A DNA stretch of 64,000 nt from Paralvinella palmiformis (lineage: Eukaryota; Annelida; Polychaeta; Terebellida; Alvinellidae): NCBI GenBank assembly GCA_025642065.1, contig JAODUP010001281.1, positions 1 to 64,000 of the forward strand. The letters run 5' to 3'. Shown here piece after piece: positions 1 to 64,000 of this stretch (positions are counted from its first letter, which is position 1; each line of letters starts with the position of its first letter). Below the pieces are notes generated by a model that did no database searches, was not told where the DNA came from, and was given only the letters and a program-made list of their open reading frames with translations. The position numbers and the translations under genes are program-made.

Positions 1-49
1 TTATCAATGTCAAAAATATTATGGAAGCTTGCTTTCTGAAATCCTTCAT
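1..49 (-). CDS. 5' end of a fourth glycosyltransferase-like gene, cut by window edge
   Basis: The reverse complement starts with ATG at 47-49 and reads MKDFRKQASIIFLTLI before the window ends. This matches residues 1-16 of the gene at 30948-32036, apart from Phe for Gly at position 12. The bases upstream (50-110) also match the upstream bases of that gene, so this is a real paralogue start and not chance. Only the cytoplasmic tail and the first part of the membrane anchor are visible. Whether the rest of the gene is intact cannot be seen here. Confidence 0.75.
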   Translation of the reverse strand, partial: MKDFRKQASIIFLTLI

Positions 50-355
50 GATGCGAGACTATAATAAAACTCTTAGCAGAATAATACTGTATTCTATTCT
101 GCCAATAATAAAAATGGTTGCAGCGATGGAGTTTTTAACATTTTATATTGGTAGGCAGATGGCAAATGTTATATTTGCGGTTGCAAAACAACAAATTAGT
201 TAATTCGCAAACTTCGTTCGACATCTGTCGCAATATATAGATCAACTACTCCTATATTTACACCACAATTGAAAAGACCTGAGGCATCACTATATGTTCA
301 AATGTGATTCCCTTTTTAGAAGTACTATATCGTTTAGTCTTTGTTGTTATAGTCT

Positions 356-445
<90 letters not shown>

Positions 446-995
446 CGAGGGAGAGAGAGAAGCATAATGTTGTATTGATCTATCTAACCATAGATTATAA
501 ATAAAAAACATAAATATTGCCATAATCAACTTATACTAAGTTATTATGTCAAAGCACAGATCAATATCTGAGCATCAGTAGCACAACTTTTAACAATGAC
601 AGACTATCTACTCTTTTACGGAATTTATACAGTGAATTATTTGTGCATAAATATAATAAAAACAATATAAAGTATTATTCTCCCTTTAAAGATTAATTAA
701 TTTTACAATTCAATTTACAATTTTGTTATATCTTTATGGAAACTACTTAATTGAATTGTCATAAATGAAATACAAATTTGTTTTGTTTTTATATATTTAT
801 TTTAATAAATCTCCCCTTGTCTTATTCGTTGAGGACCATCGACCTAATTATATATGTTTTTTTCCCTAATTAATGGCTCTCAGACTTAATTTAGCCGGCC
901 ACCTAGTTATATAGAGTTAGGCTGTAATTCAGTTGAATTGTTATTCACAAAGCCAATTTATAATCGTGTTCTAATACAATTTTGAAAGGATTATG
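50..995 (-). repeat. Upstream flank of the GT gene, duplicated block
   Basis: This non-coding stretch aligns by eye with the regions upstream of the other GT copies: 25348-26270, 32037-33470 and the inverse of 46870-47250. Shared landmarks are the AT/GA microsatellite, a stretch around 540-700 and a stretch around 860-990. The match ends sharply at about 995, where a reverse-transcriptase fragment begins. No gene is seen in it. Confidence 0.7.
358..442. repeat. (AT)n followed by (GA)n microsatellite
   Basis: About 55 bases of AT dinucleotides are followed by about 30 bases of GA. The same AT-then-GA order occurs at 32358-32458, at a similar distance upstream of a GT start codon, so the tract was duplicated with the gene. 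Confidence 0.95.
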
Positions 996-1152
996 ACTTG
1001 TCTTCTGCTTTCGATGTCATATATCACAAGATCCTTCAAACGCGCCTTGATCATTCGTTTGGAGTATTCGGAAGTGCCCTCTCCTGGATCAAGTCTTATC
1101 TGAGTGACAGATCTCAGTGTGTTGCCATAGGAATGACGACATCAGAAGGTAA
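988..1152 (+). pseudogene. Reverse transcriptase fragment of a CR1/L2-like LINE, first piece
   Basis: The translation contains DLSSAFDVIYHKILQTRL and ends with SYLSDRSQCVAIG. This is the RT region around the first catalytic aspartate (FD in the palm) of CR1/L2-type LINEs. It stops where an oppositely oriented I/Nimb-like LINE begins. A piece that would lie further along the same type of RT (YADD palm and thumb) appears at 5150-5710. The two may be halves of one element split by later insertions, although some RT sequence between them is missing. Confidence 0.7.
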
Positions 1153-1179
1153 GTGTCTAAATTTGTGGGTGCCACTAGG

Positions 1180-3775
1180 ATGGATGATGGATGAATGTTG
1201 TTTATCTGCACATATGCACAATTTAGGTCATTCAGTGTCCTAGAACGTTTGGAAATAAAACCGTTTTAACGAATCTTTATAAAAAGTTAAAAAGCCCGAT
1301 TACTGGCATTGATAAAATGTTTGTATAAGCTAGGATGTAAATTGTAAAGGATAAATATGTAAACAATACGTTAGTGTATAGATGTATAAGGTTGTTAAAA
1401 AGGTAAAATCGAATTCTGAATGTTAGAAAATGGTGTTAACCTTTATAAAATATGGTGAATAATGACTAGTTTTGATTAGTGGTAGTTAAATAGATTTCTG
1501 TTAAAAGAGAAGACCTGCTTCTATAGATGAAATACTAGATAAGGTTATGACATTGACTAGATGTTCTCACTTTAAATAAATAATATTAAGAAGAAACGAC
1601 CAGCTTCTATTAGGAAGTTTACAATTGTGTCCGGGACAATATTCTCCAGCAGCTCTTTCCGAGTCTCTGCATGGTAGTAGTGTACTCTGATGTGGTGGTA
1701 TTCCGAGCAATGAAGGAGGAAGAGTTCGACTGTCAGGTGTTCTTGGCAGGAGATACACTCTGGTGGATCTTCTCCAGCCAAGAGGTATCTATGGGTGAGG
1801 AAAGAATGCCCGATCCGTAAATGGCAGATCACAATTTCCTCACGACGCCTTTCCCGACAGGACCACATCGAACATCCTAATGCAGGCTGCACTGCATGCA
1901 ATTTATTTTCAGATTACAGTGACCAGAAATTTGACCAATGCTTTCTTACATATTGCTTTATGATAGGTCGGAAATCAGTGAACGGTAATGGAATGTTGAT
2001 CTTCCGACCTTTTAGAGCAGTTTTGGCAGCCTTATCAACGAGTTCATTGCCACGAATATCGAAATGGCTCGGTACCCAGCAGAATACTACATCCTTTTGT
2101 AGAGTTTTAAAGGTGGAATGTAGTTCTAAAATACTGAGGACAAGTGGATTTTCTATTTCAAAATTTTCTATGGCCTGTAGGCAGGACAAAGAATCCACAC
2201 ATATAATAAATTTGTCCCCAGTAGAGCTAATGCCATAATGAAGTGCGAGGTAAATAGCTCGAAGTTCTGCTGTGTATATGGAGGCCACGTCAGCAAAGGA
2301 AGACGTTCCATCACGCACTGGCTACCACAAACGACAGCGCATCCTACTCTATCGCCTTCTTTTGAACCATCAGTATAAATGAACTGATGGTCATCATATT
2401 TATTTTGTATGATGTGAAAGCGGCTCTGAAATTGTGATGGACAAACATCGGATTTCTTCCCCACTCTCAGACCATACAAAATTGTTGGTTGCACCATATC
2501 CCAAATTGGGATATGATGTAGGCGAATATTTTCTATTTAACATGGATTAATCTCCAAGTCTTTTCTCAAAGACCGAATTCTAATTCCAAAAGTTGGGATA
2601 GTCTTCGGTCTGAGTAAGAAGTTATCTTGGAGTTTTGGGTTGAACACCATATCAAATGTAGGATTTGTCGGAGTACTACTTAATTGTAGTTCATATACCC
2701 CTGTGGCTATTCTCAAGCCCTGGTGGTGAATGGGGTCGAGTGATTTCATATATATATGATTTACGAGCCGATCCCCAAACAATCGACCCGTGATCAAGTA
2801 TAGATCTAATGACTGTTCTATACAGACGGAGGAGTGTTGTTCGATATGCCTCCCGGTCAAATCGTGAAACAACTTTTAATAGATTTAGAGATTTATTATA
2901 AGGAACAGTTAACATCATTCAGCAAGCATTTAACTGTGCTGTTTATTTTCATGCTGAATAGTGTTACTGATAAGATGCTTCCTTGTGGTACATCCTCTTG
3001 TTGGTGGTAGGAATCAGAGAGGGTGTTACCAACACGGACAGTAAAGCTTCTACCAGTCAAAATAATTTGAGATCAATTTAGTCATATTGCCACGAAGCCC
3101 AGCATTAAATAAGTCTTTTAGAATTATATATTTCCATGTTGTGTTGTAGGCCTTCTCTAGATAAAAAAAAGATCCCATAGTATATATAAATTACATAATG
3201 TTTTATGTGAAATTTATTGGATTCTGCTCAACGGTCATTTTGTTTTCTCCTGAATTTTTCTGTGTAGTTTTCTGCCGATGAATTGTGTGCAATTGTTTCT
3301 GCCAACGTAGTCCCGATCTCTTTTAGGTTTGTAATTATACTCCCATTTTTTTCTAATTGTTTTATTGGAGGGCCCTGGACTTTACCCGAGATTTTTCTTA
3401 ACTATTTTCCATATTGTGTTCACGGGAGTTCTATTATTTAATTGGGAGACATATTCCCTCCAAGAATTTCGCATGTTTCTGCGAATGACTCGATTTTCTT
3501 GAGAGGGATTTCTTTTAAAATAGTTTAAAGCTCTCTTTCTTTGTTTCAGAGCTTCCTCGCATTCTCCATTCCACCAGGACTTGTGGAGTTTTCTTTGAAC
3601 TGTAGAGGATTTTGGTATCGTTATTTCCGCTATGAAATGTAGCACTGATGTAGAGTTCACAGCGGGTTTTTTTGATAGTCTTGAAGGTATTTCTATTTAT
3701 TTATTGGCTACATTTAAATTTAAAGTCACATGCTATTTCAACAAAGTTTATTTGGAATTAAAAAACGTCAGATAC
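1180..3775 (-). mobile_element. I/Nimb-like LINE, copy A (RT thumb, RNase H, 3' UTR)
   Basis: Read on the minus strand, the order is: the linker between endonuclease and RT (3382-3660, motif LHKSWWNGECEEALKQRKRA), remnants of the RT palm and thumb (2537-3100, motif LDPIHHQGLRIATG), an RNase H domain (1914-2330), a C-terminal Cys/His segment (CISCQEHLTVELFLLHC), a UTR, and a tail of GATG/CATC repeats at 1180-1199. RNase H and a cysteine-rich end place it in the I-group of LINEs. The name Nimb-like is my inference. Several frameshifts and a truncated 5' end make it inactive. It appears to interrupt a second LINE. Confidence 0.8.
1914..2330 (-). pseudogene. RNase H domain of LINE copy A
   Basis: The open frame contains IYTAELRAIYLALHYG, then CVDSLSCLQAIENF, then CWVPSHFDIRGNELVDKAAK. 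These carry the usual RNase H residues: Glu in the AEL motif, Asp in VDS, and the His and Asp of the PSHxDIRGNELVD motif. The preceding strand with the first aspartate (YTDGSKEGD) lies at 2340-2390 in another frame, so a frameshift separates it. Of the four longer I/Nimb-like copies here, only this one keeps the whole domain. Confidence 0.8.
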
Positions 3776-3859
3776 AGACATGGCCAGAGTACAGAGATCA
3801 GCAAAAAGGTGTAGAATATCTCTAGAAAATTCTGCAATATATGTGGTTAGAGATACATA

Positions 3860-4470
3860 GATGGGGCCCATTGCCGAGGTAACTGCTGAATCTGATACTA
3901 TTGAAGAGCCATAAGTTAAAAGAGTGACTATGCGTTCTCAGACATATCAGAGTGGTGTGATAAAGATGAGTGAGACTGAGAGTGATTCCATCAAAATACC
4001 CTTGTTTTCCCTCAGAATGTTCATAGGGGATAATGATGCCATCCACTATTATACAGACTTGGAGACGTATGAGACATTACTGTTTGTTCTGAGTACACTA
4101 GGACCGGAAGTGCATGTGCTGAATTATATGTATGGAACCATATCCCAGACAGAAGTTGTTGATCAATTTTTCCTCGTTCTCATGAAACTAAGATGACATA
4201 CAACAAATTTTAAATTATCGAGGCTCTTTAACACATCCAAGTCAGACGTATACAAAACAATTTGTACATGGACCCGCTTCATGTCATTGCAGTGGATAGA
4301 TGTATATCTCTGGTCTGACCGTGATGTGGTACATTTCTTTGCACCAGCTGGTTTCAAAGCCAAATTCGCTACAACAAGAGTAATTGTTGACGGTACTGAG
4401 TGCCTGATCAAGAAACCATCATCCTTCTTCATGCATAATACAAATGCAAGTTTAAAGATGAATTTATAAT
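3860..4470 (+). pseudogene. HARBI1-like (PIF/Harbinger, DDE_Tnp_4) transposase fragment
   Basis: Two overlapping frames join into one protein segment. The first (3924-4196) ends with VVDQFFLVLMKLR, the helix-turn-helix region before the DDE domain. The second (4200-4469) contains LSRLFNTSKSDVYKTICTW, then FKAKFATTRVIVDGTECLI. The aspartate in VIVDGTE would be the first catalytic residue of the DDE triad. The rest of the DDE domain is missing and there is a frameshift near 4196. The call rests on remembered family motifs; no search was run. Confidence 0.65.
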
Positions 4471-5149
4471 ACTGGGTGATGGTGTATTTGCTATATATTG
4501 TTAAATAAATAATTGGAATATAAAACCAGTTTAGTTATAGATTGGAATAAGAACAATATTTAACTACCAGACTCTAATTTATGATGAAACACTTGGTGAG
4601 CAAAAAATGATCTTTCCAGTACCATACATACTCTTTCACATTCACAAAAAGACCTAGTCACACGAACAACTTTATCCAGCTTTTTACTCATACATATTTG
4701 ATTATAACAAACTATCCAGCTTTTTTTAATTACATCTGTGCTCTAATATTCTACTTATCAAGTTAAACCGGATCATTCCTATTTTTGGACCTATTGGTAT
4801 GCTAGACAGGTAAGGTCTGATTTATTAAATACAGAGGACTATATAACATCTTATTTGTTATGGAGTGATTAATAATGGAGAATTATTTTCAAACATGTAC
4901 ACACTATTTTGATTAACTTCAGGGCAGGAGTCAAATAGTAAATGCATTTGACTATATAAGATGTTACAAGCTCTGATACAGTTTTACTTCATATTTTAGT
5001 CAACAGCATGAGTGTGTCATAGGCTTAAAATTAGATGTTAGAAAAGGCAAGTCGCCGGATGCCGACTGCAATGCTCTAGGAGTAAATATGACAACAGATA
5101 AATTGACATTTTAACTATGCAAACAACAGAACCAAATAGAATAAGCTTG
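4471..5149. other. Non-coding, no feature recognised
   Basis: AT-rich sequence between the Harbinger-type fragment and the second RT piece. I see no reading frame, no terminal repeat and no match to other blocks in the window. It may be the decayed remainder of the Harbinger element. Confidence 0.4.
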
Positions 5150-5710
5150 GGGTTCCGGAAGCACAAAGTAGATTTGGACTGGGTTTCTCTGTGCTGCCAC
5201 TTAGGGAATGCCCTCCAAAATGCTCTCAGAGTTCCCCATTGGTTCGATAGGTAGTCAACATAATTTGCTCTACCACTGTTATGCAGATGATACCAAGGTT
5301 TATTTGGCGATTATGCCAAAAACAACTTGGTCCGACGTTACAAAGAAATTGGAAGCTTGCTTGGCTGATATCAGTACTTGGATGAGTGCAAACATGCTCA
5401 AGTTAAACGAGGAAAAGACAGAGCTCATTATCTTTAACCCAAAACATCAGGTTAGGATAAGTGAGGAAATCAGGTAGGTAAGAATACTGTTTCAGTAACA
5501 TCGTCAGTGGAGGAGAACTTAGGAGTATATTTTGATACATCCCTGACAATGGAGAGACAAGTAAATGCAATATACAAAGCCTGGTATTACCAAATTCTTA
5601 ATATTGGTCATATCAGGCGGTACATCAAATTGGATGCTTGCAAAACACTTGCACACGCACTGGCATTTCGGCTAAATTACGGCAACGCTCTCCTGTATTT
5701 TCATAGTCAA
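5150..5710 (+). pseudogene. Reverse transcriptase fragment, palm and thumb, CR1/L2-like
   Basis: Frames at 5208-5477 and 5507-5803 together show the catalytic CYADDTKVYLAI box, then LEACLADISTWMSANMLKLN and EEKTELIIF, then a thumb segment (VEENLGVYFDTSLTMERQV, HALAFRLNYGNALLY). This is the usual order in CR1/L2 LINEs. The sequence then switches abruptly to the GT-flank block at about 5710. Stops and a frameshift at 5476-5506 show it is dead. Confidence 0.8.
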
Positions 5711-6790
5711 CATCATAGTTTAATGATTGACTATATATTTAATATATTGGTTAAAGAAAAAGGCTTACATATCTTACACTTACTGAACGTCCACTCAGAT
5801 TAATTTAAATTTAAATCTTATTATTACCTTCGGCGTACTTCAAACGAAGATGAACTGGAGAAGGCACCATTAATATCATTACCACACGTCAGTGATCAAT
5901 GAATAGTTAATATTACAGTCAACGTTACATTATATAATATTAATACTAAGGCCATCCATGTACTTATAAATGAGATTGTTTACCTGTTAGAACGTTCACC
6001 TGTCACTCCTCGTTGTTACTGTAAATGATGCAACAAATACCAGGTGTTTCTACAGAGCCATCGATGATGTATCATAATATAATACAAATCTATCTCATGG
6101 AAGTTTCACGAATAGTTGTTTTAATAGCAAATGACAAAAGATGACCAATGGTTTGTTTCATCGAAGGTTTTTAGATCACACAAACAGTATGTCGGAATGT
6201 CAGAGCGATTATTTTTGAAAACATGCAGATACACATATGTTGTACACTAGAACTTTATTTCTCCTGAAGTACATATGTGTTATTTGTAGTAGGTGGTCAG
6301 AAATTGAAGTATTGTGTAAAATCAATAGTTTTTAACAAAGCTCTGTAACGGCTGTATTGCTCTTATTTTAATTTTAATTATCGGTATCATAACGGCTTCC
6401 ACAAATATAGTGAATGTGTACCACTGAATAATAAAAAGGGGCAAACAAAACTTATTAGATAAATTTTCGACTATCGAATACTGAGTCTCACCAAGTTAAA
6501 TTTGCGTAATTCATTCTTTATACAGGATTTGTGTAATATATTTAATAAGTAAAAATTATGGTTTGATATTAATTTGATTGCAAGTTATTATTTACCTATT
6601 TCACTGAGGATTCTGTTACCACACCATCCACATTTAGCACGCTTTTAGACATTTCAGCATGAACCTTGAACAACTATCAGGAAAAGTAATAATTAATGGG
6701 AAATTATCTAATAAAACGTTCTTTTATTTCAATTTAACGTGAGTTGGTAAAATATCTGCCATTAGCACATACACGTGATATAGTTTAATC
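5710..6790 (+). repeat. GT-flank block, direct copy
   Basis: This aligns with 35240-35900 in the same orientation and with 45060-46000 in the opposite one. A clear landmark is the shared stretch around 5815-5900 (ACCTTCGGCGTACTTCAAAC). It shows that the left-edge GT copy was duplicated with several kilobases of flank, now separated by the transposon composite at 996-5710. No gene is recognised. Confidence 0.7.
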
Positions 6791-7179
6791 AGGATAACGC
6801 GGTGCATGTATCAATATCTGGAGAAGGCTTATATTAATATCCTTACAGAGGAAATATTTCCATTAGGCATAAAACTTGTGAATGCGGAATTTAGATGACT
6901 CATTACCGAATCTATGACTGACAGAGCTTGTGTTGGTTTCGCAGTTTACATAGAAATTTCCACACATAATTCAGATTTTAGATTAATGAACAGTACAAGA
7001 ATTCGTCAAGATTATCGAATTAATAATTTAATAAGGAAATCTTTTGATGATGCTAAATCTTCGTTTTCATATAATTATAAACTTATTACTACGCCATGGC
7101 AACATCAGGCTAACCATAGCACGGGAGAATAGTGACTATGGACTACTGTATGTGCGGATATACACTACATCAGGTGGGA
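6791..7179. other. Non-coding or unrecognised short frame
   Basis: A 72-codon frame at 6914-7132 (+) has no motif I recognise and no paralogue in the window, so I do not call it a gene. Otherwise nothing is seen. Confidence 0.3.
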
Positions 7180-7487
7180 AACAACATCGCAAACCCCCTG
7201 TGGGCTCTAAAGATATCTGACAGCCGAATCACAACAGACAACAGAACAATGTTACTCATCCAAATAAGAAAATAGGGTGAATGTCTACCCGCACAAAGAA
7301 GGGCAAAAAGCGAAATAGGATTCCCAGTTCTCCAAATTCAAGCCAAGTAATCACCGCGAAACAATACAAAAAGCCAAACTGATTAGCCGCACAAGAAGTA
7401 ACTTACTAATCGAATTGCAGTGACTCCAAGTCTGACATTCCACCGGAAGTCAGCCAATCACCAAGAACAATAAAAACAGTCTGGCGG

Positions 7488-8035
7488 ATGGCGGATCTAA
7501 CTAACTTTGGCGCAATATTGAGAAACTGCCTCCTCGAACAGGAAACTATAGATGGATTCCGAAAAATCATGAAACCAATACTGGACCAACAGACAGAAAT
7601 AGCATCACTAGAACACAAATATAAACAACTGGAAGAGAAAGTAACATCAAGGTGGATAAGCTTGAACAAAACTCCAGAAAAAAACCAACGTGATTGTAGT
7701 CGGCATGAAAATAGGCCAACAAACAAATGTGAAAAGAGGTGTATTGGAACTAGTCATCAAGAATTTGGGAACAGAAATGGTAGCCAATGACATATAGAAG
7801 CAGCATAACCCCTCGGATAAAAAACCCTACAGCGACTAGATCTGTTCTGATCGGAAATAGTGACATAAAACAAACATAATGAGATCCAAAGCGAAACTCA
7901 GGCACATTAACCCAATACTATATATCAATGATGATTTAACGAGGAATAGAGTGGTCATCTTCAACAAAGCCAGACAGGAAGTGAAGGCCCAAAAACCTAC
8001 ATCCGGCATATACAAGAAATGGATTAATCTACGTC
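7488..8035 (+). pseudogene. LINE ORF1 remnant
   Basis: The first frame (MADLTNFGAILRN...) continues into a heptad-like segment, IASLEHKYKQLEEKV, typical of an ORF1 coiled coil. After frameshifts, a later stretch reads PILYINDDLTRNRVVIFNKAR and then VKAQKPTSGIYKKW. This resembles the C-terminal nucleic-acid-binding part of ORF1 in CR1/L2-type LINEs. Assignment is by position and pattern. Confidence 0.55.
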
Positions 8036-8195
8036 AAAATTAAAGAAGGATCGAATCCAATATAAATAAATACTCGTGACCACATTAACACAATAACTGA
8101 AGCTACTAGTTATGGTTCTACATATGAAGCTCTAGATGTAGCAACAACAGACCAATGCTTACAATATTGTATGTTTATGGGTATTTTATGTATGA

Positions 8196-8199
<4 letters not shown>

Positions 8200-8264
<65 letters not shown>
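8200..8264. repeat. (AT)n microsatellite
   Basis: About 65 bases of uninterrupted AT dinucleotides inside the LINE, between ORF1 and the endonuclease. The bases on its right (8265-8370) are degenerate TATG/TATA repeats. Confidence 0.95.
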
Positions 8265-8267
<3 letters not shown>

Positions 8268-8789
8268 TATTCGCGTATTTATTCATGGGTATAGGTATAT
8301 GTATGTATGTATGTATATATGAATGAATATGTATATTTGTATGTGTATTCATGTGTATGTTTCTATTTATACATAAATATATATGATGTAACTTCTTCCC
8401 TCCTGATATAGTCTATAACACCATTTTTGAAATTTAATTTAATACACTTACAATCTTTGCTGAAGTGACAAGGCTATTATTCCTGTTAATAGTTTTCATA
8501 CATAATTTTTATATTTTTATATTAATATATTCATGTATATCAATATGGAACTTGTGAGCTTGAACCTAGAGGACAATATTGGGTACATTATCGGAGATTA
8601 TGTCTCCTAATAATAATGATGACCAGATCCTGACTAGCCTAAATATGATTTCATCAATCAATATGCATCTAACTATGATGAAAATATCTTCTCTATAATA
8701 TACCATCAAATGACGAATATTAATATAAATGTGAATATACATTTGTAGATGAATTGTCCAAGAAAATGATATGTAATAACAAACTATCT

Positions 8790-9505
8790 GAACTAAACCT
8801 AAAACATACAAAGTCTAAAAGTGCATTGGAGTGAATTCATAGATGTATTCAGTAGTAACAAAACGCATTTCAATATAATAGGTCTCACTGAAGTGTTCAT
8901 AATTCCCCCGAATATACATTTTTCGCTTGAAGGGTACCACCGTTTAATATTAAGAACAAGACCACCTGAAAATGGCACAAGAGGAGGAGTGGGGCTCTTC
9001 ATTGATGAAAACTACATAATTACTGAAAAAAACTGACCTTGAAACTATTTATATCACATGTTACAGAATAAATATTCATAGAGGTACAAACACACAAATC
9101 TGAAACGCCCATTATTATTAGCACAATATATAGACCAAATTCGCCTCCAAAAGCAGACCTCACCAAATATATCCAAATAACGAAGAAATAATTGATAAAA
9201 TCTCAAGTGAGGATAAACAGTGCTACATAATGGGTGACTTAAGTATAGATCTCTTAAAATACTATTCACACAAACAAACAAGAGAATACCTTGACAAAAT
9301 GATAACGGCAGGGTTTCTTCCTCATATAATTAAGCCTACATATGTCACTGATCACCAAGATCACAGGTCAGCTACAATTATGTACCACATTTTCTCAAAC
9401 AATACGAAGGATCAGATACAATCAGGTATAATCATTTCTGACGTTTCCGATCACTTTGCCACTTACCGTCTAGTAGAGAGAGCCACAAATAAATCAAGGT
9501 GTTGA
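8790..9505 (+). pseudogene. LINE apurinic-type endonuclease (EEP) remnant
   Basis: Frames 8821-9036 and 9230-9505 show the family order: NIIGLTEVF (metal-binding Glu), then GTRGGVGLFI, then YIMGDLSIDLL (the GDxN/D motif), then GIIISDVSDHFATYRL (the terminal SDH motif). A frameshifted gap at 9037-9229 still reads as TIYRPNSPP. The catalytic motifs remain visible, but the frame is broken at least twice. Confidence 0.8.
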
Positions 9506-9839
9506 ACAAAGACAAATTAGAATAATAAATGATATAAATATTAATTCATTTAAAAAAGAACTAGCAAAAACCAACTTTTATTCAATACTTTGAATTGAAA
9601 ATTCAAATCAAGAATATCATGCTTATATCAACGAATACATGGAGCGTTTAATAAACAGTTCCCCTTGCAAACCATACAATTAAAATTACTAGGCCATATA
9701 CCAAAAGAGAACCCTTGGCCATATATTAAAAACCAAATGAACAAAACCGGTTTAACTATAAAGAGTACTGTAAAATATACATAAAAGTTATAAGGTTTGC
9801 AAAGGTTAATTACTACACAACAAAACTTGCAGAATATAA

Positions 9840-11050
9840 ATATGATATGAAAGAAACATGGAAAATATTAAGCACAGCATTACACAGAAACACAAACAGC
9901 TCTCGGATGCCTACAATACTTGAAATAAACAATCAAAAGATAACAAACATGAAAGATATCGCGGAGAACTTTAACACCTTCTTCAATACAATTGCACAAA
10001 ATATTTGTGAAAACATTCCAAAAGTACAAAACATTACCCTGAATATTTAACAAATAGTTGCTCAAATAGCTTCTTTATACATCCAATAGCCAGAGAGGAT
10101 CTGATAAACAATGCAAAGAAGTTAAACTCCAAAAAGAGCTCTGGCATAGACAGTATATCAACCAAGCTATTAAAAGAAACAATATCGGAGGTAGCCATAC
10201 CTCTGGTACACATCTTTAATAAGTCATTCGCAAAAAACACTTTGTAACTTTTAATGGTTCAACCTCCCAATTAATATATATACAGATGGGCGTACCACAT
10301 GGCTGAAAACTTGGCCCAATACTATTCTCAATTTACACCAATGATATAAAAAATGCAACCAACCTAAACTTACTATCGTATGCGGATGACACTACAATAT
10401 ATAAATATGGTAAAACTTTAACTGATGTGATACCCCAAATAAACAATGAACTAGAAAAACTTAACCAATGGTTCAAATAAAATAAATTAGAACTAATTAT
10501 AACTAAAACTAATTATATGATATTTACTGCAAATAATAAATATGTAGACTCAAACCTAAATATTATGATAAATGGCAAGGAAAGAAGACAAGCAGGAAAT
10601 GACAAACGATCAAAATATATAAAATTCTTGGCTTACATTTTGACGAAAACCTTACATGGAAATATCAAATAGAAAATATACAAACAAAAATTAACAGATC
10701 AATCTATGCAATAAATTTAATGAAAAATATCCTCCCAAGGTATGCCTTAAGAACCTTATATCAAACTCTCATAGAAAGCCATTTAAACTATGTTGCTAAA
10801 ATTTGGGGAAATTCAATTCACTGCAGGAAATTGCAAAAAACACAAAAGAAGATAATTCGATACATAAATACTAAACAACGAATTGCACACACTGATCCAT
10901 TACTTAAGAATAGTAAGATATTAAAGGTGAATGACCTTTATCAACTGCACACCACACTATTTATGTATGATTTTAAAAACAACTGTCTACCAGACTCCTT
11001 GGACAATCTATTCAAAAACAACCAAAGTAGAACAAAACAAAGGATAACCT
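9840..11050 (+). pseudogene. LINE reverse transcriptase remnant
   Basis: Visible parts in order: the linker (TMKETWKILSTALHR-like, 9847-10050), KLNSKKSSGIDSISTKLLK (RT finger) near 10120, GVPHG then LGPILFSIYTNDI near 10290, the YADDTTIYKYG catalytic box near 10380, and a thumb domain 10720-11050 (LIESHLNYVAKIWGN). In-frame stops occur after GVPHG and inside the segment following YADD. The protein is therefore dead although all core motifs are readable. Confidence 0.85.
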
Positions 11051-11309
11051 AATAGTAAATAAACCAAGAACAAATTATTCAGCCAGACTGCCAAAACATC
11101 AATTTGTGAAAATATGGAACAAACTGCCCACCAACTTACAAATGTCTAAGAGTAGGAGTATCTTAAAATCAAAACTTAAAAATAAGTTTCTAATGACATA
11201 TGTGGTGGATGTGAAATGTACAAATAACAAATGTCCTGACTGCAGTAGATAACATTAAATCTCTCTTCCTCTCTACATGCTCTGTCCATGTGAGCACAAG
11301 TATAGACAG

Positions 11310-12352
11310 TATAGACTCTTTCCGAGTATTCATGGTGAGTACCTATGGTGTATTCGAAATAGAGATGTAGACTGAGTTGCAGATACACTCTGGTGGATCT
11401 TCTCCAGCCAAGAGGTATCTATGGGTGAGGAAAAAAAGCCGGATCCGTAAACGGCAGAGCACAATTTCCTCACGACGCCTTTCCCAACAGGACCACATCG
11501 AACATCCTATGCAGCTGCACTGCATGCAATTTATTTTCAGTTGCAGTGACCAGAAATACTGTATACTAACATAATAAATGACTATTGTATCAACTATTGA
11601 TAATGTGAACGTTAATTCGATGAGACAAACATCAGATTTCTTCCCCGCTTTCAGACCATACAAATTGTTGGTTCCTTCATATCCCAAATCGGGATACGAG
11701 GTAGGCGAATATTTTCTATTTAACCCGGGTTAATCTCCAAGTGTTCTGTCAAAGACCGAACTCTAATTCCAAAAGTTGGGATAGTCTTCGGTCTGAGTAA
11801 GAAGTTATCTTGGAGTTTTGGGTTGAACACCATATCAAATGTAGGATTTGCGGAGTACTACTTAACTGTAGTTCATATTGCAGAGACAGTCGTTCTCTCG
11901 GTCTGTTAAGAGATTCCTCATTAGATTCAACATAAAGACTCTCCACTGGGGAGGTCCTGAATGCCCCTGTGGCTATTCTCAAGCCCTGGTGGTGTATAGG
12001 GTCGAGTGATTTGATATATATGATTTACGAGCCGATCCCCAAACAATCGACCCGTGATCAAGTGTAGATCTAATGACTGCTTTATACAGACGGAGGAGTG
12101 TTGTTCGATCTGCTCCCCAGTCAAATCGTGAAACGACTTTTAATAGATTTAAAGATTTATTACACCTAGCCTTCAAATAATGTATATGTGGAATGAAGGA
12201 GAGCTTGCTGTCGAATATTACCCTGAGGAATTTAGTTTGTTTTAAAACAGGAATATATACCCCATATAGTTTTAGAGTCGGGTCTGGATGAAATTTTCTT
12301 TTTTGGCAGAAGTGCACACATACTGTTTTGGACCTGGGGAATTTGAAGCATT
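11310..12352 (-). mobile_element. I/Nimb-like LINE, copy B (3' part, internally deleted)
   Basis: Minus-strand frames give LKLYGVYIPVLKQTKFLRV (12200-12317), then NKSLNLLKVVSRFDWGADR and the SIVWGSARKSY thumb motif, then FRTSPVESLYVESNEESLN, then the C-terminal ICRLRI/ECI segment. The RNase H domain present in copy A is missing. It is nearly identical to copy C over 12140-12352 versus 13370-13580. Stops and frameshifts make it a relic. Confidence 0.8.
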
Positions 12353-13968
12353 TTCTAAATGTTCTTGCTTTAAATAACTAATTTTAAGGAGAAAAGACCA
12401 GCTTCTCTTAGGAATGATGCGGACTAGATGTTACCACTTTAAATAATTTATATTAAAAAGAAAAGACCAGCTTTTCTTAGGAAGTTTAAAATTGTGTCCG
12501 GGACAATATTCTCCAGCAGCTCTTTCCGAGTCTCTGCATGGTAGTAGTGTACTCTGATGTGGTGGTATTCCGAGCAATGAAGGAGGAAGAGTTCGACTGT
12601 CAGGTGTTCTTGGCAGGAGATACACTCTGGTGGATCTTCTCCAGCCAAGAGGTATCTATGGGTGAGGAATGAATGCCCGATCCGTAAACGGCAGATCACA
12701 ATTTCCTCACGACGCCTTTCCCGACAGGACCACATCGAACATCCTAATGCAGGCTGCACTGCATGCAATTTATTTTCAGATTGCAGTGACCAGAAATCTG
12801 TATATAACCATCAGTATAGATGAACTGATGGTCATCATATTTATTTTGTATGATGTGAAAGCGGCTCTGAAATTCTGATGGACAAACATCGGATTTCTTC
12901 CCCGCTCTCAGACCATACAAAATTGTTGGTTCCTTCATATCCCAAATCGGGATATGAGGTAGGCGTATATTTTCTATTTGACATGGGTTAATCTCTCAAA
13001 GACCGAATTCTAATTCCAAAAGTTGGGATAGTTTTCGGTCTGAGTAAGAAGTTATCTTGGAGTTTTGGGTTGAACAACATATCAACTGTAGGATTTGCCG
13101 GAGTACTATTTAACTGTAGTTCATATTGCAGAGAAAGTCGTTCTCTCCGTCTGTTAAGAGATTCCTCATTATATTTAACATACAGACTCTCCACTGGGGA
13201 GGTCCTGAATGCCCCTGTGGCTATTCTCAAGCCTTGGTGGTGAATGGGGTCGAGTGATTTCATATATATGATTTACGAGCCGATCCCCAAACAATCGACC
13301 CGTGATCAAGTGTAGATCTAATGACTGCTCTATACAGACGGAGGAGTGTTGTCAAATCGTGAAACGACTTTTAATAGATTTAAATATTTATTACACCTAG
13401 CCTTCAAATAATGTATATGTGGAATGAAGGAGAGCTTGCTGTCGAATATTACCCTGAGGAATTTAGTTTGTTTTAAAACAGGAATATATACCCCATATAG
13501 TTTTAGAGTCGGGTCTGGATGAAATTTTCTTTTTTGGCAGAAGTGCACACATACTGTTTTGGACCTGGGGAATTTGAAGCCATTTTCATCAGCCCAATTT
13601 TCTAATTTATTGAGACACAACTGGAAAATTCCTTCTGTGGAATTATTTTTTTTTTACTAGTAGATTATCAGGAAGTCATCTACATATAAGGAACAGTTAA
13701 CTTCATTCAGCAAGCATTTAACTATGCTGTTTATTTTCATGCTGAATAGTGTTACTGATAAGGATGCTTCCTTGTGGTACACCCTCTTGTTGGTGGTAGG
13801 AATCAGAGAGGGTGCTTACCAACACGGACAGTAAAGCTTCTACCAGTCAAAATAATTTGAGATTAATTTAGGCATATTGCCACGAAGCCCAGCATTAAAT
13901 AAGTCTTTTAGAATTCCATATTTCCATGTTGTGTCGTAGGCCTTCTCTAGATCACAAAATATCCCCAC
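12353..13968 (-). mobile_element. I/Nimb-like LINE, copy C (in tandem with copy B)
   Basis: Reading order on the minus strand: an RT palm remnant with QEGVPQGSILSVTLFSMKIN and the YVDDFL box near 13680-13800, then MCLNKLENWADENGFKFPRSK (13560-13620), the thumb, FRTSPVESLYV (13180-13230), and the C-terminal ECISCQEHLTVELFLLHC segment (12500-12640). The RNase H region is deleted at about 12790, as in copy B. A short extra 3' piece (12353-12435) lies between B and C. The 5' side stops at about 13968 against a Ty3-like pol sequence. Confidence 0.8.
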
Positions 13969-14015
13969 AGTACGTTGCCCCTTTATCATTAATATTTATC
14001 TCATGAGTAACAACA

Positions 14016-14760
14016 TTAGTGTGTCCAAAATACTTCTTTCCATCTATATAATAGTTCTGCAACCATTTGCCCATCTTCACCTTCAGATAAATCAAACATT
14101 TGTAGAAATGTATCAGCTGCTGTTTCAGTTGCTGTTTTACCATCACATTCGTATTTAACGATAGACACACGATGTAGATTAAATAATGATGTATTTGCTG
14201 GTAATGTTAATTCCCTAAGGGGATGATTCTGAATTTCTACACTAACACAAAATGTAGAGACAGCTAAGTTCGAAACACTGACCATACCAGAAGTGACTAA
14301 GAGACCACCTGGAAGAGCATGTTCCGGGATTTACTCCGGCAAAGCCAAACAACCTTTCCATACACGTTTAACCTTTGACTGGCAAATGCCATGAATGGTC
14401 TTCCTATGTCCCAAAGGAATAGTTTCAACTCTAGTTGATTTGACCATACCGAGAATACCATCATCGTCAGTCAAATCATTTTCCACATATCGGAAACAAA
14501 TGTTGTACTATTTACAAGTTGCTTGCGACTTAAATAATATTCCTTAATTGCATTTGTACCTACCACCAATGGAGTATCGAAACTATAGGAATCATCTGGA
14601 ACTACTAATGCAAGTATAGTGAACAAATGGTCTTCTCCAGATAATTCAGGAGACAAGTTCACCTTCAATTTCTGCAACACCAATGAAGAGCCGCTAGCAC
14701 CACGAACAGATCTAAATCCTGGGTCTCGGACTCCGAAATCAGATGTTTGCAAACAGTAGT
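14016..14760 (-). pseudogene. Retroelement protease C-terminus and pol start
   Basis: Frames 14471-14752 and 14016-14285 follow the protease. The first has a LVVGTNAIKEYYL segment resembling the end of a retropepsin-like domain (the G-T/R-N-A-I type motif). The second has WKEVFWTH followed by HEININDKG, which resembles the linker before the RT in Ty3-type pol. Stops lie between them. The reading ends at about 13969. Confidence 0.55.
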
Positions 14761-15144
14761 TACTTCTGCACCTGTATCAACCAAAGCACGATATGGTTTT
14801 CTATTTACAGTAACAGTAGTAACAGATTTGCTACCAAAAACATTTAAGATGCGAGATTTATGAGAAGAATGAGAACTACAAAAAGGGTCAATATCCACTG
14901 TATCTGATGTGGACCCCTTACCACCAGCTACTTTGAGTTTCCCGACCTGTTGAAATTTAATTAAAAGCTTGGGACAGTCTCTGATAAAGTGATTTTTCTC
15001 GTGGCAATAAAAACAACTTGCCTCACCAGCTTTAGGCACACTGTTTTCCATGTCAGCAGGCTTGGATAGACAAGTTGAGGACTTAATTATTTTCAAAGAA
15101 TCAAGTTCTTTTTGCATGTCCGCTAGTTGTCTCGTAATGATCAT
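14665..15144 (-). pseudogene. Retroelement nucleocapsid zinc knuckle and aspartic protease
   Basis: A 159-codon frame contains CFYCHEKNHFIRDCP, a CCHC zinc knuckle (C-x2-C-x4-H-x4-C), and then YRALVDTGAEVTTV, where DTG is the catalytic motif of a retropepsin. This gag-to-protease order in one frame is typical of Ty3-like elements. The frame itself is intact over this stretch, but its neighbours are broken. Confidence 0.8.
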
Positions 15145-15181
15145 TGACAGGTTTTTTTATCAGAATCAGTAGTTTTCATTT

Positions 15182-15740
15182 TCACAGCAACAGATTGTTT
15201 ATGAGTACCCCTCTGATATGTCCCCCAAGGTCAAAACGATAACGAAGGACATTCGTGAGAGTACTATCATACAAACCATGCCAACATTTATTTCTCAGCA
15301 TAGTACTTTTATCACTCGCCAGTCCCCTCTCCACAATTCTAGCTAACATGGATTCTAGGCGACAACGCCACATCACAACTTTCTCATCGGCTTTTTTAGT
15401 TGCTTTGTAAAAGCGTTCTGCGAGAGTCTCAGGTGACAAAACAATGCCAAATACAGAATCCATTTTATCAATCATACAAGCTACTGTTATGCCCCGTATT
15501 CTGAACTACCTCAGATGCTGTACCACGAAGGGATCGTCTAATACCCTGGAGTATGCATGGTTCACTATAACCTTCCGAAACTAAACTCATCACCTCATTA
15601 CGCCACTGACAGTACAGCACTTCCCATTTCCCATCATTACCAGAGAAAACTGCAACTTTTGGGTATTGAGTAGCCACAAAAGGAGTAGCACCTTGATGAA
15701 ACAAAGCCGCCTCCAGGGGGGAACCAGGGGGCACCATCAT
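15182..15740 (-). pseudogene. PNMA-like gag capsid remnant
   Basis: Two overlapping frames read KVAVFSGNDGKWEVLYCQW, then IRRSLRGTASEVVQNTG, then MDSVFGIVLSPETLAERFY. These match the order of conserved segments in the capsid of PNMA (paraneoplastic Ma)-type gag proteins and their parent retroelements. A frameshift lies near 15470. The role in a live element would be to assemble the particle. Here it is a relic. Confidence 0.7.
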
Positions 15741-15753
15741 CCAGAAGCGTTAA

Positions 15754-16005
15754 TTAACTATGCGTAGGCAGCATTACTTCGATTTTGGTGTTCCAGAAAG
15801 TTTTCCCATTGAACTTGAGTGCCAAATGCGCGTCATTAGGACCAATAAAAACAACAAAAGTTTCATAATCATCTACATCTGGAATTATAACTCCTCTGCT
15901 AAAATATCCAGCGATGTTAGTGGTAGACAATGGTGGCAACAAAGTAGCCACGCTAACACGTCTATTCTGGAAACACATCATGGGACTTGTCAATGAGCAA
16001 AGCAA
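15754..16005 (-). pseudogene. N-terminal domain of the gag remnant
   Basis: An 83-codon frame directly upstream of the capsid segment, separated by a stop or frameshift near 15745. It contains VSVATLLPPLSTTNIAGYF and DDYETFVVFIGPNDAHLAL. Its position suggests the RNA-recognition-like N-terminal domain seen in PNMA proteins. The start codon at 16003-16005 is plausible but not proven. The leader (16006-16698) upstream has no convincing frame. Confidence 0.45.
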
Positions 16006-16674
16006 ATTAGCAAATGTGTATCACTTGATCTGGTCAGCCGCAGTGGAAATATAGTATGTACAATATTATTAACTAGAACGGTTACTACGCACGCATCTCA
16101 CTGGCGAACCAAATATCAAATGACCCACACCGTAATGTAGTTTGTTCTACAATAGCAATAACTTATATATAAAACCATATACAATATACGGATAGCTTAA
16201 ATGTATATCACCCAGAATGTAACACACCAGCTGTTTCTCTGGGCGAAGTGTATCACGCAGATAATATTACCTAGCAATGTTCGAAGTCATTCACGACGTT
16301 CATTGTCGACACCCAACATCGAATTCAAGCGAGCAAAGTAATACACAAATGTTAAATAAAAGACAAGAAATCGTCCCAAGCACAAACAAAAACAATCACA
16401 TAATTATGACCACTGTCTGTAGTGGATGTGCCGAATGTCAATTACGAACGATGATCATCAGGAGATTCGACGGAGGTCTCACGAACATACTCTGAAAAAT
16501 CCACTACGGAATCCGAACGAAACGAAGCTGAGAAGACGAAATTCAACGAAGCGGTGCGACGACAATAAACGATGTTTCCCGTGAGTCGGCAAAACGAATC
16601 CCTTTGCATGATGCCAGTAACGCGGTCGGGTGTTTGTGTCTGCTAACAGATGCGGCGTCACAGGGTGGTCGATG

Positions 16675-16698
16675 TCGAGGTCATTTATTGGGCGCCAA
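16675..16698 (-). other. Candidate primer-binding site
   Basis: On the minus strand the candidate LTR ends with ...GCAACA and, after one base, reads TGGCGCCCAATAAATGACC. A TGG start next to a CA end is the expected layout of a tRNA primer site. I did not match it to a named tRNA. Confidence 0.4.
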
Positions 16699-17291
16699 TG
16701 TTGCGGGGGTTCCTTTATATGCATACACACAAATGGCAGGCACGGTTGTAAACTGTTTATTCGACCACAATGCACGTCAACATACAAACCACCGCAATTA
16801 ATACATAAGTAAACAAACCCTGAAACGATAAAACAGTATATTAGACATTTATTAAAACAAGAAACAGATACATAGAGAGTTTGAGCCATTTACAAACATA
16901 TTAACTTAAACGAATATTTGACAATACACAACCGCATAATCATATGCATACATTGAAATTGGACAAACTTGATAACATGTTGGTCGAAACATAATAAAGT
17001 GAATCGGTGATAGTCGCACATAATATTGTTTCTTGTTGAGGAACAAACTCACCCCTAAACCAAATGTTTGGAGGTTATACCGGTCGTGTCCACAGCACAC
17101 ACACAAGCCTGAACTGTCAAATTAGCTCGACAACATGTAAACCGATGTGTTTGCGGTGCTGTCCAGCGACAAACTGACCACTCAGATACAAAGTGCCACG
17201 CCCAAATGCCACGCCCTGTGACCACGGCTTGGAACCGTGAAACGCTCACCATAATATCAACACCTATATATCACGGCTGGGAATCATAACA
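16699..17291 (-). repeat. Candidate 5' LTR of the Ty3-like element
   Basis: Proposed ends on the plus strand are TGTTGCGG (16699) and CATAACA (17291), giving TGTT...AACA termini and a length of 593. The inner edge is supported by the primer-site-like sequence next to it. The outer edge is weak: an imperfect repeat (CACGGCTTGGAACCGTG and CACGGCTGGGAATCATA) lies at 17222-17290, so the true end could be elsewhere. No second LTR is present to confirm it. Frames inside it are not considered genes. Confidence 0.4.
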
Positions 17292-17351
17292 CACTCACAA
17301 TGGAAAAATAGGATCACCGCCTGGGTCCTAAACCCCCCAAAAACCCAATGA

Positions 17352-17362
17352 TTATATATATA

Positions 17363-17397
<35 letters not shown>
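17352..17397. repeat. (AT)n microsatellite
   Basis: About 46 bases of AT dinucleotides between the LTR candidate and the recombinase fragment. Confidence 0.9.
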
Positions 17398-17404
17398 ACA
17401 TATG

Positions 17405-17740
17405 TACCTAAAATAAAGCTAACACAAGGCGATTTAGCTAAAGATATTTATGATATCAAGTGTTGAATCATAGCGAATGTGTTTTCTTAGTTCCGCACAG
17501 CAGGGGTCAGATCCATTTAAAAACCCTGCTGGGTACTAAACCACTGACATATGGTAAGTTTAGAAAATATCTCAAATGGTTATTTAAACAGTTAGATCCT
17601 GGGACAGGCAATAGTAATCACAGTTTTAGGAGAGGAGGGGTAAATTTGTGCTCCAGATAGGCATTCCCGGAGAGATAATAAAATTAATTAATTCCTAAAT
17701 AGCAATATCTCTATATAGATTAAAGGTATGCTATGTGGTG
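17405..17740 (+). pseudogene. Tyrosine recombinase C-terminal fragment (Crypton/DIRS type)
   Basis: The frame at 17460-17660 contains PLTYGKFRKYLKWLF and then NHSFRRGG. The HSFRRGG box holds the conserved His and Arg of eukaryotic transposon tyrosine recombinases. Just after it, in a shifted frame, IGIPGEIIKLINS resembles the helix before the catalytic tyrosine. The tyrosine itself is not convincingly visible. The upstream part is in other frames. I cannot tell Crypton from DIRS/Ngaro elements from this piece. Confidence 0.6.
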
Positions 17741-17825
17741 ATATTACGGTATTGTTGGCGGAGCCCACGATACCCAGATCATTTAATTGCTAAGCACTCA
17801 TGTGGGGTACAAATCAGTGTGCAGA

Positions 17826-17829
<4 letters not shown>

Positions 17830-17881
<52 letters not shown>
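17830..17881. repeat. (AT)n microsatellite
   Basis: Uninterrupted AT dinucleotides, about 52 bases, downstream of the recombinase fragment. Confidence 0.95.
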
Positions 17882-17884
<3 letters not shown>

Positions 17885-18449
17885 GAATAAATAAAATATG
17901 GTTAGTGTATGGAAAACAGTGCAATCATACATATACATACGTATACATACTAGCACATATGTACTAGCACATATAAATATGTCATATTATTACTTTGTGC
18001 ATACATTATACAAATTACATTCAAATTGACGACAACAAAATATAAACACAAGCCACTCCATTTGAGTTATGATACACACAAAAACGATATTAATAAAAAT
18101 TTATGCAGTATTATATTTACATTATAAGAACCATAATATTTACAGATTTGCTTTTATACATATTTTGTTCAGGATACTGGCAGTAGAAACAAAAATATAA
18201 CAGTTACTTAATAGATAAATGAACTTATCGTCATCGCTCATAACACTAAAAGCATAGTTAAAAGTGAAGGTCTTCGTGAATAATTCATATCGAAGATCAT
18301 CATACAATGTACATATCATTAAAACATGAAACCCATCTTCTACACCGTGTATGCATTGGGAACAAGCTCATTATTCTGCAAGTACAGGGTAAGGTTTGTA
18401 TTGATCGTTTTCGACCCCAATTGGTGCTATACACACCTAAACCTAGCTA
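17882..18449. other. Non-coding, no feature recognised
   Basis: AT-rich sequence with a few CATA/GTAC-type simple runs at 17925-17960. A 62-codon frame at 18326 (+) lies opposite the end of a LINE and shows no motif. Confidence 0.4.
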
Positions 18450-20040
18450 ATGCTGATCTATTTCTCCTAGACATAATCATCGCTACATATGGCTCAGTAG
18501 AAAATTCATGTTGAAAGATATAACCCTTGCCATTGCCACTGTTAGAAAGTTTATACACGCACAGTTATGAACATTATTTATACAGTCGTTATTCTTAAAA
18601 CCCCAAATTGCAGCCCCATATGTAATAATTGACACGACTAGAGCATCTTGCAATTTAGTAAAACACTCAAAGCGCCATCCGCCATTGACCTTTGATTTGG
18701 CAATTAATAGACATAACGCTCTATTATCGGCATGGACAACCGTATTTACCATTACATTACAATCTAACATTCCGTCAAAATTAAACGAAGATATTTATAT
18801 TTGTCAACAATATCTAGTTCACCTTCCCCCAAATTAAATACATATTCAGTTCTCTGTACACTTGGATTTCTTAAGTGAATTTTTGTGTTTTAACCTGGTT
18901 CACCGACACTTGCCATTCTGTAGACCACTTATATAAGATACTCACTAACATCTGCAGTTGCGTCTCTGTCTGAGTAAGCATCACAATATCATCAACGTAC
19001 AACATTACACATGTTGTAACATTATTAATAGGTATACCGATGCCAACCATCTTCAGTTTATCCATCAAGTCATTTACATAAATACAAAATAACAATGGCT
19101 ACAATCAGACCACAATCCACATCAACCCAGTTTGTCATTAGACCATTGATCTTCACACAACGTTTATAATCTTGTTATATAGTTTGAATTGCTTGGAATA
19201 TTTTGCCATCAATACCAATATATTGTAATTTGGCATACACTATTGAATAAATACCTTAGTATTCTATCATACGCCCTGCTGAAATCAAAGAAACACGCAC
19301 CCGTGGAAAAACATGTTTTTCTGGTATCAATGATACTTGTCAGCGAGGAAAGATGATCAATACAGCTTCTGTTACGAAAACCATCTTGTTCATCATTTAA
19401 TAGACTGTTATTTTATACCCAGGAATTAATTATGTTATACAAAATAGAGCAATACACCGTTTTTCTCTTTGCATATCAAAGTTCGTTTTGCTTAATCTTC
19501 ATTATTTCTTTATATCGTGATTTATTATAATTATCACACTTAATCCATAACCTTTCAGCTTCACACAATATATTCTATCATTCTGACATTTTATCAGTCC
19601 ATCCAGTGGCTGCCACGTCGACAGTTTTTATTGTTTTCCCAAGACCAAAGTATTGTGTTCTTTGGTTGCCCGTTAGAATCACGAGTGACCATACTCTCAC
19701 TACTATTTAGTGTCCAAGTAAACGATGAATGATTCGGAATTATGTTGTGAGGGTTCATCTGTGACACACAGCCAGACAGTATAATTACCATCTCTAGGTC
19801 GTGTCACTGTGAAATCACCCATCTCTGACATATATTCTGGGGCACTACATAATAATCAACAACGGCTAGACCCTTTGTAGAGACCGACGTGAAATCCTCT
19901 GATGTACCACGTCTATTCACTATACAACAATTGGCAGATAGTAAGAAATCCACGAAGAGCTGACCATGAGAGTTTAGAGTATAATCTATTATATTCCGTT
20001 GCGGGATATAATCCACACTACACGGCTATTGAAATCACCA
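18450..20040 (-). mobile_element. LINE endonuclease-RT fragment of a second type
   Basis: Minus-strand frames in order: an endonuclease end with NIIDYTLNSHGQLFVDFLL, then GTSEDFTSVSTKGLAVVDYYVV (19804-20016); a linker (19594-19791); LLFCIYVNDLMDKLK and the MLYVDDIVML catalytic box (18871-19095); and a thumb with ADNRALCLLIAKSKVNGG and IITYGAAIWGFKN (18483-18770). The thumb motif ITYGAAIWG differs from the other LINEs here. Stops between the pieces show decay. I do not name the clade. Confidence 0.75.
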
Positions 20041-20070
20041 CATATCATAAACATACCATAACAATGCTAT

Positions 20071-20760
20071 ACAGTAAAAGTTGGTTATAACGAAATTCAA
20101 GGCTAATGGGAACTAATGTTTTTATAATTGTACTTCGAGTTATCCCAGTTTTTAAATCTAGGTGCCATATATGTGTGATATATTACTTAAGGAAGCATGA
20201 GCGATAATTGGTGAAAATAACCCTGTTTTATTATGTCTATCCATGCTTTCTGGTACTACGATAAAGAAGGGGCAGAGATTTAAACCTTTGAAACACCTTG
20301 GTTTTCCTGCATTACCAATCATTAGGCAATGGTAACTTTTCTGGCCAAGTGATATTGGCACAGAAGATAATTGTCAGTCTTTCTTTTTGGATCGTTTGCC
20401 GCCATGACACGAATCTCATTTGAGTACTAATACATTATTGGGCAGTAGCTTGTAGAACAAGCCACTTGTCAGCATTGAAAATATAATTTAGGTCATATTC
20501 TGCAGCAGCTGGGGGAGTATGATAGCAGTCCATTGATCGGTCTGTTCGGATTGTGACGTCACCCGAACTGCTGGATCTTACATTGTCTGCATGTGATGCA
20601 AATAAGTGAGCTATCAACCGGGTTAAAAAAATTATAAATAGACAATTAGTGTCATTTGGTACAATTAGTGTCATTTGGTACAATGATGCTTTCACTTGTT
20701 CCAAATTTTAGGAAAACTGTAAAGAGATCAATTTAGAAAAAAGTGCAGAATATTAGCTTG
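20071..20760 (-). mobile_element. pogo/Tigger DNA transposon fragment
   Basis: Two minus-strand frames carry transposase sequence: YDLNYIFNADKWLVLQ (20435-20704), equivalent to the first catalytic Asp region (FNADETGL in relatives), and GQKSYHCLMIGNAGKPRCFKG (20158-20361), equivalent to the LLVIGKSxNPRCFK segment. At 20071 a terminal-repeat-like sequence CAGTAAAAGTTGGTTATAAC resembles pogo-type ends. The opposite end is not clear; 20760 is an estimate. Stops and a frameshift near 20400 make it inactive. Confidence 0.7.
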
Positions 20761-20824
20761 ACCGGGTAAGACAAGTTTCCTTGACACAGCGCCCTTGAAC
20801 TAAGCATTAGGATATGTGGCGCTA

Positions 20825-20852
20825 TATTATTATTATTATTATTATTATTATT
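20825..20852. repeat. (ATT)n tract
   Basis: Nine ATT repeats. It may be the 3' tail of a CR1/L2-like LINE whose body is otherwise unrecognisable upstream. Confidence 0.8.
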
Positions 20853-21416
20853 AAAACATCCTCCTCTATTGCTCAGAATACCATCACATCGGAGAACACA
20901 ATTATAATGCAGCGACTCGGAAAGAACTACTGGAGAATAGTACCTGGGTATACAATTTTAGACTTTCTAAGAGAAGCTGCTCTTTTCTTTTTGATATGAT
21001 TGATTTAAACATCTAGTCAATATCATAACCTATAATTCTTATTTCTTCTAGAGAAGTAGGTTTTATCTTTGAACAGAAACCTATTTAATTATATGTAGTC
21101 AAATCTAATGACAATTCATAATATGTCACATTTTAAACGTCCCTTAGGACGATAAAGAATTTGATAGTATCTTTTTATAAACATTATGCATCTATATATT
21201 GTTTATATTTACCATGTCTTCTTAGAAATCTACACCTTTACATCCATACTTATACATAACCTTTAGCAATGCCGGTAATCTGGCTTATTAACCCTTTAAG
21301 AAATTTAAATACTGTTTTATTTCCAAACGTTTTAGGACAATGAATGACCTATATTGTGCCGATGTATCGTAAAATAACATCCATCCAACCATCTATCCAT
21401 CCATCCACATATCAAT
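20853..21416 (+). mobile_element. I/Nimb-like LINE 3' end with CATC tail
   Basis: The coding end reads NYWRIVPGYTILDFLREAA and LFFLI then stop, matching the C-terminus in copies A and C (NIVPDTIVNFLIEAGRFFLI). It is followed by a UTR of about 400 bases that matches the UTR of copy A, and by CATC repeats at 21380-21408. It is a 5'-truncated insertion. Confidence 0.75.
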
Positions 21417-21489
21417 TATTTGAAGGCTAAATGTAATAAATCCTTAAATCTATTGAAAGTTGACTTTTTGTGGCCGCATATGGTTCAAC

Positions 21490-21640
21490 ACTCATCCGTC
21501 TATATTAAGCAGTAAGCAGGTCTTCTCTTTTAACAGAAATCTATTTAATTATCTCTAGTAATTATTTACCAAATTTCACATTTAAAACACCCTTTTGGAA
21601 GATTGGGAATCTGATTTTATCTTTTTAACAACCTTATAAA
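21490..21640 (+). mobile_element. Second LINE 3' UTR, left piece
   Basis: This aligns with 21030-21190 (shared TTTAACAGAAATCTATTTAA and following bases). It stops where a minus-strand CR1/L2-like LINE begins and resumes at 22305, so the UTR was split by that insertion. Confidence 0.6.
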
Positions 21641-21642
21641 TA

Positions 21643-22304
21643 ATAATAATAATAATAATGTATATTTAATAAAGCGCCCTTACTGTCAGGAGCCATTCAA
21701 ATGCGCTGTACAAATAATATGTAATTTAATAATACCCCAAATAATATGTTTATAAAAAAACCTGTAATGATTTGAAAAATACTAATTATTTATCTGTGAA
21801 AGCGACCTGGAACAGGTGTGCTTTTAGAAGAGATTCAAAAACTTTAAGAGACGACCCATTTCTAATATCTGCCGGCAACCTATTCCAGAAACGCACAATC
21901 ACCGTATGACTTGAGCCGAGACACAGGGCACCTGCAATAGTATCTGACTGGATGATCGGAGTTTTCGGGATGACTTTCTAATGGTCAGCATTTCACACAG
22001 GTATTCTGGCGTTATATCATTAATAAATTTATAAGTTATTAATAAAATCTTGAAATGGATATGCTGTCTAACAGGTAGCCAATGTAGTTTTTGAAGAATT
22101 GGGGTGATATGATCATATTTTCTAGTATTTGTACAATGCGAGCTGCACTATTCTGAATTCGCTGAAGGCGATTAATGTTATAATCAGATATGCCATATAA
22201 CAGGAAGTTACAATAGTCTATACGAGATGTAACAAAGGCATGGAGTAGAGTTACAAGTGTTTCTTGTGTCAAGAATGCTTTTAAACAATGAATGTTCTGA
22301 AGAT
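21643..22304 (-). mobile_element. CR1/L2-like LINE 3' end with (TTA)n tail
   Basis: The minus strand reads VTLLHAFVTSRIDYCNFLLY, then RLQRIQNSAARIV, then (shifted) the HWLP-type and ICRQILEM-type C-terminal segments, ending in (TTA)n at 21643-21660. Copies with the same end lie at 33477-34035 and 38300-38835. It is inserted into an older I/Nimb-like UTR. Confidence 0.8.
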
Positions 22305-22735
22305 GGTATGTACCTACGTATTGTTTATATATTTACCATTTATACCTAACAAGTTACATCTTTATATCTTAGCTTATACATAACTTTAATCAACGCGAGT
22401 AATTTAGCTCATTGGCTTTAATACAGTTTTATTTTCAAGCGTTCTAGAATACTGAATGGTTTAACTTGTGCCGATGTATCGTTAAATAGCATCCATCCAT
22501 CCGTTTTTAACAGAAGCTCATTTAATTATTTATAGTCAAAACTAGTCAATGTCATAAACTTAATTCTTATTTCCTCTAAAGAAGCAAATCTTCTCTTTCA
22601 ACATACAACTATTTATTTATCTCTAATTAAAGCCAGTCATTATTTACCATATTTCACATTTTAAACACCATTTTAGAAGATGTTTAGAATATTATGCTTT
22701 ATCTAACGTTTTATGTTTGATATATAATTTCCTAT
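22305..22735 (+). mobile_element. LINE 3' UTR, right piece with CATC tail, plus a further UTR fragment
   Basis: 22305-22510 continues the split UTR and ends with CATCCATCC. 22511-22735 repeats the start of the same UTR (matches 21030-21190). This gives three UTR remnants of one LINE family within 1.9 kb. Confidence 0.6.
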
Positions 22736-23039
22736 TAGATTCATTTCTTCGTCACGTGCATGTTCTTTGCTATCACTGTGCAAGAATCCGGCAATAAATA
22801 GAACTGATATGTTGAACAAGCATAATTCAACATATCACAAAATCTTGGGTATGAATAATGTTTCCATTTCCTTATGTAATTGAGAAAACTCCATTGCCGT
22901 TGTTCGGGTATAGGTGACCGAAAGATTTGCTAATATTAAATGGTACTAATACCGATATTAATCATTTTTCGCGATAATAGGCTAGGTCTCAAAGATCATA
23001 TTTCATCATACCCAGCAGGTGAATAAAAGATATGGCCGT
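22736..23039. other. Non-coding, no feature recognised
   Basis: AT-rich; nothing recognised. Confidence 0.4.
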
Positions 23040-23340
23040 TTTTCTCCATAAGCGTATTAAAACTATAAATAGTCACGTTATATCGGTAATTAAATCGATC
23101 TACTGTGACATTAAGGCCTTCTACAAACAAAAGGTATTTTTTCAATCCATTCTATCATCTCGTATAGGTTATTGTAACATATATCATATGGCATTTTCAA
23201 TTTCGAAACGACACCTTCATCGAATTCAGATTCCTGCAACCTGCACAGTAATAAATATTCAATTATTTTTTTTATATTGGCCCAATTCTTCAAAACCAAT
23301 AGAAGAGTTTGCTATTAACTTTCCCGAACTAGATTAGAAG
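23040..23340 (+). pseudogene. CR1/L2-like RT C-terminal fragment
   Basis: The frame reads HVISVIKSIYCDIKAFYKQK, then FFQSILSSRIGYCNIYHMAF, then SKRHLHRIQIPATCTVI. This is a degraded form of the common CR1/L2 ending (HxxxSRIDYCNSLLY...HLxRLQxxQNxAAR). The rest of the LINE is not visible. Confidence 0.6.
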
Positions 23341-23544
23341 CATACAATCTTTTAAATGTTTAAAATAAGACTCACCTGTCCAAAACATCTGGTAAAAATA
23401 TCCACAGTTCAATACTTCTAAATACGATTTAGATACAATATAAAGAATAAGGTAATGTCAATAAAAACATTTTACTAAATCTAAATAATCATTACTAGTA
23501 CTAATATTCTTATTATTCTTGTTCTTCTTACTATTATTTTACTA

Positions 23545-23575
<31 letters not shown>

Positions 23576-23857
23576 TACAAAACAAGCGATTAATTTTCAT
23601 GAAGGAAGTCAAAATACCAGCTTCAATGCAACCTATTTCCAAGGAGAAAATAACTTCATATTAGCGCAGTGCATTGGGCAGAGTGCAGAGTGTAGTGCAT
23701 TTCAAAGTTCGATTGTGCTAATTATAATTCGACTTATACTTGTGTTTGTGGATATCCTCTAAGGCTCTCCTCTACTATATGTCTTACATGTGATTAGTGC
23801 TGAAGCGAAACACAAATAAATAAATCATTACATAATTTATCTTTAAACTATAATGTA

Positions 23858-23865
<8 letters not shown>
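23341..23865. other. Non-coding with a (TTA)n run
   Basis: AT-rich; a (TTA)n run lies at about 23536-23577. Nothing else recognised. Confidence 0.5.

Positions 23866-23932
<67 letters not shown>
23866..23932. repeat. (AT)n microsatellite downstream of GT copy 1
   Basis: About 67 bases of AT dinucleotides, roughly 330 bases beyond the stop codon of the gene at 24259-25347. An equivalent tract lies beyond the next copy at 30638-30689. The bases between tract and gene (23933-24258) also match (30690-30947). Confidence 0.95.
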
Positions 23933-23936
<4 letters not shown>

Positions 23937-24258
23937 TATGCAATATATTGGAAAATTAAACATGATATAAAAACTAATATTAACCATAACCTGTCTGTTA
24001 GGAAACAAACACACAAACATCGAAACACAAATACTTCAAATCATAAATATATTGTTTTGGCAAACTATTTAATCTATATTTAATTCTATACATGAATTTC
24101 TAAAACTAATATAAAAACAAAACCTTTTTATATAATATACACAAATTAGAACACAAACAATATGTAATAACTATTAATTCTTAAACTCTATTTTCAGATA
24201 AAATTTTAATCCATTGTTATGAACTATTTCTGTGAAAATTAACAACCAGTTTTCCTGT

Positions 24259-25347
24259 TCATAAGTAAGTATTATTGTTCTCAGCGATTTTGTTGACAAA
24301 GCTTCCATCAAAGTCATATCTAGGAAGGTATTCTGGAAACTTCTCGAGTTCTGAGTTCCATACAGACAATAGTAGATATGACTTGTCTTCAGTGATCCAT
24401 GACTGTCCATTATAATGTAATCCAGGTTCCATTCGGTTGATATCTAACAACATATTGTCTTGTCCTGTATAACCCTTTAGGTTTGAATAAACTGTAAACA
24501 GATTACTTTTATTGAAATAGTAAGTAGACCACATACTACACATAGAATCAGATGTACCATGACTTTCAAAACCAGTAAACCATTTATTTATCACCAAGTC
24601 AGGCATATAGGGTTTAAACGTATTGTCCTTGCGCACTTCATGGAACCAATCCTGAAAACCTCTCCATTCGTTTGGTTTCGGAGAATATCCCCAAGTTCCT
24701 ATCAAACGATAAAGAAAGACATTGTCCGTTTTGGGGATATTAGATACAGCTCGAAGATTAGGCTTAACATAATTAACATTCTCCATTTGTAATGTATATC
24801 CTCCCACATCAGAAACATTTCTGAATTTTGAATTCATTAGTTTTAGCCATTTGTAAGTGAGAGGTGAAATATCAATGTCATCTTCTAGAATTAATGCTAT
24901 CTCATGCGAATTCTCACGAGGTCTCCAAGTATCTATCCACTGACCAATTAGATAAGCATTCCGTTGTTGGATGTGTACACAAACCTGTCCCTGGGTCCAG
25001 TTTTTCTGAAACTCTCGAGAAACAGTTACTGTACTGTCATCTACCTCACCATCTTTTGATCTATCGATCCATATATCAACGGATACTCTATCTCCAAGAG
25101 TATATAACTTAGCGATGTGTGTAAGACATTTCCTTAATGATTCTGGACGATTGAATGTCAACACAATTATCCTAAAATCGAACTCGTCGGGATATTGACA
25201 TGGTACACCTGTCGTACACTGGACAAGACAAGGATCGTTTGTGATAAAAAACCACCTTTTCGTTGGCCATTCCACCTTAACAATCAGTATTACTATTATT
25301 ATCAATGTTAAACCTATTAGAAAAGCTTGCTTTCTGAACTCCTTCAT
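24259..25347 (-). CDS. Putative type II membrane glycosyltransferase, copy 1
   Basis: An intact single-exon gene of 362 codons. Residues 1-7 are a short basic cytoplasmic tail and about 10-24 a membrane anchor, so the catalytic part should face the Golgi lumen. FRIIVLTFNRPESLRKCL at 58-75 is the first strand of a GT-A fold. IWIDRSKDG follows at 92-100. LILEDDIDISP at 152-162 holds an EDD (155-157), the DxD-type metal and nucleotide-sugar site, as in GT2 and GT13 families. Cysteines 40, 44 and 50 could form lumenal disulfides. The sugar donor and acceptor are unknown; I recall similar unnamed proteins in invertebrates. By my count it differs from copy 2 at 58 of 362 positions, 13 of them in residues 250-278. 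Trp270 is Cys here and the N-glycosylation site at 108-110 is lost. The start is chosen because all copies begin MK(E/D)F or MEF. Confidence 0.85.
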   Translation of the reverse strand: MKEFRKQAFLIGLTLIIIVILIVKVEWPTKRWFFITNDPCLVQCTTGVPCQYPDEFDFRIIVLTFNRPESLRKCLTHIAKLYTLGDRVSVDIWIDRSKDGEVDDSTVTVSREFQKNWTQGQVCVHIQQRNAYLIGQWIDTWRPRENSHEIALILEDDIDISPLTYKWLKLMNSKFRNVSDVGGYTLQMENVNYVKPNLRAVSNIPKTDNVFLYRLIGTWGYSPKPNEWRGFQDWFHEVRKDNTFKPYMPDLVINKWFTGFESHGTSDSMCSMWSTYYFNKSNLFTVYSNLKGYTGQDNMLLDINRMEPGLHYNGQSWITEDKSYLLLSVWNSELEKFPEYLPRYDFDGSFVNKIAENNNTYL

Positions 25348-26562
25348 GGTTTAACACTATAACAAAACTCCTAGCAGAATAATACTGGATTATCTTCTGT
25401 CTATAATAAAAGTGACGACAGAGATGGCATTTGCAACATTTTAAATTGATGTATACCCGATGACAACGTTAAATTTACTGTCGTAAAAACCAAACCACAT
25501 TATAGTTAATTCAGAAATTTCGTTCGATATCTGTTGCACTTACTCAATTACTCTAACATTTCGACCACAATTGAAATGATCTAATGGATCTTCCACAAGA
25601 ATCAGCCATCACTATATGTTCAGATGTCATTCCCCTTTTATAAGTACTATATCTTGTAGTCCTTTTTATTATATTGTTATATATATTGAGGTAATACAAT
25701 CAATATACATATTTATACATTTAGGCATGATGTTGTATTGATCTATCTGACAATAGAATGTAACCCAAGAACTCAAATATCACTATGATCAATCCATATT
25801 AAGTTGATATATCGAGTCACAGATCAATATCATATTGAATAGGCGCATCCATAATATAATTGATAACAAAATTGATAATATTATGGAAACGAGAGAAAAC
25901 AGTAGACCACTTTAAAAGATTAACTAATTTTACAATTAAATTTATAATTCTTTATTAAAATTTTCAAATGTTTATAATGTTTATGAAAACTAAATATTTG
26001 AATTGCCGTCAATGAAATGCTAGTCTGTTTTTTTCTTCTTCTAATTTCTTCATTTCAATAATAATGCTCTTGTCTCGTTTCGTTACGATCATCAATGCTG
26101 ATATTATCTAATCATTTATGGGGGGGGGGGGGGTTCCAACTATTAGCTCTCGGACCAAGATTAGAGCTTACCTAGTTATGTAGAGTTAGCCCGTAATCCG
26201 CGAGTAATGTTCCACACAAAACCGATTGATAACAATGTTTTAATACAATTCGGAAAGGATTTATGATTTACTGGCTTCAGAAGAGTTAAATAAAATCCGA
26301 ACCAATCGTCCTCCCTTCCACTTGGTGTGGCACAATATCGGTTTAATTCAACACATGACGTATATCATTTGTTAACTATTAGCATATAGTCTTTGTTGTT
26401 GTTGTTTTGCTTTTTTTGGTTGGGGTATTTTGGTGGTTTTGTAAATTGCGTTAGTAAATTTCATAAAGGAATATAAATAATTTTCACCAAAGTTCCAGTA
26501 TTCACCTCTTCCACGACAAAATGGCAAAACTTCAAAATATTTCATCTCAGATGTGCATTTGA
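25348..26562 (-). repeat. Upstream flank of GT copy 1
   Basis: Matches 50-995 and the regions upstream of the other copies. It holds a run of 14 G at 26120-26133, not seen in the equivalent place elsewhere. No gene; no promoter element can be named with confidence. Confidence 0.6.
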
Positions 26563-26965
26563 CCCAAGTAACAACTCCATATGATTTAATTCTGATCTTT
26601 GGGATCTTCGGTGGTGATAGATTTGACTAGTTCACATAAATAAGCTGGAGCGTAGCTAAGCACCGCTTCAGTGAGCTCCGGTGGCCTAGTGGTTAAGCAC
26701 CCGGCACTTGGTGCCAACGGTCGCAGGTTCGAACCCAGCAAGAGGTCGAAACTTTTCCAGGGATTAATTTCTCGGCTCACTACATCGTGGGTGCTGACCA
26801 CGTTAAATGGCGCTGCCGTCTCCACTGAATTATTTAAAAATGAAGGGGGACGTTAAAAACCCCGTGAGGACGTAAAACACTCTGTATGTATTGCAGTTAG
26901 CTAACACATCTGTCTCGTATTCTTATGAGCAACGAGTTGCCATAATCTATCATCGATGCAATGAA
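26563..26965 (-). mobile_element. CR1/L2-like LINE C-terminal fragment split by a SINE
   Basis: The left part (26563-26660) and right part (26880-26965) align with uninterrupted copies at 36120-36450 and 39450-39720. On the minus strand those copies read YICEPVKLKQPDRQLRSDN and then KISKTRFKSYGDVTF, a LINE RT ending. The SINE at 26667-26880 lies between the parts here only. Confidence 0.6.
26667..26880 (+). mobile_element. tRNA-derived SINE, copy 1
   Basis: An RNA polymerase III A box TGGCCTAGTGG and B box GGTTCGAACCC lie 36 bases apart in a tRNA-like head (about 26676-26750). A tRNA-unrelated body follows (GATTAATTTCTCGGCTCAC... GACGTTAAAAACCCC). A second copy at 49750-50045 shares the body. 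It is not a tRNA gene because the acceptor and anticodon stems do not pair and the body is conserved. Confidence 0.8.
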
Positions 26966-28579
26966 GCTATGTGCCAAAAAAGCATTTTTAGGAAATTTGG
27001 TAGCTTAACGTGAGGTTTTTAAAAGGATATTTTTCGGGTAAAGTCTAACGCTTCTTGGATTTTCCAACACATTCTTTCCCACAGTTAACAAACATTTCCG
27101 AATGAAACCCAAATTATAATCTACATGATGCAATGAAGCGTCAACACTAGGAAAAAGCACAGATAAAAAGATTTAAAACCACGCTAAGTCAATTGAATAC
27201 TGCAATTCTTTTTCCCCAATTAAAAAAAATTTCCGAATAACCAAAAAAATCGATTTAGTCAAATTTTAAAACAGATATGATTTTGGGGGTTTTATTCAAT
27301 TTGGGTTCAAAATTTTTAAAAGATTTACAATTAGACAATTTGCGTTTATTGTTCAAATTAACCTAGACAAAATTTTTTTTTGTTTTTGGGGGCACTTCAG
27401 TTAAATGCAGGTTTAATGAAGCGCATTTTAGATAACTCTATATAATGAACCATAAGTTCAAAGGGTGCAATTTTATGTTTTATGTGTAGACAAAACAGCG
27501 TTTGTTATTTTCATATTGCAATATACTTACATGATTGTCACATGTAGTTAGCGTTTTGTTGTGTTATTGTCTCTAGAGAAGTATATATCTTCGAACACTA
27601 TTTTTCTATTCATCTTCATGTCGTCACATACTGTAAGTTCATTGTCCACTTATACTGAATGAAGATATGGCTCTAATATGAACGGATGATGAAATACAAA
27701 ATCCATTGAATAATTCAGATACATGTTTGACAACGTCTCGTTTTGTTGGCTACAGATCAATGATTATGTATAGATTGTTATCATTCCATACAAAGAAGCT
27801 TCACTGGTCTGGTGAAATCATAGTTGTTGTTATCATGTACTATAGTCTCTAGCGTGTTACAGTTTGTACTCTTACATCTTAGCTTAAATCCAGCTTCACA
27901 TAAAATGATTCAATTGACGCTCTACAGTGCGATGCAGAGTTAATTATTTATCGACATCACAGATGAAATTCTCCAGAAAGATATTGTTCTCGGGTGTATA
28001 TCCAGGTGTATTTTAATAATTGCCTTTAGAAAGAAAAAAAAGTGATCTCACCGACTTAAATAGTACAGATTGGAACCTGTAAACCTTGCATGTAGCATTT
28101 AGATCCATCGGGTTGGTTAGCTGCAGGAATTTCGTGCAATTCATGTCACTAGCTGTTAATTGTATTTAGATGAAAGCTTTACTCTATGTCGCTGATAAAT
28201 GTAATCTGATAAAACCTGAATTTCAGTATTATTTCTAAACGATTCGTAATCGTGGATAACCATCTACACTAGAAGTCATTCAAATTTGAGTTGATACTTT
28301 ATCCTCATTAAGATTAAATACAAACTGTGTTGGTGCTAAAGTTGAATCCTCATAAAATAAATGTCCTCATGTATTGTCATGGATTACATGGTGTTAGATA
28401 TAATTTTCTCATGTAGTATCATCAATAGTTGCTTGTTCGAGGAAAATATATTCCAGATAATCAGATACAGTGTTAACGTATGTCACAGGTATTTCAGATT
28501 ATGTTAATCAATGATCGAGTACTCTGATAGTTTTACATCCTCTTCTCTCTTGTAATACTGTTTTCTAGGAGTATAATAT
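26966..28579 (-). repeat. Duplicated upstream block of GT copy 1, distal part
   Basis: 27480-28560 aligns with 40180-41300 and with the inverse of 43250-44450. It is among the best conserved non-coding stretches in the cluster. Minus-strand pieces such as NETLSNMYLNYS and TPENNIFLENFICDVDK recur between copies. No intact frame; function unknown. Confidence 0.6.
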
Positions 28580-28859
28580 AATTGTATCTCAGATCCACAA
28601 GTGCTGGTTACCGCACCTCTGTGCATCCTCTTGTTGAACTTCATGGCGGGTGGTGAGCATTGGTGCCGAAAAGATTAAAAACTAAATATGAACGCAAATA
28701 AAATCCCCACATCTCGCATATTCACAAAAGGTTGACTGTTCCCCAGATAGCAAAGACCCACCTCTACACATGTGTGGCTCAGATGTTTAAAAATACAGGG
28801 CACAAGTAAAGGCTTTCCCATAGCAAGGCTCAATCCTTTTTCCATTGAGCAACATTTGA

Positions 28860-30630
28860 AAGGCTTAGCTGGAATCTGGGCTTGTAGAATGATAATTTAC
28901 TGAACATAACCATCCAGCAACTGGGTCATCATCTGCCATAGACTAGTCCTCCTGCAGCGTATCATTATTTCTTGATTTTGAGTGGTCTGTACATTAAGAT
29001 ATCTGTGGCAGTGACCATTTCCCAACATTCCTGCATTACAATAACAAGGCAGCACTTCTAAATATACCGAAACGGAGGTTTAGATAAACAGACTGGTGTA
29101 ACTTTAAATTTAAATGTAGCCAAGAAAATAATAGAAATACCTTCAAAACTAATGCCGAAAACCACTGTGAACTTTTACAAGAGTGCTATATTTTAAGCAG
29201 AAATAACGATGCAAATATCCTCTACAGTTCTAAGAAAACTCCACAAGTCCTGGTGGAATGGAGAATGCGAGGAAGCTTTAATAAAAAGGAAGAGAGCTCT
29301 AAACCAATTTTTTACCGTGGAGCAGAAACCATTAAATTTCACATCACAAAATGATGACATTTATAACAAAATATATTCCATGAGAGAACTACAAGATTAT
29401 CTCAAAAATGCACATGATACTGCCGTTGGACCTGATGATAGTCACTATCAGATCTTAAAACAAATGCCTTGGTTAACATTAGAAGTCAAGCTCGATATTT
29501 ATAATGAAATTTGGAATAATGGCGAATTCCCCTCACATTGGAGAGAAGCCACCATCATCCAAGTTCCATAAGAAAAAAACAAATCTTTTAAATCCTGGTA
29601 ATTACCGTTCAATAGCACTAACAAGTTGTATATGTATAACTTTTGAGCGGATGGTAAATACCAGAGTAGTCTGGTACCTTGAATATCATGCCATTCTCAT
29701 AATCCGTTTTAGAAAACATAGATCTACCACAGGCCAACTAATTAAATTAGAAACGATAATAAGTGAGGGATTTATTATTAGGCCACATATAGTGGGGATA
29801 TTTTTTCGATTTAGAGAAGGCATTCGACACAACATTGAAATATGGAATTCTTAAAGATTTATATAATGCCGGACTTCGAAGCAATATGCAAAATTTTACT
29901 TTTTGTCCGTGTTGGTAAAATCCTCTCTGATCAACAAGAGGGTGTACCACAAGGAAGCATCTTATCAGTAATACTATTCAACATGAAAATAAATAACGTA
30001 TTTAAATACTTGCTGAATGGTGTTAACTATTCCATATACGTAGATGACATCCTGACATGCTACCAGTAAAAATATGAATTCCAGAGAAAGAATTCTCCAG
30101 TTGTGAATCACAATACTAGACCCCATACACCACCAGCCTTAAGAATAGCCAAAGGGGCATTTAAGACCTCCCAAGTGGAAAGTCTCTGTGTTGAATCTAA
30201 TGAGGAATCTCTTTACAGATGGAATGAACGACTATCTCTGCAATATGCATTACAATTAAGTAGTTTTCCGGCAAATCCTACATTTGCTATGGCGTTCAAC
30301 CCCAAACTACAAGATACCTTCTTACTCAGACCGAAAATTATCCCAACTTTTGGAAATAGAATTCGGTCGTTGAGGGAAATCTTGGAGATTAGACCATATC
30401 AAATATAAAATATTCCTCTACCTCATATCCCAATTTTGGATATGATGGAACGAATAATTTTGTATGATCTGAGAGCGGGGAAGAAATTTGATGTTTTCCA
30501 TCGGAATTTCAGAGCCCTTTTCACATCATACAAAATAAATATGATAACCATAAGTTCATGTATAATGATAGTTTAAAAGAAGACAATAGAGTAGGATGCG
30601 CTGTCGTTTGTGGTAGACAGTGCTTGTTTT
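28860..30630 (+). mobile_element. I/Nimb-like LINE, copy D, internally deleted
   Basis: In order: an endonuclease end with SLFLDFEWSV and then DICGSDHFPTFLH (28940-29035); linker LHKSWWNGECEEALIKRKRA (29230-29300); RT finger DTAVGPDDSHYQILKQMP and then RSIALTSCICITFERM (29400-29660); GVPQGSILSVILFNMKIN and then IYVDDILTCYQ (29940-30069). A deletion then joins it to the thumb LRIAKGAFKTSQVESL (30130-30410) and the first RNase H strand near 30580. The 5' limit could be as far left as 28580. Several frameshifts. Confidence 0.8.
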
Positions 30631-30635
30631 TTCGA

Positions 30636-30637
<2 letters not shown>

Positions 30638-30689
<52 letters not shown>
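30638..30689. repeat. (AT)n microsatellite downstream of GT copy 2
   Basis: About 52 bases of AT dinucleotides at the junction of LINE copy D and the 3' flank of GT copy 2. Confidence 0.95.
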
Positions 30690-30695
<6 letters not shown>

Positions 30696-30947
30696 TTTTT
30701 TCGACTAATATACGCGATAATTAAACATTATGTAAAACCTATCAGTTAGGAAACAAACACACATATATCGAAAAAACATCAAATTAATATAAAAACATAC
30801 AAAAATGCATATAATACGTAATTAGTAGAACACAGACAATATAAAATGACTATTAATGCGTAACTCTATTTTCAGATATAATTTTAATACATTGTTATGA
30901 AATGTTTGAGTGAAATTTGGTAACAATTTTATCAACCAGTTTCTTGT

Positions 30948-32036
30948 TTATAAATAAGTAGCATTGTTGTCAGCGCTGCTGTTGACACAGCTTCCATCAA
31001 AGTCATGTCTAGGAAGATATTCCGGAAATTTCTCGAGTTCTGGGTTCCATTCAGACAATAGTAGATATGACTTGTCTTTAGTGATCCGTGAATGTCCATT
31101 ATAATGTAATCCAGGTTCTAATCTGTTCATATCTAACAACGTATTATTGTGTCCTGTATAATTCCTAAGATTTGAATAAACTGTATACAGATTACTTTTA
31201 TTATGATAGTAAATAGGCCACATTTCCCACATCGAATCTGCTCTACCTTGTCTTTCAAACCTAGTGAACCATCCATTTATCTTCAAACCTGGCATGTAGG
31301 GTTTAAATGTACTGTCTTTACGTATTTCATGGAACCAATCCTGAAAATCTCTCCATTCGTTTGGTTTAGGAGAATATCCCCAAGTTCCAAACAAACGATA
31401 AAGAAAGACATTGTCTGTTTTGGGGATATTAGATACAGGTCGAAGATTGGGCTTAACATAATTAACATTCTCCATTTGTAATGTATATCCTGCCACATCA
31501 GAAACATCTCTGAATTTTGAATTCATCAGTTTCAGCCATTTGTAGGTCATAGGTGAAATATCTATGTCATCTTCTAGAATTAATGCTATCTCATGCGAAT
31601 TCTCACGAGGTCTCCATGTATCTATCCATTGACCAATTATATAAGCATTCCGTTGTTGGATGTGTACACAAACCTGTCCCTGAGTCCAGTTTAACTGAAA
31701 CTCTCGAGAAATATTTAATGTACTTTCATCCACCTTACCATCTTTTGATCTATCGATCCAGATATCAATGGATACTTTATCTCCAAGAGTATATAACTTA
31801 GCGATGTGTGTAAGACATTTCCTTAATGATTCTGGACGATTGAATGTCAACACAATTATCCTAAAATCGAACTCATTGGGATATTGACATGGTTCACCTG
31901 TCGTACACTGGACAAGACAAGGATCGTTTGTGATAGAAAACCACCTTTTCGTTGGCCATTCCATCTTAGCAATCAGTATAACTATTGTTATCAATGTCAA
32001 ACCTATTATGGAAGCCTGCTTTCTGAAATCCTTCAT
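30948..32036 (-). CDS. Putative type II membrane glycosyltransferase, copy 2
   Basis: An intact 362-codon single-exon gene. Its layout is that of copy 1: basic tail, anchor at about 10-24, then FRIIVLTFNRPESL, IWIDRSKDG, and the EDD at 155-157. N-glycosylation sites are visible at Asn108 (NIS) and Asn116 (NWT). Residues 211-228 (FLYRLFGTWGYSPKPNEW) and 249-279 would lie in the acceptor side of a GT-A enzyme if the fold is right. It lies in the left arm of a large palindrome. It differs from copy 3 in the right arm at only about 22 positions and one codon. Frames on the opposite strand (31203-31801) are shadows. The start at 32034-32036 has A at -3. No intron is suggested. Confidence 0.87.
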   Translation of the reverse strand: MKDFRKQASIIGLTLITIVILIAKMEWPTKRWFSITNDPCLVQCTTGEPCQYPNEFDFRIIVLTFNRPESLRKCLTHIAKLYTLGDKVSIDIWIDRSKDGKVDESTLNISREFQLNWTQGQVCVHIQQRNAYIIGQWIDTWRPRENSHEIALILEDDIDISPMTYKWLKLMNSKFRDVSDVAGYTLQMENVNYVKPNLRPVSNIPKTDNVFLYRLFGTWGYSPKPNEWRDFQDWFHEIRKDSTFKPYMPGLKINGWFTRFERQGRADSMWEMWPIYYHNKSNLYTVYSNLRNYTGHNNTLLDMNRLEPGLHYNGHSRITKDKSYLLLSEWNPELEKFPEYLPRHDFDGSCVNSSADNNATYL

Positions 32037-32508
<472 letters not shown>

Positions 32509-32799
32509 CAATGGGTATTACGCTGATATAGGAAAATTGTTGAAAGTATATCTATTATAATCCTGACACGTCATTCACAGTATCGGAGATCTGCCTGAAA
32601 TCTGCTGTCCTCGACCATGGGTCAAATAGATCAAGCAGATAGGCGTTTTAATTATGATCCCACCACACCTAACTGCATATAGTTAGGTTGGAGTAAATCA
32701 TAGTATTTACTCAGGTTTGAGACAATATTTCGTTCTAGTCCAGTAATAATCAATTGTGCAGTATTGCTACTTCACTTCATTGCTTCCATATGGAGTTGG

Positions 32800-33225
32800 T
32801 GTCACTGTACCAGGTGGTCAACAGACTGTAATGTTTGTTAACACACCGAGGTCCTATAAAAGGCCTAACTTTTCACTCAGATTAGAGAACAACTTCGACG
32901 ACAGACTAGTCGAATGTTTATCGATATGGTTCATATAGGTAGGATTTGTTTAGTTATTCGAACCCAGAATAAAGCTGAGGTCAGCATCTGAGGTGTCGAA
33001 ATGTTTATTTTATATATATAGTTTTCTTTTGGACCACAGAAAGTTAATGTTGAATGTAAACTGTGGTGTCAAAGTAGTTATCTTATGTAAATAGTAAGTT
33101 GCCATTAAACCACACGCACGTATTGTTTGCTGCGAGCTGTGGTGTCAAATGGTATGTTTTACGTGCTTCCGCTTTTTGTACGTAGCTTGAATGCAGCAGC
33201 TTTCCTGTGGGCGTGACATATTTTA
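32800..33225 (+). repeat. LTR-like dispersed repeat, copy 1
   Basis: Holds a TATA-like CCTATAAAAGG at about 32854, a polyadenylation-type AATAAAGC at about 32970, and three spaced copies of the motif TGTGGTGTCAAA or close variants (about 32992, 33062 and 33140). The same order occurs inverted at 62915-63360. TATA then AATAAA suggests an LTR, but termini and target-site duplication are not found. It has no counterpart in the right palindrome arm that I can see. Confidence 0.5.
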
Positions 33226-33472
33226 ACGTCGTATTGATTCATCTAACAATAGAGTACGAACCAACAACACAAACATCACTGTAATCAAGCCATACTAAAT
33301 TCATATGTCGAATCACAGTTCAATATCATATTCAATCTGAGCATCAGTAATATAATTGATAACAAAGACAGACTTTCTAAGGTTTTATGGAATTTAAACA
33401 ATGAATTATTTGTGTATTAATATTATAGAAACGATAGATAACAGATATTCCACTTTAAAAGATTTAATACCC

Positions 33473-33476
<4 letters not shown>

Positions 33477-33512
<36 letters not shown>

Positions 33513-34035
33513 TATATTTAATAAAGGACCTTACTAGCAGGAGCCATTCAACGGCTTTGTACAAATAATATATAATATAATAATACCCCGTATTTCTAAT
33601 ATTTGCCGCAAACCGATTCTACAAAGTGGGGCTGCAACCAGAGTTGAGACACAGGCACCTACAATAGCATGTGACTGGATAACCTGAGATTGCATGATGA
33701 CTTTCTATTGAACACCAGTTCACACAGGTATTTAGGTGCCACATCATTAATAGATATATAAGTTATTAATATAATCTTGAAATGGATACGCTGTCTAACA
33801 GGCAGCCAATATAGTGTTTGAAGAATTGGGGTGATATGATCAAATTTTTTCGAGTATTTATCACAATGCGAGCTGCTCTATAGTGAATTCACTGAAGACG
33901 ATTGATGTTCTAATCAGATAAGCCACATAATAGGGAGTTACAATAGTCTATAAGAGATGTAACAAAGACATGGACTACAGTTACAAATGTTTCTTGTGTG
34001 AAGAATGCTTTTAAACAGTGGATGTTCTTAAGATG
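33477..34035 (-). mobile_element. CR1/L2-like LINE 3' end, copy 2
   Basis: (AAT)n at 33477-33510 is the reversed 3' tail, followed by the same end as at 21643-22304. It is more decayed, with deletions. The right palindrome arm retains only a short remnant of it near 46700-46815. Confidence 0.75.
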
Positions 34036-37000
34036 GTAGTAGGCAACTCAGCATACTGATGTGAGATATTCATACATGTTAATACCGTAGTCAAAATAAC
34101 TCATAGATTTTGTTTCTGACACATTAGGTCTACTCGAAGATGCACCCATCTGTAATGTTGGTGTTCTTGGGGATTTAACACAATGTGGCGATGCAAAATA
34201 TATACTATTTGTTTTATTACCATTTAGTTTTAGAAGGTTTTGAGTTATTCATGGCCAAATATCAGCAATACAATGTTCTAATTTCTTCAAGGAAGAGGAG
34301 AAATTTAAGCCTTTGTTGTTATAGTTTTGTTTTTGTTTCCGGGGATGGTTGTGACGTTAGTAAATTTCATGCAGGAAAATGAAGGGTTCTCATCAAAGTA
34401 CTAGTATTCTTGCATTCCACGACAAAATGCCAAAACTTAAAACTACAAGAACAAATATTTATTCAAAACAAATTAATTGAGGAGCATCTTGTGACAAGTA
34501 AAAGTGTAATAAAAGATCTCCATATAGTCCAGATAATGGCTGAGATACTAAAAAACATGGTGGATAATGGTTTTCTTAGTCTAAATATACAGATAATGTA
34601 GTAGCTAAATTTTACGGGACGTCTTTCTTATCGGATAGAACATCTTCATCGTTTGTCGAAGCAATCGGTGAACACAATAATTATTTGTTCATTAGATTAA
34701 AGAACATTCAAGTATATTAAGTTTATGGTTGTTTAGATTCCAATCATTACTGTAACACAATATGGCGTAAAGCAATCGTTTGATGATTTATTTTCTAAGG
34801 TGTTGTAATAAAAATAATTTAGTTTGTGCGAGTTCTAAATATGACATTGGCCGCTTCATTATTCTGTCTCTGAGACTGAAACAGAACAGTTCATCTGAAG
34901 TATCAAATTTACTTTTTTACTTCACTAGGTACTTCTATAATTGTTTAAATACCCTTCTTGCCTCAGGTTAAGCATAGTTATAATAAAAACTTCCGATATG
35001 GTGACAAGACATAACACATCATCATCATCATCATCATCATACGAGATGGTCATGATACATGTTTAAATAAAAGTCTGGAAATACTTTTATTTTTATGTTT
35101 TAGCCGAAACGCTTGAAGATTATAATAATTAGATATGCTCTGATTTATCAGAAACTTATTTATTTTTTAGATATATCTCACGCTTTCAGTCACCTTTCAT
35201 TTTTCCTCACAATTATTCTCATAGCTAACATCATATTTCAGTAGTTGACTATATATTTAAAATACTGGTTAAACAAAAGGCTTACATATCTTACACTTGC
35301 TAAACTTTCACTCAGATTAATTTGAATTTTATTATTACCTTCGGCGTACTTCAAACGAATATGAACTGGAGAAGGCGCCATTATTATCATTACCACACGT
35401 CATTGATCAATAAATAGTTAATATTACAGTCAAACACATTAAAGAAGCATAATACTGAAGTTGTCCATGTACTTACAAATAAGAATGTTGACCTATCACT
35501 TCATATTAGTTCCAATAAATGATTCATGTCTATTATTGAATAATAAATGGGCCAAAGCAAAGCTTATCATAACCAATATGTCATTTTTGATGTCAGCTAT
35601 CGAACACCAAGTCTCACCAAACTAAAACTGTATAAATCATTCTTTATACAGGATTTGTTGCATACAATTCATAAATATTTTCTGTTAACAGTGGACCTAA
35701 TTGTTAGGTTATTATTTAAATATATCACTGAAGATTCTGTTACCATATTAACCAAAATTTGCGCACTATCAGACGTCTTAGCATGAACCATGAAAAATTA
35801 TCAAGAAAAGAAATTATTAATGGTAAATTATCTAATAGAACGTAATTTTATTTCATTTTAATGTCAGTTACTAAACAATATCTGCCATTAGCATATACAT
35901 TTTATACTTCTGTATACGTTAGTATATAGAGACAATTTGTTTGCACAGACATATATATATATATATATTATTAAAAAATACAAGACTTCATAATAATCAA
36001 TATTATTAGTAGAAATCTAAATCATTATCATGTAGATAGATATTCAATTTGAATTTCAAAGGTTCTTTGGTCGGAACAGATCTTATAGGTTCTGGGAGGT
36101 GATTCCAGCATTTGATCCAACTACACTAAAAGTAACATCTCCATATGATTTAAATCTGGTCTTTGAGATTTTCGGTAGTGACAGATTATCTGACCTCAGT
36201 TGACGATCGGGCTGTTTCAATTTCACTGGTTCACATATATAAGGCAGGGCTTAGCCATGCACCAATTTATATTGAATCAGTATTATCTTGAATGCAATGG
36301 GTTGTTTCATGGTAATCAAATGAGATGTTTAAATACAGGCAATGCATGAACGCACTAGTGGGTATTTGTCACCAGACGGCAGTGCAGTTCTGTATGTGTG
36401 GCAGTTAGCTAACACATATGTCTGGTATTCCTATGAGCCATGAGTTGCCATAATACTCGCTGTTGCCATCTATACTCGACGCAATGGAGCTATGTACCAC
36501 AGTCATGAGGACATAGGTAGATAAATGAGGGTTAAAACATCAAATTCTTCTCTAAAGTCTAACGCTCTGAATCCAAAGCATTGTCATACATTCTATCCCA
36601 AATCAACAACTCATTTCCAGAATTAAACAAATATACTGCTCAACACTTGTTGAATAGCATAAATATAGATTTCAACAAGGTGGTCATTGGATATTGTAAT
36701 TCTAACCAGACTGAACAGATACATTAAAATTCCTATTATAATATCGATATAGCCAATAAAATGGACAGGTGATTTGCGGTGATTAATTGTTCAAATATTT
36801 GAAGCTTTACAATTAGACACCAGGTTGATTTTTCAAACGCGTCACATGTTTGGTAACTTCATTTGAATGCAGATCAGTTTAGATAACCATATATAATGAA
36901 CCGTAAGTTCAAAGGGGACAATTTGGATTTTTCTGTGTTGATAATACAACATTTGTTATTTCCATATTGCAATATATTTACATGATTGTCACATGTAGTT

Positions 37001-37800
37001 AGCGTTTTGTTGTGTTATCGTCTCTAGAAAAGTATATATCTTCGAACGCTATTTTTCTATTCATCTTCATGTCATCACATACTGTAAGTTCATTGTCCAC
37101 TTATACTGAATGAAGATATGGCTCTAATATGAACGGGTGATGAAATACCCAATCGATTAAATAATTCAGATACGTGTTTGACAACGTCTCGTTTTGTTGG
37201 CTACAGCTCATGTTAATCAATGATCGGCTACTCTGATAAAATATACCGTAGTTTATTGACAAAAGGTTTAATTGCTGTGTAATGTTTCATAAGATAATAA
37301 TAATAATAATAATAATGACCGTTATTTTACGTGGCTTAGATATGGCCTGTAATTTATTGCTTCAACACGGTGAATTTCGTATGGTGGCATGATCAAACAG
37401 CTATGCCAGGTATGCCTGGTAAGCGGCCGGGATGTCTGTCATTACAAAAAGTGACCAGCCCACCCGGTCATGTAGGTATACCTGGGATGACCTATGCTCA
37501 CAGTCAAACAATTAGAGACAGTCTGATCAGCTCTTCTAGTAATCGATCGAGAAACCAATCGTCAGACTAGCCTCAACCGGTTCGCTGGCATTTGATAAAA
37601 TTATAACAGATGCTAGCATGGTTTGTGTGCCAGAGATTAATTCACAGAATGAATCTAAGTATAAACTCCGGGAAGTCGGCTCATTTTACAGGCCATCAGT
37701 GACACAAAGTCAATCCGGTCTGCAGAGTAGAACAGCATATATACCCAGTTACAGTTCAGTTATCTATGGCTAAACATCGGCAATGAAATATTCTCAATTA
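34036..37800. repeat. Block A of the left-arm tandem duplication
   Basis: Matches block B (37980-41660) in direct orientation at several anchors. It contains a decayed LINE C-terminus at 36020-36460 (minus, CEPVKLKQPDRQLRSDN), a CAT repeat at 35019-35040, and short frames at 34090-34250 and 34410-34601 that recur elsewhere. No intact gene is seen. Confidence 0.6.
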
Positions 37801-37979
37801 TCTAAGGAAAAGGAAACATAATTCCTAGCTAAGATTCGGTGTTGAGTGGAAGATGTTTTCTTCAGCATATCAATCGTATTTAAAGCTAGATTGTTGCCCA
37901 ATGAAATCAAAGAACATCCACGTATACATTGTGAATACCGAATGGCATATAAATGTTATGCAATCACACACAAACTCAC

Positions 37980-40900
37980 GTAACGTCGTATTGATTTATT
38001 TAATCAAGCAATACTAAATTTATATGTCGAATCAAAGGTCAATATCATATTCAATCTGTGCATCAATAATATAATTGCTAACAAAGACAGACTTTCTAAT
38101 GTTTTATGGAATTAATACAGGGAATTATTTGTGTATTAATATTATGGAAACGATAGAAAAAAGATATTCCACTTTAAAAGATTTAATGGTTTCAGAAAAG
38201 GTGAATAAAACTCAGATCAATCTTATCCACGTCTACTTCGTGTGGTACAATATCTGTTTTAATTAAATACATGGTATATGCCTATTACTAACTAATACCA
38301 TATAATAATTATTATTATAATAATAATCATAATCTGAATCATACTAATAATCATAATAATAATGTATATTTAATAAAATGCCCTTACTAGCAGGAGCCAT
38401 TCAAAGGCGCTGTACAAATAATACGTAATATAATAATACCCAAAATAATATGTCTGTAAAATCCATGTAAGAGATTTAAAAGATAATTATTATTTATCTG
38501 TGAAAGCAATCTTGACCAGGTATTTTTATAGAACGGATTTAAAATTTTCAAGAGACGATACATTTCTAATATCTGCCCACAACCGATTCCACAAAGTGTG
38601 GCTGCAAAACTAATTTCACAATCACCATATGATTTGAGCCGTGACACTGGCACCTGCAATAGTATCTGAGTGGATGACCTAAGTTTTCAGGATGGCTTTC
38701 TAATGGACACTAGTTCACACAGGTATTCTGGTGCCATGTCATTAATAGATTTATAAGTTATTAATAAAATCTTAAAATGGACACGCTGTCTAAAAGGTAT
38801 CCAACGTAGTTTTTAAAGAATTCTGTTCTTTAGATGGTAGTAGACAGCTCGGCATACTGATGTGACATCTTAATACATCTTAAAACAGTGGTCAAAATAA
38901 CCCATAGATTTTTAACTGACCCATTAGGGCTAATTGAAGATGCGCACATATGTAATGTTGGTATCTTTTGGGATATAACACAATGTGGATATATAATATT
39001 TGTTTTATATTATCATTCATGGCCGATATCAACAATACAATGTTCTAAATTCTTCAAGGAAGAGGAGAAATTAGAACATTTGTGGTTATCGTTTACTTTT
39101 GTTTGTTTGGTTAGGTTATTTTCGAGGATGGTTTTGATGTTAGTAAATTTCATGCAGGGTTTTCAACAAAGTAAAAGTATTAATCTGTTCCACGACAAAA
39201 TGGTAAATATTTTAAATTTAAAATGTTGGATGTGACGCGTAGAAGCTAAAATGTTAAATCACATTTTATCAAACACTTTCCTCTAACAATGCTACCATAA
39301 TGTGTGTTTTTTAAAACGTATCTAATGTTTGTGATTTAAATATCTGCACAAGAACAAATATTTGTTCAAAACAAAGTAATTGAGGAGCATCTTGTGATAA
39401 GTAAAAGTGTAATAAAAGATCCCCATATAGTCCATATAATGGTTGAGATGCTAAACAATATCACGATCAGGCTATTTCAATTGTACTAATTCGAACATAT
39501 AAGGTTGTGATAAGCCATGCACCGCTTTGTATGTGATCAGTAGTATCTTGAATACAATGCGTTATTTCACTGGTAACCATTGGAGATATTTAGATAAAGG
39601 CTGTTTATGATCGTACTTGTAGGTATTTGTCACCAGACGTGCAGTACAGTTCTGTATGCATGGCAGTTAGTTAACACATCTGTCTGGTATTCTTATGAGC
39701 AATGAGTTGCCATAATCTATACTCGATGCAATGGAGCTATGTTCCACAGTCATAAGGAAATAGGTAGATAAATGAAATTTAAAATATCAAATTCTTCGCT
39801 AAAGTCTAACGCTCTGAATCCAACACATCGTCACATATTTTATCCCAAATCAACAACTCTTTTCCAGAATGAACCAAATATAAGGCTAACATTTGGAATA
39901 CGCACTCAACATAGATTTCAACCAGGTGGTCATTGGATACTGCAATTCTAACCAGACTGAACCGATATATTAAAATTCCTATTATAATATCGAAATAGCT
40001 AATAAAATGGACAGGTGATTTGTTCAAATATTTGAAGCTTTACAATTAGACACCGGCTTCTTTTTTCAAACGCGTCACATGTTTGGTAACTTCATTCGAA
40101 TGCAGATCTAACAAAGCACAGTTTAGATAACACTCTTTAATGAACCGTAAGTACAAAGGGGGAAATATGATGTTTTACGGTGTTGATAATACAGCATTTG
40201 ATATTTTCATATTGCAATATACTTACATGCTTGTCATAAGTTTTGTTGAGTTATCATCTCTAGAGAAGTATAAACCTTCGAACACTATTTTTCTTTTCAT
40301 CTCCTTGTCGGCACATACTGTAAGTTCACTGTCCACTTACACTGAATGAAGATATGGCTCTAATATGAACGGACGATGGTATACTAAATCAATTGAATAA
40401 TTCAGATACATGTTTGACAACGTCTCGTTTTGTTGGCTACAGATCAATGATTCTGTGTAGATTGTTATTATTCCATACAAAGAAGCTTCTCTGATCTGAT
40501 GAAAACATAGTTGTTGTCATCATGTACTATAGTCTCTAGCGTGTTACAGTTTGTACTCTTACATCTTAGCTTAAATTCAACTTCATATAAAATGATTCAA
40601 TTGATTATCAGCAGTAGGATACAAAGTTAATCAGAGATGGTATTCGCCAGAAAGATATTGTTCTCCAAATCTACGGTAATTTGACTCGGGTGTATATCCA
40701 GGTGCATTTTAATCATTGTGTTCAGCTTTAATAGTAATCTCACCGGCTCAGATAGTACATACACATTTGATTATGTAAATATTCCATGTACCATTTAAAT
40801 CCATCGGGTCTGGTAGCTGTAGGAATTTGGTACAATTCATGTCACTCGCTGTTAGTTGTATTTACATGAGTGTCTTACTCTATGTCGCTGATAAATGTAA

Positions 40901-41390
40901 TCTGATAAAACCTGAGTTTCAGCATTATTGCTATAAGATTCGTTATCGTGGATAATCATGTACACTATTAGTCATTCAAACTTTGGTTGATCCTTTATCC
41001 TCATTAACAATTAAATATAAACTGTTTTGGTGCTAAAGATGAATCCTCAAAAACTAAATGATATGGATTGAAATGTTCTCTTGAATTGTACTATCCTCAT
41101 TATTGTTATGGACTACATTGTATCAGATGTAATGTCCTCATGTATTGTCATGGACTATATGATGTCGGATATAATTTTCTCGTGTATTTTCATCAATAAT
41201 TGCTTGTTCGAGGGAAACATATTCCATATAATCAGATACAGTGTTAACGTATGTCACAGGTATTTCAGATTATATTAATCTATGATCGAGTACTCTGATA
41301 ACATATACGGTAGCTTATTGACAAAAGGTTAATTGCTGTATAATGCTTCATAACAGCATTATCAAAATGTGAAGTACTAGGTCAGGCAAG

Positions 41391-41426
<36 letters not shown>

Positions 41427-41660
41427 GACGTTATTTAACGTGGCTTAACTACCTCAAGTGAGAGAGATGCATATGGTCTGTAATTTATTGCTTCAACACG
41501 GGGACTAATTCTAAATAAATGTATAATTAACAATAGATGGCATAATAAATTGAAGAAAACTTTCCAACACGTTATATGCTTTTATGGCGTTTAGAACGAA
41601 GAAAGATATGTTGAGGTAGTACACCTTTCTGTATGAAAAGATGGTACTAATTTTCCTTGA
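37980..41660. repeat. Block B of the left-arm tandem duplication
   Basis: Starts with a second copy of the GT-upstream sequence seen at 33230-33470, but no GT gene precedes it. It includes a CR1/L2-like LINE end at 38300-38835 and a LINE C-terminus at 39450-39760. 40180-41300 is the conserved distal block. (AAT)n at 41392-41424. No intact gene. Confidence 0.6.
38300..38835 (-). mobile_element. CR1/L2-like LINE 3' end, copy 3
   Basis: Same 3' terminal sequence as 33477-34035, at the same place in block B as that copy is in block A. The insertion therefore predates the tandem duplication. The minus strand reads CTAPLNGSC near the tail and GDCEISFAATLCGIGCGQIL further in, a decayed form of the family's C-terminus. 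Confidence 0.7.
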
Positions 41661-42889
41661 TTTATCATCAGGAGGATGTAATCAGGTCACGAGACTCTCA
41701 ATTTTAGTACGTTATCACATCCTGTTAAAACGACTACTCCATCAGAAATTACAGAATAATAATATCCAGCCAACTTAGGTGTAAAAGGCTAACGTTCGCT
41801 GGTTCCTTGGTCTTACACCGCGTGGCGCAACTCTATTCCAGAGTAAACTACATGTCGGGAAATAGTGAAACAACTAACTGTACAGCAGAGAAAACCGGCG
41901 TACGATGAAGAGTACTGGTCAAAACATTAGCTTAAGCCACAACCAATAAGGTGTACTTACAAATTAGAATTCTCTACGATTGTTTCATTGTATATTTGAA
42001 ATATCATTGCCTCTGCAAATTAACAATGGCATGGGAACAAGCTGATGACATCATAGGACAATCAGAGGATTATGTTAAGTGTTTATCAACGAAACACTAT
42101 TGCATTTGTGTTTATCAACGAAGCACTACATGACGTCACTGAAACAGTTTTAATTCGGGTGAAAAACAGTATTATTAATACTATCTGCTATATTTTATTC
42201 TATACGTTACCAAATTATACATAATCTATGCTCACCTGAGTCTCCTCACTGGTCCCACGATGGAGTAGTATGGTCCCAGAAAATAAACATATCGGGTGGG
42301 CAGATTGCACATGGTCGCCCTTATAATTGATACTTATGGCAATATCTCCTTTCATCGCTCACCTCTTATGATTTCTCGATTGGACAACATTGTCGTCTCA
42401 CCTTAATATCACGTTATCCGATTTATTATCTACTTAATTTTTTCACATAATGAAATAATGATAAAATAGAATTAATATTGATAACAATTGATATAACATT
42501 ATTTTGCCAATAATTTATCGGATGTTGTATTTATTAGTCATTTTCACTGTTACATAAGGGGACTATGACCCGATTAAAGAAAATTTGTCATATGACGCAT
42601 TAACGGCCAAAGTGGAACGGGTAATTTAGCTTCAGTTCCCTGCAAGGCGGACCCGAACAGAAACGCTCACAAATAGGACCAATTTAGTAAGCTCCTCATG
42701 AGTGAATAAGCGGGGAAGCCACATTATCCCCCCCCCCCACTGCTATGGTGACCCGGCTGACCGGGTCACCTTGTAAGGTCTCTGTCTCTGGTTAGCCAGA
42801 GACATCAGTGACCGGTTTTGAGCAGTGATGGGGGGATATGATTGTTCGTGGTTGGGCTGCTCTAAGAAGAACTAGGGTTCTCAGGGCCC
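41661..42889. other. Spacer of the palindrome
   Basis: About 1.2 kb with no match in either arm. It is less AT-rich at its right end (42540-42889), which holds an 11-base C run (42728-42738) and two strong hairpins. No reading frame of interest. The 60-codon frame at 41951 has no motif. Confidence 0.6.
42747..42804. repeat. Two adjacent perfect hairpins
   Basis: Hairpin 1: GGTGACCCGG (42747-42756), loop CTGA, CCGGGTCACC (42761-42770). Hairpin 2: TGTCTCTGG (42783-42791), loop TTAG, CCAGAGACA (42796-42804). Both stems are perfect, 12 bases apart, and GC-rich in AT-rich surroundings. Confidence 0.9.
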
Positions 42890-43106
42890 AGTACCATCTT
42901 TTCATACAGAAAGGTGTACTCCTCAACATATCTTTCTTCGCTGTGTAGTAAACCCTATCAAAGCATCTAACGTGTTGGAAACTGTTTTTCAATCTATTGT
43001 TAATTATACATTTATTTAGAATTAGTCCCCGTGTTGAAGCAATAAATTACAAACACTATCCATCTCTCTCACTTGAGGTAGTTAAGCCACGTTAAATAAC
43101 GGCCAA

Positions 43107-43142
<36 letters not shown>

Positions 43143-43280
43143 CATTATTATCTTGCCTGACCTTATACTTGCCGTTATCATAATCCGGTTATGAAACATT
43201 TCACAGCAATTAATCTTTTTTCATCAAACTACGGTATACGTTATCAGAGTACTCGATCATTGATTAACATAATATGACAA

Positions 43281-43376
43281 TGTGACATACATTAAGACTG
43301 TATCTGTGACATACATTAAGACCTTATCTGTGACATACATTAAGACTGTATCTGTGACATACATTAAGACTGTATC
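43281..43376. repeat. Minisatellite, four 24-base units
   Basis: Unit TGTGACATACATTAAGACTG followed by TATC, repeated four times in exact register. Only the second unit differs, with two changes (CTT for TGT region). The paralogous positions at 28470-28490 and 41240-41265 hold a single related unit. Confidence 0.95.
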
Positions 43377-46300
43377 TGATTATCTGGAATATGTTTTCCT
43401 TGAACAAGCAACTATTGATGATCTGCATGAGAAAATCATATCCTACACCATCTAGTCCATGACAGTACATGAGGACATTACATCTGACAACATGTGGTCT
43501 AACGCAATTGAAGAGGACATTACAATCCACACTATTTAGTTTATGATGATTTAACTTTAGCATCAAAACAGTTTATATTTATTTGTTAATGAGGATAAAG
43601 GATCAACCCAAATTTGAATGACTTCTAGTGTAAATGGTTATGCCCGATAACGAATCTTATAGCAATAACACTGAAATTTAGGTTTCATCAGATTACATTT
43701 ATCAGCGACATAGAGTAAGACACTCATGTAAATACAACTAACAGCGAGTGACATGAATTGTACCAAATTCCTACAGCTACCAGACCCGATGGATTTAAAT
43801 GGTACATGGAATGTTTACATAATCAAATGTGTATGTACTATCTGAGCCGGTGAGATTACTATTAAAGCTGAACACAATGATTAAAATGCACCTGGATATA
43901 CACCCGAGTCAAATTACCGTAGATTTGGAGAACAATATATTTCTGGAGAATATCATCTCTGATATCGATAAAGAATTAACTTTGTATCCTACTGCTGATA
44001 ATCAATTGAATCATTTTATATGAAGCTGGATTTAAGCTAAGATGTAAGAGTACAAACTGTAACACGCTAGAGACTATAGTACATGATGACAACAACTATG
44101 TTTTCATCAGACAAGAGAATCTTCTTGGTATGGAATGATAACAATCTACACAGAATCATTGATCTGTAGCCAACAAAACGAGACGTTGTCAAACATGTAT
44201 CTGAACTATTCAAATGATTTAGTATACCATCGTCCGTTCATATTAGAGCCATATCTCCATTCAGTATAAGTGATCAGTATGTGCTGATCATGAAGATGAA
44301 AATAAAAAATAGTGTTCGAATGTATATACTTCTCTAGATACGATAACTCAACAAAACACTAACTGCCTGTGACAACTATATAAGTATTTTGCAATATGAG
44401 AATAACAAATGCTGTATTATCAACATCGAAAACATCAAATTTGCCTTTTGTACTTACCGTTCCTTATAGCGTTTTATCTAAACTGCGCTTCGTTAGATCT
44501 GCTTTAAGATGAAGTTAACAAAAATGTGACGCATTTGAAAAAAGAAGATTGAAAAATATAAAAAAAAACTGTAGTATCCAATGACCACCTGCTTAAAATC
44601 TATATTTATGCTATTCAACAAGTGTTGAGTGCGTATTGCAAATGTTAGCATTATATTTGGTTCATTCTGGAAATTAGATTTTGATTTGGGATAGAATGTG
44701 TGGTGGTGTGTTGGATTCAGAGCGTTATACATTAGCGACGAATTTGATGTTTTAAACTGTACTGCACACCTAGTACAATTATACACAGCCTGTATTTAAA
44801 CATCACCATTTGTTATTACAAAAACAGCCTATAAGATATATTCGGACCATGGAACCTTTATAATTCAAATTTAAGATATTTCTATATGATAATGGTTTAA
44901 ATGTCATCTACTAATAATATTGATTATTATGAATTCTTGTATTTTTCAATAATTTATAATATGAATTGTATGTAGAGATGTCTGTGTAAACATATAGTCT
45001 GTATATACTGTCGCATACAGAAGGTTATCCTGGTTAAACCAGATAAAATGTATATGCTAATGGCAGATATTTTAGTAACTGGCATTGAAGTGAAATACAA
45101 TGATGCTCTGAGAGATTAGATAAAACGTCTGAAACTCTACAATATTTAATTGGTGTGGTTACAAAATCCTCGGTGATATATTTAAATAATAATTTACTAA
45201 TTTATTCCACTATTAATAGGAAATTCTTATGAAATATATCACACATATCCTGTATAAAGAATGATTTACCCAGTTTTATTTTGGTGAGACTTAGTATTCG
45301 ATAGCCGACGTCAGAAATGACACATTGGTTCTTAGAAGCTTCGTTATTGCCCATTTATTATTCAATAATAGACACGCACTATATTTGTGTGGAAACCGTT
45401 GTGCTAAAAATAATTAAATTTAAGATAAAAGAGTAATTTCTGACATATTACAAATAATAATATGAACTCCAGGAGAAATAAAGATTTAACTGATAGATGT
45501 AGTTCTATTGTACAACAAATGTGGATATGGCTGTTTCCATACATAATCCATTTTACATTCCGACATATTGTTTGTGTGTTCCCAAAACCTTTGATTAAAT
45601 AAACCTTTGGTAATCTTTTGTCATTTGTTATAAAACAATCTATTTTTTAACTTCCCGAGAGATTTCTTTCTTTCTATTTTGGTACATCACCGATGATTTT
45701 GTAGAAACTCCGTGTATCCTTGCATCATTTATTGGAACTAATGAGCAGTGATAGGTCAGCATTCTTATTTGTAAGTACATGGACGACTTCAGTATTATAC
45801 TTCTTTAATGTGTTTGACTGTAATATTAACTATTTATTGATCAATGACGTGTGGTAATGATAATATTGATGCCTTCTCTAATTCATATTCGTTTGAAGTA
45901 CGCCGAAGGTAATAATTAAATTCAAAATAATCTGAGTTGAAGTTCAGTAAGTGTAAGATATGTAAGACTTTTGTTTAACCAGTATTTTAAATATATAGTC
46001 AACCACTGAAATATGATGTTAGCTATGAGAATAATTGTGAGGAAATATGACAGATGACTGAAACGTTTCTGATAAATCAGAGAATATCTAATTATTATAA
46101 TCTGCAAGAGTTTCGGATAAAACATAAAAATATAAGTGTTTCCAGGCTTTTATTTAAACATGTATCATGACCATCTCGTATGATGATGATGATGATGATG
46201 ATGATTAATGTTTTATGGCTTGTGACCATCTCGGAAGGTTTTATTATAACTATTCTTAACCTGGGGCAAGAAGGGTATTTAAACAAATATAGAAGTACCT

Positions 46301-46777
46301 AGTGAAGTAGAAAATTTTGATACATCAGATGAAGTGTTTTATTTCAATATTAGAGATAGAATAATGAAGCGACACAGTGTCATATTTAGAACCCCAATAA
46401 ACCCAAATTATCTTATTACAATACCGTTGCTTTACGCCATATCATATGTCACAGTAATGAAATATTGCTGCCTAAATGACTAATAACTTAATAAACTCGA
46501 ATGTTCTTTAATCTACTGAACTGATACTTACTGTGTTGACCGATTCCTTGGTCAAACGATGAAGATGTTCTATCAAATAAGAAAGACGAGGCATAAATTT
46601 AGCTACAACATTATCTGTATATTCAGTCTATAAAAACCATCATCCACCATGTTTTTAACATCTCAACCATTATCTGGACTATATGGGTTTTATTATGTTA
46701 TGTATTATTTGTACAGAACAGTTAAATGGCTCCTGCTAGTAATGGACTTTATTAAAAATACAATATTATATTATGAC

Positions 46778-46810
<33 letters not shown>

Positions 46811-47014
46811 CATCATTACAATTACATCAAAACACAAATAATTCATTGTTTAAATTCTATAAAACATTAGAAAGGTTGTCTTTGTTATCAATTATATTAT
46901 TGTTGCACAGATTGAATCAGATTCGACATATAAATTTAGTATGGCTTGATTACAGTGATATTTGTGTTGTTGGTTCGTACTCTATTGTTAGATGAATCAA
47001 TACGACGTTAAGCC

Positions 47015-47017
<3 letters not shown>

Positions 47018-47074
<57 letters not shown>
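47018..47074. repeat. (AT)n microsatellite upstream of GT copy 3
   Basis: AT dinucleotides, about 57 bases, roughly 180 bases before the start codon. The other copies have an AT tract upstream too, though further away. Confidence 0.95.
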
Positions 47075-47076
<2 letters not shown>

Positions 47077-47253
47077 GCGACAGATGTCGAACGAAGCTTC
47101 TGAATTAACAATCTATATAACACATATTTAACGATTGCCATCGACTATGCACTAATTAAGAATGTCGAAAATACCATATCTACCCACATTTGTATTAATG
47201 GTGAAAGAGAATACAGTATGATTCTGCTGGGAATTTTGTTGTAGTGTTACACC

Positions 47254-48339
47254 ATGGAGTTCAGAAAGCAGGCATCCATAAAATGTTTGACATTGATAAT
47301 AATAGTTACACTGATTGTTAAGATGGAATGGCCAACGAAAAGGTGGTTGTCTATCACGAACGATCCTTGTCTTGTCCATTGTACGACAGGTGAACCATGT
47401 CAATATCCGGACGAGTTCGATTTTAGGATAATTGTGTTGACATTCAATCGTCCAGAATCATTAAGGAAATGTCTTACACACATCGCTAAGTTATATACTC
47501 TTGGAGATAAAGTATCCATTGATATCTGGATCGATAGATCAAAAGATGGTAAGGTGGATGAAAGTACATTAAATATTTCTCGAGAGTTTCAGTTAAACTG
47601 GACCCAGGGACAGGTTTGTGTACACATCCAACAACGGAATGCTTATATAATTGGTCAATGGATAGATACATGGAGACCTCGTGAGAATTCGCATGAGATA
47701 GCATTAATTCTAGAAGATGACATTGATATTTCACCTCTGACATATAAATGGCTAAAACTGATGAATTCAAAATTCAGAGATGTTTCTGATGTGGCAGGAT
47801 ATACATTACAAATGGAGAATGTTAATTATGTTAAGCCTAATCTTCGAGCTGTATCTAATATCCCCAAAACGGACAATGTCTTTCTTTATCGTTTGTTTGG
47901 AACTTGGGGATATTCTCCTAAACCAAACGAATGGAGAGATTTTCAGGATTGGTTCCATGAAATACGTAAAGACAATAATTTTAAACCCTACATGCCAGGT
48001 TTGAGGATAAATGGATGGTTCACTAGATTTGAAAGACAAGGTAGAGCAGATTCGATGTGGGAAATGTGGCCTATTTACTATCATAATAAAAGTAATCTGT
48101 TTACAGTTTATTCAAACCTAAAGGGTTATACAGGACAAGACAATACGTTGTTAGATATGAACAGGTTAGAACCTGGATTACATTATAAGGCCCATTCACG
48201 GATCACTAAAGACAAGTCATATCTACTATTGTCTCAATGGAACCCAGAACTCGAGAAGTTTCCGGAATATCTTCCTAGACATGACTTTGATGGAAGCTGT
48301 GTCAACAGCAGCGCTGAGAACAATGCTACTTATTTATAA
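47254..48339 (+). CDS. Putative type II membrane glycosyltransferase, copy 3
   Basis: An intact 361-codon single-exon gene in the right palindrome arm. It has the family's motifs: FRIIVLTFNRPESLRKCL, IWIDRSKDG, LILEDDIDISP with the EDD, and FGTWGYSPKPNEW. It begins ACACCATGG, the best start context of the three. Compared with copy 2 it lacks codon 2 (MEF for MKDF), has Lys in the membrane segment (SIKCLTLIIIVTLIVK), and differs at about 22 positions in all. The Lys may weaken the anchor. Donor, acceptor and expression are unknown. Minus-strand frames at 47152-47403, 47486-47770 and 47806-48084 are shadows. Confidence 0.87.
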   Translation: MEFRKQASIKCLTLIIIVTLIVKMEWPTKRWLSITNDPCLVHCTTGEPCQYPDEFDFRIIVLTFNRPESLRKCLTHIAKLYTLGDKVSIDIWIDRSKDGKVDESTLNISREFQLNWTQGQVCVHIQQRNAYIIGQWIDTWRPRENSHEIALILEDDIDISPLTYKWLKLMNSKFRDVSDVAGYTLQMENVNYVKPNLRAVSNIPKTDNVFLYRLFGTWGYSPKPNEWRDFQDWFHEIRKDNNFKPYMPGLRINGWFTRFERQGRADSMWEMWPIYYHNKSNLFTVYSNLKGYTGQDNTLLDMNRLEPGLHYKAHSRITKDKSYLLLSQWNPELEKFPEYLPRHDFDGSCVNSSAENNATYL

Positions 48340-48473
48340 AAAGAAACTGGTTGATAAAATTGTTACCAAATTTCACTCATACATTTCATAACAATGGATT
48401 TAAATAATATCTGAAAATAGAGTTAAGAAATAATAGTCATTTCGTATTGTCTGTGTTATATTTATTACATAAT
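48340..48473 (+). repeat. 3' flank of GT copy 3
   Basis: Matches the inverse of 30805-30947. Similarity ends at 48473, where a MITE begins. Confidence 0.65.
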
Positions 48474-49420
48474 ACAGTCAGAATCCATTAATCCGACAAG
48501 GTTTGTCACATGATAATATGTCGGATAAACGCGAATGTCTAAATATCGAGTCCGTGACATAGCGGTAGTCTGTGTCACACATTTTTAGATCGTAAAGACA
48601 TGCTGTTATATGTAACAAAAATAACACACAACATCAATTGGAACCACAATGACACTTAAAATCTTGTGGTGTATTTATTTATTTTCAACAATTATGGCAA
48701 TAAATTACCAAAATGAAAATCCAACATGAAGGTCTGTTTAGCGGAATTAGTTTTGTGCAGGAGATATATCAACACGACGCTGTTTTCTTACTGGACTTGA
48801 CATATTTCTCTGTTATTATTTCGATAGCTGTAGAAATGAATCTGATAGCAAGTAACTCTTACCTCCGTATTTAACTAATATGCAATAACCGTGCGCAATG
48901 GTACTGAATGGCATTGAAGCCATTGATCGTTTTGATGTTTCTAATTACATACATTATAAAGAAATACTCGTGTCACTTTGTCCATCAGATTAACTCATGA
49001 TCTGCTCATTGGAAAGATCATACATTTGTGTTTGTAATTATCCATGAATTATTATGATTGGCTATGAGATAACCACAGGCAATGGAAGCATGGTGTGACG
49101 GCTTATATGGTCAAGGACGGTTGTAATTGGTTACGATATAGCAATTATCGTGTGTGGGTAGGTTAATTAACCATTACTGACAACATGTGGGTGTGTCTTG
49201 CATTACAGAACTAGCGGAAAATTTGACAAAATATTCGTGTTGTGAGATTATCGAGGTTTTTACATTGAAAAGTCATATTCTGTTGCCGAAATGAAGTGTC
49301 GGAGTCGGAACACGATTTTTCCGGATTAAAGAGTCATTTATAATGAGCTAAATCCGTTACAAAGAATTATGTGCCGGAAAGTGGAATTGTCGGATAAACA
49401 ATGTCTGGATTAATGGATTC

Positions 49421-49427
<7 letters not shown>
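48474..49427. mobile_element. pogo-like non-autonomous DNA transposon (MITE)
   Basis: The left end CAGTCAGAATCCATTAATCC and the reversed right end GACAGAATCCATTAATCC are inverted repeats next to TA on each side, as in pogo/Tigger elements. About 950 bases with no transposase. A deleted relative lies at 54362-54590. The inner part carries TGACATAGCGGTAGTCTGTG near the left end. Confidence 0.75.

Positions 49428-49460
<33 letters not shown>
49428..49460. repeat. (AT)n microsatellite
   Basis: Directly abuts the MITE right end. 49461-49740 beyond it shows nothing recognisable. Confidence 0.9.
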
Positions 49461-49464
<4 letters not shown>

Positions 49465-49749
49465 CATAATCTTTTTATATTAAATTCATTATATATAGGG
49501 ATAAAGAGAGTGAAGCCACAGTCGGCTGATATTCTCTCAACTTACTTACTACAGATAATATTCAAGATCATATAGTTTTATACAGGTGAAGAAGAAAAAA
49601 ACCACAGCAAACATAAAAACTTAATATTATATTAATACATGTAGATTAAAGTTTATTTTGACACATTCTGTTAAGAATGTTATAATATTTTAGTCAGTAT
49701 ATTATGTACGATAATTCATTGCAACAAACACTGCTTAATACGTGATTGA

Positions 49750-50045
49750 AAACCGGTACTTGGTGCCAAGGGTCACAGATTCGATCCCAGCAAGAGTTCG
49801 AAACTTTTCCAGAGATTAATTTCTCGGCTCACAACATCGTGGGTGGATGACCACGTTAAATGGCGCTGCCGTCTCCACTGAATTATTTAAAATAAAGGGG
49901 GACGTTAAAAACCCCCATAGGACGTAAAACACTCTGGCAGTGACCACCCTCCGGGTATTTAGGTTCTCAACCACTCCAACATAGAGGCTGTGCGGAATAA
50001 GCGACAGCCTGGGGATTCTCCCGGAACAACAAAACAAACAAACAA
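49750..50045 (+). mobile_element. tRNA-derived SINE, copy 2 with longer 3' part
   Basis: Shares the body with the SINE at 26667. It lacks the A box (5' truncated) but keeps a B-box-like AGATTCGATCCC. It continues through an extra 3' part (CACTCTGGCAGTGACC... GGGGATTCTCCCGGAAC) and ends in an A/C-rich CAAAACAAACAAACAAC tail. Confidence 0.75.
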
Positions 50046-50319
50046 CATACCTGCATTTATGCTTTTGCAAACGAATCTTGCTTACTTGTAATTAAATTTG
50101 CCTATTGATATAGGTTTTGAAAAAGATGCATTTCCTTTATTTAATATTCAGCTGTATTCATATTATATATGAACTGTATTATGTACAATGTACTTTATTT
50201 TGACACTTTGATATGTTATCATGATCTAACACGGATACAATGACATGATTGATGAATTACTATTTCATTGTTTTAATAAAAGCGGTTGTAATTACTATTA
50301 ACCATTCCACTTTTCAAAT
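50046..50319. other. Non-coding, no feature recognised
   Basis: AT-rich; probably partly the 5' region of the LINE that follows. Confidence 0.3.
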
Positions 50320-51016
50320 TTGATTGACATTATGCACAGTTCAATTTCATATTTCCATCTTAATTGTAGAGGCGTATCATCAAACTGGGAGTCCTTCCGA
50401 AATTTGCTTTTTGAATTTCAAATATTTAACCTCTCTTTTGATTTTATTGGGGTGAGTGAGGTTTACCGTTGTGAAAATGATCAACGCCTGGTGCTTCCAG
50501 AAGACCATAGCCTCATAACGCGTTGCCGTGAAACTGGATCGAAAGGTGGTGTGGGTCTCTTTGTGAAAGATGATAAAAATGTCAAAATACGTGATGATTT
50601 AGGCGTTTTTATTCCCCATGTATTTGAATCTTTATTTATTGAAATTGTTTCATCGTCCAAATCATCAATTGTTGGAGTAATTTACAGACCAAATACTGCA
50701 CCTAAAACAGATGTCGATGTATTCTCATCCACACTGCAAGATGTAATGGATATTATGAATAACGAGCATAAATGCGGTGTTATTATGGGGGATATGAATG
50801 TTGATTTATTGAAATTTGGATCTCATCCTAAAAGAGACGAATATCTTGAGAATATTGTTTTTTTCGCATGCTTTCTTACCGGTAATCACAAATCCCACCA
50901 GGGTGACACCATCATCAGCCACTCTTATTTATCATATTTACATCAATAATATATCCAGTTCTACTGATGCTGGCGTTATCGTCACTGATGTGGCTGATCA
51001 TTCGTTTGGTTTCGAA
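50320..51016 (+). pseudogene. LINE endonuclease domain, well preserved, truncated
   Basis: A 209-codon frame covers most of an EEP endonuclease: SYFHLNCRGVSSNWESF (metal-binding Asn), FDFIGVSEVYR (catalytic Glu), GSKGGVGLFVKDD, VGVIYRPNTAPKTD, and GVIMGDMNVDLLKF (GDMN). A frameshift near 50850 moves the end to another frame, where VIVTDVADH gives the DH motif (50960-51000). It is then joined at about 51016 to a GT gene fragment. The RT is missing. It is the least decayed LINE coding stretch in the window. Confidence 0.85.
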
Positions 51017-51304
51017 TCTATTGATCCAGATATCAACGGATACTCTATCTCCAAGAGTATGTAACTTAGCGATGTGTGTAAGACATTTCCTTAATGATTC
51101 TGGACGATTGAATGTCAACACAATTATCCTAAAATCGAACTCGTCCGGATATTGACATGGTTCACCTGTCGTACACTGGACAAGACAAGGATCGTTTGTG
51201 ATAGAAAACCACCTTTTCGTTGGCCATTCTACCTTAACAATCAGTATTACTATTATTATCAATGTTAAACCTATTAGAAAAGCTTGCTTTCTGAACTCCT
51301 TGAT
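51017..51304 (-). pseudogene. Glycosyltransferase-like pseudogene, 5' fragment
   Basis: About 95 codons match the start of copy 1 (AFLIGLTLIIIVILIVKVEW, then the LVQCTTGEPCQYPDEF region, to VSVDIWI). The start codon is changed: CAT in the paralogues is GAT here (51302-51304), so ATG became ATC. After IWI the frame passes into the LINE. It cannot make an enzyme. Confidence 0.85.
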
Positions 51305-51369
51305 GGTGTGACACTATAACGAAACTCCTAGCAGAATAATACTGTATTCTCTTTCACTTTAATACTATG

Positions 51370-51900
51370 GATGACTCAAAATCAAAATCCTCTAAAACTA
51401 AATGATAATAAAAGAAATATTATATATTTGGCATCACCACATTGTGTTAAATACCTAATTACACCAACATTACAGATGGGTGCATCTTCGATTTGCTCTA
51501 ATGAGTCAGTAAATAATCTATGGGTTATTTTGACCAATGCAGTAACATGTATGAACACGTCACACCAGTATGCCAAACTGCCTAATACCATCTTAAGAAC
51601 CTTTGTTCTTATTGGTTTCTTCTGTTTGTTTGGTCATGAATATTTTCTTTTTTATAGCAAATGACAAAGATGACCCATGGTTTATTTCATCAAATGTTTT
51701 GGGAACACACAAACAGTATGTCGAAATGTAAAATGGATTATTAATGGAAACAGGCATATCCATATTTGTTGCACAATAGAACTGCATATATCGGCCACTA
51801 TTTTATTTTTCTGGCGCAAAATACAAGATTTGTTACAGATAATTATTTATTTCACAATACAGTATATACGTTGGTTATAAATGGGTCATTTTAATGACAA
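51370..51900 (-). repeat. Rearranged GT-flank pieces
   Basis: 51380-51600 is the inverse of 34040-34250 and 38830-39000. 51640-51790 matches 6115-6250 and the inverse of 45480-45640. The order differs from the other flanks, showing a further rearrangement. The minus frame in 51382-51591 holds the EDAPICNVG stretch discussed in the findings. Confidence 0.6.
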
Positions 51901-51944
51901 TTAATGTAAAATACATTATTTGTCACAGACAGTTAATTATTTCG

Positions 51945-52130
51945 CCACATAGGTAGAGCATGAGACTATTTACCTATGGCTATGGTCATTCTCTGCGGGA
52001 GGGTACAGGTTCGCGCCGTGGCCGTAGCACTATACTGGAGGAGTTTTTCATTCAACCAGGCAACTGGCAATGTTTTCTCCACCGAACATGCCATTTATTC
52101 TAAATACAAAATTGCAAGAGGGTTTTTTTT
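51945..52130 (+). mobile_element. Possible tRNA-derived SINE, third type
   Basis: TAGGTAGAGCATG could be a weak A box, and AGGTTCGCGCC is a good B box 50 bases on. A body rich in short words follows (GGAGTTTTTCATTCAACCAGG). No second copy in the window. Uncertain. Confidence 0.4.
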
Positions 52131-52242
52131 GTAGCTAGGAAGAGTGTCACGGATCCTTTTTCTAGACAGATAGAAAAATGCTGGCTGGGTTTATATTGTT
52201 GGATCCGATAAGCCCCTGACTTTAATCCGTGGTATAAGAACG

Positions 52243-52440
52243 TCAGATCCGTGGTCTAGCGGAAGCGTGTTGGACCACATATCGCTACCACCCGTGTTCG
52301 AATCTCGGCGTGGGCATATCTGAATGTTGTTTCATCTTTGACTTCGCTTCATTACCTTTGAAGGTCGATGGGTGCACTTAACCTATTATGTGCACAAAAG
52401 TGGCCGTAAAAACACCAATAATCATCTCTCGTATGGTTTA
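52243..52440 (+). mobile_element. tRNA-derived SINE, second type, copy 1
   Basis: A box TGGTCTAGCGG and B-box-like TGTTCGAATCT, then a body (GGGCATATCTGAATGTTG, TTTGACTTCGCTTCATTACC) ending near CACCAATAATCATC. A related copy lies at 53030-53230. Confidence 0.75.
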
Positions 52441-53029
52441 GAGTGCGAGTTCGCTGGATGATGGCTGGAGGATGTCGAAGATGTATAATTGTTCATCATA
52501 AACAGCTATAACTATCTAGCGTTGTCTGGTATTTTGATGCATTAGCAACATATTGTTAACATTCTAACCAATGCGTTTGTAATGCCGTTTATCACTAACG
52601 ATCAACGTTGATGGCATGCCATTAACACTAGGAAATGTAAGTCTAAATAACTTGTTTTTATGTTTGTCATCAACCGATTACTGTTGATGTAAAACCTCGT
52701 AGCCGCATCACAAATGATGTCACTGAGCGCCATCTAGTGATTCGTTTTATACTCACCATTTCTTATATATCGCCCAGTAGATCTATATTTGTTTCCCAAT
52801 ATTCTCTATATCTTTTCAAATTTATGCACTTTTAAAAATAACAAATATATTCCATTAACAATACAGTTTTATTAAATGAGGTAAGTTAATTATTTTACTC
52901 TATTTTAATCAGCTATGGTCTAGGTCTAGGATAAACATCCTAACCCTGGACCTAGTTTTCATTTATTGCAAATAAATTAATCAAATTGTGGACGAGCTGA
53001 AATGAAGATTGACCAGTTTTATGAAATGA
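52441..53029. other. Non-coding, one CTCF-like motif
   Basis: No gene. At 52726-52742 the minus strand reads TCACTAGATGGCGCT, close to the conserved CTCF core. Otherwise AT-rich. Confidence 0.35.
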
Positions 53030-53230
53030 TGAAGGGGCACCACCATTGTCTAGTTGATAGTGCGTTTGACCACAGATCACCACCACCCTTATTCGAATCT
53101 GGGCATATCTGAAGGGTGTTTTGACTTCGCTTCATAACCTTCGGGAGTCGCTCGGCCTATTTAGCCTACCATCATTATCATAACCATGTGGACAAACGTG
53201 GCTGTAAAATATTAATCATCATCATCGATG
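53030..53230 (+). mobile_element. tRNA-derived SINE, second type, decayed copy
   Basis: Shares the words TATTCGAATCTGGGCATATC and TTTGACTTCGCTTCATAACC with the copy at 52243. The A box is degraded (TTGTCTAGTTG). Ends in ATC repeats. Confidence 0.7.
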
Positions 53231-53320
53231 TACCATGTTAAATATTATAAATGATGTTATAGATAGACTAGATAATAAAATTTTACATCTTTTGTAAATG
53301 CATGAATTTATAAAGTATTA

Positions 53321-53347
53321 TATATATATAATTATATATATATATAT

Positions 53348-53396
<49 letters not shown>
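53321..53396. repeat. Interrupted (AT)n microsatellite
   Basis: AT dinucleotides with two short AAATT-type interruptions. 53397-53852 beyond it has no recognised feature, except two copies of TGGTCGAACCTCCC (about 53551 and 53727). Confidence 0.9.
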
Positions 53397-53400
<4 letters not shown>

Positions 53401-53858
53401 ATGCTGATAAGTGAATCATGAAAAGAAACAAAAAGTGAATACTGAAAAATTAAGAATAATAAAAAATAGCCAATTTTATTTGAAAACGATGTCCACATAG
53501 CAAACAGAATTGGTCGATTATCCCCGCCATGTGTGGTCGATCTGCCCACACTATGGTCGAACCTCCCCTCCTGCCACTTTGCTTATGTAAAGAATGTTTA
53601 TGACATTGAATTGGGTCACAAATCACGTGATCATTGCCTTATTAGGAACATTAAACATTGAGGGATCAGTACTTCTTGCCGATTGCTGTATTGCATATAC
53701 TAAAATCAAACTATTGAAGTGTAAGGTGGTCGAACCTCCCTACCTTTCCCCTAAATAAAATAAATAAGCCTTTATTAGTTTATAAGGCTTATTATATTTA
53801 ACCTTTATACCTACTTACTGGTAGATATTCAATTCACTTATTTTAATATCCATAATAC

Positions 53859-56075
53859 GAATCCGGGACATTTAGCCAATGGACATTTAGCCAACAGACA
53901 TTTAGCCAATATTTGCAGGGGGGACATTTAGCCAACTTTCAAAATTGTTGATTATGTTTATGTGAGTTTTCATAAATATAGTTGTTTCAATAAATACAAA
54001 ACATTGTATGTAACTATATTTTATTCAATTCATTGTATGAATGTAATGATCACAAACAAATGTCTCATACTCTAAAATTTGAAAACACAAACATTGCATA
54101 TAATACATTCTTTATTTCTGACATGTTGTTCATAGGTGTAAATTGTCAATATTCCTATTATTAAATCTACATCGTATACTTTTAATATATTTGTTTCTGT
54201 TATCTATATTGTTTCCATATTTTATATTACTTAACTGGGCGCTAAGAATAAATATACTTGAATAAAATATTGAGTCATTTAAGAACAGAAAAAAACCATA
54301 GCGAGCCATAATAATCTCATTTAAATTTATCTCTCAAATAATGACACGAGTAATTCCTTAATAGTGTCTGTAATTAACAAACATCAAAATGCTCAATGGC
54401 TTCAATGCCATTCCATGTCTTGCGTACAGTTATTGAATTTTGGTTTAAATACGGACATATATCTGTATGATTTAAAAATGTGTGACACAGACTACCGGTA
54501 TGTCACAGACTCGATAATCATATTCTCGTTTATCCCACATATTATCATGCAACAAACCTTGTCGAATCAACAAATTCTGACTGTACATAAAACAAAATCA
54601 CTGTAAAGGAAGCCAGATCTAATTGCCCTGGGGCCCTTTTAGCCTATAGAAGCCACTGGTTCCAGGTGAAAGAAGTTAAGTGTCATTGGGGATGGTCTGG
54701 TCAACTTGAAGGTACACTAAACAGAAGCACTGTAAACAAAGCCAGATCTATTTGCACTAGGTGACCCATTTATTTGATAGTGTCTTTCACATACATGCAT
54801 ATTTATTAGCACACTACTCAATATTTGGAGTACGGACAGTTGCTCTGAACTTTAATTCCCTAATAATTGGTAATATTCATCCCAATAATTATATAGGTAA
54901 TATGATACTAAGAAATATATTTCTAAATTAAAAATCCTTTACATTTAAATTTGTTTTCCTCATTAAAAATTCACTGGTGAGCAAGTGTCCACTTTTTCAT
55001 TTTGTTTGGTGAGCAACTGTCCAGGTGAGCAACTATCCTACACCCTAATATTTGACACATGAATGTCTACATGAATAGTAGGAATATAACAAAATAATTA
55101 CATTTATTGTTCTTCTGCACACAAAGTGAATATTGTCTATCAGAACAGTTAAATAGTCTAATTCAGCACTGTCTCTGAGAATCCTATAGCAGAATACCAT
55201 CTTAAAAGCTTTACTGTTGCATAGAAGATTGTGCACTTTAGTGTGAATATTTACAAAGTTTGAAAATATTCACTAACTTGATGCTGATGAAACTGAATCT
55301 GTTGAACATTTTGTGTAGTGGACTATTATTAGCTTGCTGATGATCACACTTTTTGCGCTTTGCACATTTCTTATTTCCAACGGCAACATGTAAAAAATTG
55401 TTCCCAAGTGGAATTCTCTGGCCTTCCACCTTTATACAGTACTAAAATGCTGGATATCAAATAATAATCAGAGTATTAGTTCAATAATTTAAGCCAAGAA
55501 AGTGTAACACTGCTTCAAATTAAATTCAGACTGGCTTTCTATACTGAGGCAAAATGAAGTCACATTTTAAAACTATGATATATCACCTGGGTTATGCAGT
55601 CACATCTTAACAACATTACAATACTTGTATGTGTCAGCATTGGATAGAGGGTTATTCTGAGACTAGTAGATTATCTGCCATATATACAAGTAGTAATTAC
55701 CCAAATGCCAGATATAGTTAAGTAGTTAACGGTGTTAATAACGTCTGTGTAAAAAATATCCCAACCCTGACATATCATTATTTATATTTATGTATAATAC
55801 CAGAGAAAACAGTATACATTAATATAAATATACAAATTGTACAAAAAGCAGCAATAATTATTATGTTGCTAACATCTTATCTAAAGATAGGCCTATATTT
55901 GCAACATCCATAAACAGAACATAATATTAACAGATCATACACAAACTCAAAAATATAACAATATACATGTAGATGTAAGATGAAAATTTTGAATGTTGGC
56001 TAAATGTCCCCCCTGCAAATATTGGCTAAATGTCCGTTGGCTAAATGTCTGTTGGCTAAATGTCCGGATACCCCG
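53859..56075. mobile_element. Non-autonomous DNA transposon with repeated GGACATTTAGCCAA ends
   Basis: Both ends carry inverted arrays of GGACATTTAGCCAA (about 53866-53955 and 55990-56066). The last about 90 bases at each end match in inverted orientation. An identical TAATAC flanks the element at 53853-53858 and 56076-56081, a plausible 6-base target-site duplication. Length 2217. No transposase is recognised. Short minus frames at 55045-55236 and 55238-55429 show no known motif. The superfamily is not determined. Confidence 0.75.
54362..54590 (-). mobile_element. Deleted copy of the pogo-like MITE, nested in the 53859 element
   Basis: The reversed sequence starts at the TIR (CAGTCAGAATTTGTTGATTC) and matches about 48474-48610, then jumps to a stretch matching 48900-48958. 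It is therefore an internally deleted relative of the 48474 element. The 80-codon frame across it is not a gene. Confidence 0.7.
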
Positions 56076-56081
56076 TAATAC

Positions 56082-57716
56082 ATCATTTTAATGACAGTAA
56101 ACACATATAGAATGTTAAAAATAAAAGATGTGGAATAGTCAATAGAAATAATTATATCTTTTATTATGAAACAATGCAAAGTCTATATAAGCTTAAATAT
56201 GAAATTATTAATTATTGTAACAATAACATACTTTGTGTATATTCTATCATATATATTGGATTTGAATAGTAAATAAAATTACAAACAGCATCGGTATTAG
56301 TCATATTAAGAAATAAACATATTTTTAATTATGTGCTTAAAATTATTAATTATTTTAACATTTGCATAATTTAACACCGATAATACTAATTCAGTAGTTG
56401 ACATTTACTTTCTTTTCATCTTACAAAATTTTACATTAAAATTTCCTTTTTTTACTAGACCTGGTACCATATGAATGTATTTCTTATATTGTTATGAACA
56501 TTTTCGTAGATTGATAGGTAAATTGTAGATAGATAGATTTATTCAATTTACATAACAATCATACAAGAAATTTCAATACCAAAAACATTTATGATATATC
56601 TACAACATGAACTGAGGGAACAGGATAGCTATTGCTGTCTTCCTCCTGCCCCCGCCCCCCCTGTAAAAAAATTCATTTCACAATGGAGATTGTCTGAATT
56701 CAGATTGGATGTCTTACCCAGAGTACTTATGTAGAAATACCTTAACTCTTACCTTAATTCTTATGGTATACAGCTAAGTGGAATCATATTAGAAATGGGC
56801 TGTTTTCTAAAGAAATTGACATAAATTGTTTAGCTATATTAATAATAAATAGATTGACATATATTTTTGTTTCATGAAAACTTCAATAGAAAGGAAGGCT
56901 TAGATTTCATTTATAGATTTCTCACCATATTTCAGTATCACTAGATGGTGTTTAGGTGGCTGTTATGGACATGTGATCTAGCCATGTATTTCTAATTCAG
57001 TTTGACAGTATAATTCTAATAGCAGACCTGTCAATATTTTAGTGTTAAATTGGTTTAGAAATATAAAAAGCTACACATTATCATTCTTAGCACCAAAAAT
57101 TGGGTAAACTGCTTAAAGCAACTAGTTGATAGGTTGAACCAAAAATACCATAACTGAGATAGTTCATACATCATGTCCTTGTAGAAAACTGTAATTATAG
57201 TTGCTGCCAGGCTATCAACACATTGTATTATTTATCAACCATCTTGGCTTTTTCATGTATGCATGTATTGCAGATTAGTTGTGTGTTGTTGTATGTGATA
57301 ACAATAGATTAAAGTTTCCTTTATTTACAAGAAAAAGACTTTAATAACATAGTATTACATTTCCTTCGCATAAATTTAGTTGTTAAGACTATAAGAGTCT
57401 GGGTCAGAAGAGAAATATAGGATATATGTATATCCCAAGTGATATACACCAGGGATAAAACACACAACTTATAAAAGGGTTGAGCTTTACTTGGTTCAGA
57501 GACACTAAATACGGAGATTTGGGCATAATTTGTTATTTGATCATCTCTTACATTCCGTGATAACGGCCTTCCCCCAATCTGGCGATGATGGTCACACAGA
57601 TAAATTAATTTCATTCACTAGATATATTTTTAAGAGAGTGTCTACTTTGTACACACATGCATCTTTTTACTATGATTTTGAAACTAAAATTTTAGCTGAT
57701 TCTCCAAACAGCATAT
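56082..57716. other. Non-coding, no feature recognised
   Basis: AT-rich with a pyrimidine/GC run at 56640-56660. Frames at 57321-57614 (-) and 57530-57721 (+) overlap each other and show no motif. I see no gene. Confidence 0.45.
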
Positions 57717-57724
57717 ATTAAAAA

Positions 57725-58296
57725 CAGGGTGCGGTTTTCGATGTCAGAAACCTGGTTTTGATGTGACATTGTCAAAAACCTGGTTTGAACCATCCAAAAA
57801 CCCTATGGTAATTTTGGATGTCCTGTTTGTAGGTCAGATGCCTATGTTTATGATAAGAATGCATTTATTTATATTGTTTGGAGTTTAATTTTTAATAATA
57901 TTGCTGGAAATGAAACAAAACAACAGTTTGCAGCATTCACTTTAAAAGCTGCATGACAGTTCATCAGTGCTCTGTGCTCTCAAGTTCAATCAAGTAAACA
58001 ACCATCCTTTTGATTTATTCACCTGCATTTAGCTATTCACACATGTTAATTCACTTATTTGCAATTTGCTAACTTGTTGTTACCACATGGAAAACACAGT
58101 TAACTTGTTCAAAGGTAAAGAGCTCTTTAGAAATATTCCACCTTCTACTTTGTGATTTTGTCAATAAATTTTGCCAAATGTATACTTCGGATCTTTTTTT
58201 AATTTTGTTTCAAATCTGTTTTTGACATGGCGGGTTTAACTACGGTATGTTTTAACCAGTGGTTTAAAACGCTTTGTCCAAAACCTGCGAACCCTG
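57725..58296. mobile_element. hAT-like MITE with perfect 8-base target duplication
   Basis: The left end CAGGGTGCGGTTTTCG and reversed right end CAGGGTTCGCAGGTTTTG form inverted terminal repeats of hAT type. ATTAAAAA occurs immediately outside both ends (57717-57724 and 58297-58304), the 8-base duplication expected for hAT. Length 572, no coding capacity. AAACCTGGTTT words recur inside. Confidence 0.9.
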
Positions 58297-58304
58297 ATTA
58301 AAAA

Positions 58305-59138
58305 TAAAAACGGTGTTCTACCCACCCAGTTTAAATTTGGCCATTCCCTTGGATATACCATATTTCAAACAGACAAGTTGAGCACTTGGGTAGTGGTTTT
58401 AGATTGTGGTTTGAACCTAATGATACGTGTGTTTGTTGGCCTAGGGATCTGCAAATAGTCATCTATATAACCAGATCCAGATTAATGTGAAGTCACTGCT
58501 GATTACATATGAAACCAATTGACCACATATTCAATGCATACATACATGCCCACATATTAAATTACAAATGGTAAGGAGACCTTTGTGCATATACAACATA
58601 CAGTAGAGCAAATAATAAATGGCAAATTATTCTGCACACATATACAGCTAGAAATTCAGTGTTTTATTGAAGCATTTGATATCAGTACATCATCACTTTT
58701 TCTGACTTTAGTCACACAGCTATCTCCTTTTCCCTTGCAGAACCAAAGGGGCTTGCATATTATATGATAGATAATATGCATATATTATGTGTATATATTA
58801 TGCGTAATGTATATGTATCTATATTATATTATATATATATATATATTATCCCCAAATTCATCCAATTACCACATTCAAGCAGTGTGGCTTCACTTGACAC
58901 ATTCTATTGTATTGATATCCCAAGATCATCCCAACCATTGATTTGTGAGAATTGTCACTGATTAGTATGACTATGATATGGTTTTGAAATATAATTACAA
59001 TTTAATTATAAATATATGTAAAAATAATTATCTAGCATATATAACAATTGGTTTTAAATGACATTTAATTTTTGTGTTTAATCAATAAAAACAAATGCAA
59101 TAATCATAAAAATCAATAAAATAAAAAACAAATAAAAA
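58305..59138. other. Non-coding, no feature recognised
   Basis: Two 60-65-codon frames (58585, 58764) have no motif; the second runs through an AT tract at 58828-58848. Nothing else seen. Confidence 0.45.
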
Positions 59139-59140
59139 TA

Positions 59141-60128
59141 CAGGAGGTCCTCAGTTTATGAACGAGATCCTGTCTTTATGTACGTTCGTAAGCCAAATTT
59201 GTATGTAAGTCGAATCACACTTTCTAAATGTATAAACCATTATCCCCTGACCCTTAAATCATTGTGCAATAAGTACCTGAATCACTCACCACGACCTAAG
59301 CTAACGCATTATTATAATTGTTATCTAGGTAAGAAAATCTATCCTAATAATAAAGTACATTGTTATATACAAATAAACAAAACTGCTGAAACCAATCCCT
59401 ACTCGCAACAAACTCATCACTTTGGCTTCCTTTCCCCCGTCTCACTTTTCAACACCTCAAATAAACTTTTAGCCTTTTCCTGAATCAACATCAAGCTTAC
59501 TGGAATACGACGCTGACGTTGATCTTCCAGCCAAATCACTAATAACCTTTCCATCTCAATAATAAGACCACTATGCTGCTTCGTAATCGCTGTCGCTTTC
59601 ATTGGATCCGAGTCATTCACATGATCAAGGATATGAGCCTTATCCTTGATAATCGTTCCAACCGTGGAACGACTCAAGTCCAGCAACTTTCCACTTGTTT
59701 GACGGTATTTTCCCATTTTCAGATACGCTTAATTATGTCTAGCTTCACGTCCATCGTGATGGATTTTCTTTTCATCCATGCACTACCACCACTGGCATTG
59801 GCTGTACGCCTAGGAGACATAATGAGGGGGTAACAAGACAGGATGAACGGCCTCCAAGGACAACTGAACGTCGATTTTGGCGGTCAGTTGCCATGAAGTG
59901 GCTGCCAATTGTTATGACTAATTTAAATTGGCGGTCATTTGTCTTTGGTGGCCAGTCATCTTGTATCCTTCTTCCTAAGCTAGGCGATGCCACTATCTAG
60001 TTTGCTGGTCTGTAACTATGAACCGCTGTCAGTAACCCGAAACAATATGTGCATTATAAGTGCTTATGGGGTCGTTCATAATAGCGAGTTGTATTAAGTT
60101 GGAGCCACTGTAATCTGAGAACTACCTG
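59141..60128 (-). mobile_element. Tigger-like DNA transposon with transposase N-terminus
   Basis: Ends: CAGGAGGTCCTCAGTTTATG on the left, and on the right the reverse complement starting CAGGTAGTTCTCAGATTACA. TA lies outside each end (59139-59140, 60129-60130), as expected for pogo/Tigger. Length 988. The internal gene piece is described separately. Most of the transposase (DDE domain) has been deleted. Confidence 0.8.
59417..59820 (-). pseudogene. Tigger-like transposase, N-terminal DNA-binding part
   Basis: Begins at an ATG (59818-59820) with MSPRRTANASGGSAWMKRK, then MDVKLDIIKRI, then after a frameshift near 59720 LLDLSRSTVGTIIKDKAHIL (first helix-turn-helix), and then ERLLVIWLEDQRQRRIPVSL and LIQEKAKSLFEVLKSE (CENP-B type second HTH). 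The frame ends at 59417. About 130 codons against more than 450 in full-length relatives. The catalytic domain is missing. Confidence 0.85.
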
Positions 60129-60201
60129 TACACATGATTTAAAAAACCATTTTGCAGCGATTTAAGTCATGATTTAAATCAAATGATTTAAAGCAAAGAC
60201 A

Positions 60202-60247
<46 letters not shown>

Positions 60248-60330
60248 TGTTATAAGTTGGTGACAGTGATTGCAACATCATCCTAATGGTCCACACCAAT
60301 TACGATAATTAACCTGATAACAGTCATTTT
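60129..60330. repeat. (AT)n microsatellite and flank
   Basis: AT tract at about 60208-60246 between two DNA-transposon relics. Otherwise nothing. Confidence 0.7.
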
Positions 60331-60945
60331 AGACTTTGAGGCTGCACTTTGGATGACTATCTGTGAAGTTATCCCTGACATCAGGATCCGAGACTGCCAT
60401 TTTCATTGGTCAGGCTATTTGGAACAAATTTCAGAATTTCGCTTTGGCCGTGGCTTACATGGAAGATGCAAAAACACATAAATTCATCCACCGTCTCTTC
60501 TGTTTACCCTTCCTACCAACAGAACAAATCCAGCCTGTCTTTGCAACCATCCTTGCCCTTCACACCCCTGCCATTCCGATACTCCACTCACTGCGCCAAC
60601 TGTTCTATTACATTTCAAACACATGGTTACACAGCACCATCTGGCCTCCAGTGGGCTCCTCTGTGGATGGCACCGATGACTGAATACAAAGTTCCACCGA
60701 TACAACGTGCCATTCTACCAGCTAGTTAACTTGTTCCACAAAGAGGCCAGTTTAGTGTATGTGCAAGCACAGTTGATTGCAGATGAAAAATTGAAGCGGG
60801 TGTTAGGGGTTAGAACGCATAAAATATAAAAATCAGCAAACAAAGATCTTCAGATTGTGGGAAGATTATGTTTAAAAAAAAATTGGATGAAAAGGAGCTA
60901 CACTGAAGTCAGCAAGATCTGCAGACAGATTTAAACTGCTGCTTT
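60331..60945 (+). pseudogene. MULE (Mutator-like) transposase C-terminal fragment
   Basis: Readable in shifting frames: DFEAALWMTICEVIPDIRI (60331-60390), the Asp/Glu segment before the CHFHW motif; DCHFHWS; then FQNFALAVAYMEDAKTHKFI, RLFCLPFLPTEQIQPVF, YYISNTWLHSTIWPP; then VPFYQLVNLFHKEASLVYVQ and LIADEKLKR; and KIFRLWEDYV near 60860. This order matches the MULE_transposase domain and tail. At least three frameshifts. No terminal repeats found. Confidence 0.8.
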
Positions 60946-60948
60946 TTA

Positions 60949-60952
<4 letters not shown>

Positions 60953-60992
<40 letters not shown>
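60953..60992. repeat. (AT)n microsatellite
   Basis: Directly after the MULE fragment; followed by a short palindrome (CTCTTGATAAATTATCAAGAG at about 61001-61021). Confidence 0.9.
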
Positions 60993-60995
<3 letters not shown>

Positions 60996-62696
60996 TGCTC
61001 TTGATAAATTATCAAGAGCAGCAATAAATCATAATCGATCATTGTATTTGATCTATTTGGCAATAACTTGTATTTTAACTAACCAACAGATGAATAAATA
61101 GTCCAGTTTCCATCTTTTCTATGTTAGGCCTACAAATAACAGTTTGGTGAAAACTAATTGTTATTTATTAAATAATAATGGATTAGTATGCTAAAGATGT
61201 GACGATTTTATTCTGACTCTGGCTCTTATTGGGTTGAATCCTATAGTTACACAATAGTGTTGTGCGTCAAGGGTGGCTGAAAACATCTTACCTTAAACCG
61301 GTGGGAAATATGGCGCACATACAAGTTGAGGTGCTTCTGGGAGCTCCCTTTTCCCTACCCAAAAAATCGACTTATACGGTTGGTTATTCAGATCTAGATT
61401 TAATTGTAATTCTATCTAGCTGCTGTAGTCATTTTGATTTTAACCGATACATACCATCAGTGATTCTCTGATGCAATTATAGATCTATGACTTAGCTATT
61501 ATTTACAATAACACGAATCACTGATTGGAGTAGGTAAGAAAATAGGAACTTTAAAATATAAGGATAATTATCTGGTTACAAACTGGTATGCTAGAGGTTC
61601 GTAAATGTTTTTCCTACAAAGGTGACTAGTTACAGAATGACTTGGTACAAACTGATTTTGTTGTAAAATTATATGTTCCCCTTTTGCCCATGTTCTTTAT
61701 GTATAACAGGTTTCAAAATATTCAGTTGTTTTACCTTGTGGATGAAAAGTAGTATAAATATTGAGTAACAGACAGTTTTCTGATATCCGATTTAAAACTT
61801 AAAAAAATGCATGCATTGCCAACAAAACCTTTGTCATGATGATAATCTGTATGAATCTTTTTTATTTGACCAAGAATTGTTTTTCTGGAGGATTCAAGAT
61901 TAGGATATGACGTATTCAGTTTAAACACCTTGTTAATTATTTAAAAGAGGACTGATTGACTGTTTTAATTGTCCTGGTGTTTGATTTCTGTCATGTTCAC
62001 GTGGGATTACAAATAACAATAAATAGTCTTTAAAGGTTATAATAAAAAACAAGATAGTTTATAATCAAGAGAGCAGTCCACTTACATTATTTATATTGAC
62101 ATTACGTAGCTGAACAGACCAAAATGTAGATTACATTACTGCATAAAACACAAGGAATTCTTTCTATGTAAGACATTGAGCACTTCTTTATTTCACATAT
62201 ATTTCTCATCATAGCATTAAAATCATCCCCATGTGTTGTTGATTTATGTATTGATAAACCAGAATTATGACTGACACATACAGAAAACTGGACACCAAAG
62301 TCCATGTATAGGTTTCCTAGATTCATACACAAGTTATTATTATATGAAAAATATAATACACCAGCACAACAAAATAGTAAACGTTATTTAGGAGCACATT
62401 TCTAGGATCAGTAGTTAGCGCTTAGTGATATTTTCTGTTTGTAATTTGCATATTGGTAATATAATGAAATTACCGGTTGTTACTATACCAAAAAAAAACA
62501 GTCACAGTTGATTTTATGTTAATGAAAATTAAAGAAATAAAAGTTAATATATAGAATAAGAATAAAAGGAGTACAGTTTGGCTTTGCTATGACATGGTGA
62601 CTGTAGTCCACAAGTCATAGACCACATTTAAAGTGGACGCCATAGAGAAACGCTTGTCTTCATAGGATTGATGTCGTGTGTTTGTGTTTTAGGATA
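60993..62696. other. Non-coding, no feature recognised
   Basis: AT-rich. Frames at 61262 (+), 61731 (-) and 62102 (-) are 65-76 codons with no motif and no paralogue here. I see no gene. Confidence 0.45.
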
Positions 62697-62750
62697 TATA
62701 TAGATATATATAGATATATATAGATATATATAGATAGATATATATATATG
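62697..62750. repeat. (TATATAGA)n microsatellite
   Basis: Four to five units of TATATAGATA-type repeats, then AT. A further AT tract lies at 62885-62912. Confidence 0.9.
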
Positions 62751-62880
62751 GTGGCACTGGCTCAGAACATCAAAACCTATACACCCTTTAAAACCTAGGC
62801 CTCCATTAATCTATACATAATTAAATCAATACATAGTTGAATTTAAGCATATAAAAAGTACACATATATACATCCTGAGA

Positions 62881-62914
<34 letters not shown>

Positions 62915-62916
<2 letters not shown>

Positions 62917-63122
62917 TGAGCTACTCATCAGTCTCACCCACAGAGAAACGGTTGATGTAGGCTATGCACGAAAAGTGGAAGCAAACAAAAAGTACCATTT
63001 TACACCACTCCTTGCAGTTAACAACGTGTGCATGTGGTTAAATAGTAGATTAACATATATACAAGATAAATACTTTGACACCACAGTTTACATTCAGCAG
63101 TAATTTGTTGTGGCTCAGAGGT

Positions 63123-63165
<43 letters not shown>

Positions 63166-63485
63166 CATTTTGACACCACAGATCCTGATCTCAGCTCCAT
63201 TCTGGATTTGAATAGCTAAACAAATCCTACCCATATCAACTGTATTGAGAGGTCTGATAAGTTCGGTGTTACCAAGTTATTGTCAGATCAGGGTGAAAAG
63301 TTATTCCTTTTATTGGCTCTCAGTATGCTAATCAGCATAACAATTTCAGTTGAGCACAAGACAAAGCTGTGTCATATGCACTACTGGCATTGTGAACAGT
63401 GAAGTTGTTACCCGATAAGGATGAAAATTTGTCCTTTTTATGAGCTCTCGGCAAGCTAATCAACACAACAGTTTCAGTGTGTGTG
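62915..63485 (-). repeat. LTR-like dispersed repeat, copy 2, with doubled promoter-like module
   Basis: Inverse of the repeat at 32800-33225. It has TGTGGTGTCAAA-type motifs at about 63174, 63080 and 63005 (minus) and an ATAAAAGG box at about 63310 (minus). A second related module (63399-63485) repeats the ATAAAAAGG box and the following ACAAATTTTCATCC, about 110 bases away. An AT tract is embedded at 63127-63164. LTR identity is an inference. Confidence 0.5.
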
Positions 63486-63517
63486 TGTGTGTGTGTGTAT
63501 TTAGGGGGGGGGGGGGG
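63474..63517. repeat. (GT)n followed by 14 G
   Basis: GT dinucleotides at 63478-63498 and a run of 14 G at 63504-63517. Confidence 0.95.
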
Positions 63518-64000
63518 TTTGGCATTATACAACTTTTTGCTTGGCCATTTCCTCACATAATTTCTCCATTTGATAATATGGGAACAATCACAACGTTGCA
63601 ATAGTTTGTTATATATTCATGTACATGGCACAATGCAATAATTATCCAGTTAGAATAATGAATTATGGCATAACTGCTAACTATTATTTTATGGGCATAC
63701 ACCTGTGACAGATGGTGGTAATTAGGTTATCGATTGTCAGGTGACCATATTAAACCATCCACACCAACCTGTGTTTATTTTAATACGCAACTAAGCTATA
63801 ATTAAATGCTGTCTGACATGGGGCATTCGGCCGTGTTCAGAGTTAGCTGTAAAGTATGGCTTGAGCCTGCCACTCCACTCTACCACTTTTGGAGACAAAA
63901 CAAACTGTTTGAATTTTCATAAATAAGGAAGGCCTATTATACAAACAAATGTTCAGTGGACTTACTGCGGAAAGTCACCAAAAATGTTATATCTTCAGTC
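63518..64000. other. Non-coding, no feature recognised
   Basis: AT-rich to the window end. It could be the outer part of the LTR-like repeat. The minus frame at 63332-63601 runs through the GT/G tract and is not a gene. Confidence 0.4.

What the first reader, a model, noticed from the sequence alone, without database searches (positions are those of the whole stretch)
24259..51304. Young cluster of single-exon glycosyltransferase-like paralogues
Three intact copies, one cut by the window edge and one broken copy of the same intronless gene lie within about 51 kb, with shared flanks. The protein looks like a Golgi type II enzyme (anchor, EDD motif), but I cannot name its substrate. Intronless genes copied with their flanks point to segmental duplication, not repeated retroposition.
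Basis: partly seen in the sequence, partly recalled or inferred. Interest (0 to 1): 0.75.

Follow-up and report, generated by a model that had tools for sequence, protein, structure and literature searches.

The report
Duplicated sugar-transferase gene cluster in vent worm
A deep-sea vent worm (Paralvinella palmiformis or a close relative) carries a small cluster of copied, still-intact genes for an uncharacterised sugar-adding enzyme; the copies arose by ordinary duplication of whole DNA segments, and what the enzyme acts on is not known.

Summary
Three intact ORFs (B 24259-25347 -, C 30948-32036 -, D 47254-48339 +), 16 codons of a fourth at the window edge (A, 1-49 -) and a truncated copy (E, about 51017-51304 -) belong to one family. 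I add a gene-less sixth unit (F, about 37.9-41.3 kb). The 5' flanks of A-D share collinear blocks out to 3-7 kb, which fits segmental duplication, not repeated retroposition. The cluster is only fairly young: synonymous divergence 0.09 (C-D) to 0.17-0.19 (B against D or C). The coding parts are under purifying selection. The protein is a predicted type II membrane protein with a GT-A fold (pLDDT 91.4); its nearest solved folds are GnT-I and POMGnT1 (GT13) and MGAT2 (GT16). No Pfam or NCBIfam model passes its cut-off. Named relatives are all annelids and molluscs; two unnamed relatives are fused to a GT77 domain. A published Alvinella pompejana table lists two expanded families (PTHR47032, PTHR33604) that may be the GT77-like and the present family (not tested). 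Best reading: a lineage-expanded, probably UDP-sugar-dependent inverting glycosyltransferase of secreted, mucus or tube glycans. Substrate and expression are untested.

The parts
1..49 (-). Copy A: first 16 codons of a gene copy cut by the window edge (MKDFRKQASIIFLTLI)
   Evidence: 5' flank homologous to B, C, D
24259..25347 (-). Copy B: intact 362-codon glycosyltransferase-like gene; Cys at position 270, where 64 of 69 aligned relatives have Trp
30948..32036 (-). Copy C: intact 362-codon gene
47254..48339 (+). Copy D: intact 361-codon gene, inverted relative to C, 96% identical to C in the coding part; database protein P0002 (338 aa) is this gene begun at Met24, without the membrane anchor
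51016..51304 (-). Copy E: truncated copy, codons 1-96 only; with its 5' neighbour 96% identical to B over 338 nt; its inner end abuts a LINE endonuclease-like fragment
50..7004 (-). 5' flank of A, collinear with the flank of D in five blocks, with about 5 kb extra that holds LINE-like pieces
25348..28529 (-). 5' flank of B, collinear with flanks of C and D (four blocks each)
32037..37303 (-). 5' flank of C, collinear with the 5' flank of D in seven blocks (inverted duplication)
37947..41300 (-). Unit F: flank-only duplicate; no gene copy found beside it (tblastn best E 1.7 in 36.0-38.3 kb)
43175..47253 (+). 5' flank of D, collinear with flanks of A, B, C and similar to unit F
50302..51015 (+). 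LINE endonuclease-like fragment abutting copy E (Exo_endo_phos_2 E 0.01, below cut-off)

Best explanation
A lineage-expanded cluster of paralogous genes for an uncharacterised animal glycosyltransferase, copied as whole DNA segments (gene plus several kb of 5' flank) by tandem and inverted duplication. Shown: intact single-ORF copies, collinear flanks, purifying selection, a conserved set of family positions. Predicted by model: GT-A fold with one N-terminal anchor. Inferred: the protein sits in the secretory pathway with its catalytic part in the lumen, binds a UDP-sugar through a metal ion at E155-D156-D157, and transfers the sugar with inversion, D233 (in FQDWF) being the base; that is, it works like GnT-I and POMGnT1. 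The acceptor is most likely a secreted glycoprotein or a mucus or tube glycan. My odds: glycosyltransferase made by segmental duplication 0.8 (the score given); UDP-sugar, metal-dependent, inverting 0.6; GlcNAc as the sugar 0.3.
Against: No Pfam or NCBIfam model passes its cut-off for the window proteins. Foldseek's TM-scores to the same GT13/GT16 chains are low (0.37-0.43 by query length, rmsd 7-12). Profile alignment to GnT-I is weak (local probability 16% over 20 columns; global 49% at low confidence), so the likeness rests on fold. A fold shows neither donor nor acceptor, and GT-A enzymes include retaining ones. No transcript, protein or enzyme evidence. B lacks a conserved tryptophan. E is broken and F has no gene.
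Confidence: 0.8

Rival explanations
1. The copies arose by repeated retroposition of a spliced mRNA, which would explain the absence of coding introns.
For: The coding regions have no introns; LINE-like fragments lie in the window, one against copy E.
Against: 5' flanks of A-D match for kilobases in the same order, beyond what an mRNA would carry; the longest A-run within 600 nt of the stops is 7, in C. Target-site duplications were not tested.
Confidence: 0.05
2. The copies are the same kind of enzyme but differ in acceptor or donor choice: the B lineage (B and P0001) has changed residues 225-280, a part that I infer lies near the substrate site.
For: 7 of 14 replacements specific to B and P0001 fall in residues 225-280 (56 of 337 aligned sites; Fisher p 0.003); 0 of 4 specific to C and D do.
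Against: The segment was chosen after looking, so p is too small. dS is raised there too (0.47 for B-C in codons 242-301, against 0.08-0.20 in the other five windows), so a conversion tract from a diverged copy, or relaxed constraint on B, fits as well.
Confidence: 0.25
3. A decaying family: the copies are intact only because they are recent, and little function remains.
For: E is truncated and F has no gene; B has lost a conserved tryptophan; C and D alone could be stop-free by chance in 9.7% of neutral trials.
Against: Purifying signal in 3 of 3 pairs; apart from one codon next to the start in D there is no gap in the C-D and B-C coding alignments, against 9-10 gap openings in three flank blocks of 0.95-1.2 kb.
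Confidence: 0.1
4. A GT2-type enzyme (polymer-forming or lipid-linked, as in bacteria) rather than one that works like GT13/GT16.
For: PF00535 is matched weakly by 15 of 69 members at E 1 or less (best 0.0013); the most distant relatives found, P0179 and P0180, carry GT2 signal (26.2 bits, above the cut-off of 23.3; 19.6 bits, below).
Against: GT13/GT16 folds score about 3 Z units above GT2 ones and over more residues; there is one N-terminal anchor and no other 17-residue stretch past residue 40 above 0.75 in mean hydropathy.
Confidence: 0.15

Closest known systems
GT13 enzymes GnT-I (MGAT1) and POMGnT1
   Same: GT-A fold; EDD motif aligned with that of GnT-I; type II layout (that of GnT-I recalled)
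   Different: 11-13% identity; PF03071 not matched by the window proteins; the pairing of D233 with the GnT-I base is of low confidence
GT16 enzyme MGAT2
   Different: 13% identity; PF05060 not matched by the window proteins
GT2 (PF00535)
   Same: Residues 60-130 of B resemble it weakly (13.2 bits)
   Different: Below the cut-off of 23.3; no match for C and D
PANTHER PTHR33604:SF3, over-represented (24 genes) in Alvinella pompejana (PMC12403961, Table 2)
   Same: Expanded in an alvinellid worm; I recall, from no call, that plant members are annotated as GT2-like
   Different: Membership of the window proteins was not testable; the section read does not discuss this row

Membership tests
GT-A fold glycosyltransferases | GT-A fold | tested here: met
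   (predicted model)
GT-A fold glycosyltransferases | Acidic metal-binding motif (DxD-like) | tested here: met
   EDD 155-157 in 68-69 of 69; metal binding itself not measured
GT-A fold glycosyltransferases | Sugar transfer activity | not testable with these tools
   needs an assay
GT13 (PF03071) | Profile score above gathering cut-off | tested here: not met
   no match at E 10 for B, C, D; 1 of 69 aligned proteins at E 0.0091
GT13 (PF03071) | Catalytic Asp equivalent to GnT-I D291 (role and number recalled) | tested here: inconclusive
   D233 pairs with the second Asp of WDDW in a low-confidence global alignment
GT16 (PF05060) | Profile score above gathering cut-off | tested here: not met
   no match at E 10 for B, C, D; 1 of 69 aligned proteins at E 0.015
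GT2 (PF00535) | Profile score above gathering cut-off | tested here: not met
   13.2 against 23.3 bits for B, no match for C and D
GT64 (domain name that UniProt gives some relatives) | Pfam GT64 profile match | tested here: not met
   no such match at E 10 for B, C, D; the list is cut at 25 families. A GT64 fold, EXTL2, ranks 29th
PANTHER PTHR33604 | PANTHER model match | not testable with these tools
Type II Golgi membrane enzyme | Single N-terminal hydrophobic anchor with a basic tail | tested here: met
   tail MKEFRKQ or similar
Type II Golgi membrane enzyme | Golgi location | not testable with these tools
   needs an experiment
Segmental duplication cluster | Collinear non-coding flanks | tested here: met
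   for A-D; E has little shared flank
Retrocopies | 3' poly(A) tract | tested here: not met
   longest A-run within 600 nt is 7, in C
Retrocopies | Target-site duplications | not tested
   none

The most novel reading that the evidence does not exclude
This is a glycosyltransferase family without a curated model, expanded separately in several annelid lines and working in sequence with GT77 enzymes (to which it is fused in two relatives), so that alvinellids build clade-specific tube or mucus glycans from many near-copies whose substrate segments have changed.
Probability: 0.3. Interest if true: 0.6.

Novelty: new member of a known kind. Interest (0 to 1): 0.35.

Why it matters
Alvinella tubes are reported as a glycoprotein matrix, with secretions rich in sulphated glycosaminoglycans, and the authors of its genome call the sulphated carbohydrate chemistry unexplored (PMC12403961, passages and section 18). 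A transferase family with many near-copies and a natural fusion to GT77 gives a concrete pair of enzymes to test. The cluster also shows how such a family grows: tandem and inverted copying of whole segments, with truncation and loss of some copies.

Tried and rejected
Repeated retroposition: rejected. Prokaryotic or viral relatives: none confirmed in viral contigs or genome contigs with A1 or with P0180; these scans need short conserved patterns, so this is weak. Sequence comparison with the PDB gave nothing below E 0.2.

Literature: searches for PTHR33604 and PTHR47032 returned one paper each, PMC12403961. The other searches were seen as listings only and showed nothing on this family by title, PMC12403961 apart: 20 of 23 papers listed; 20 of 386; 8 of 2,030; 10 of 82; 8 of 3,189. 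So the lists were cut and an earlier description of the family is not excluded.

Gene conversion as the cause of low coding divergence: dS is close to divergence of the 3' flank (C-D 0.09 against 10%; B-C 0.19 against 21%), so it is not needed overall; but the 5' flank next to the ATG is more diverged (C-D 17% over 190 nt; 29% in the alignment, which takes in a microsatellite), and codons 242-301 may hold a tract.

The controls were not clean. Aligned bases with the stretch 13-22 kb: A 1318, B 630, C 563, D 479, E 0. With 16-22.5 kb: A 900, B 0, C 974, D 579, E 0. With 3-12 kb: B 821, C 597, D 1091, E 151 (this stretch holds part of A's flank, and the A row is an overlap with itself). With 53.5-62.5 kb: 0 for A-D; the E row there is mostly an overlap with itself. 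I read these as dispersed repeats; I did not test their order, and the case for duplication rests on the shared order beside each gene, not on the total.

Whole-genome copy number could not be had.

Full report
Setting. The window is animal DNA, GC 34%. The closest database protein to copy B, P0001, is 93% identical and named LSH36_152g04054 of Paralvinella palmiformis; P0002, marked as the window's own protein, is copy D begun at Met24. I take the species as P. palmiformis or a very close relative (inference); the genome itself could not be searched.

Observation. ORFs B, C and D are intact. tblastn of B, C and D recovers A (codons 1-16) and E (codons 1-96); the only other row is a 26-residue match at E 0.47. 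E, with its 5' neighbour, is 96% identical to B over 338 nt. Its inner end meets a LINE endonuclease-like frame read in the opposite direction. The LINE frame is cut on its 3' side there, which looks more like a deletion joint than a simple insertion (inference).

Origin. Measured outward from each ATG, the 5' flanks match in the same order: C-D seven blocks (to 5.3 and 4.1 kb), A-D five (to 7.0 and 2.3 kb), B-D four, B-C four, A-C four, A-B two (rows left out and controls are told under the observation check and Tried and rejected). A carries about 5 kb extra, with LINE-like pieces. The stretch of about 37.9-41.3 kb repeats the flank once more without a gene (F). Leaving gaps out, a 1.2-kb block of F is 92% identical to D's flank; one C-D block is 90% and one B-D block 87% (the blocks are not all the same part of the flank; gaps counted, 88%, 84% and 79%). 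I conclude tandem plus inverted segmental duplication with later loss.

Age and selection. NG86 dN and dS: C-D 0.030 and 0.090, B-C 0.085 and 0.195, B-D 0.080 and 0.171. Synonymous exceeds non-synonymous change in 3 of 3 pairs. Apart from one codon beside the start in D, the C-D and B-C coding alignments have no gap, while three flank blocks of 0.95-1.2 kb have 9, 10 and 9 gap openings.

Family. Three searches listed 180 protein ids (one search showed 120 of 124). Those with a species name are annelids (Paralvinella, Lamellibrachia, Capitella, Helobdella, Owenia) and molluscs (Sinanodonta, Potamilus, Mytilus, Octopus); most ids have none. Seven named P. palmiformis proteins belong to the family, on six contigs by their locus tags, two of them on one 80-kb contig. 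In a tree of 59 rows, B, C, D, P0001 and P0003 form a clade (100/98); the ten rows that I labelled P. palmiformis (the three window rows by assumption) need six changes, so the family was already multiple before. P0121 and P0122 join this domain to a GT77 domain (PF03407). P0179 and P0180 are distant relatives with GT2 signal (E 3.8e-20 and 1.3e-19 to the profile of A2). Several relatives are single frames of 330-390 residues from contigs of 0.3-2.9 Mb (for instance P0038, P0107, P0111, P0112), which suggests that the lack of coding introns is old; but I did not see their DNA, and the gene caller is unknown.

Literature. PMC12403961 (passages; section 18 whole) lists families over-represented in Alvinella pompejana against siboglinids. 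Among them are PTHR47032:SF1, named as a UDP-xylose:fucose xylosyltransferase (31 genes; GT77-like by my recollection), and PTHR33604:SF3 (24 genes), with several carbohydrate sulphotransferase families; the paper links sulphated glycosaminoglycans to tube formation. That PTHR33604 holds the present family is a guess from recollection and was not tested. PMC12380324 (Paralvinella hessleri) was seen in passages only; its main text has no word beginning with 'glycosyl'.

Judgement. Sound as an observation, ordinary in its way of duplication, and a reasonable lead on an enzyme family without a curated model among the libraries searched (Pfam, NCBIfam).

Noticed in passing
40057-41648 and 42890-44547: Inverted repeat with arms of about 1.6 kb, 83-88% identical, formed by unit F and the flank of D.
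   Followed up: partly
53866-53910 and 56022-56066: Two tandem arrays of three 15-bp copies; the units are reverse complements of each other in 14 of 15 positions and the arrays lie 2.1 kb apart; possible ends of a mobile element.
   Followed up: no
59420-59728: Tc5-type transposase DNA-binding domain on the minus strand (PF03221, E 1.3e-7, above cut-off).
   Followed up: no
14668-15156: Zinc-knuckle and aspartyl-protease signals of an LTR retroelement on the minus strand, below cut-offs.
   Followed up: no
1917-2321 and 5205-5474: RNase H domain (above cut-off, minus strand) and reverse transcriptase fragment (just below cut-off, plus strand) of LINE-like elements inside the flank of copy A.
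   Followed up: partly
47254-48339: The database protein for copy D (P0002) begins at Met24 and so lacks the membrane anchor; probably a start-site error.
   Followed up: partly
P0018 (LSH36_1267g00028): It follows the family for about two thirds of its length and then reads as unrelated coil-like sequence; perhaps a fused or wrong gene model.
   Followed up: no
359-460, 32357-32505, 47018-47074: AT, AG and CA microsatellite tracts at about -180 to -470 from the ATG of copies A, C and D.
   Followed up: partly
   Followed up: no
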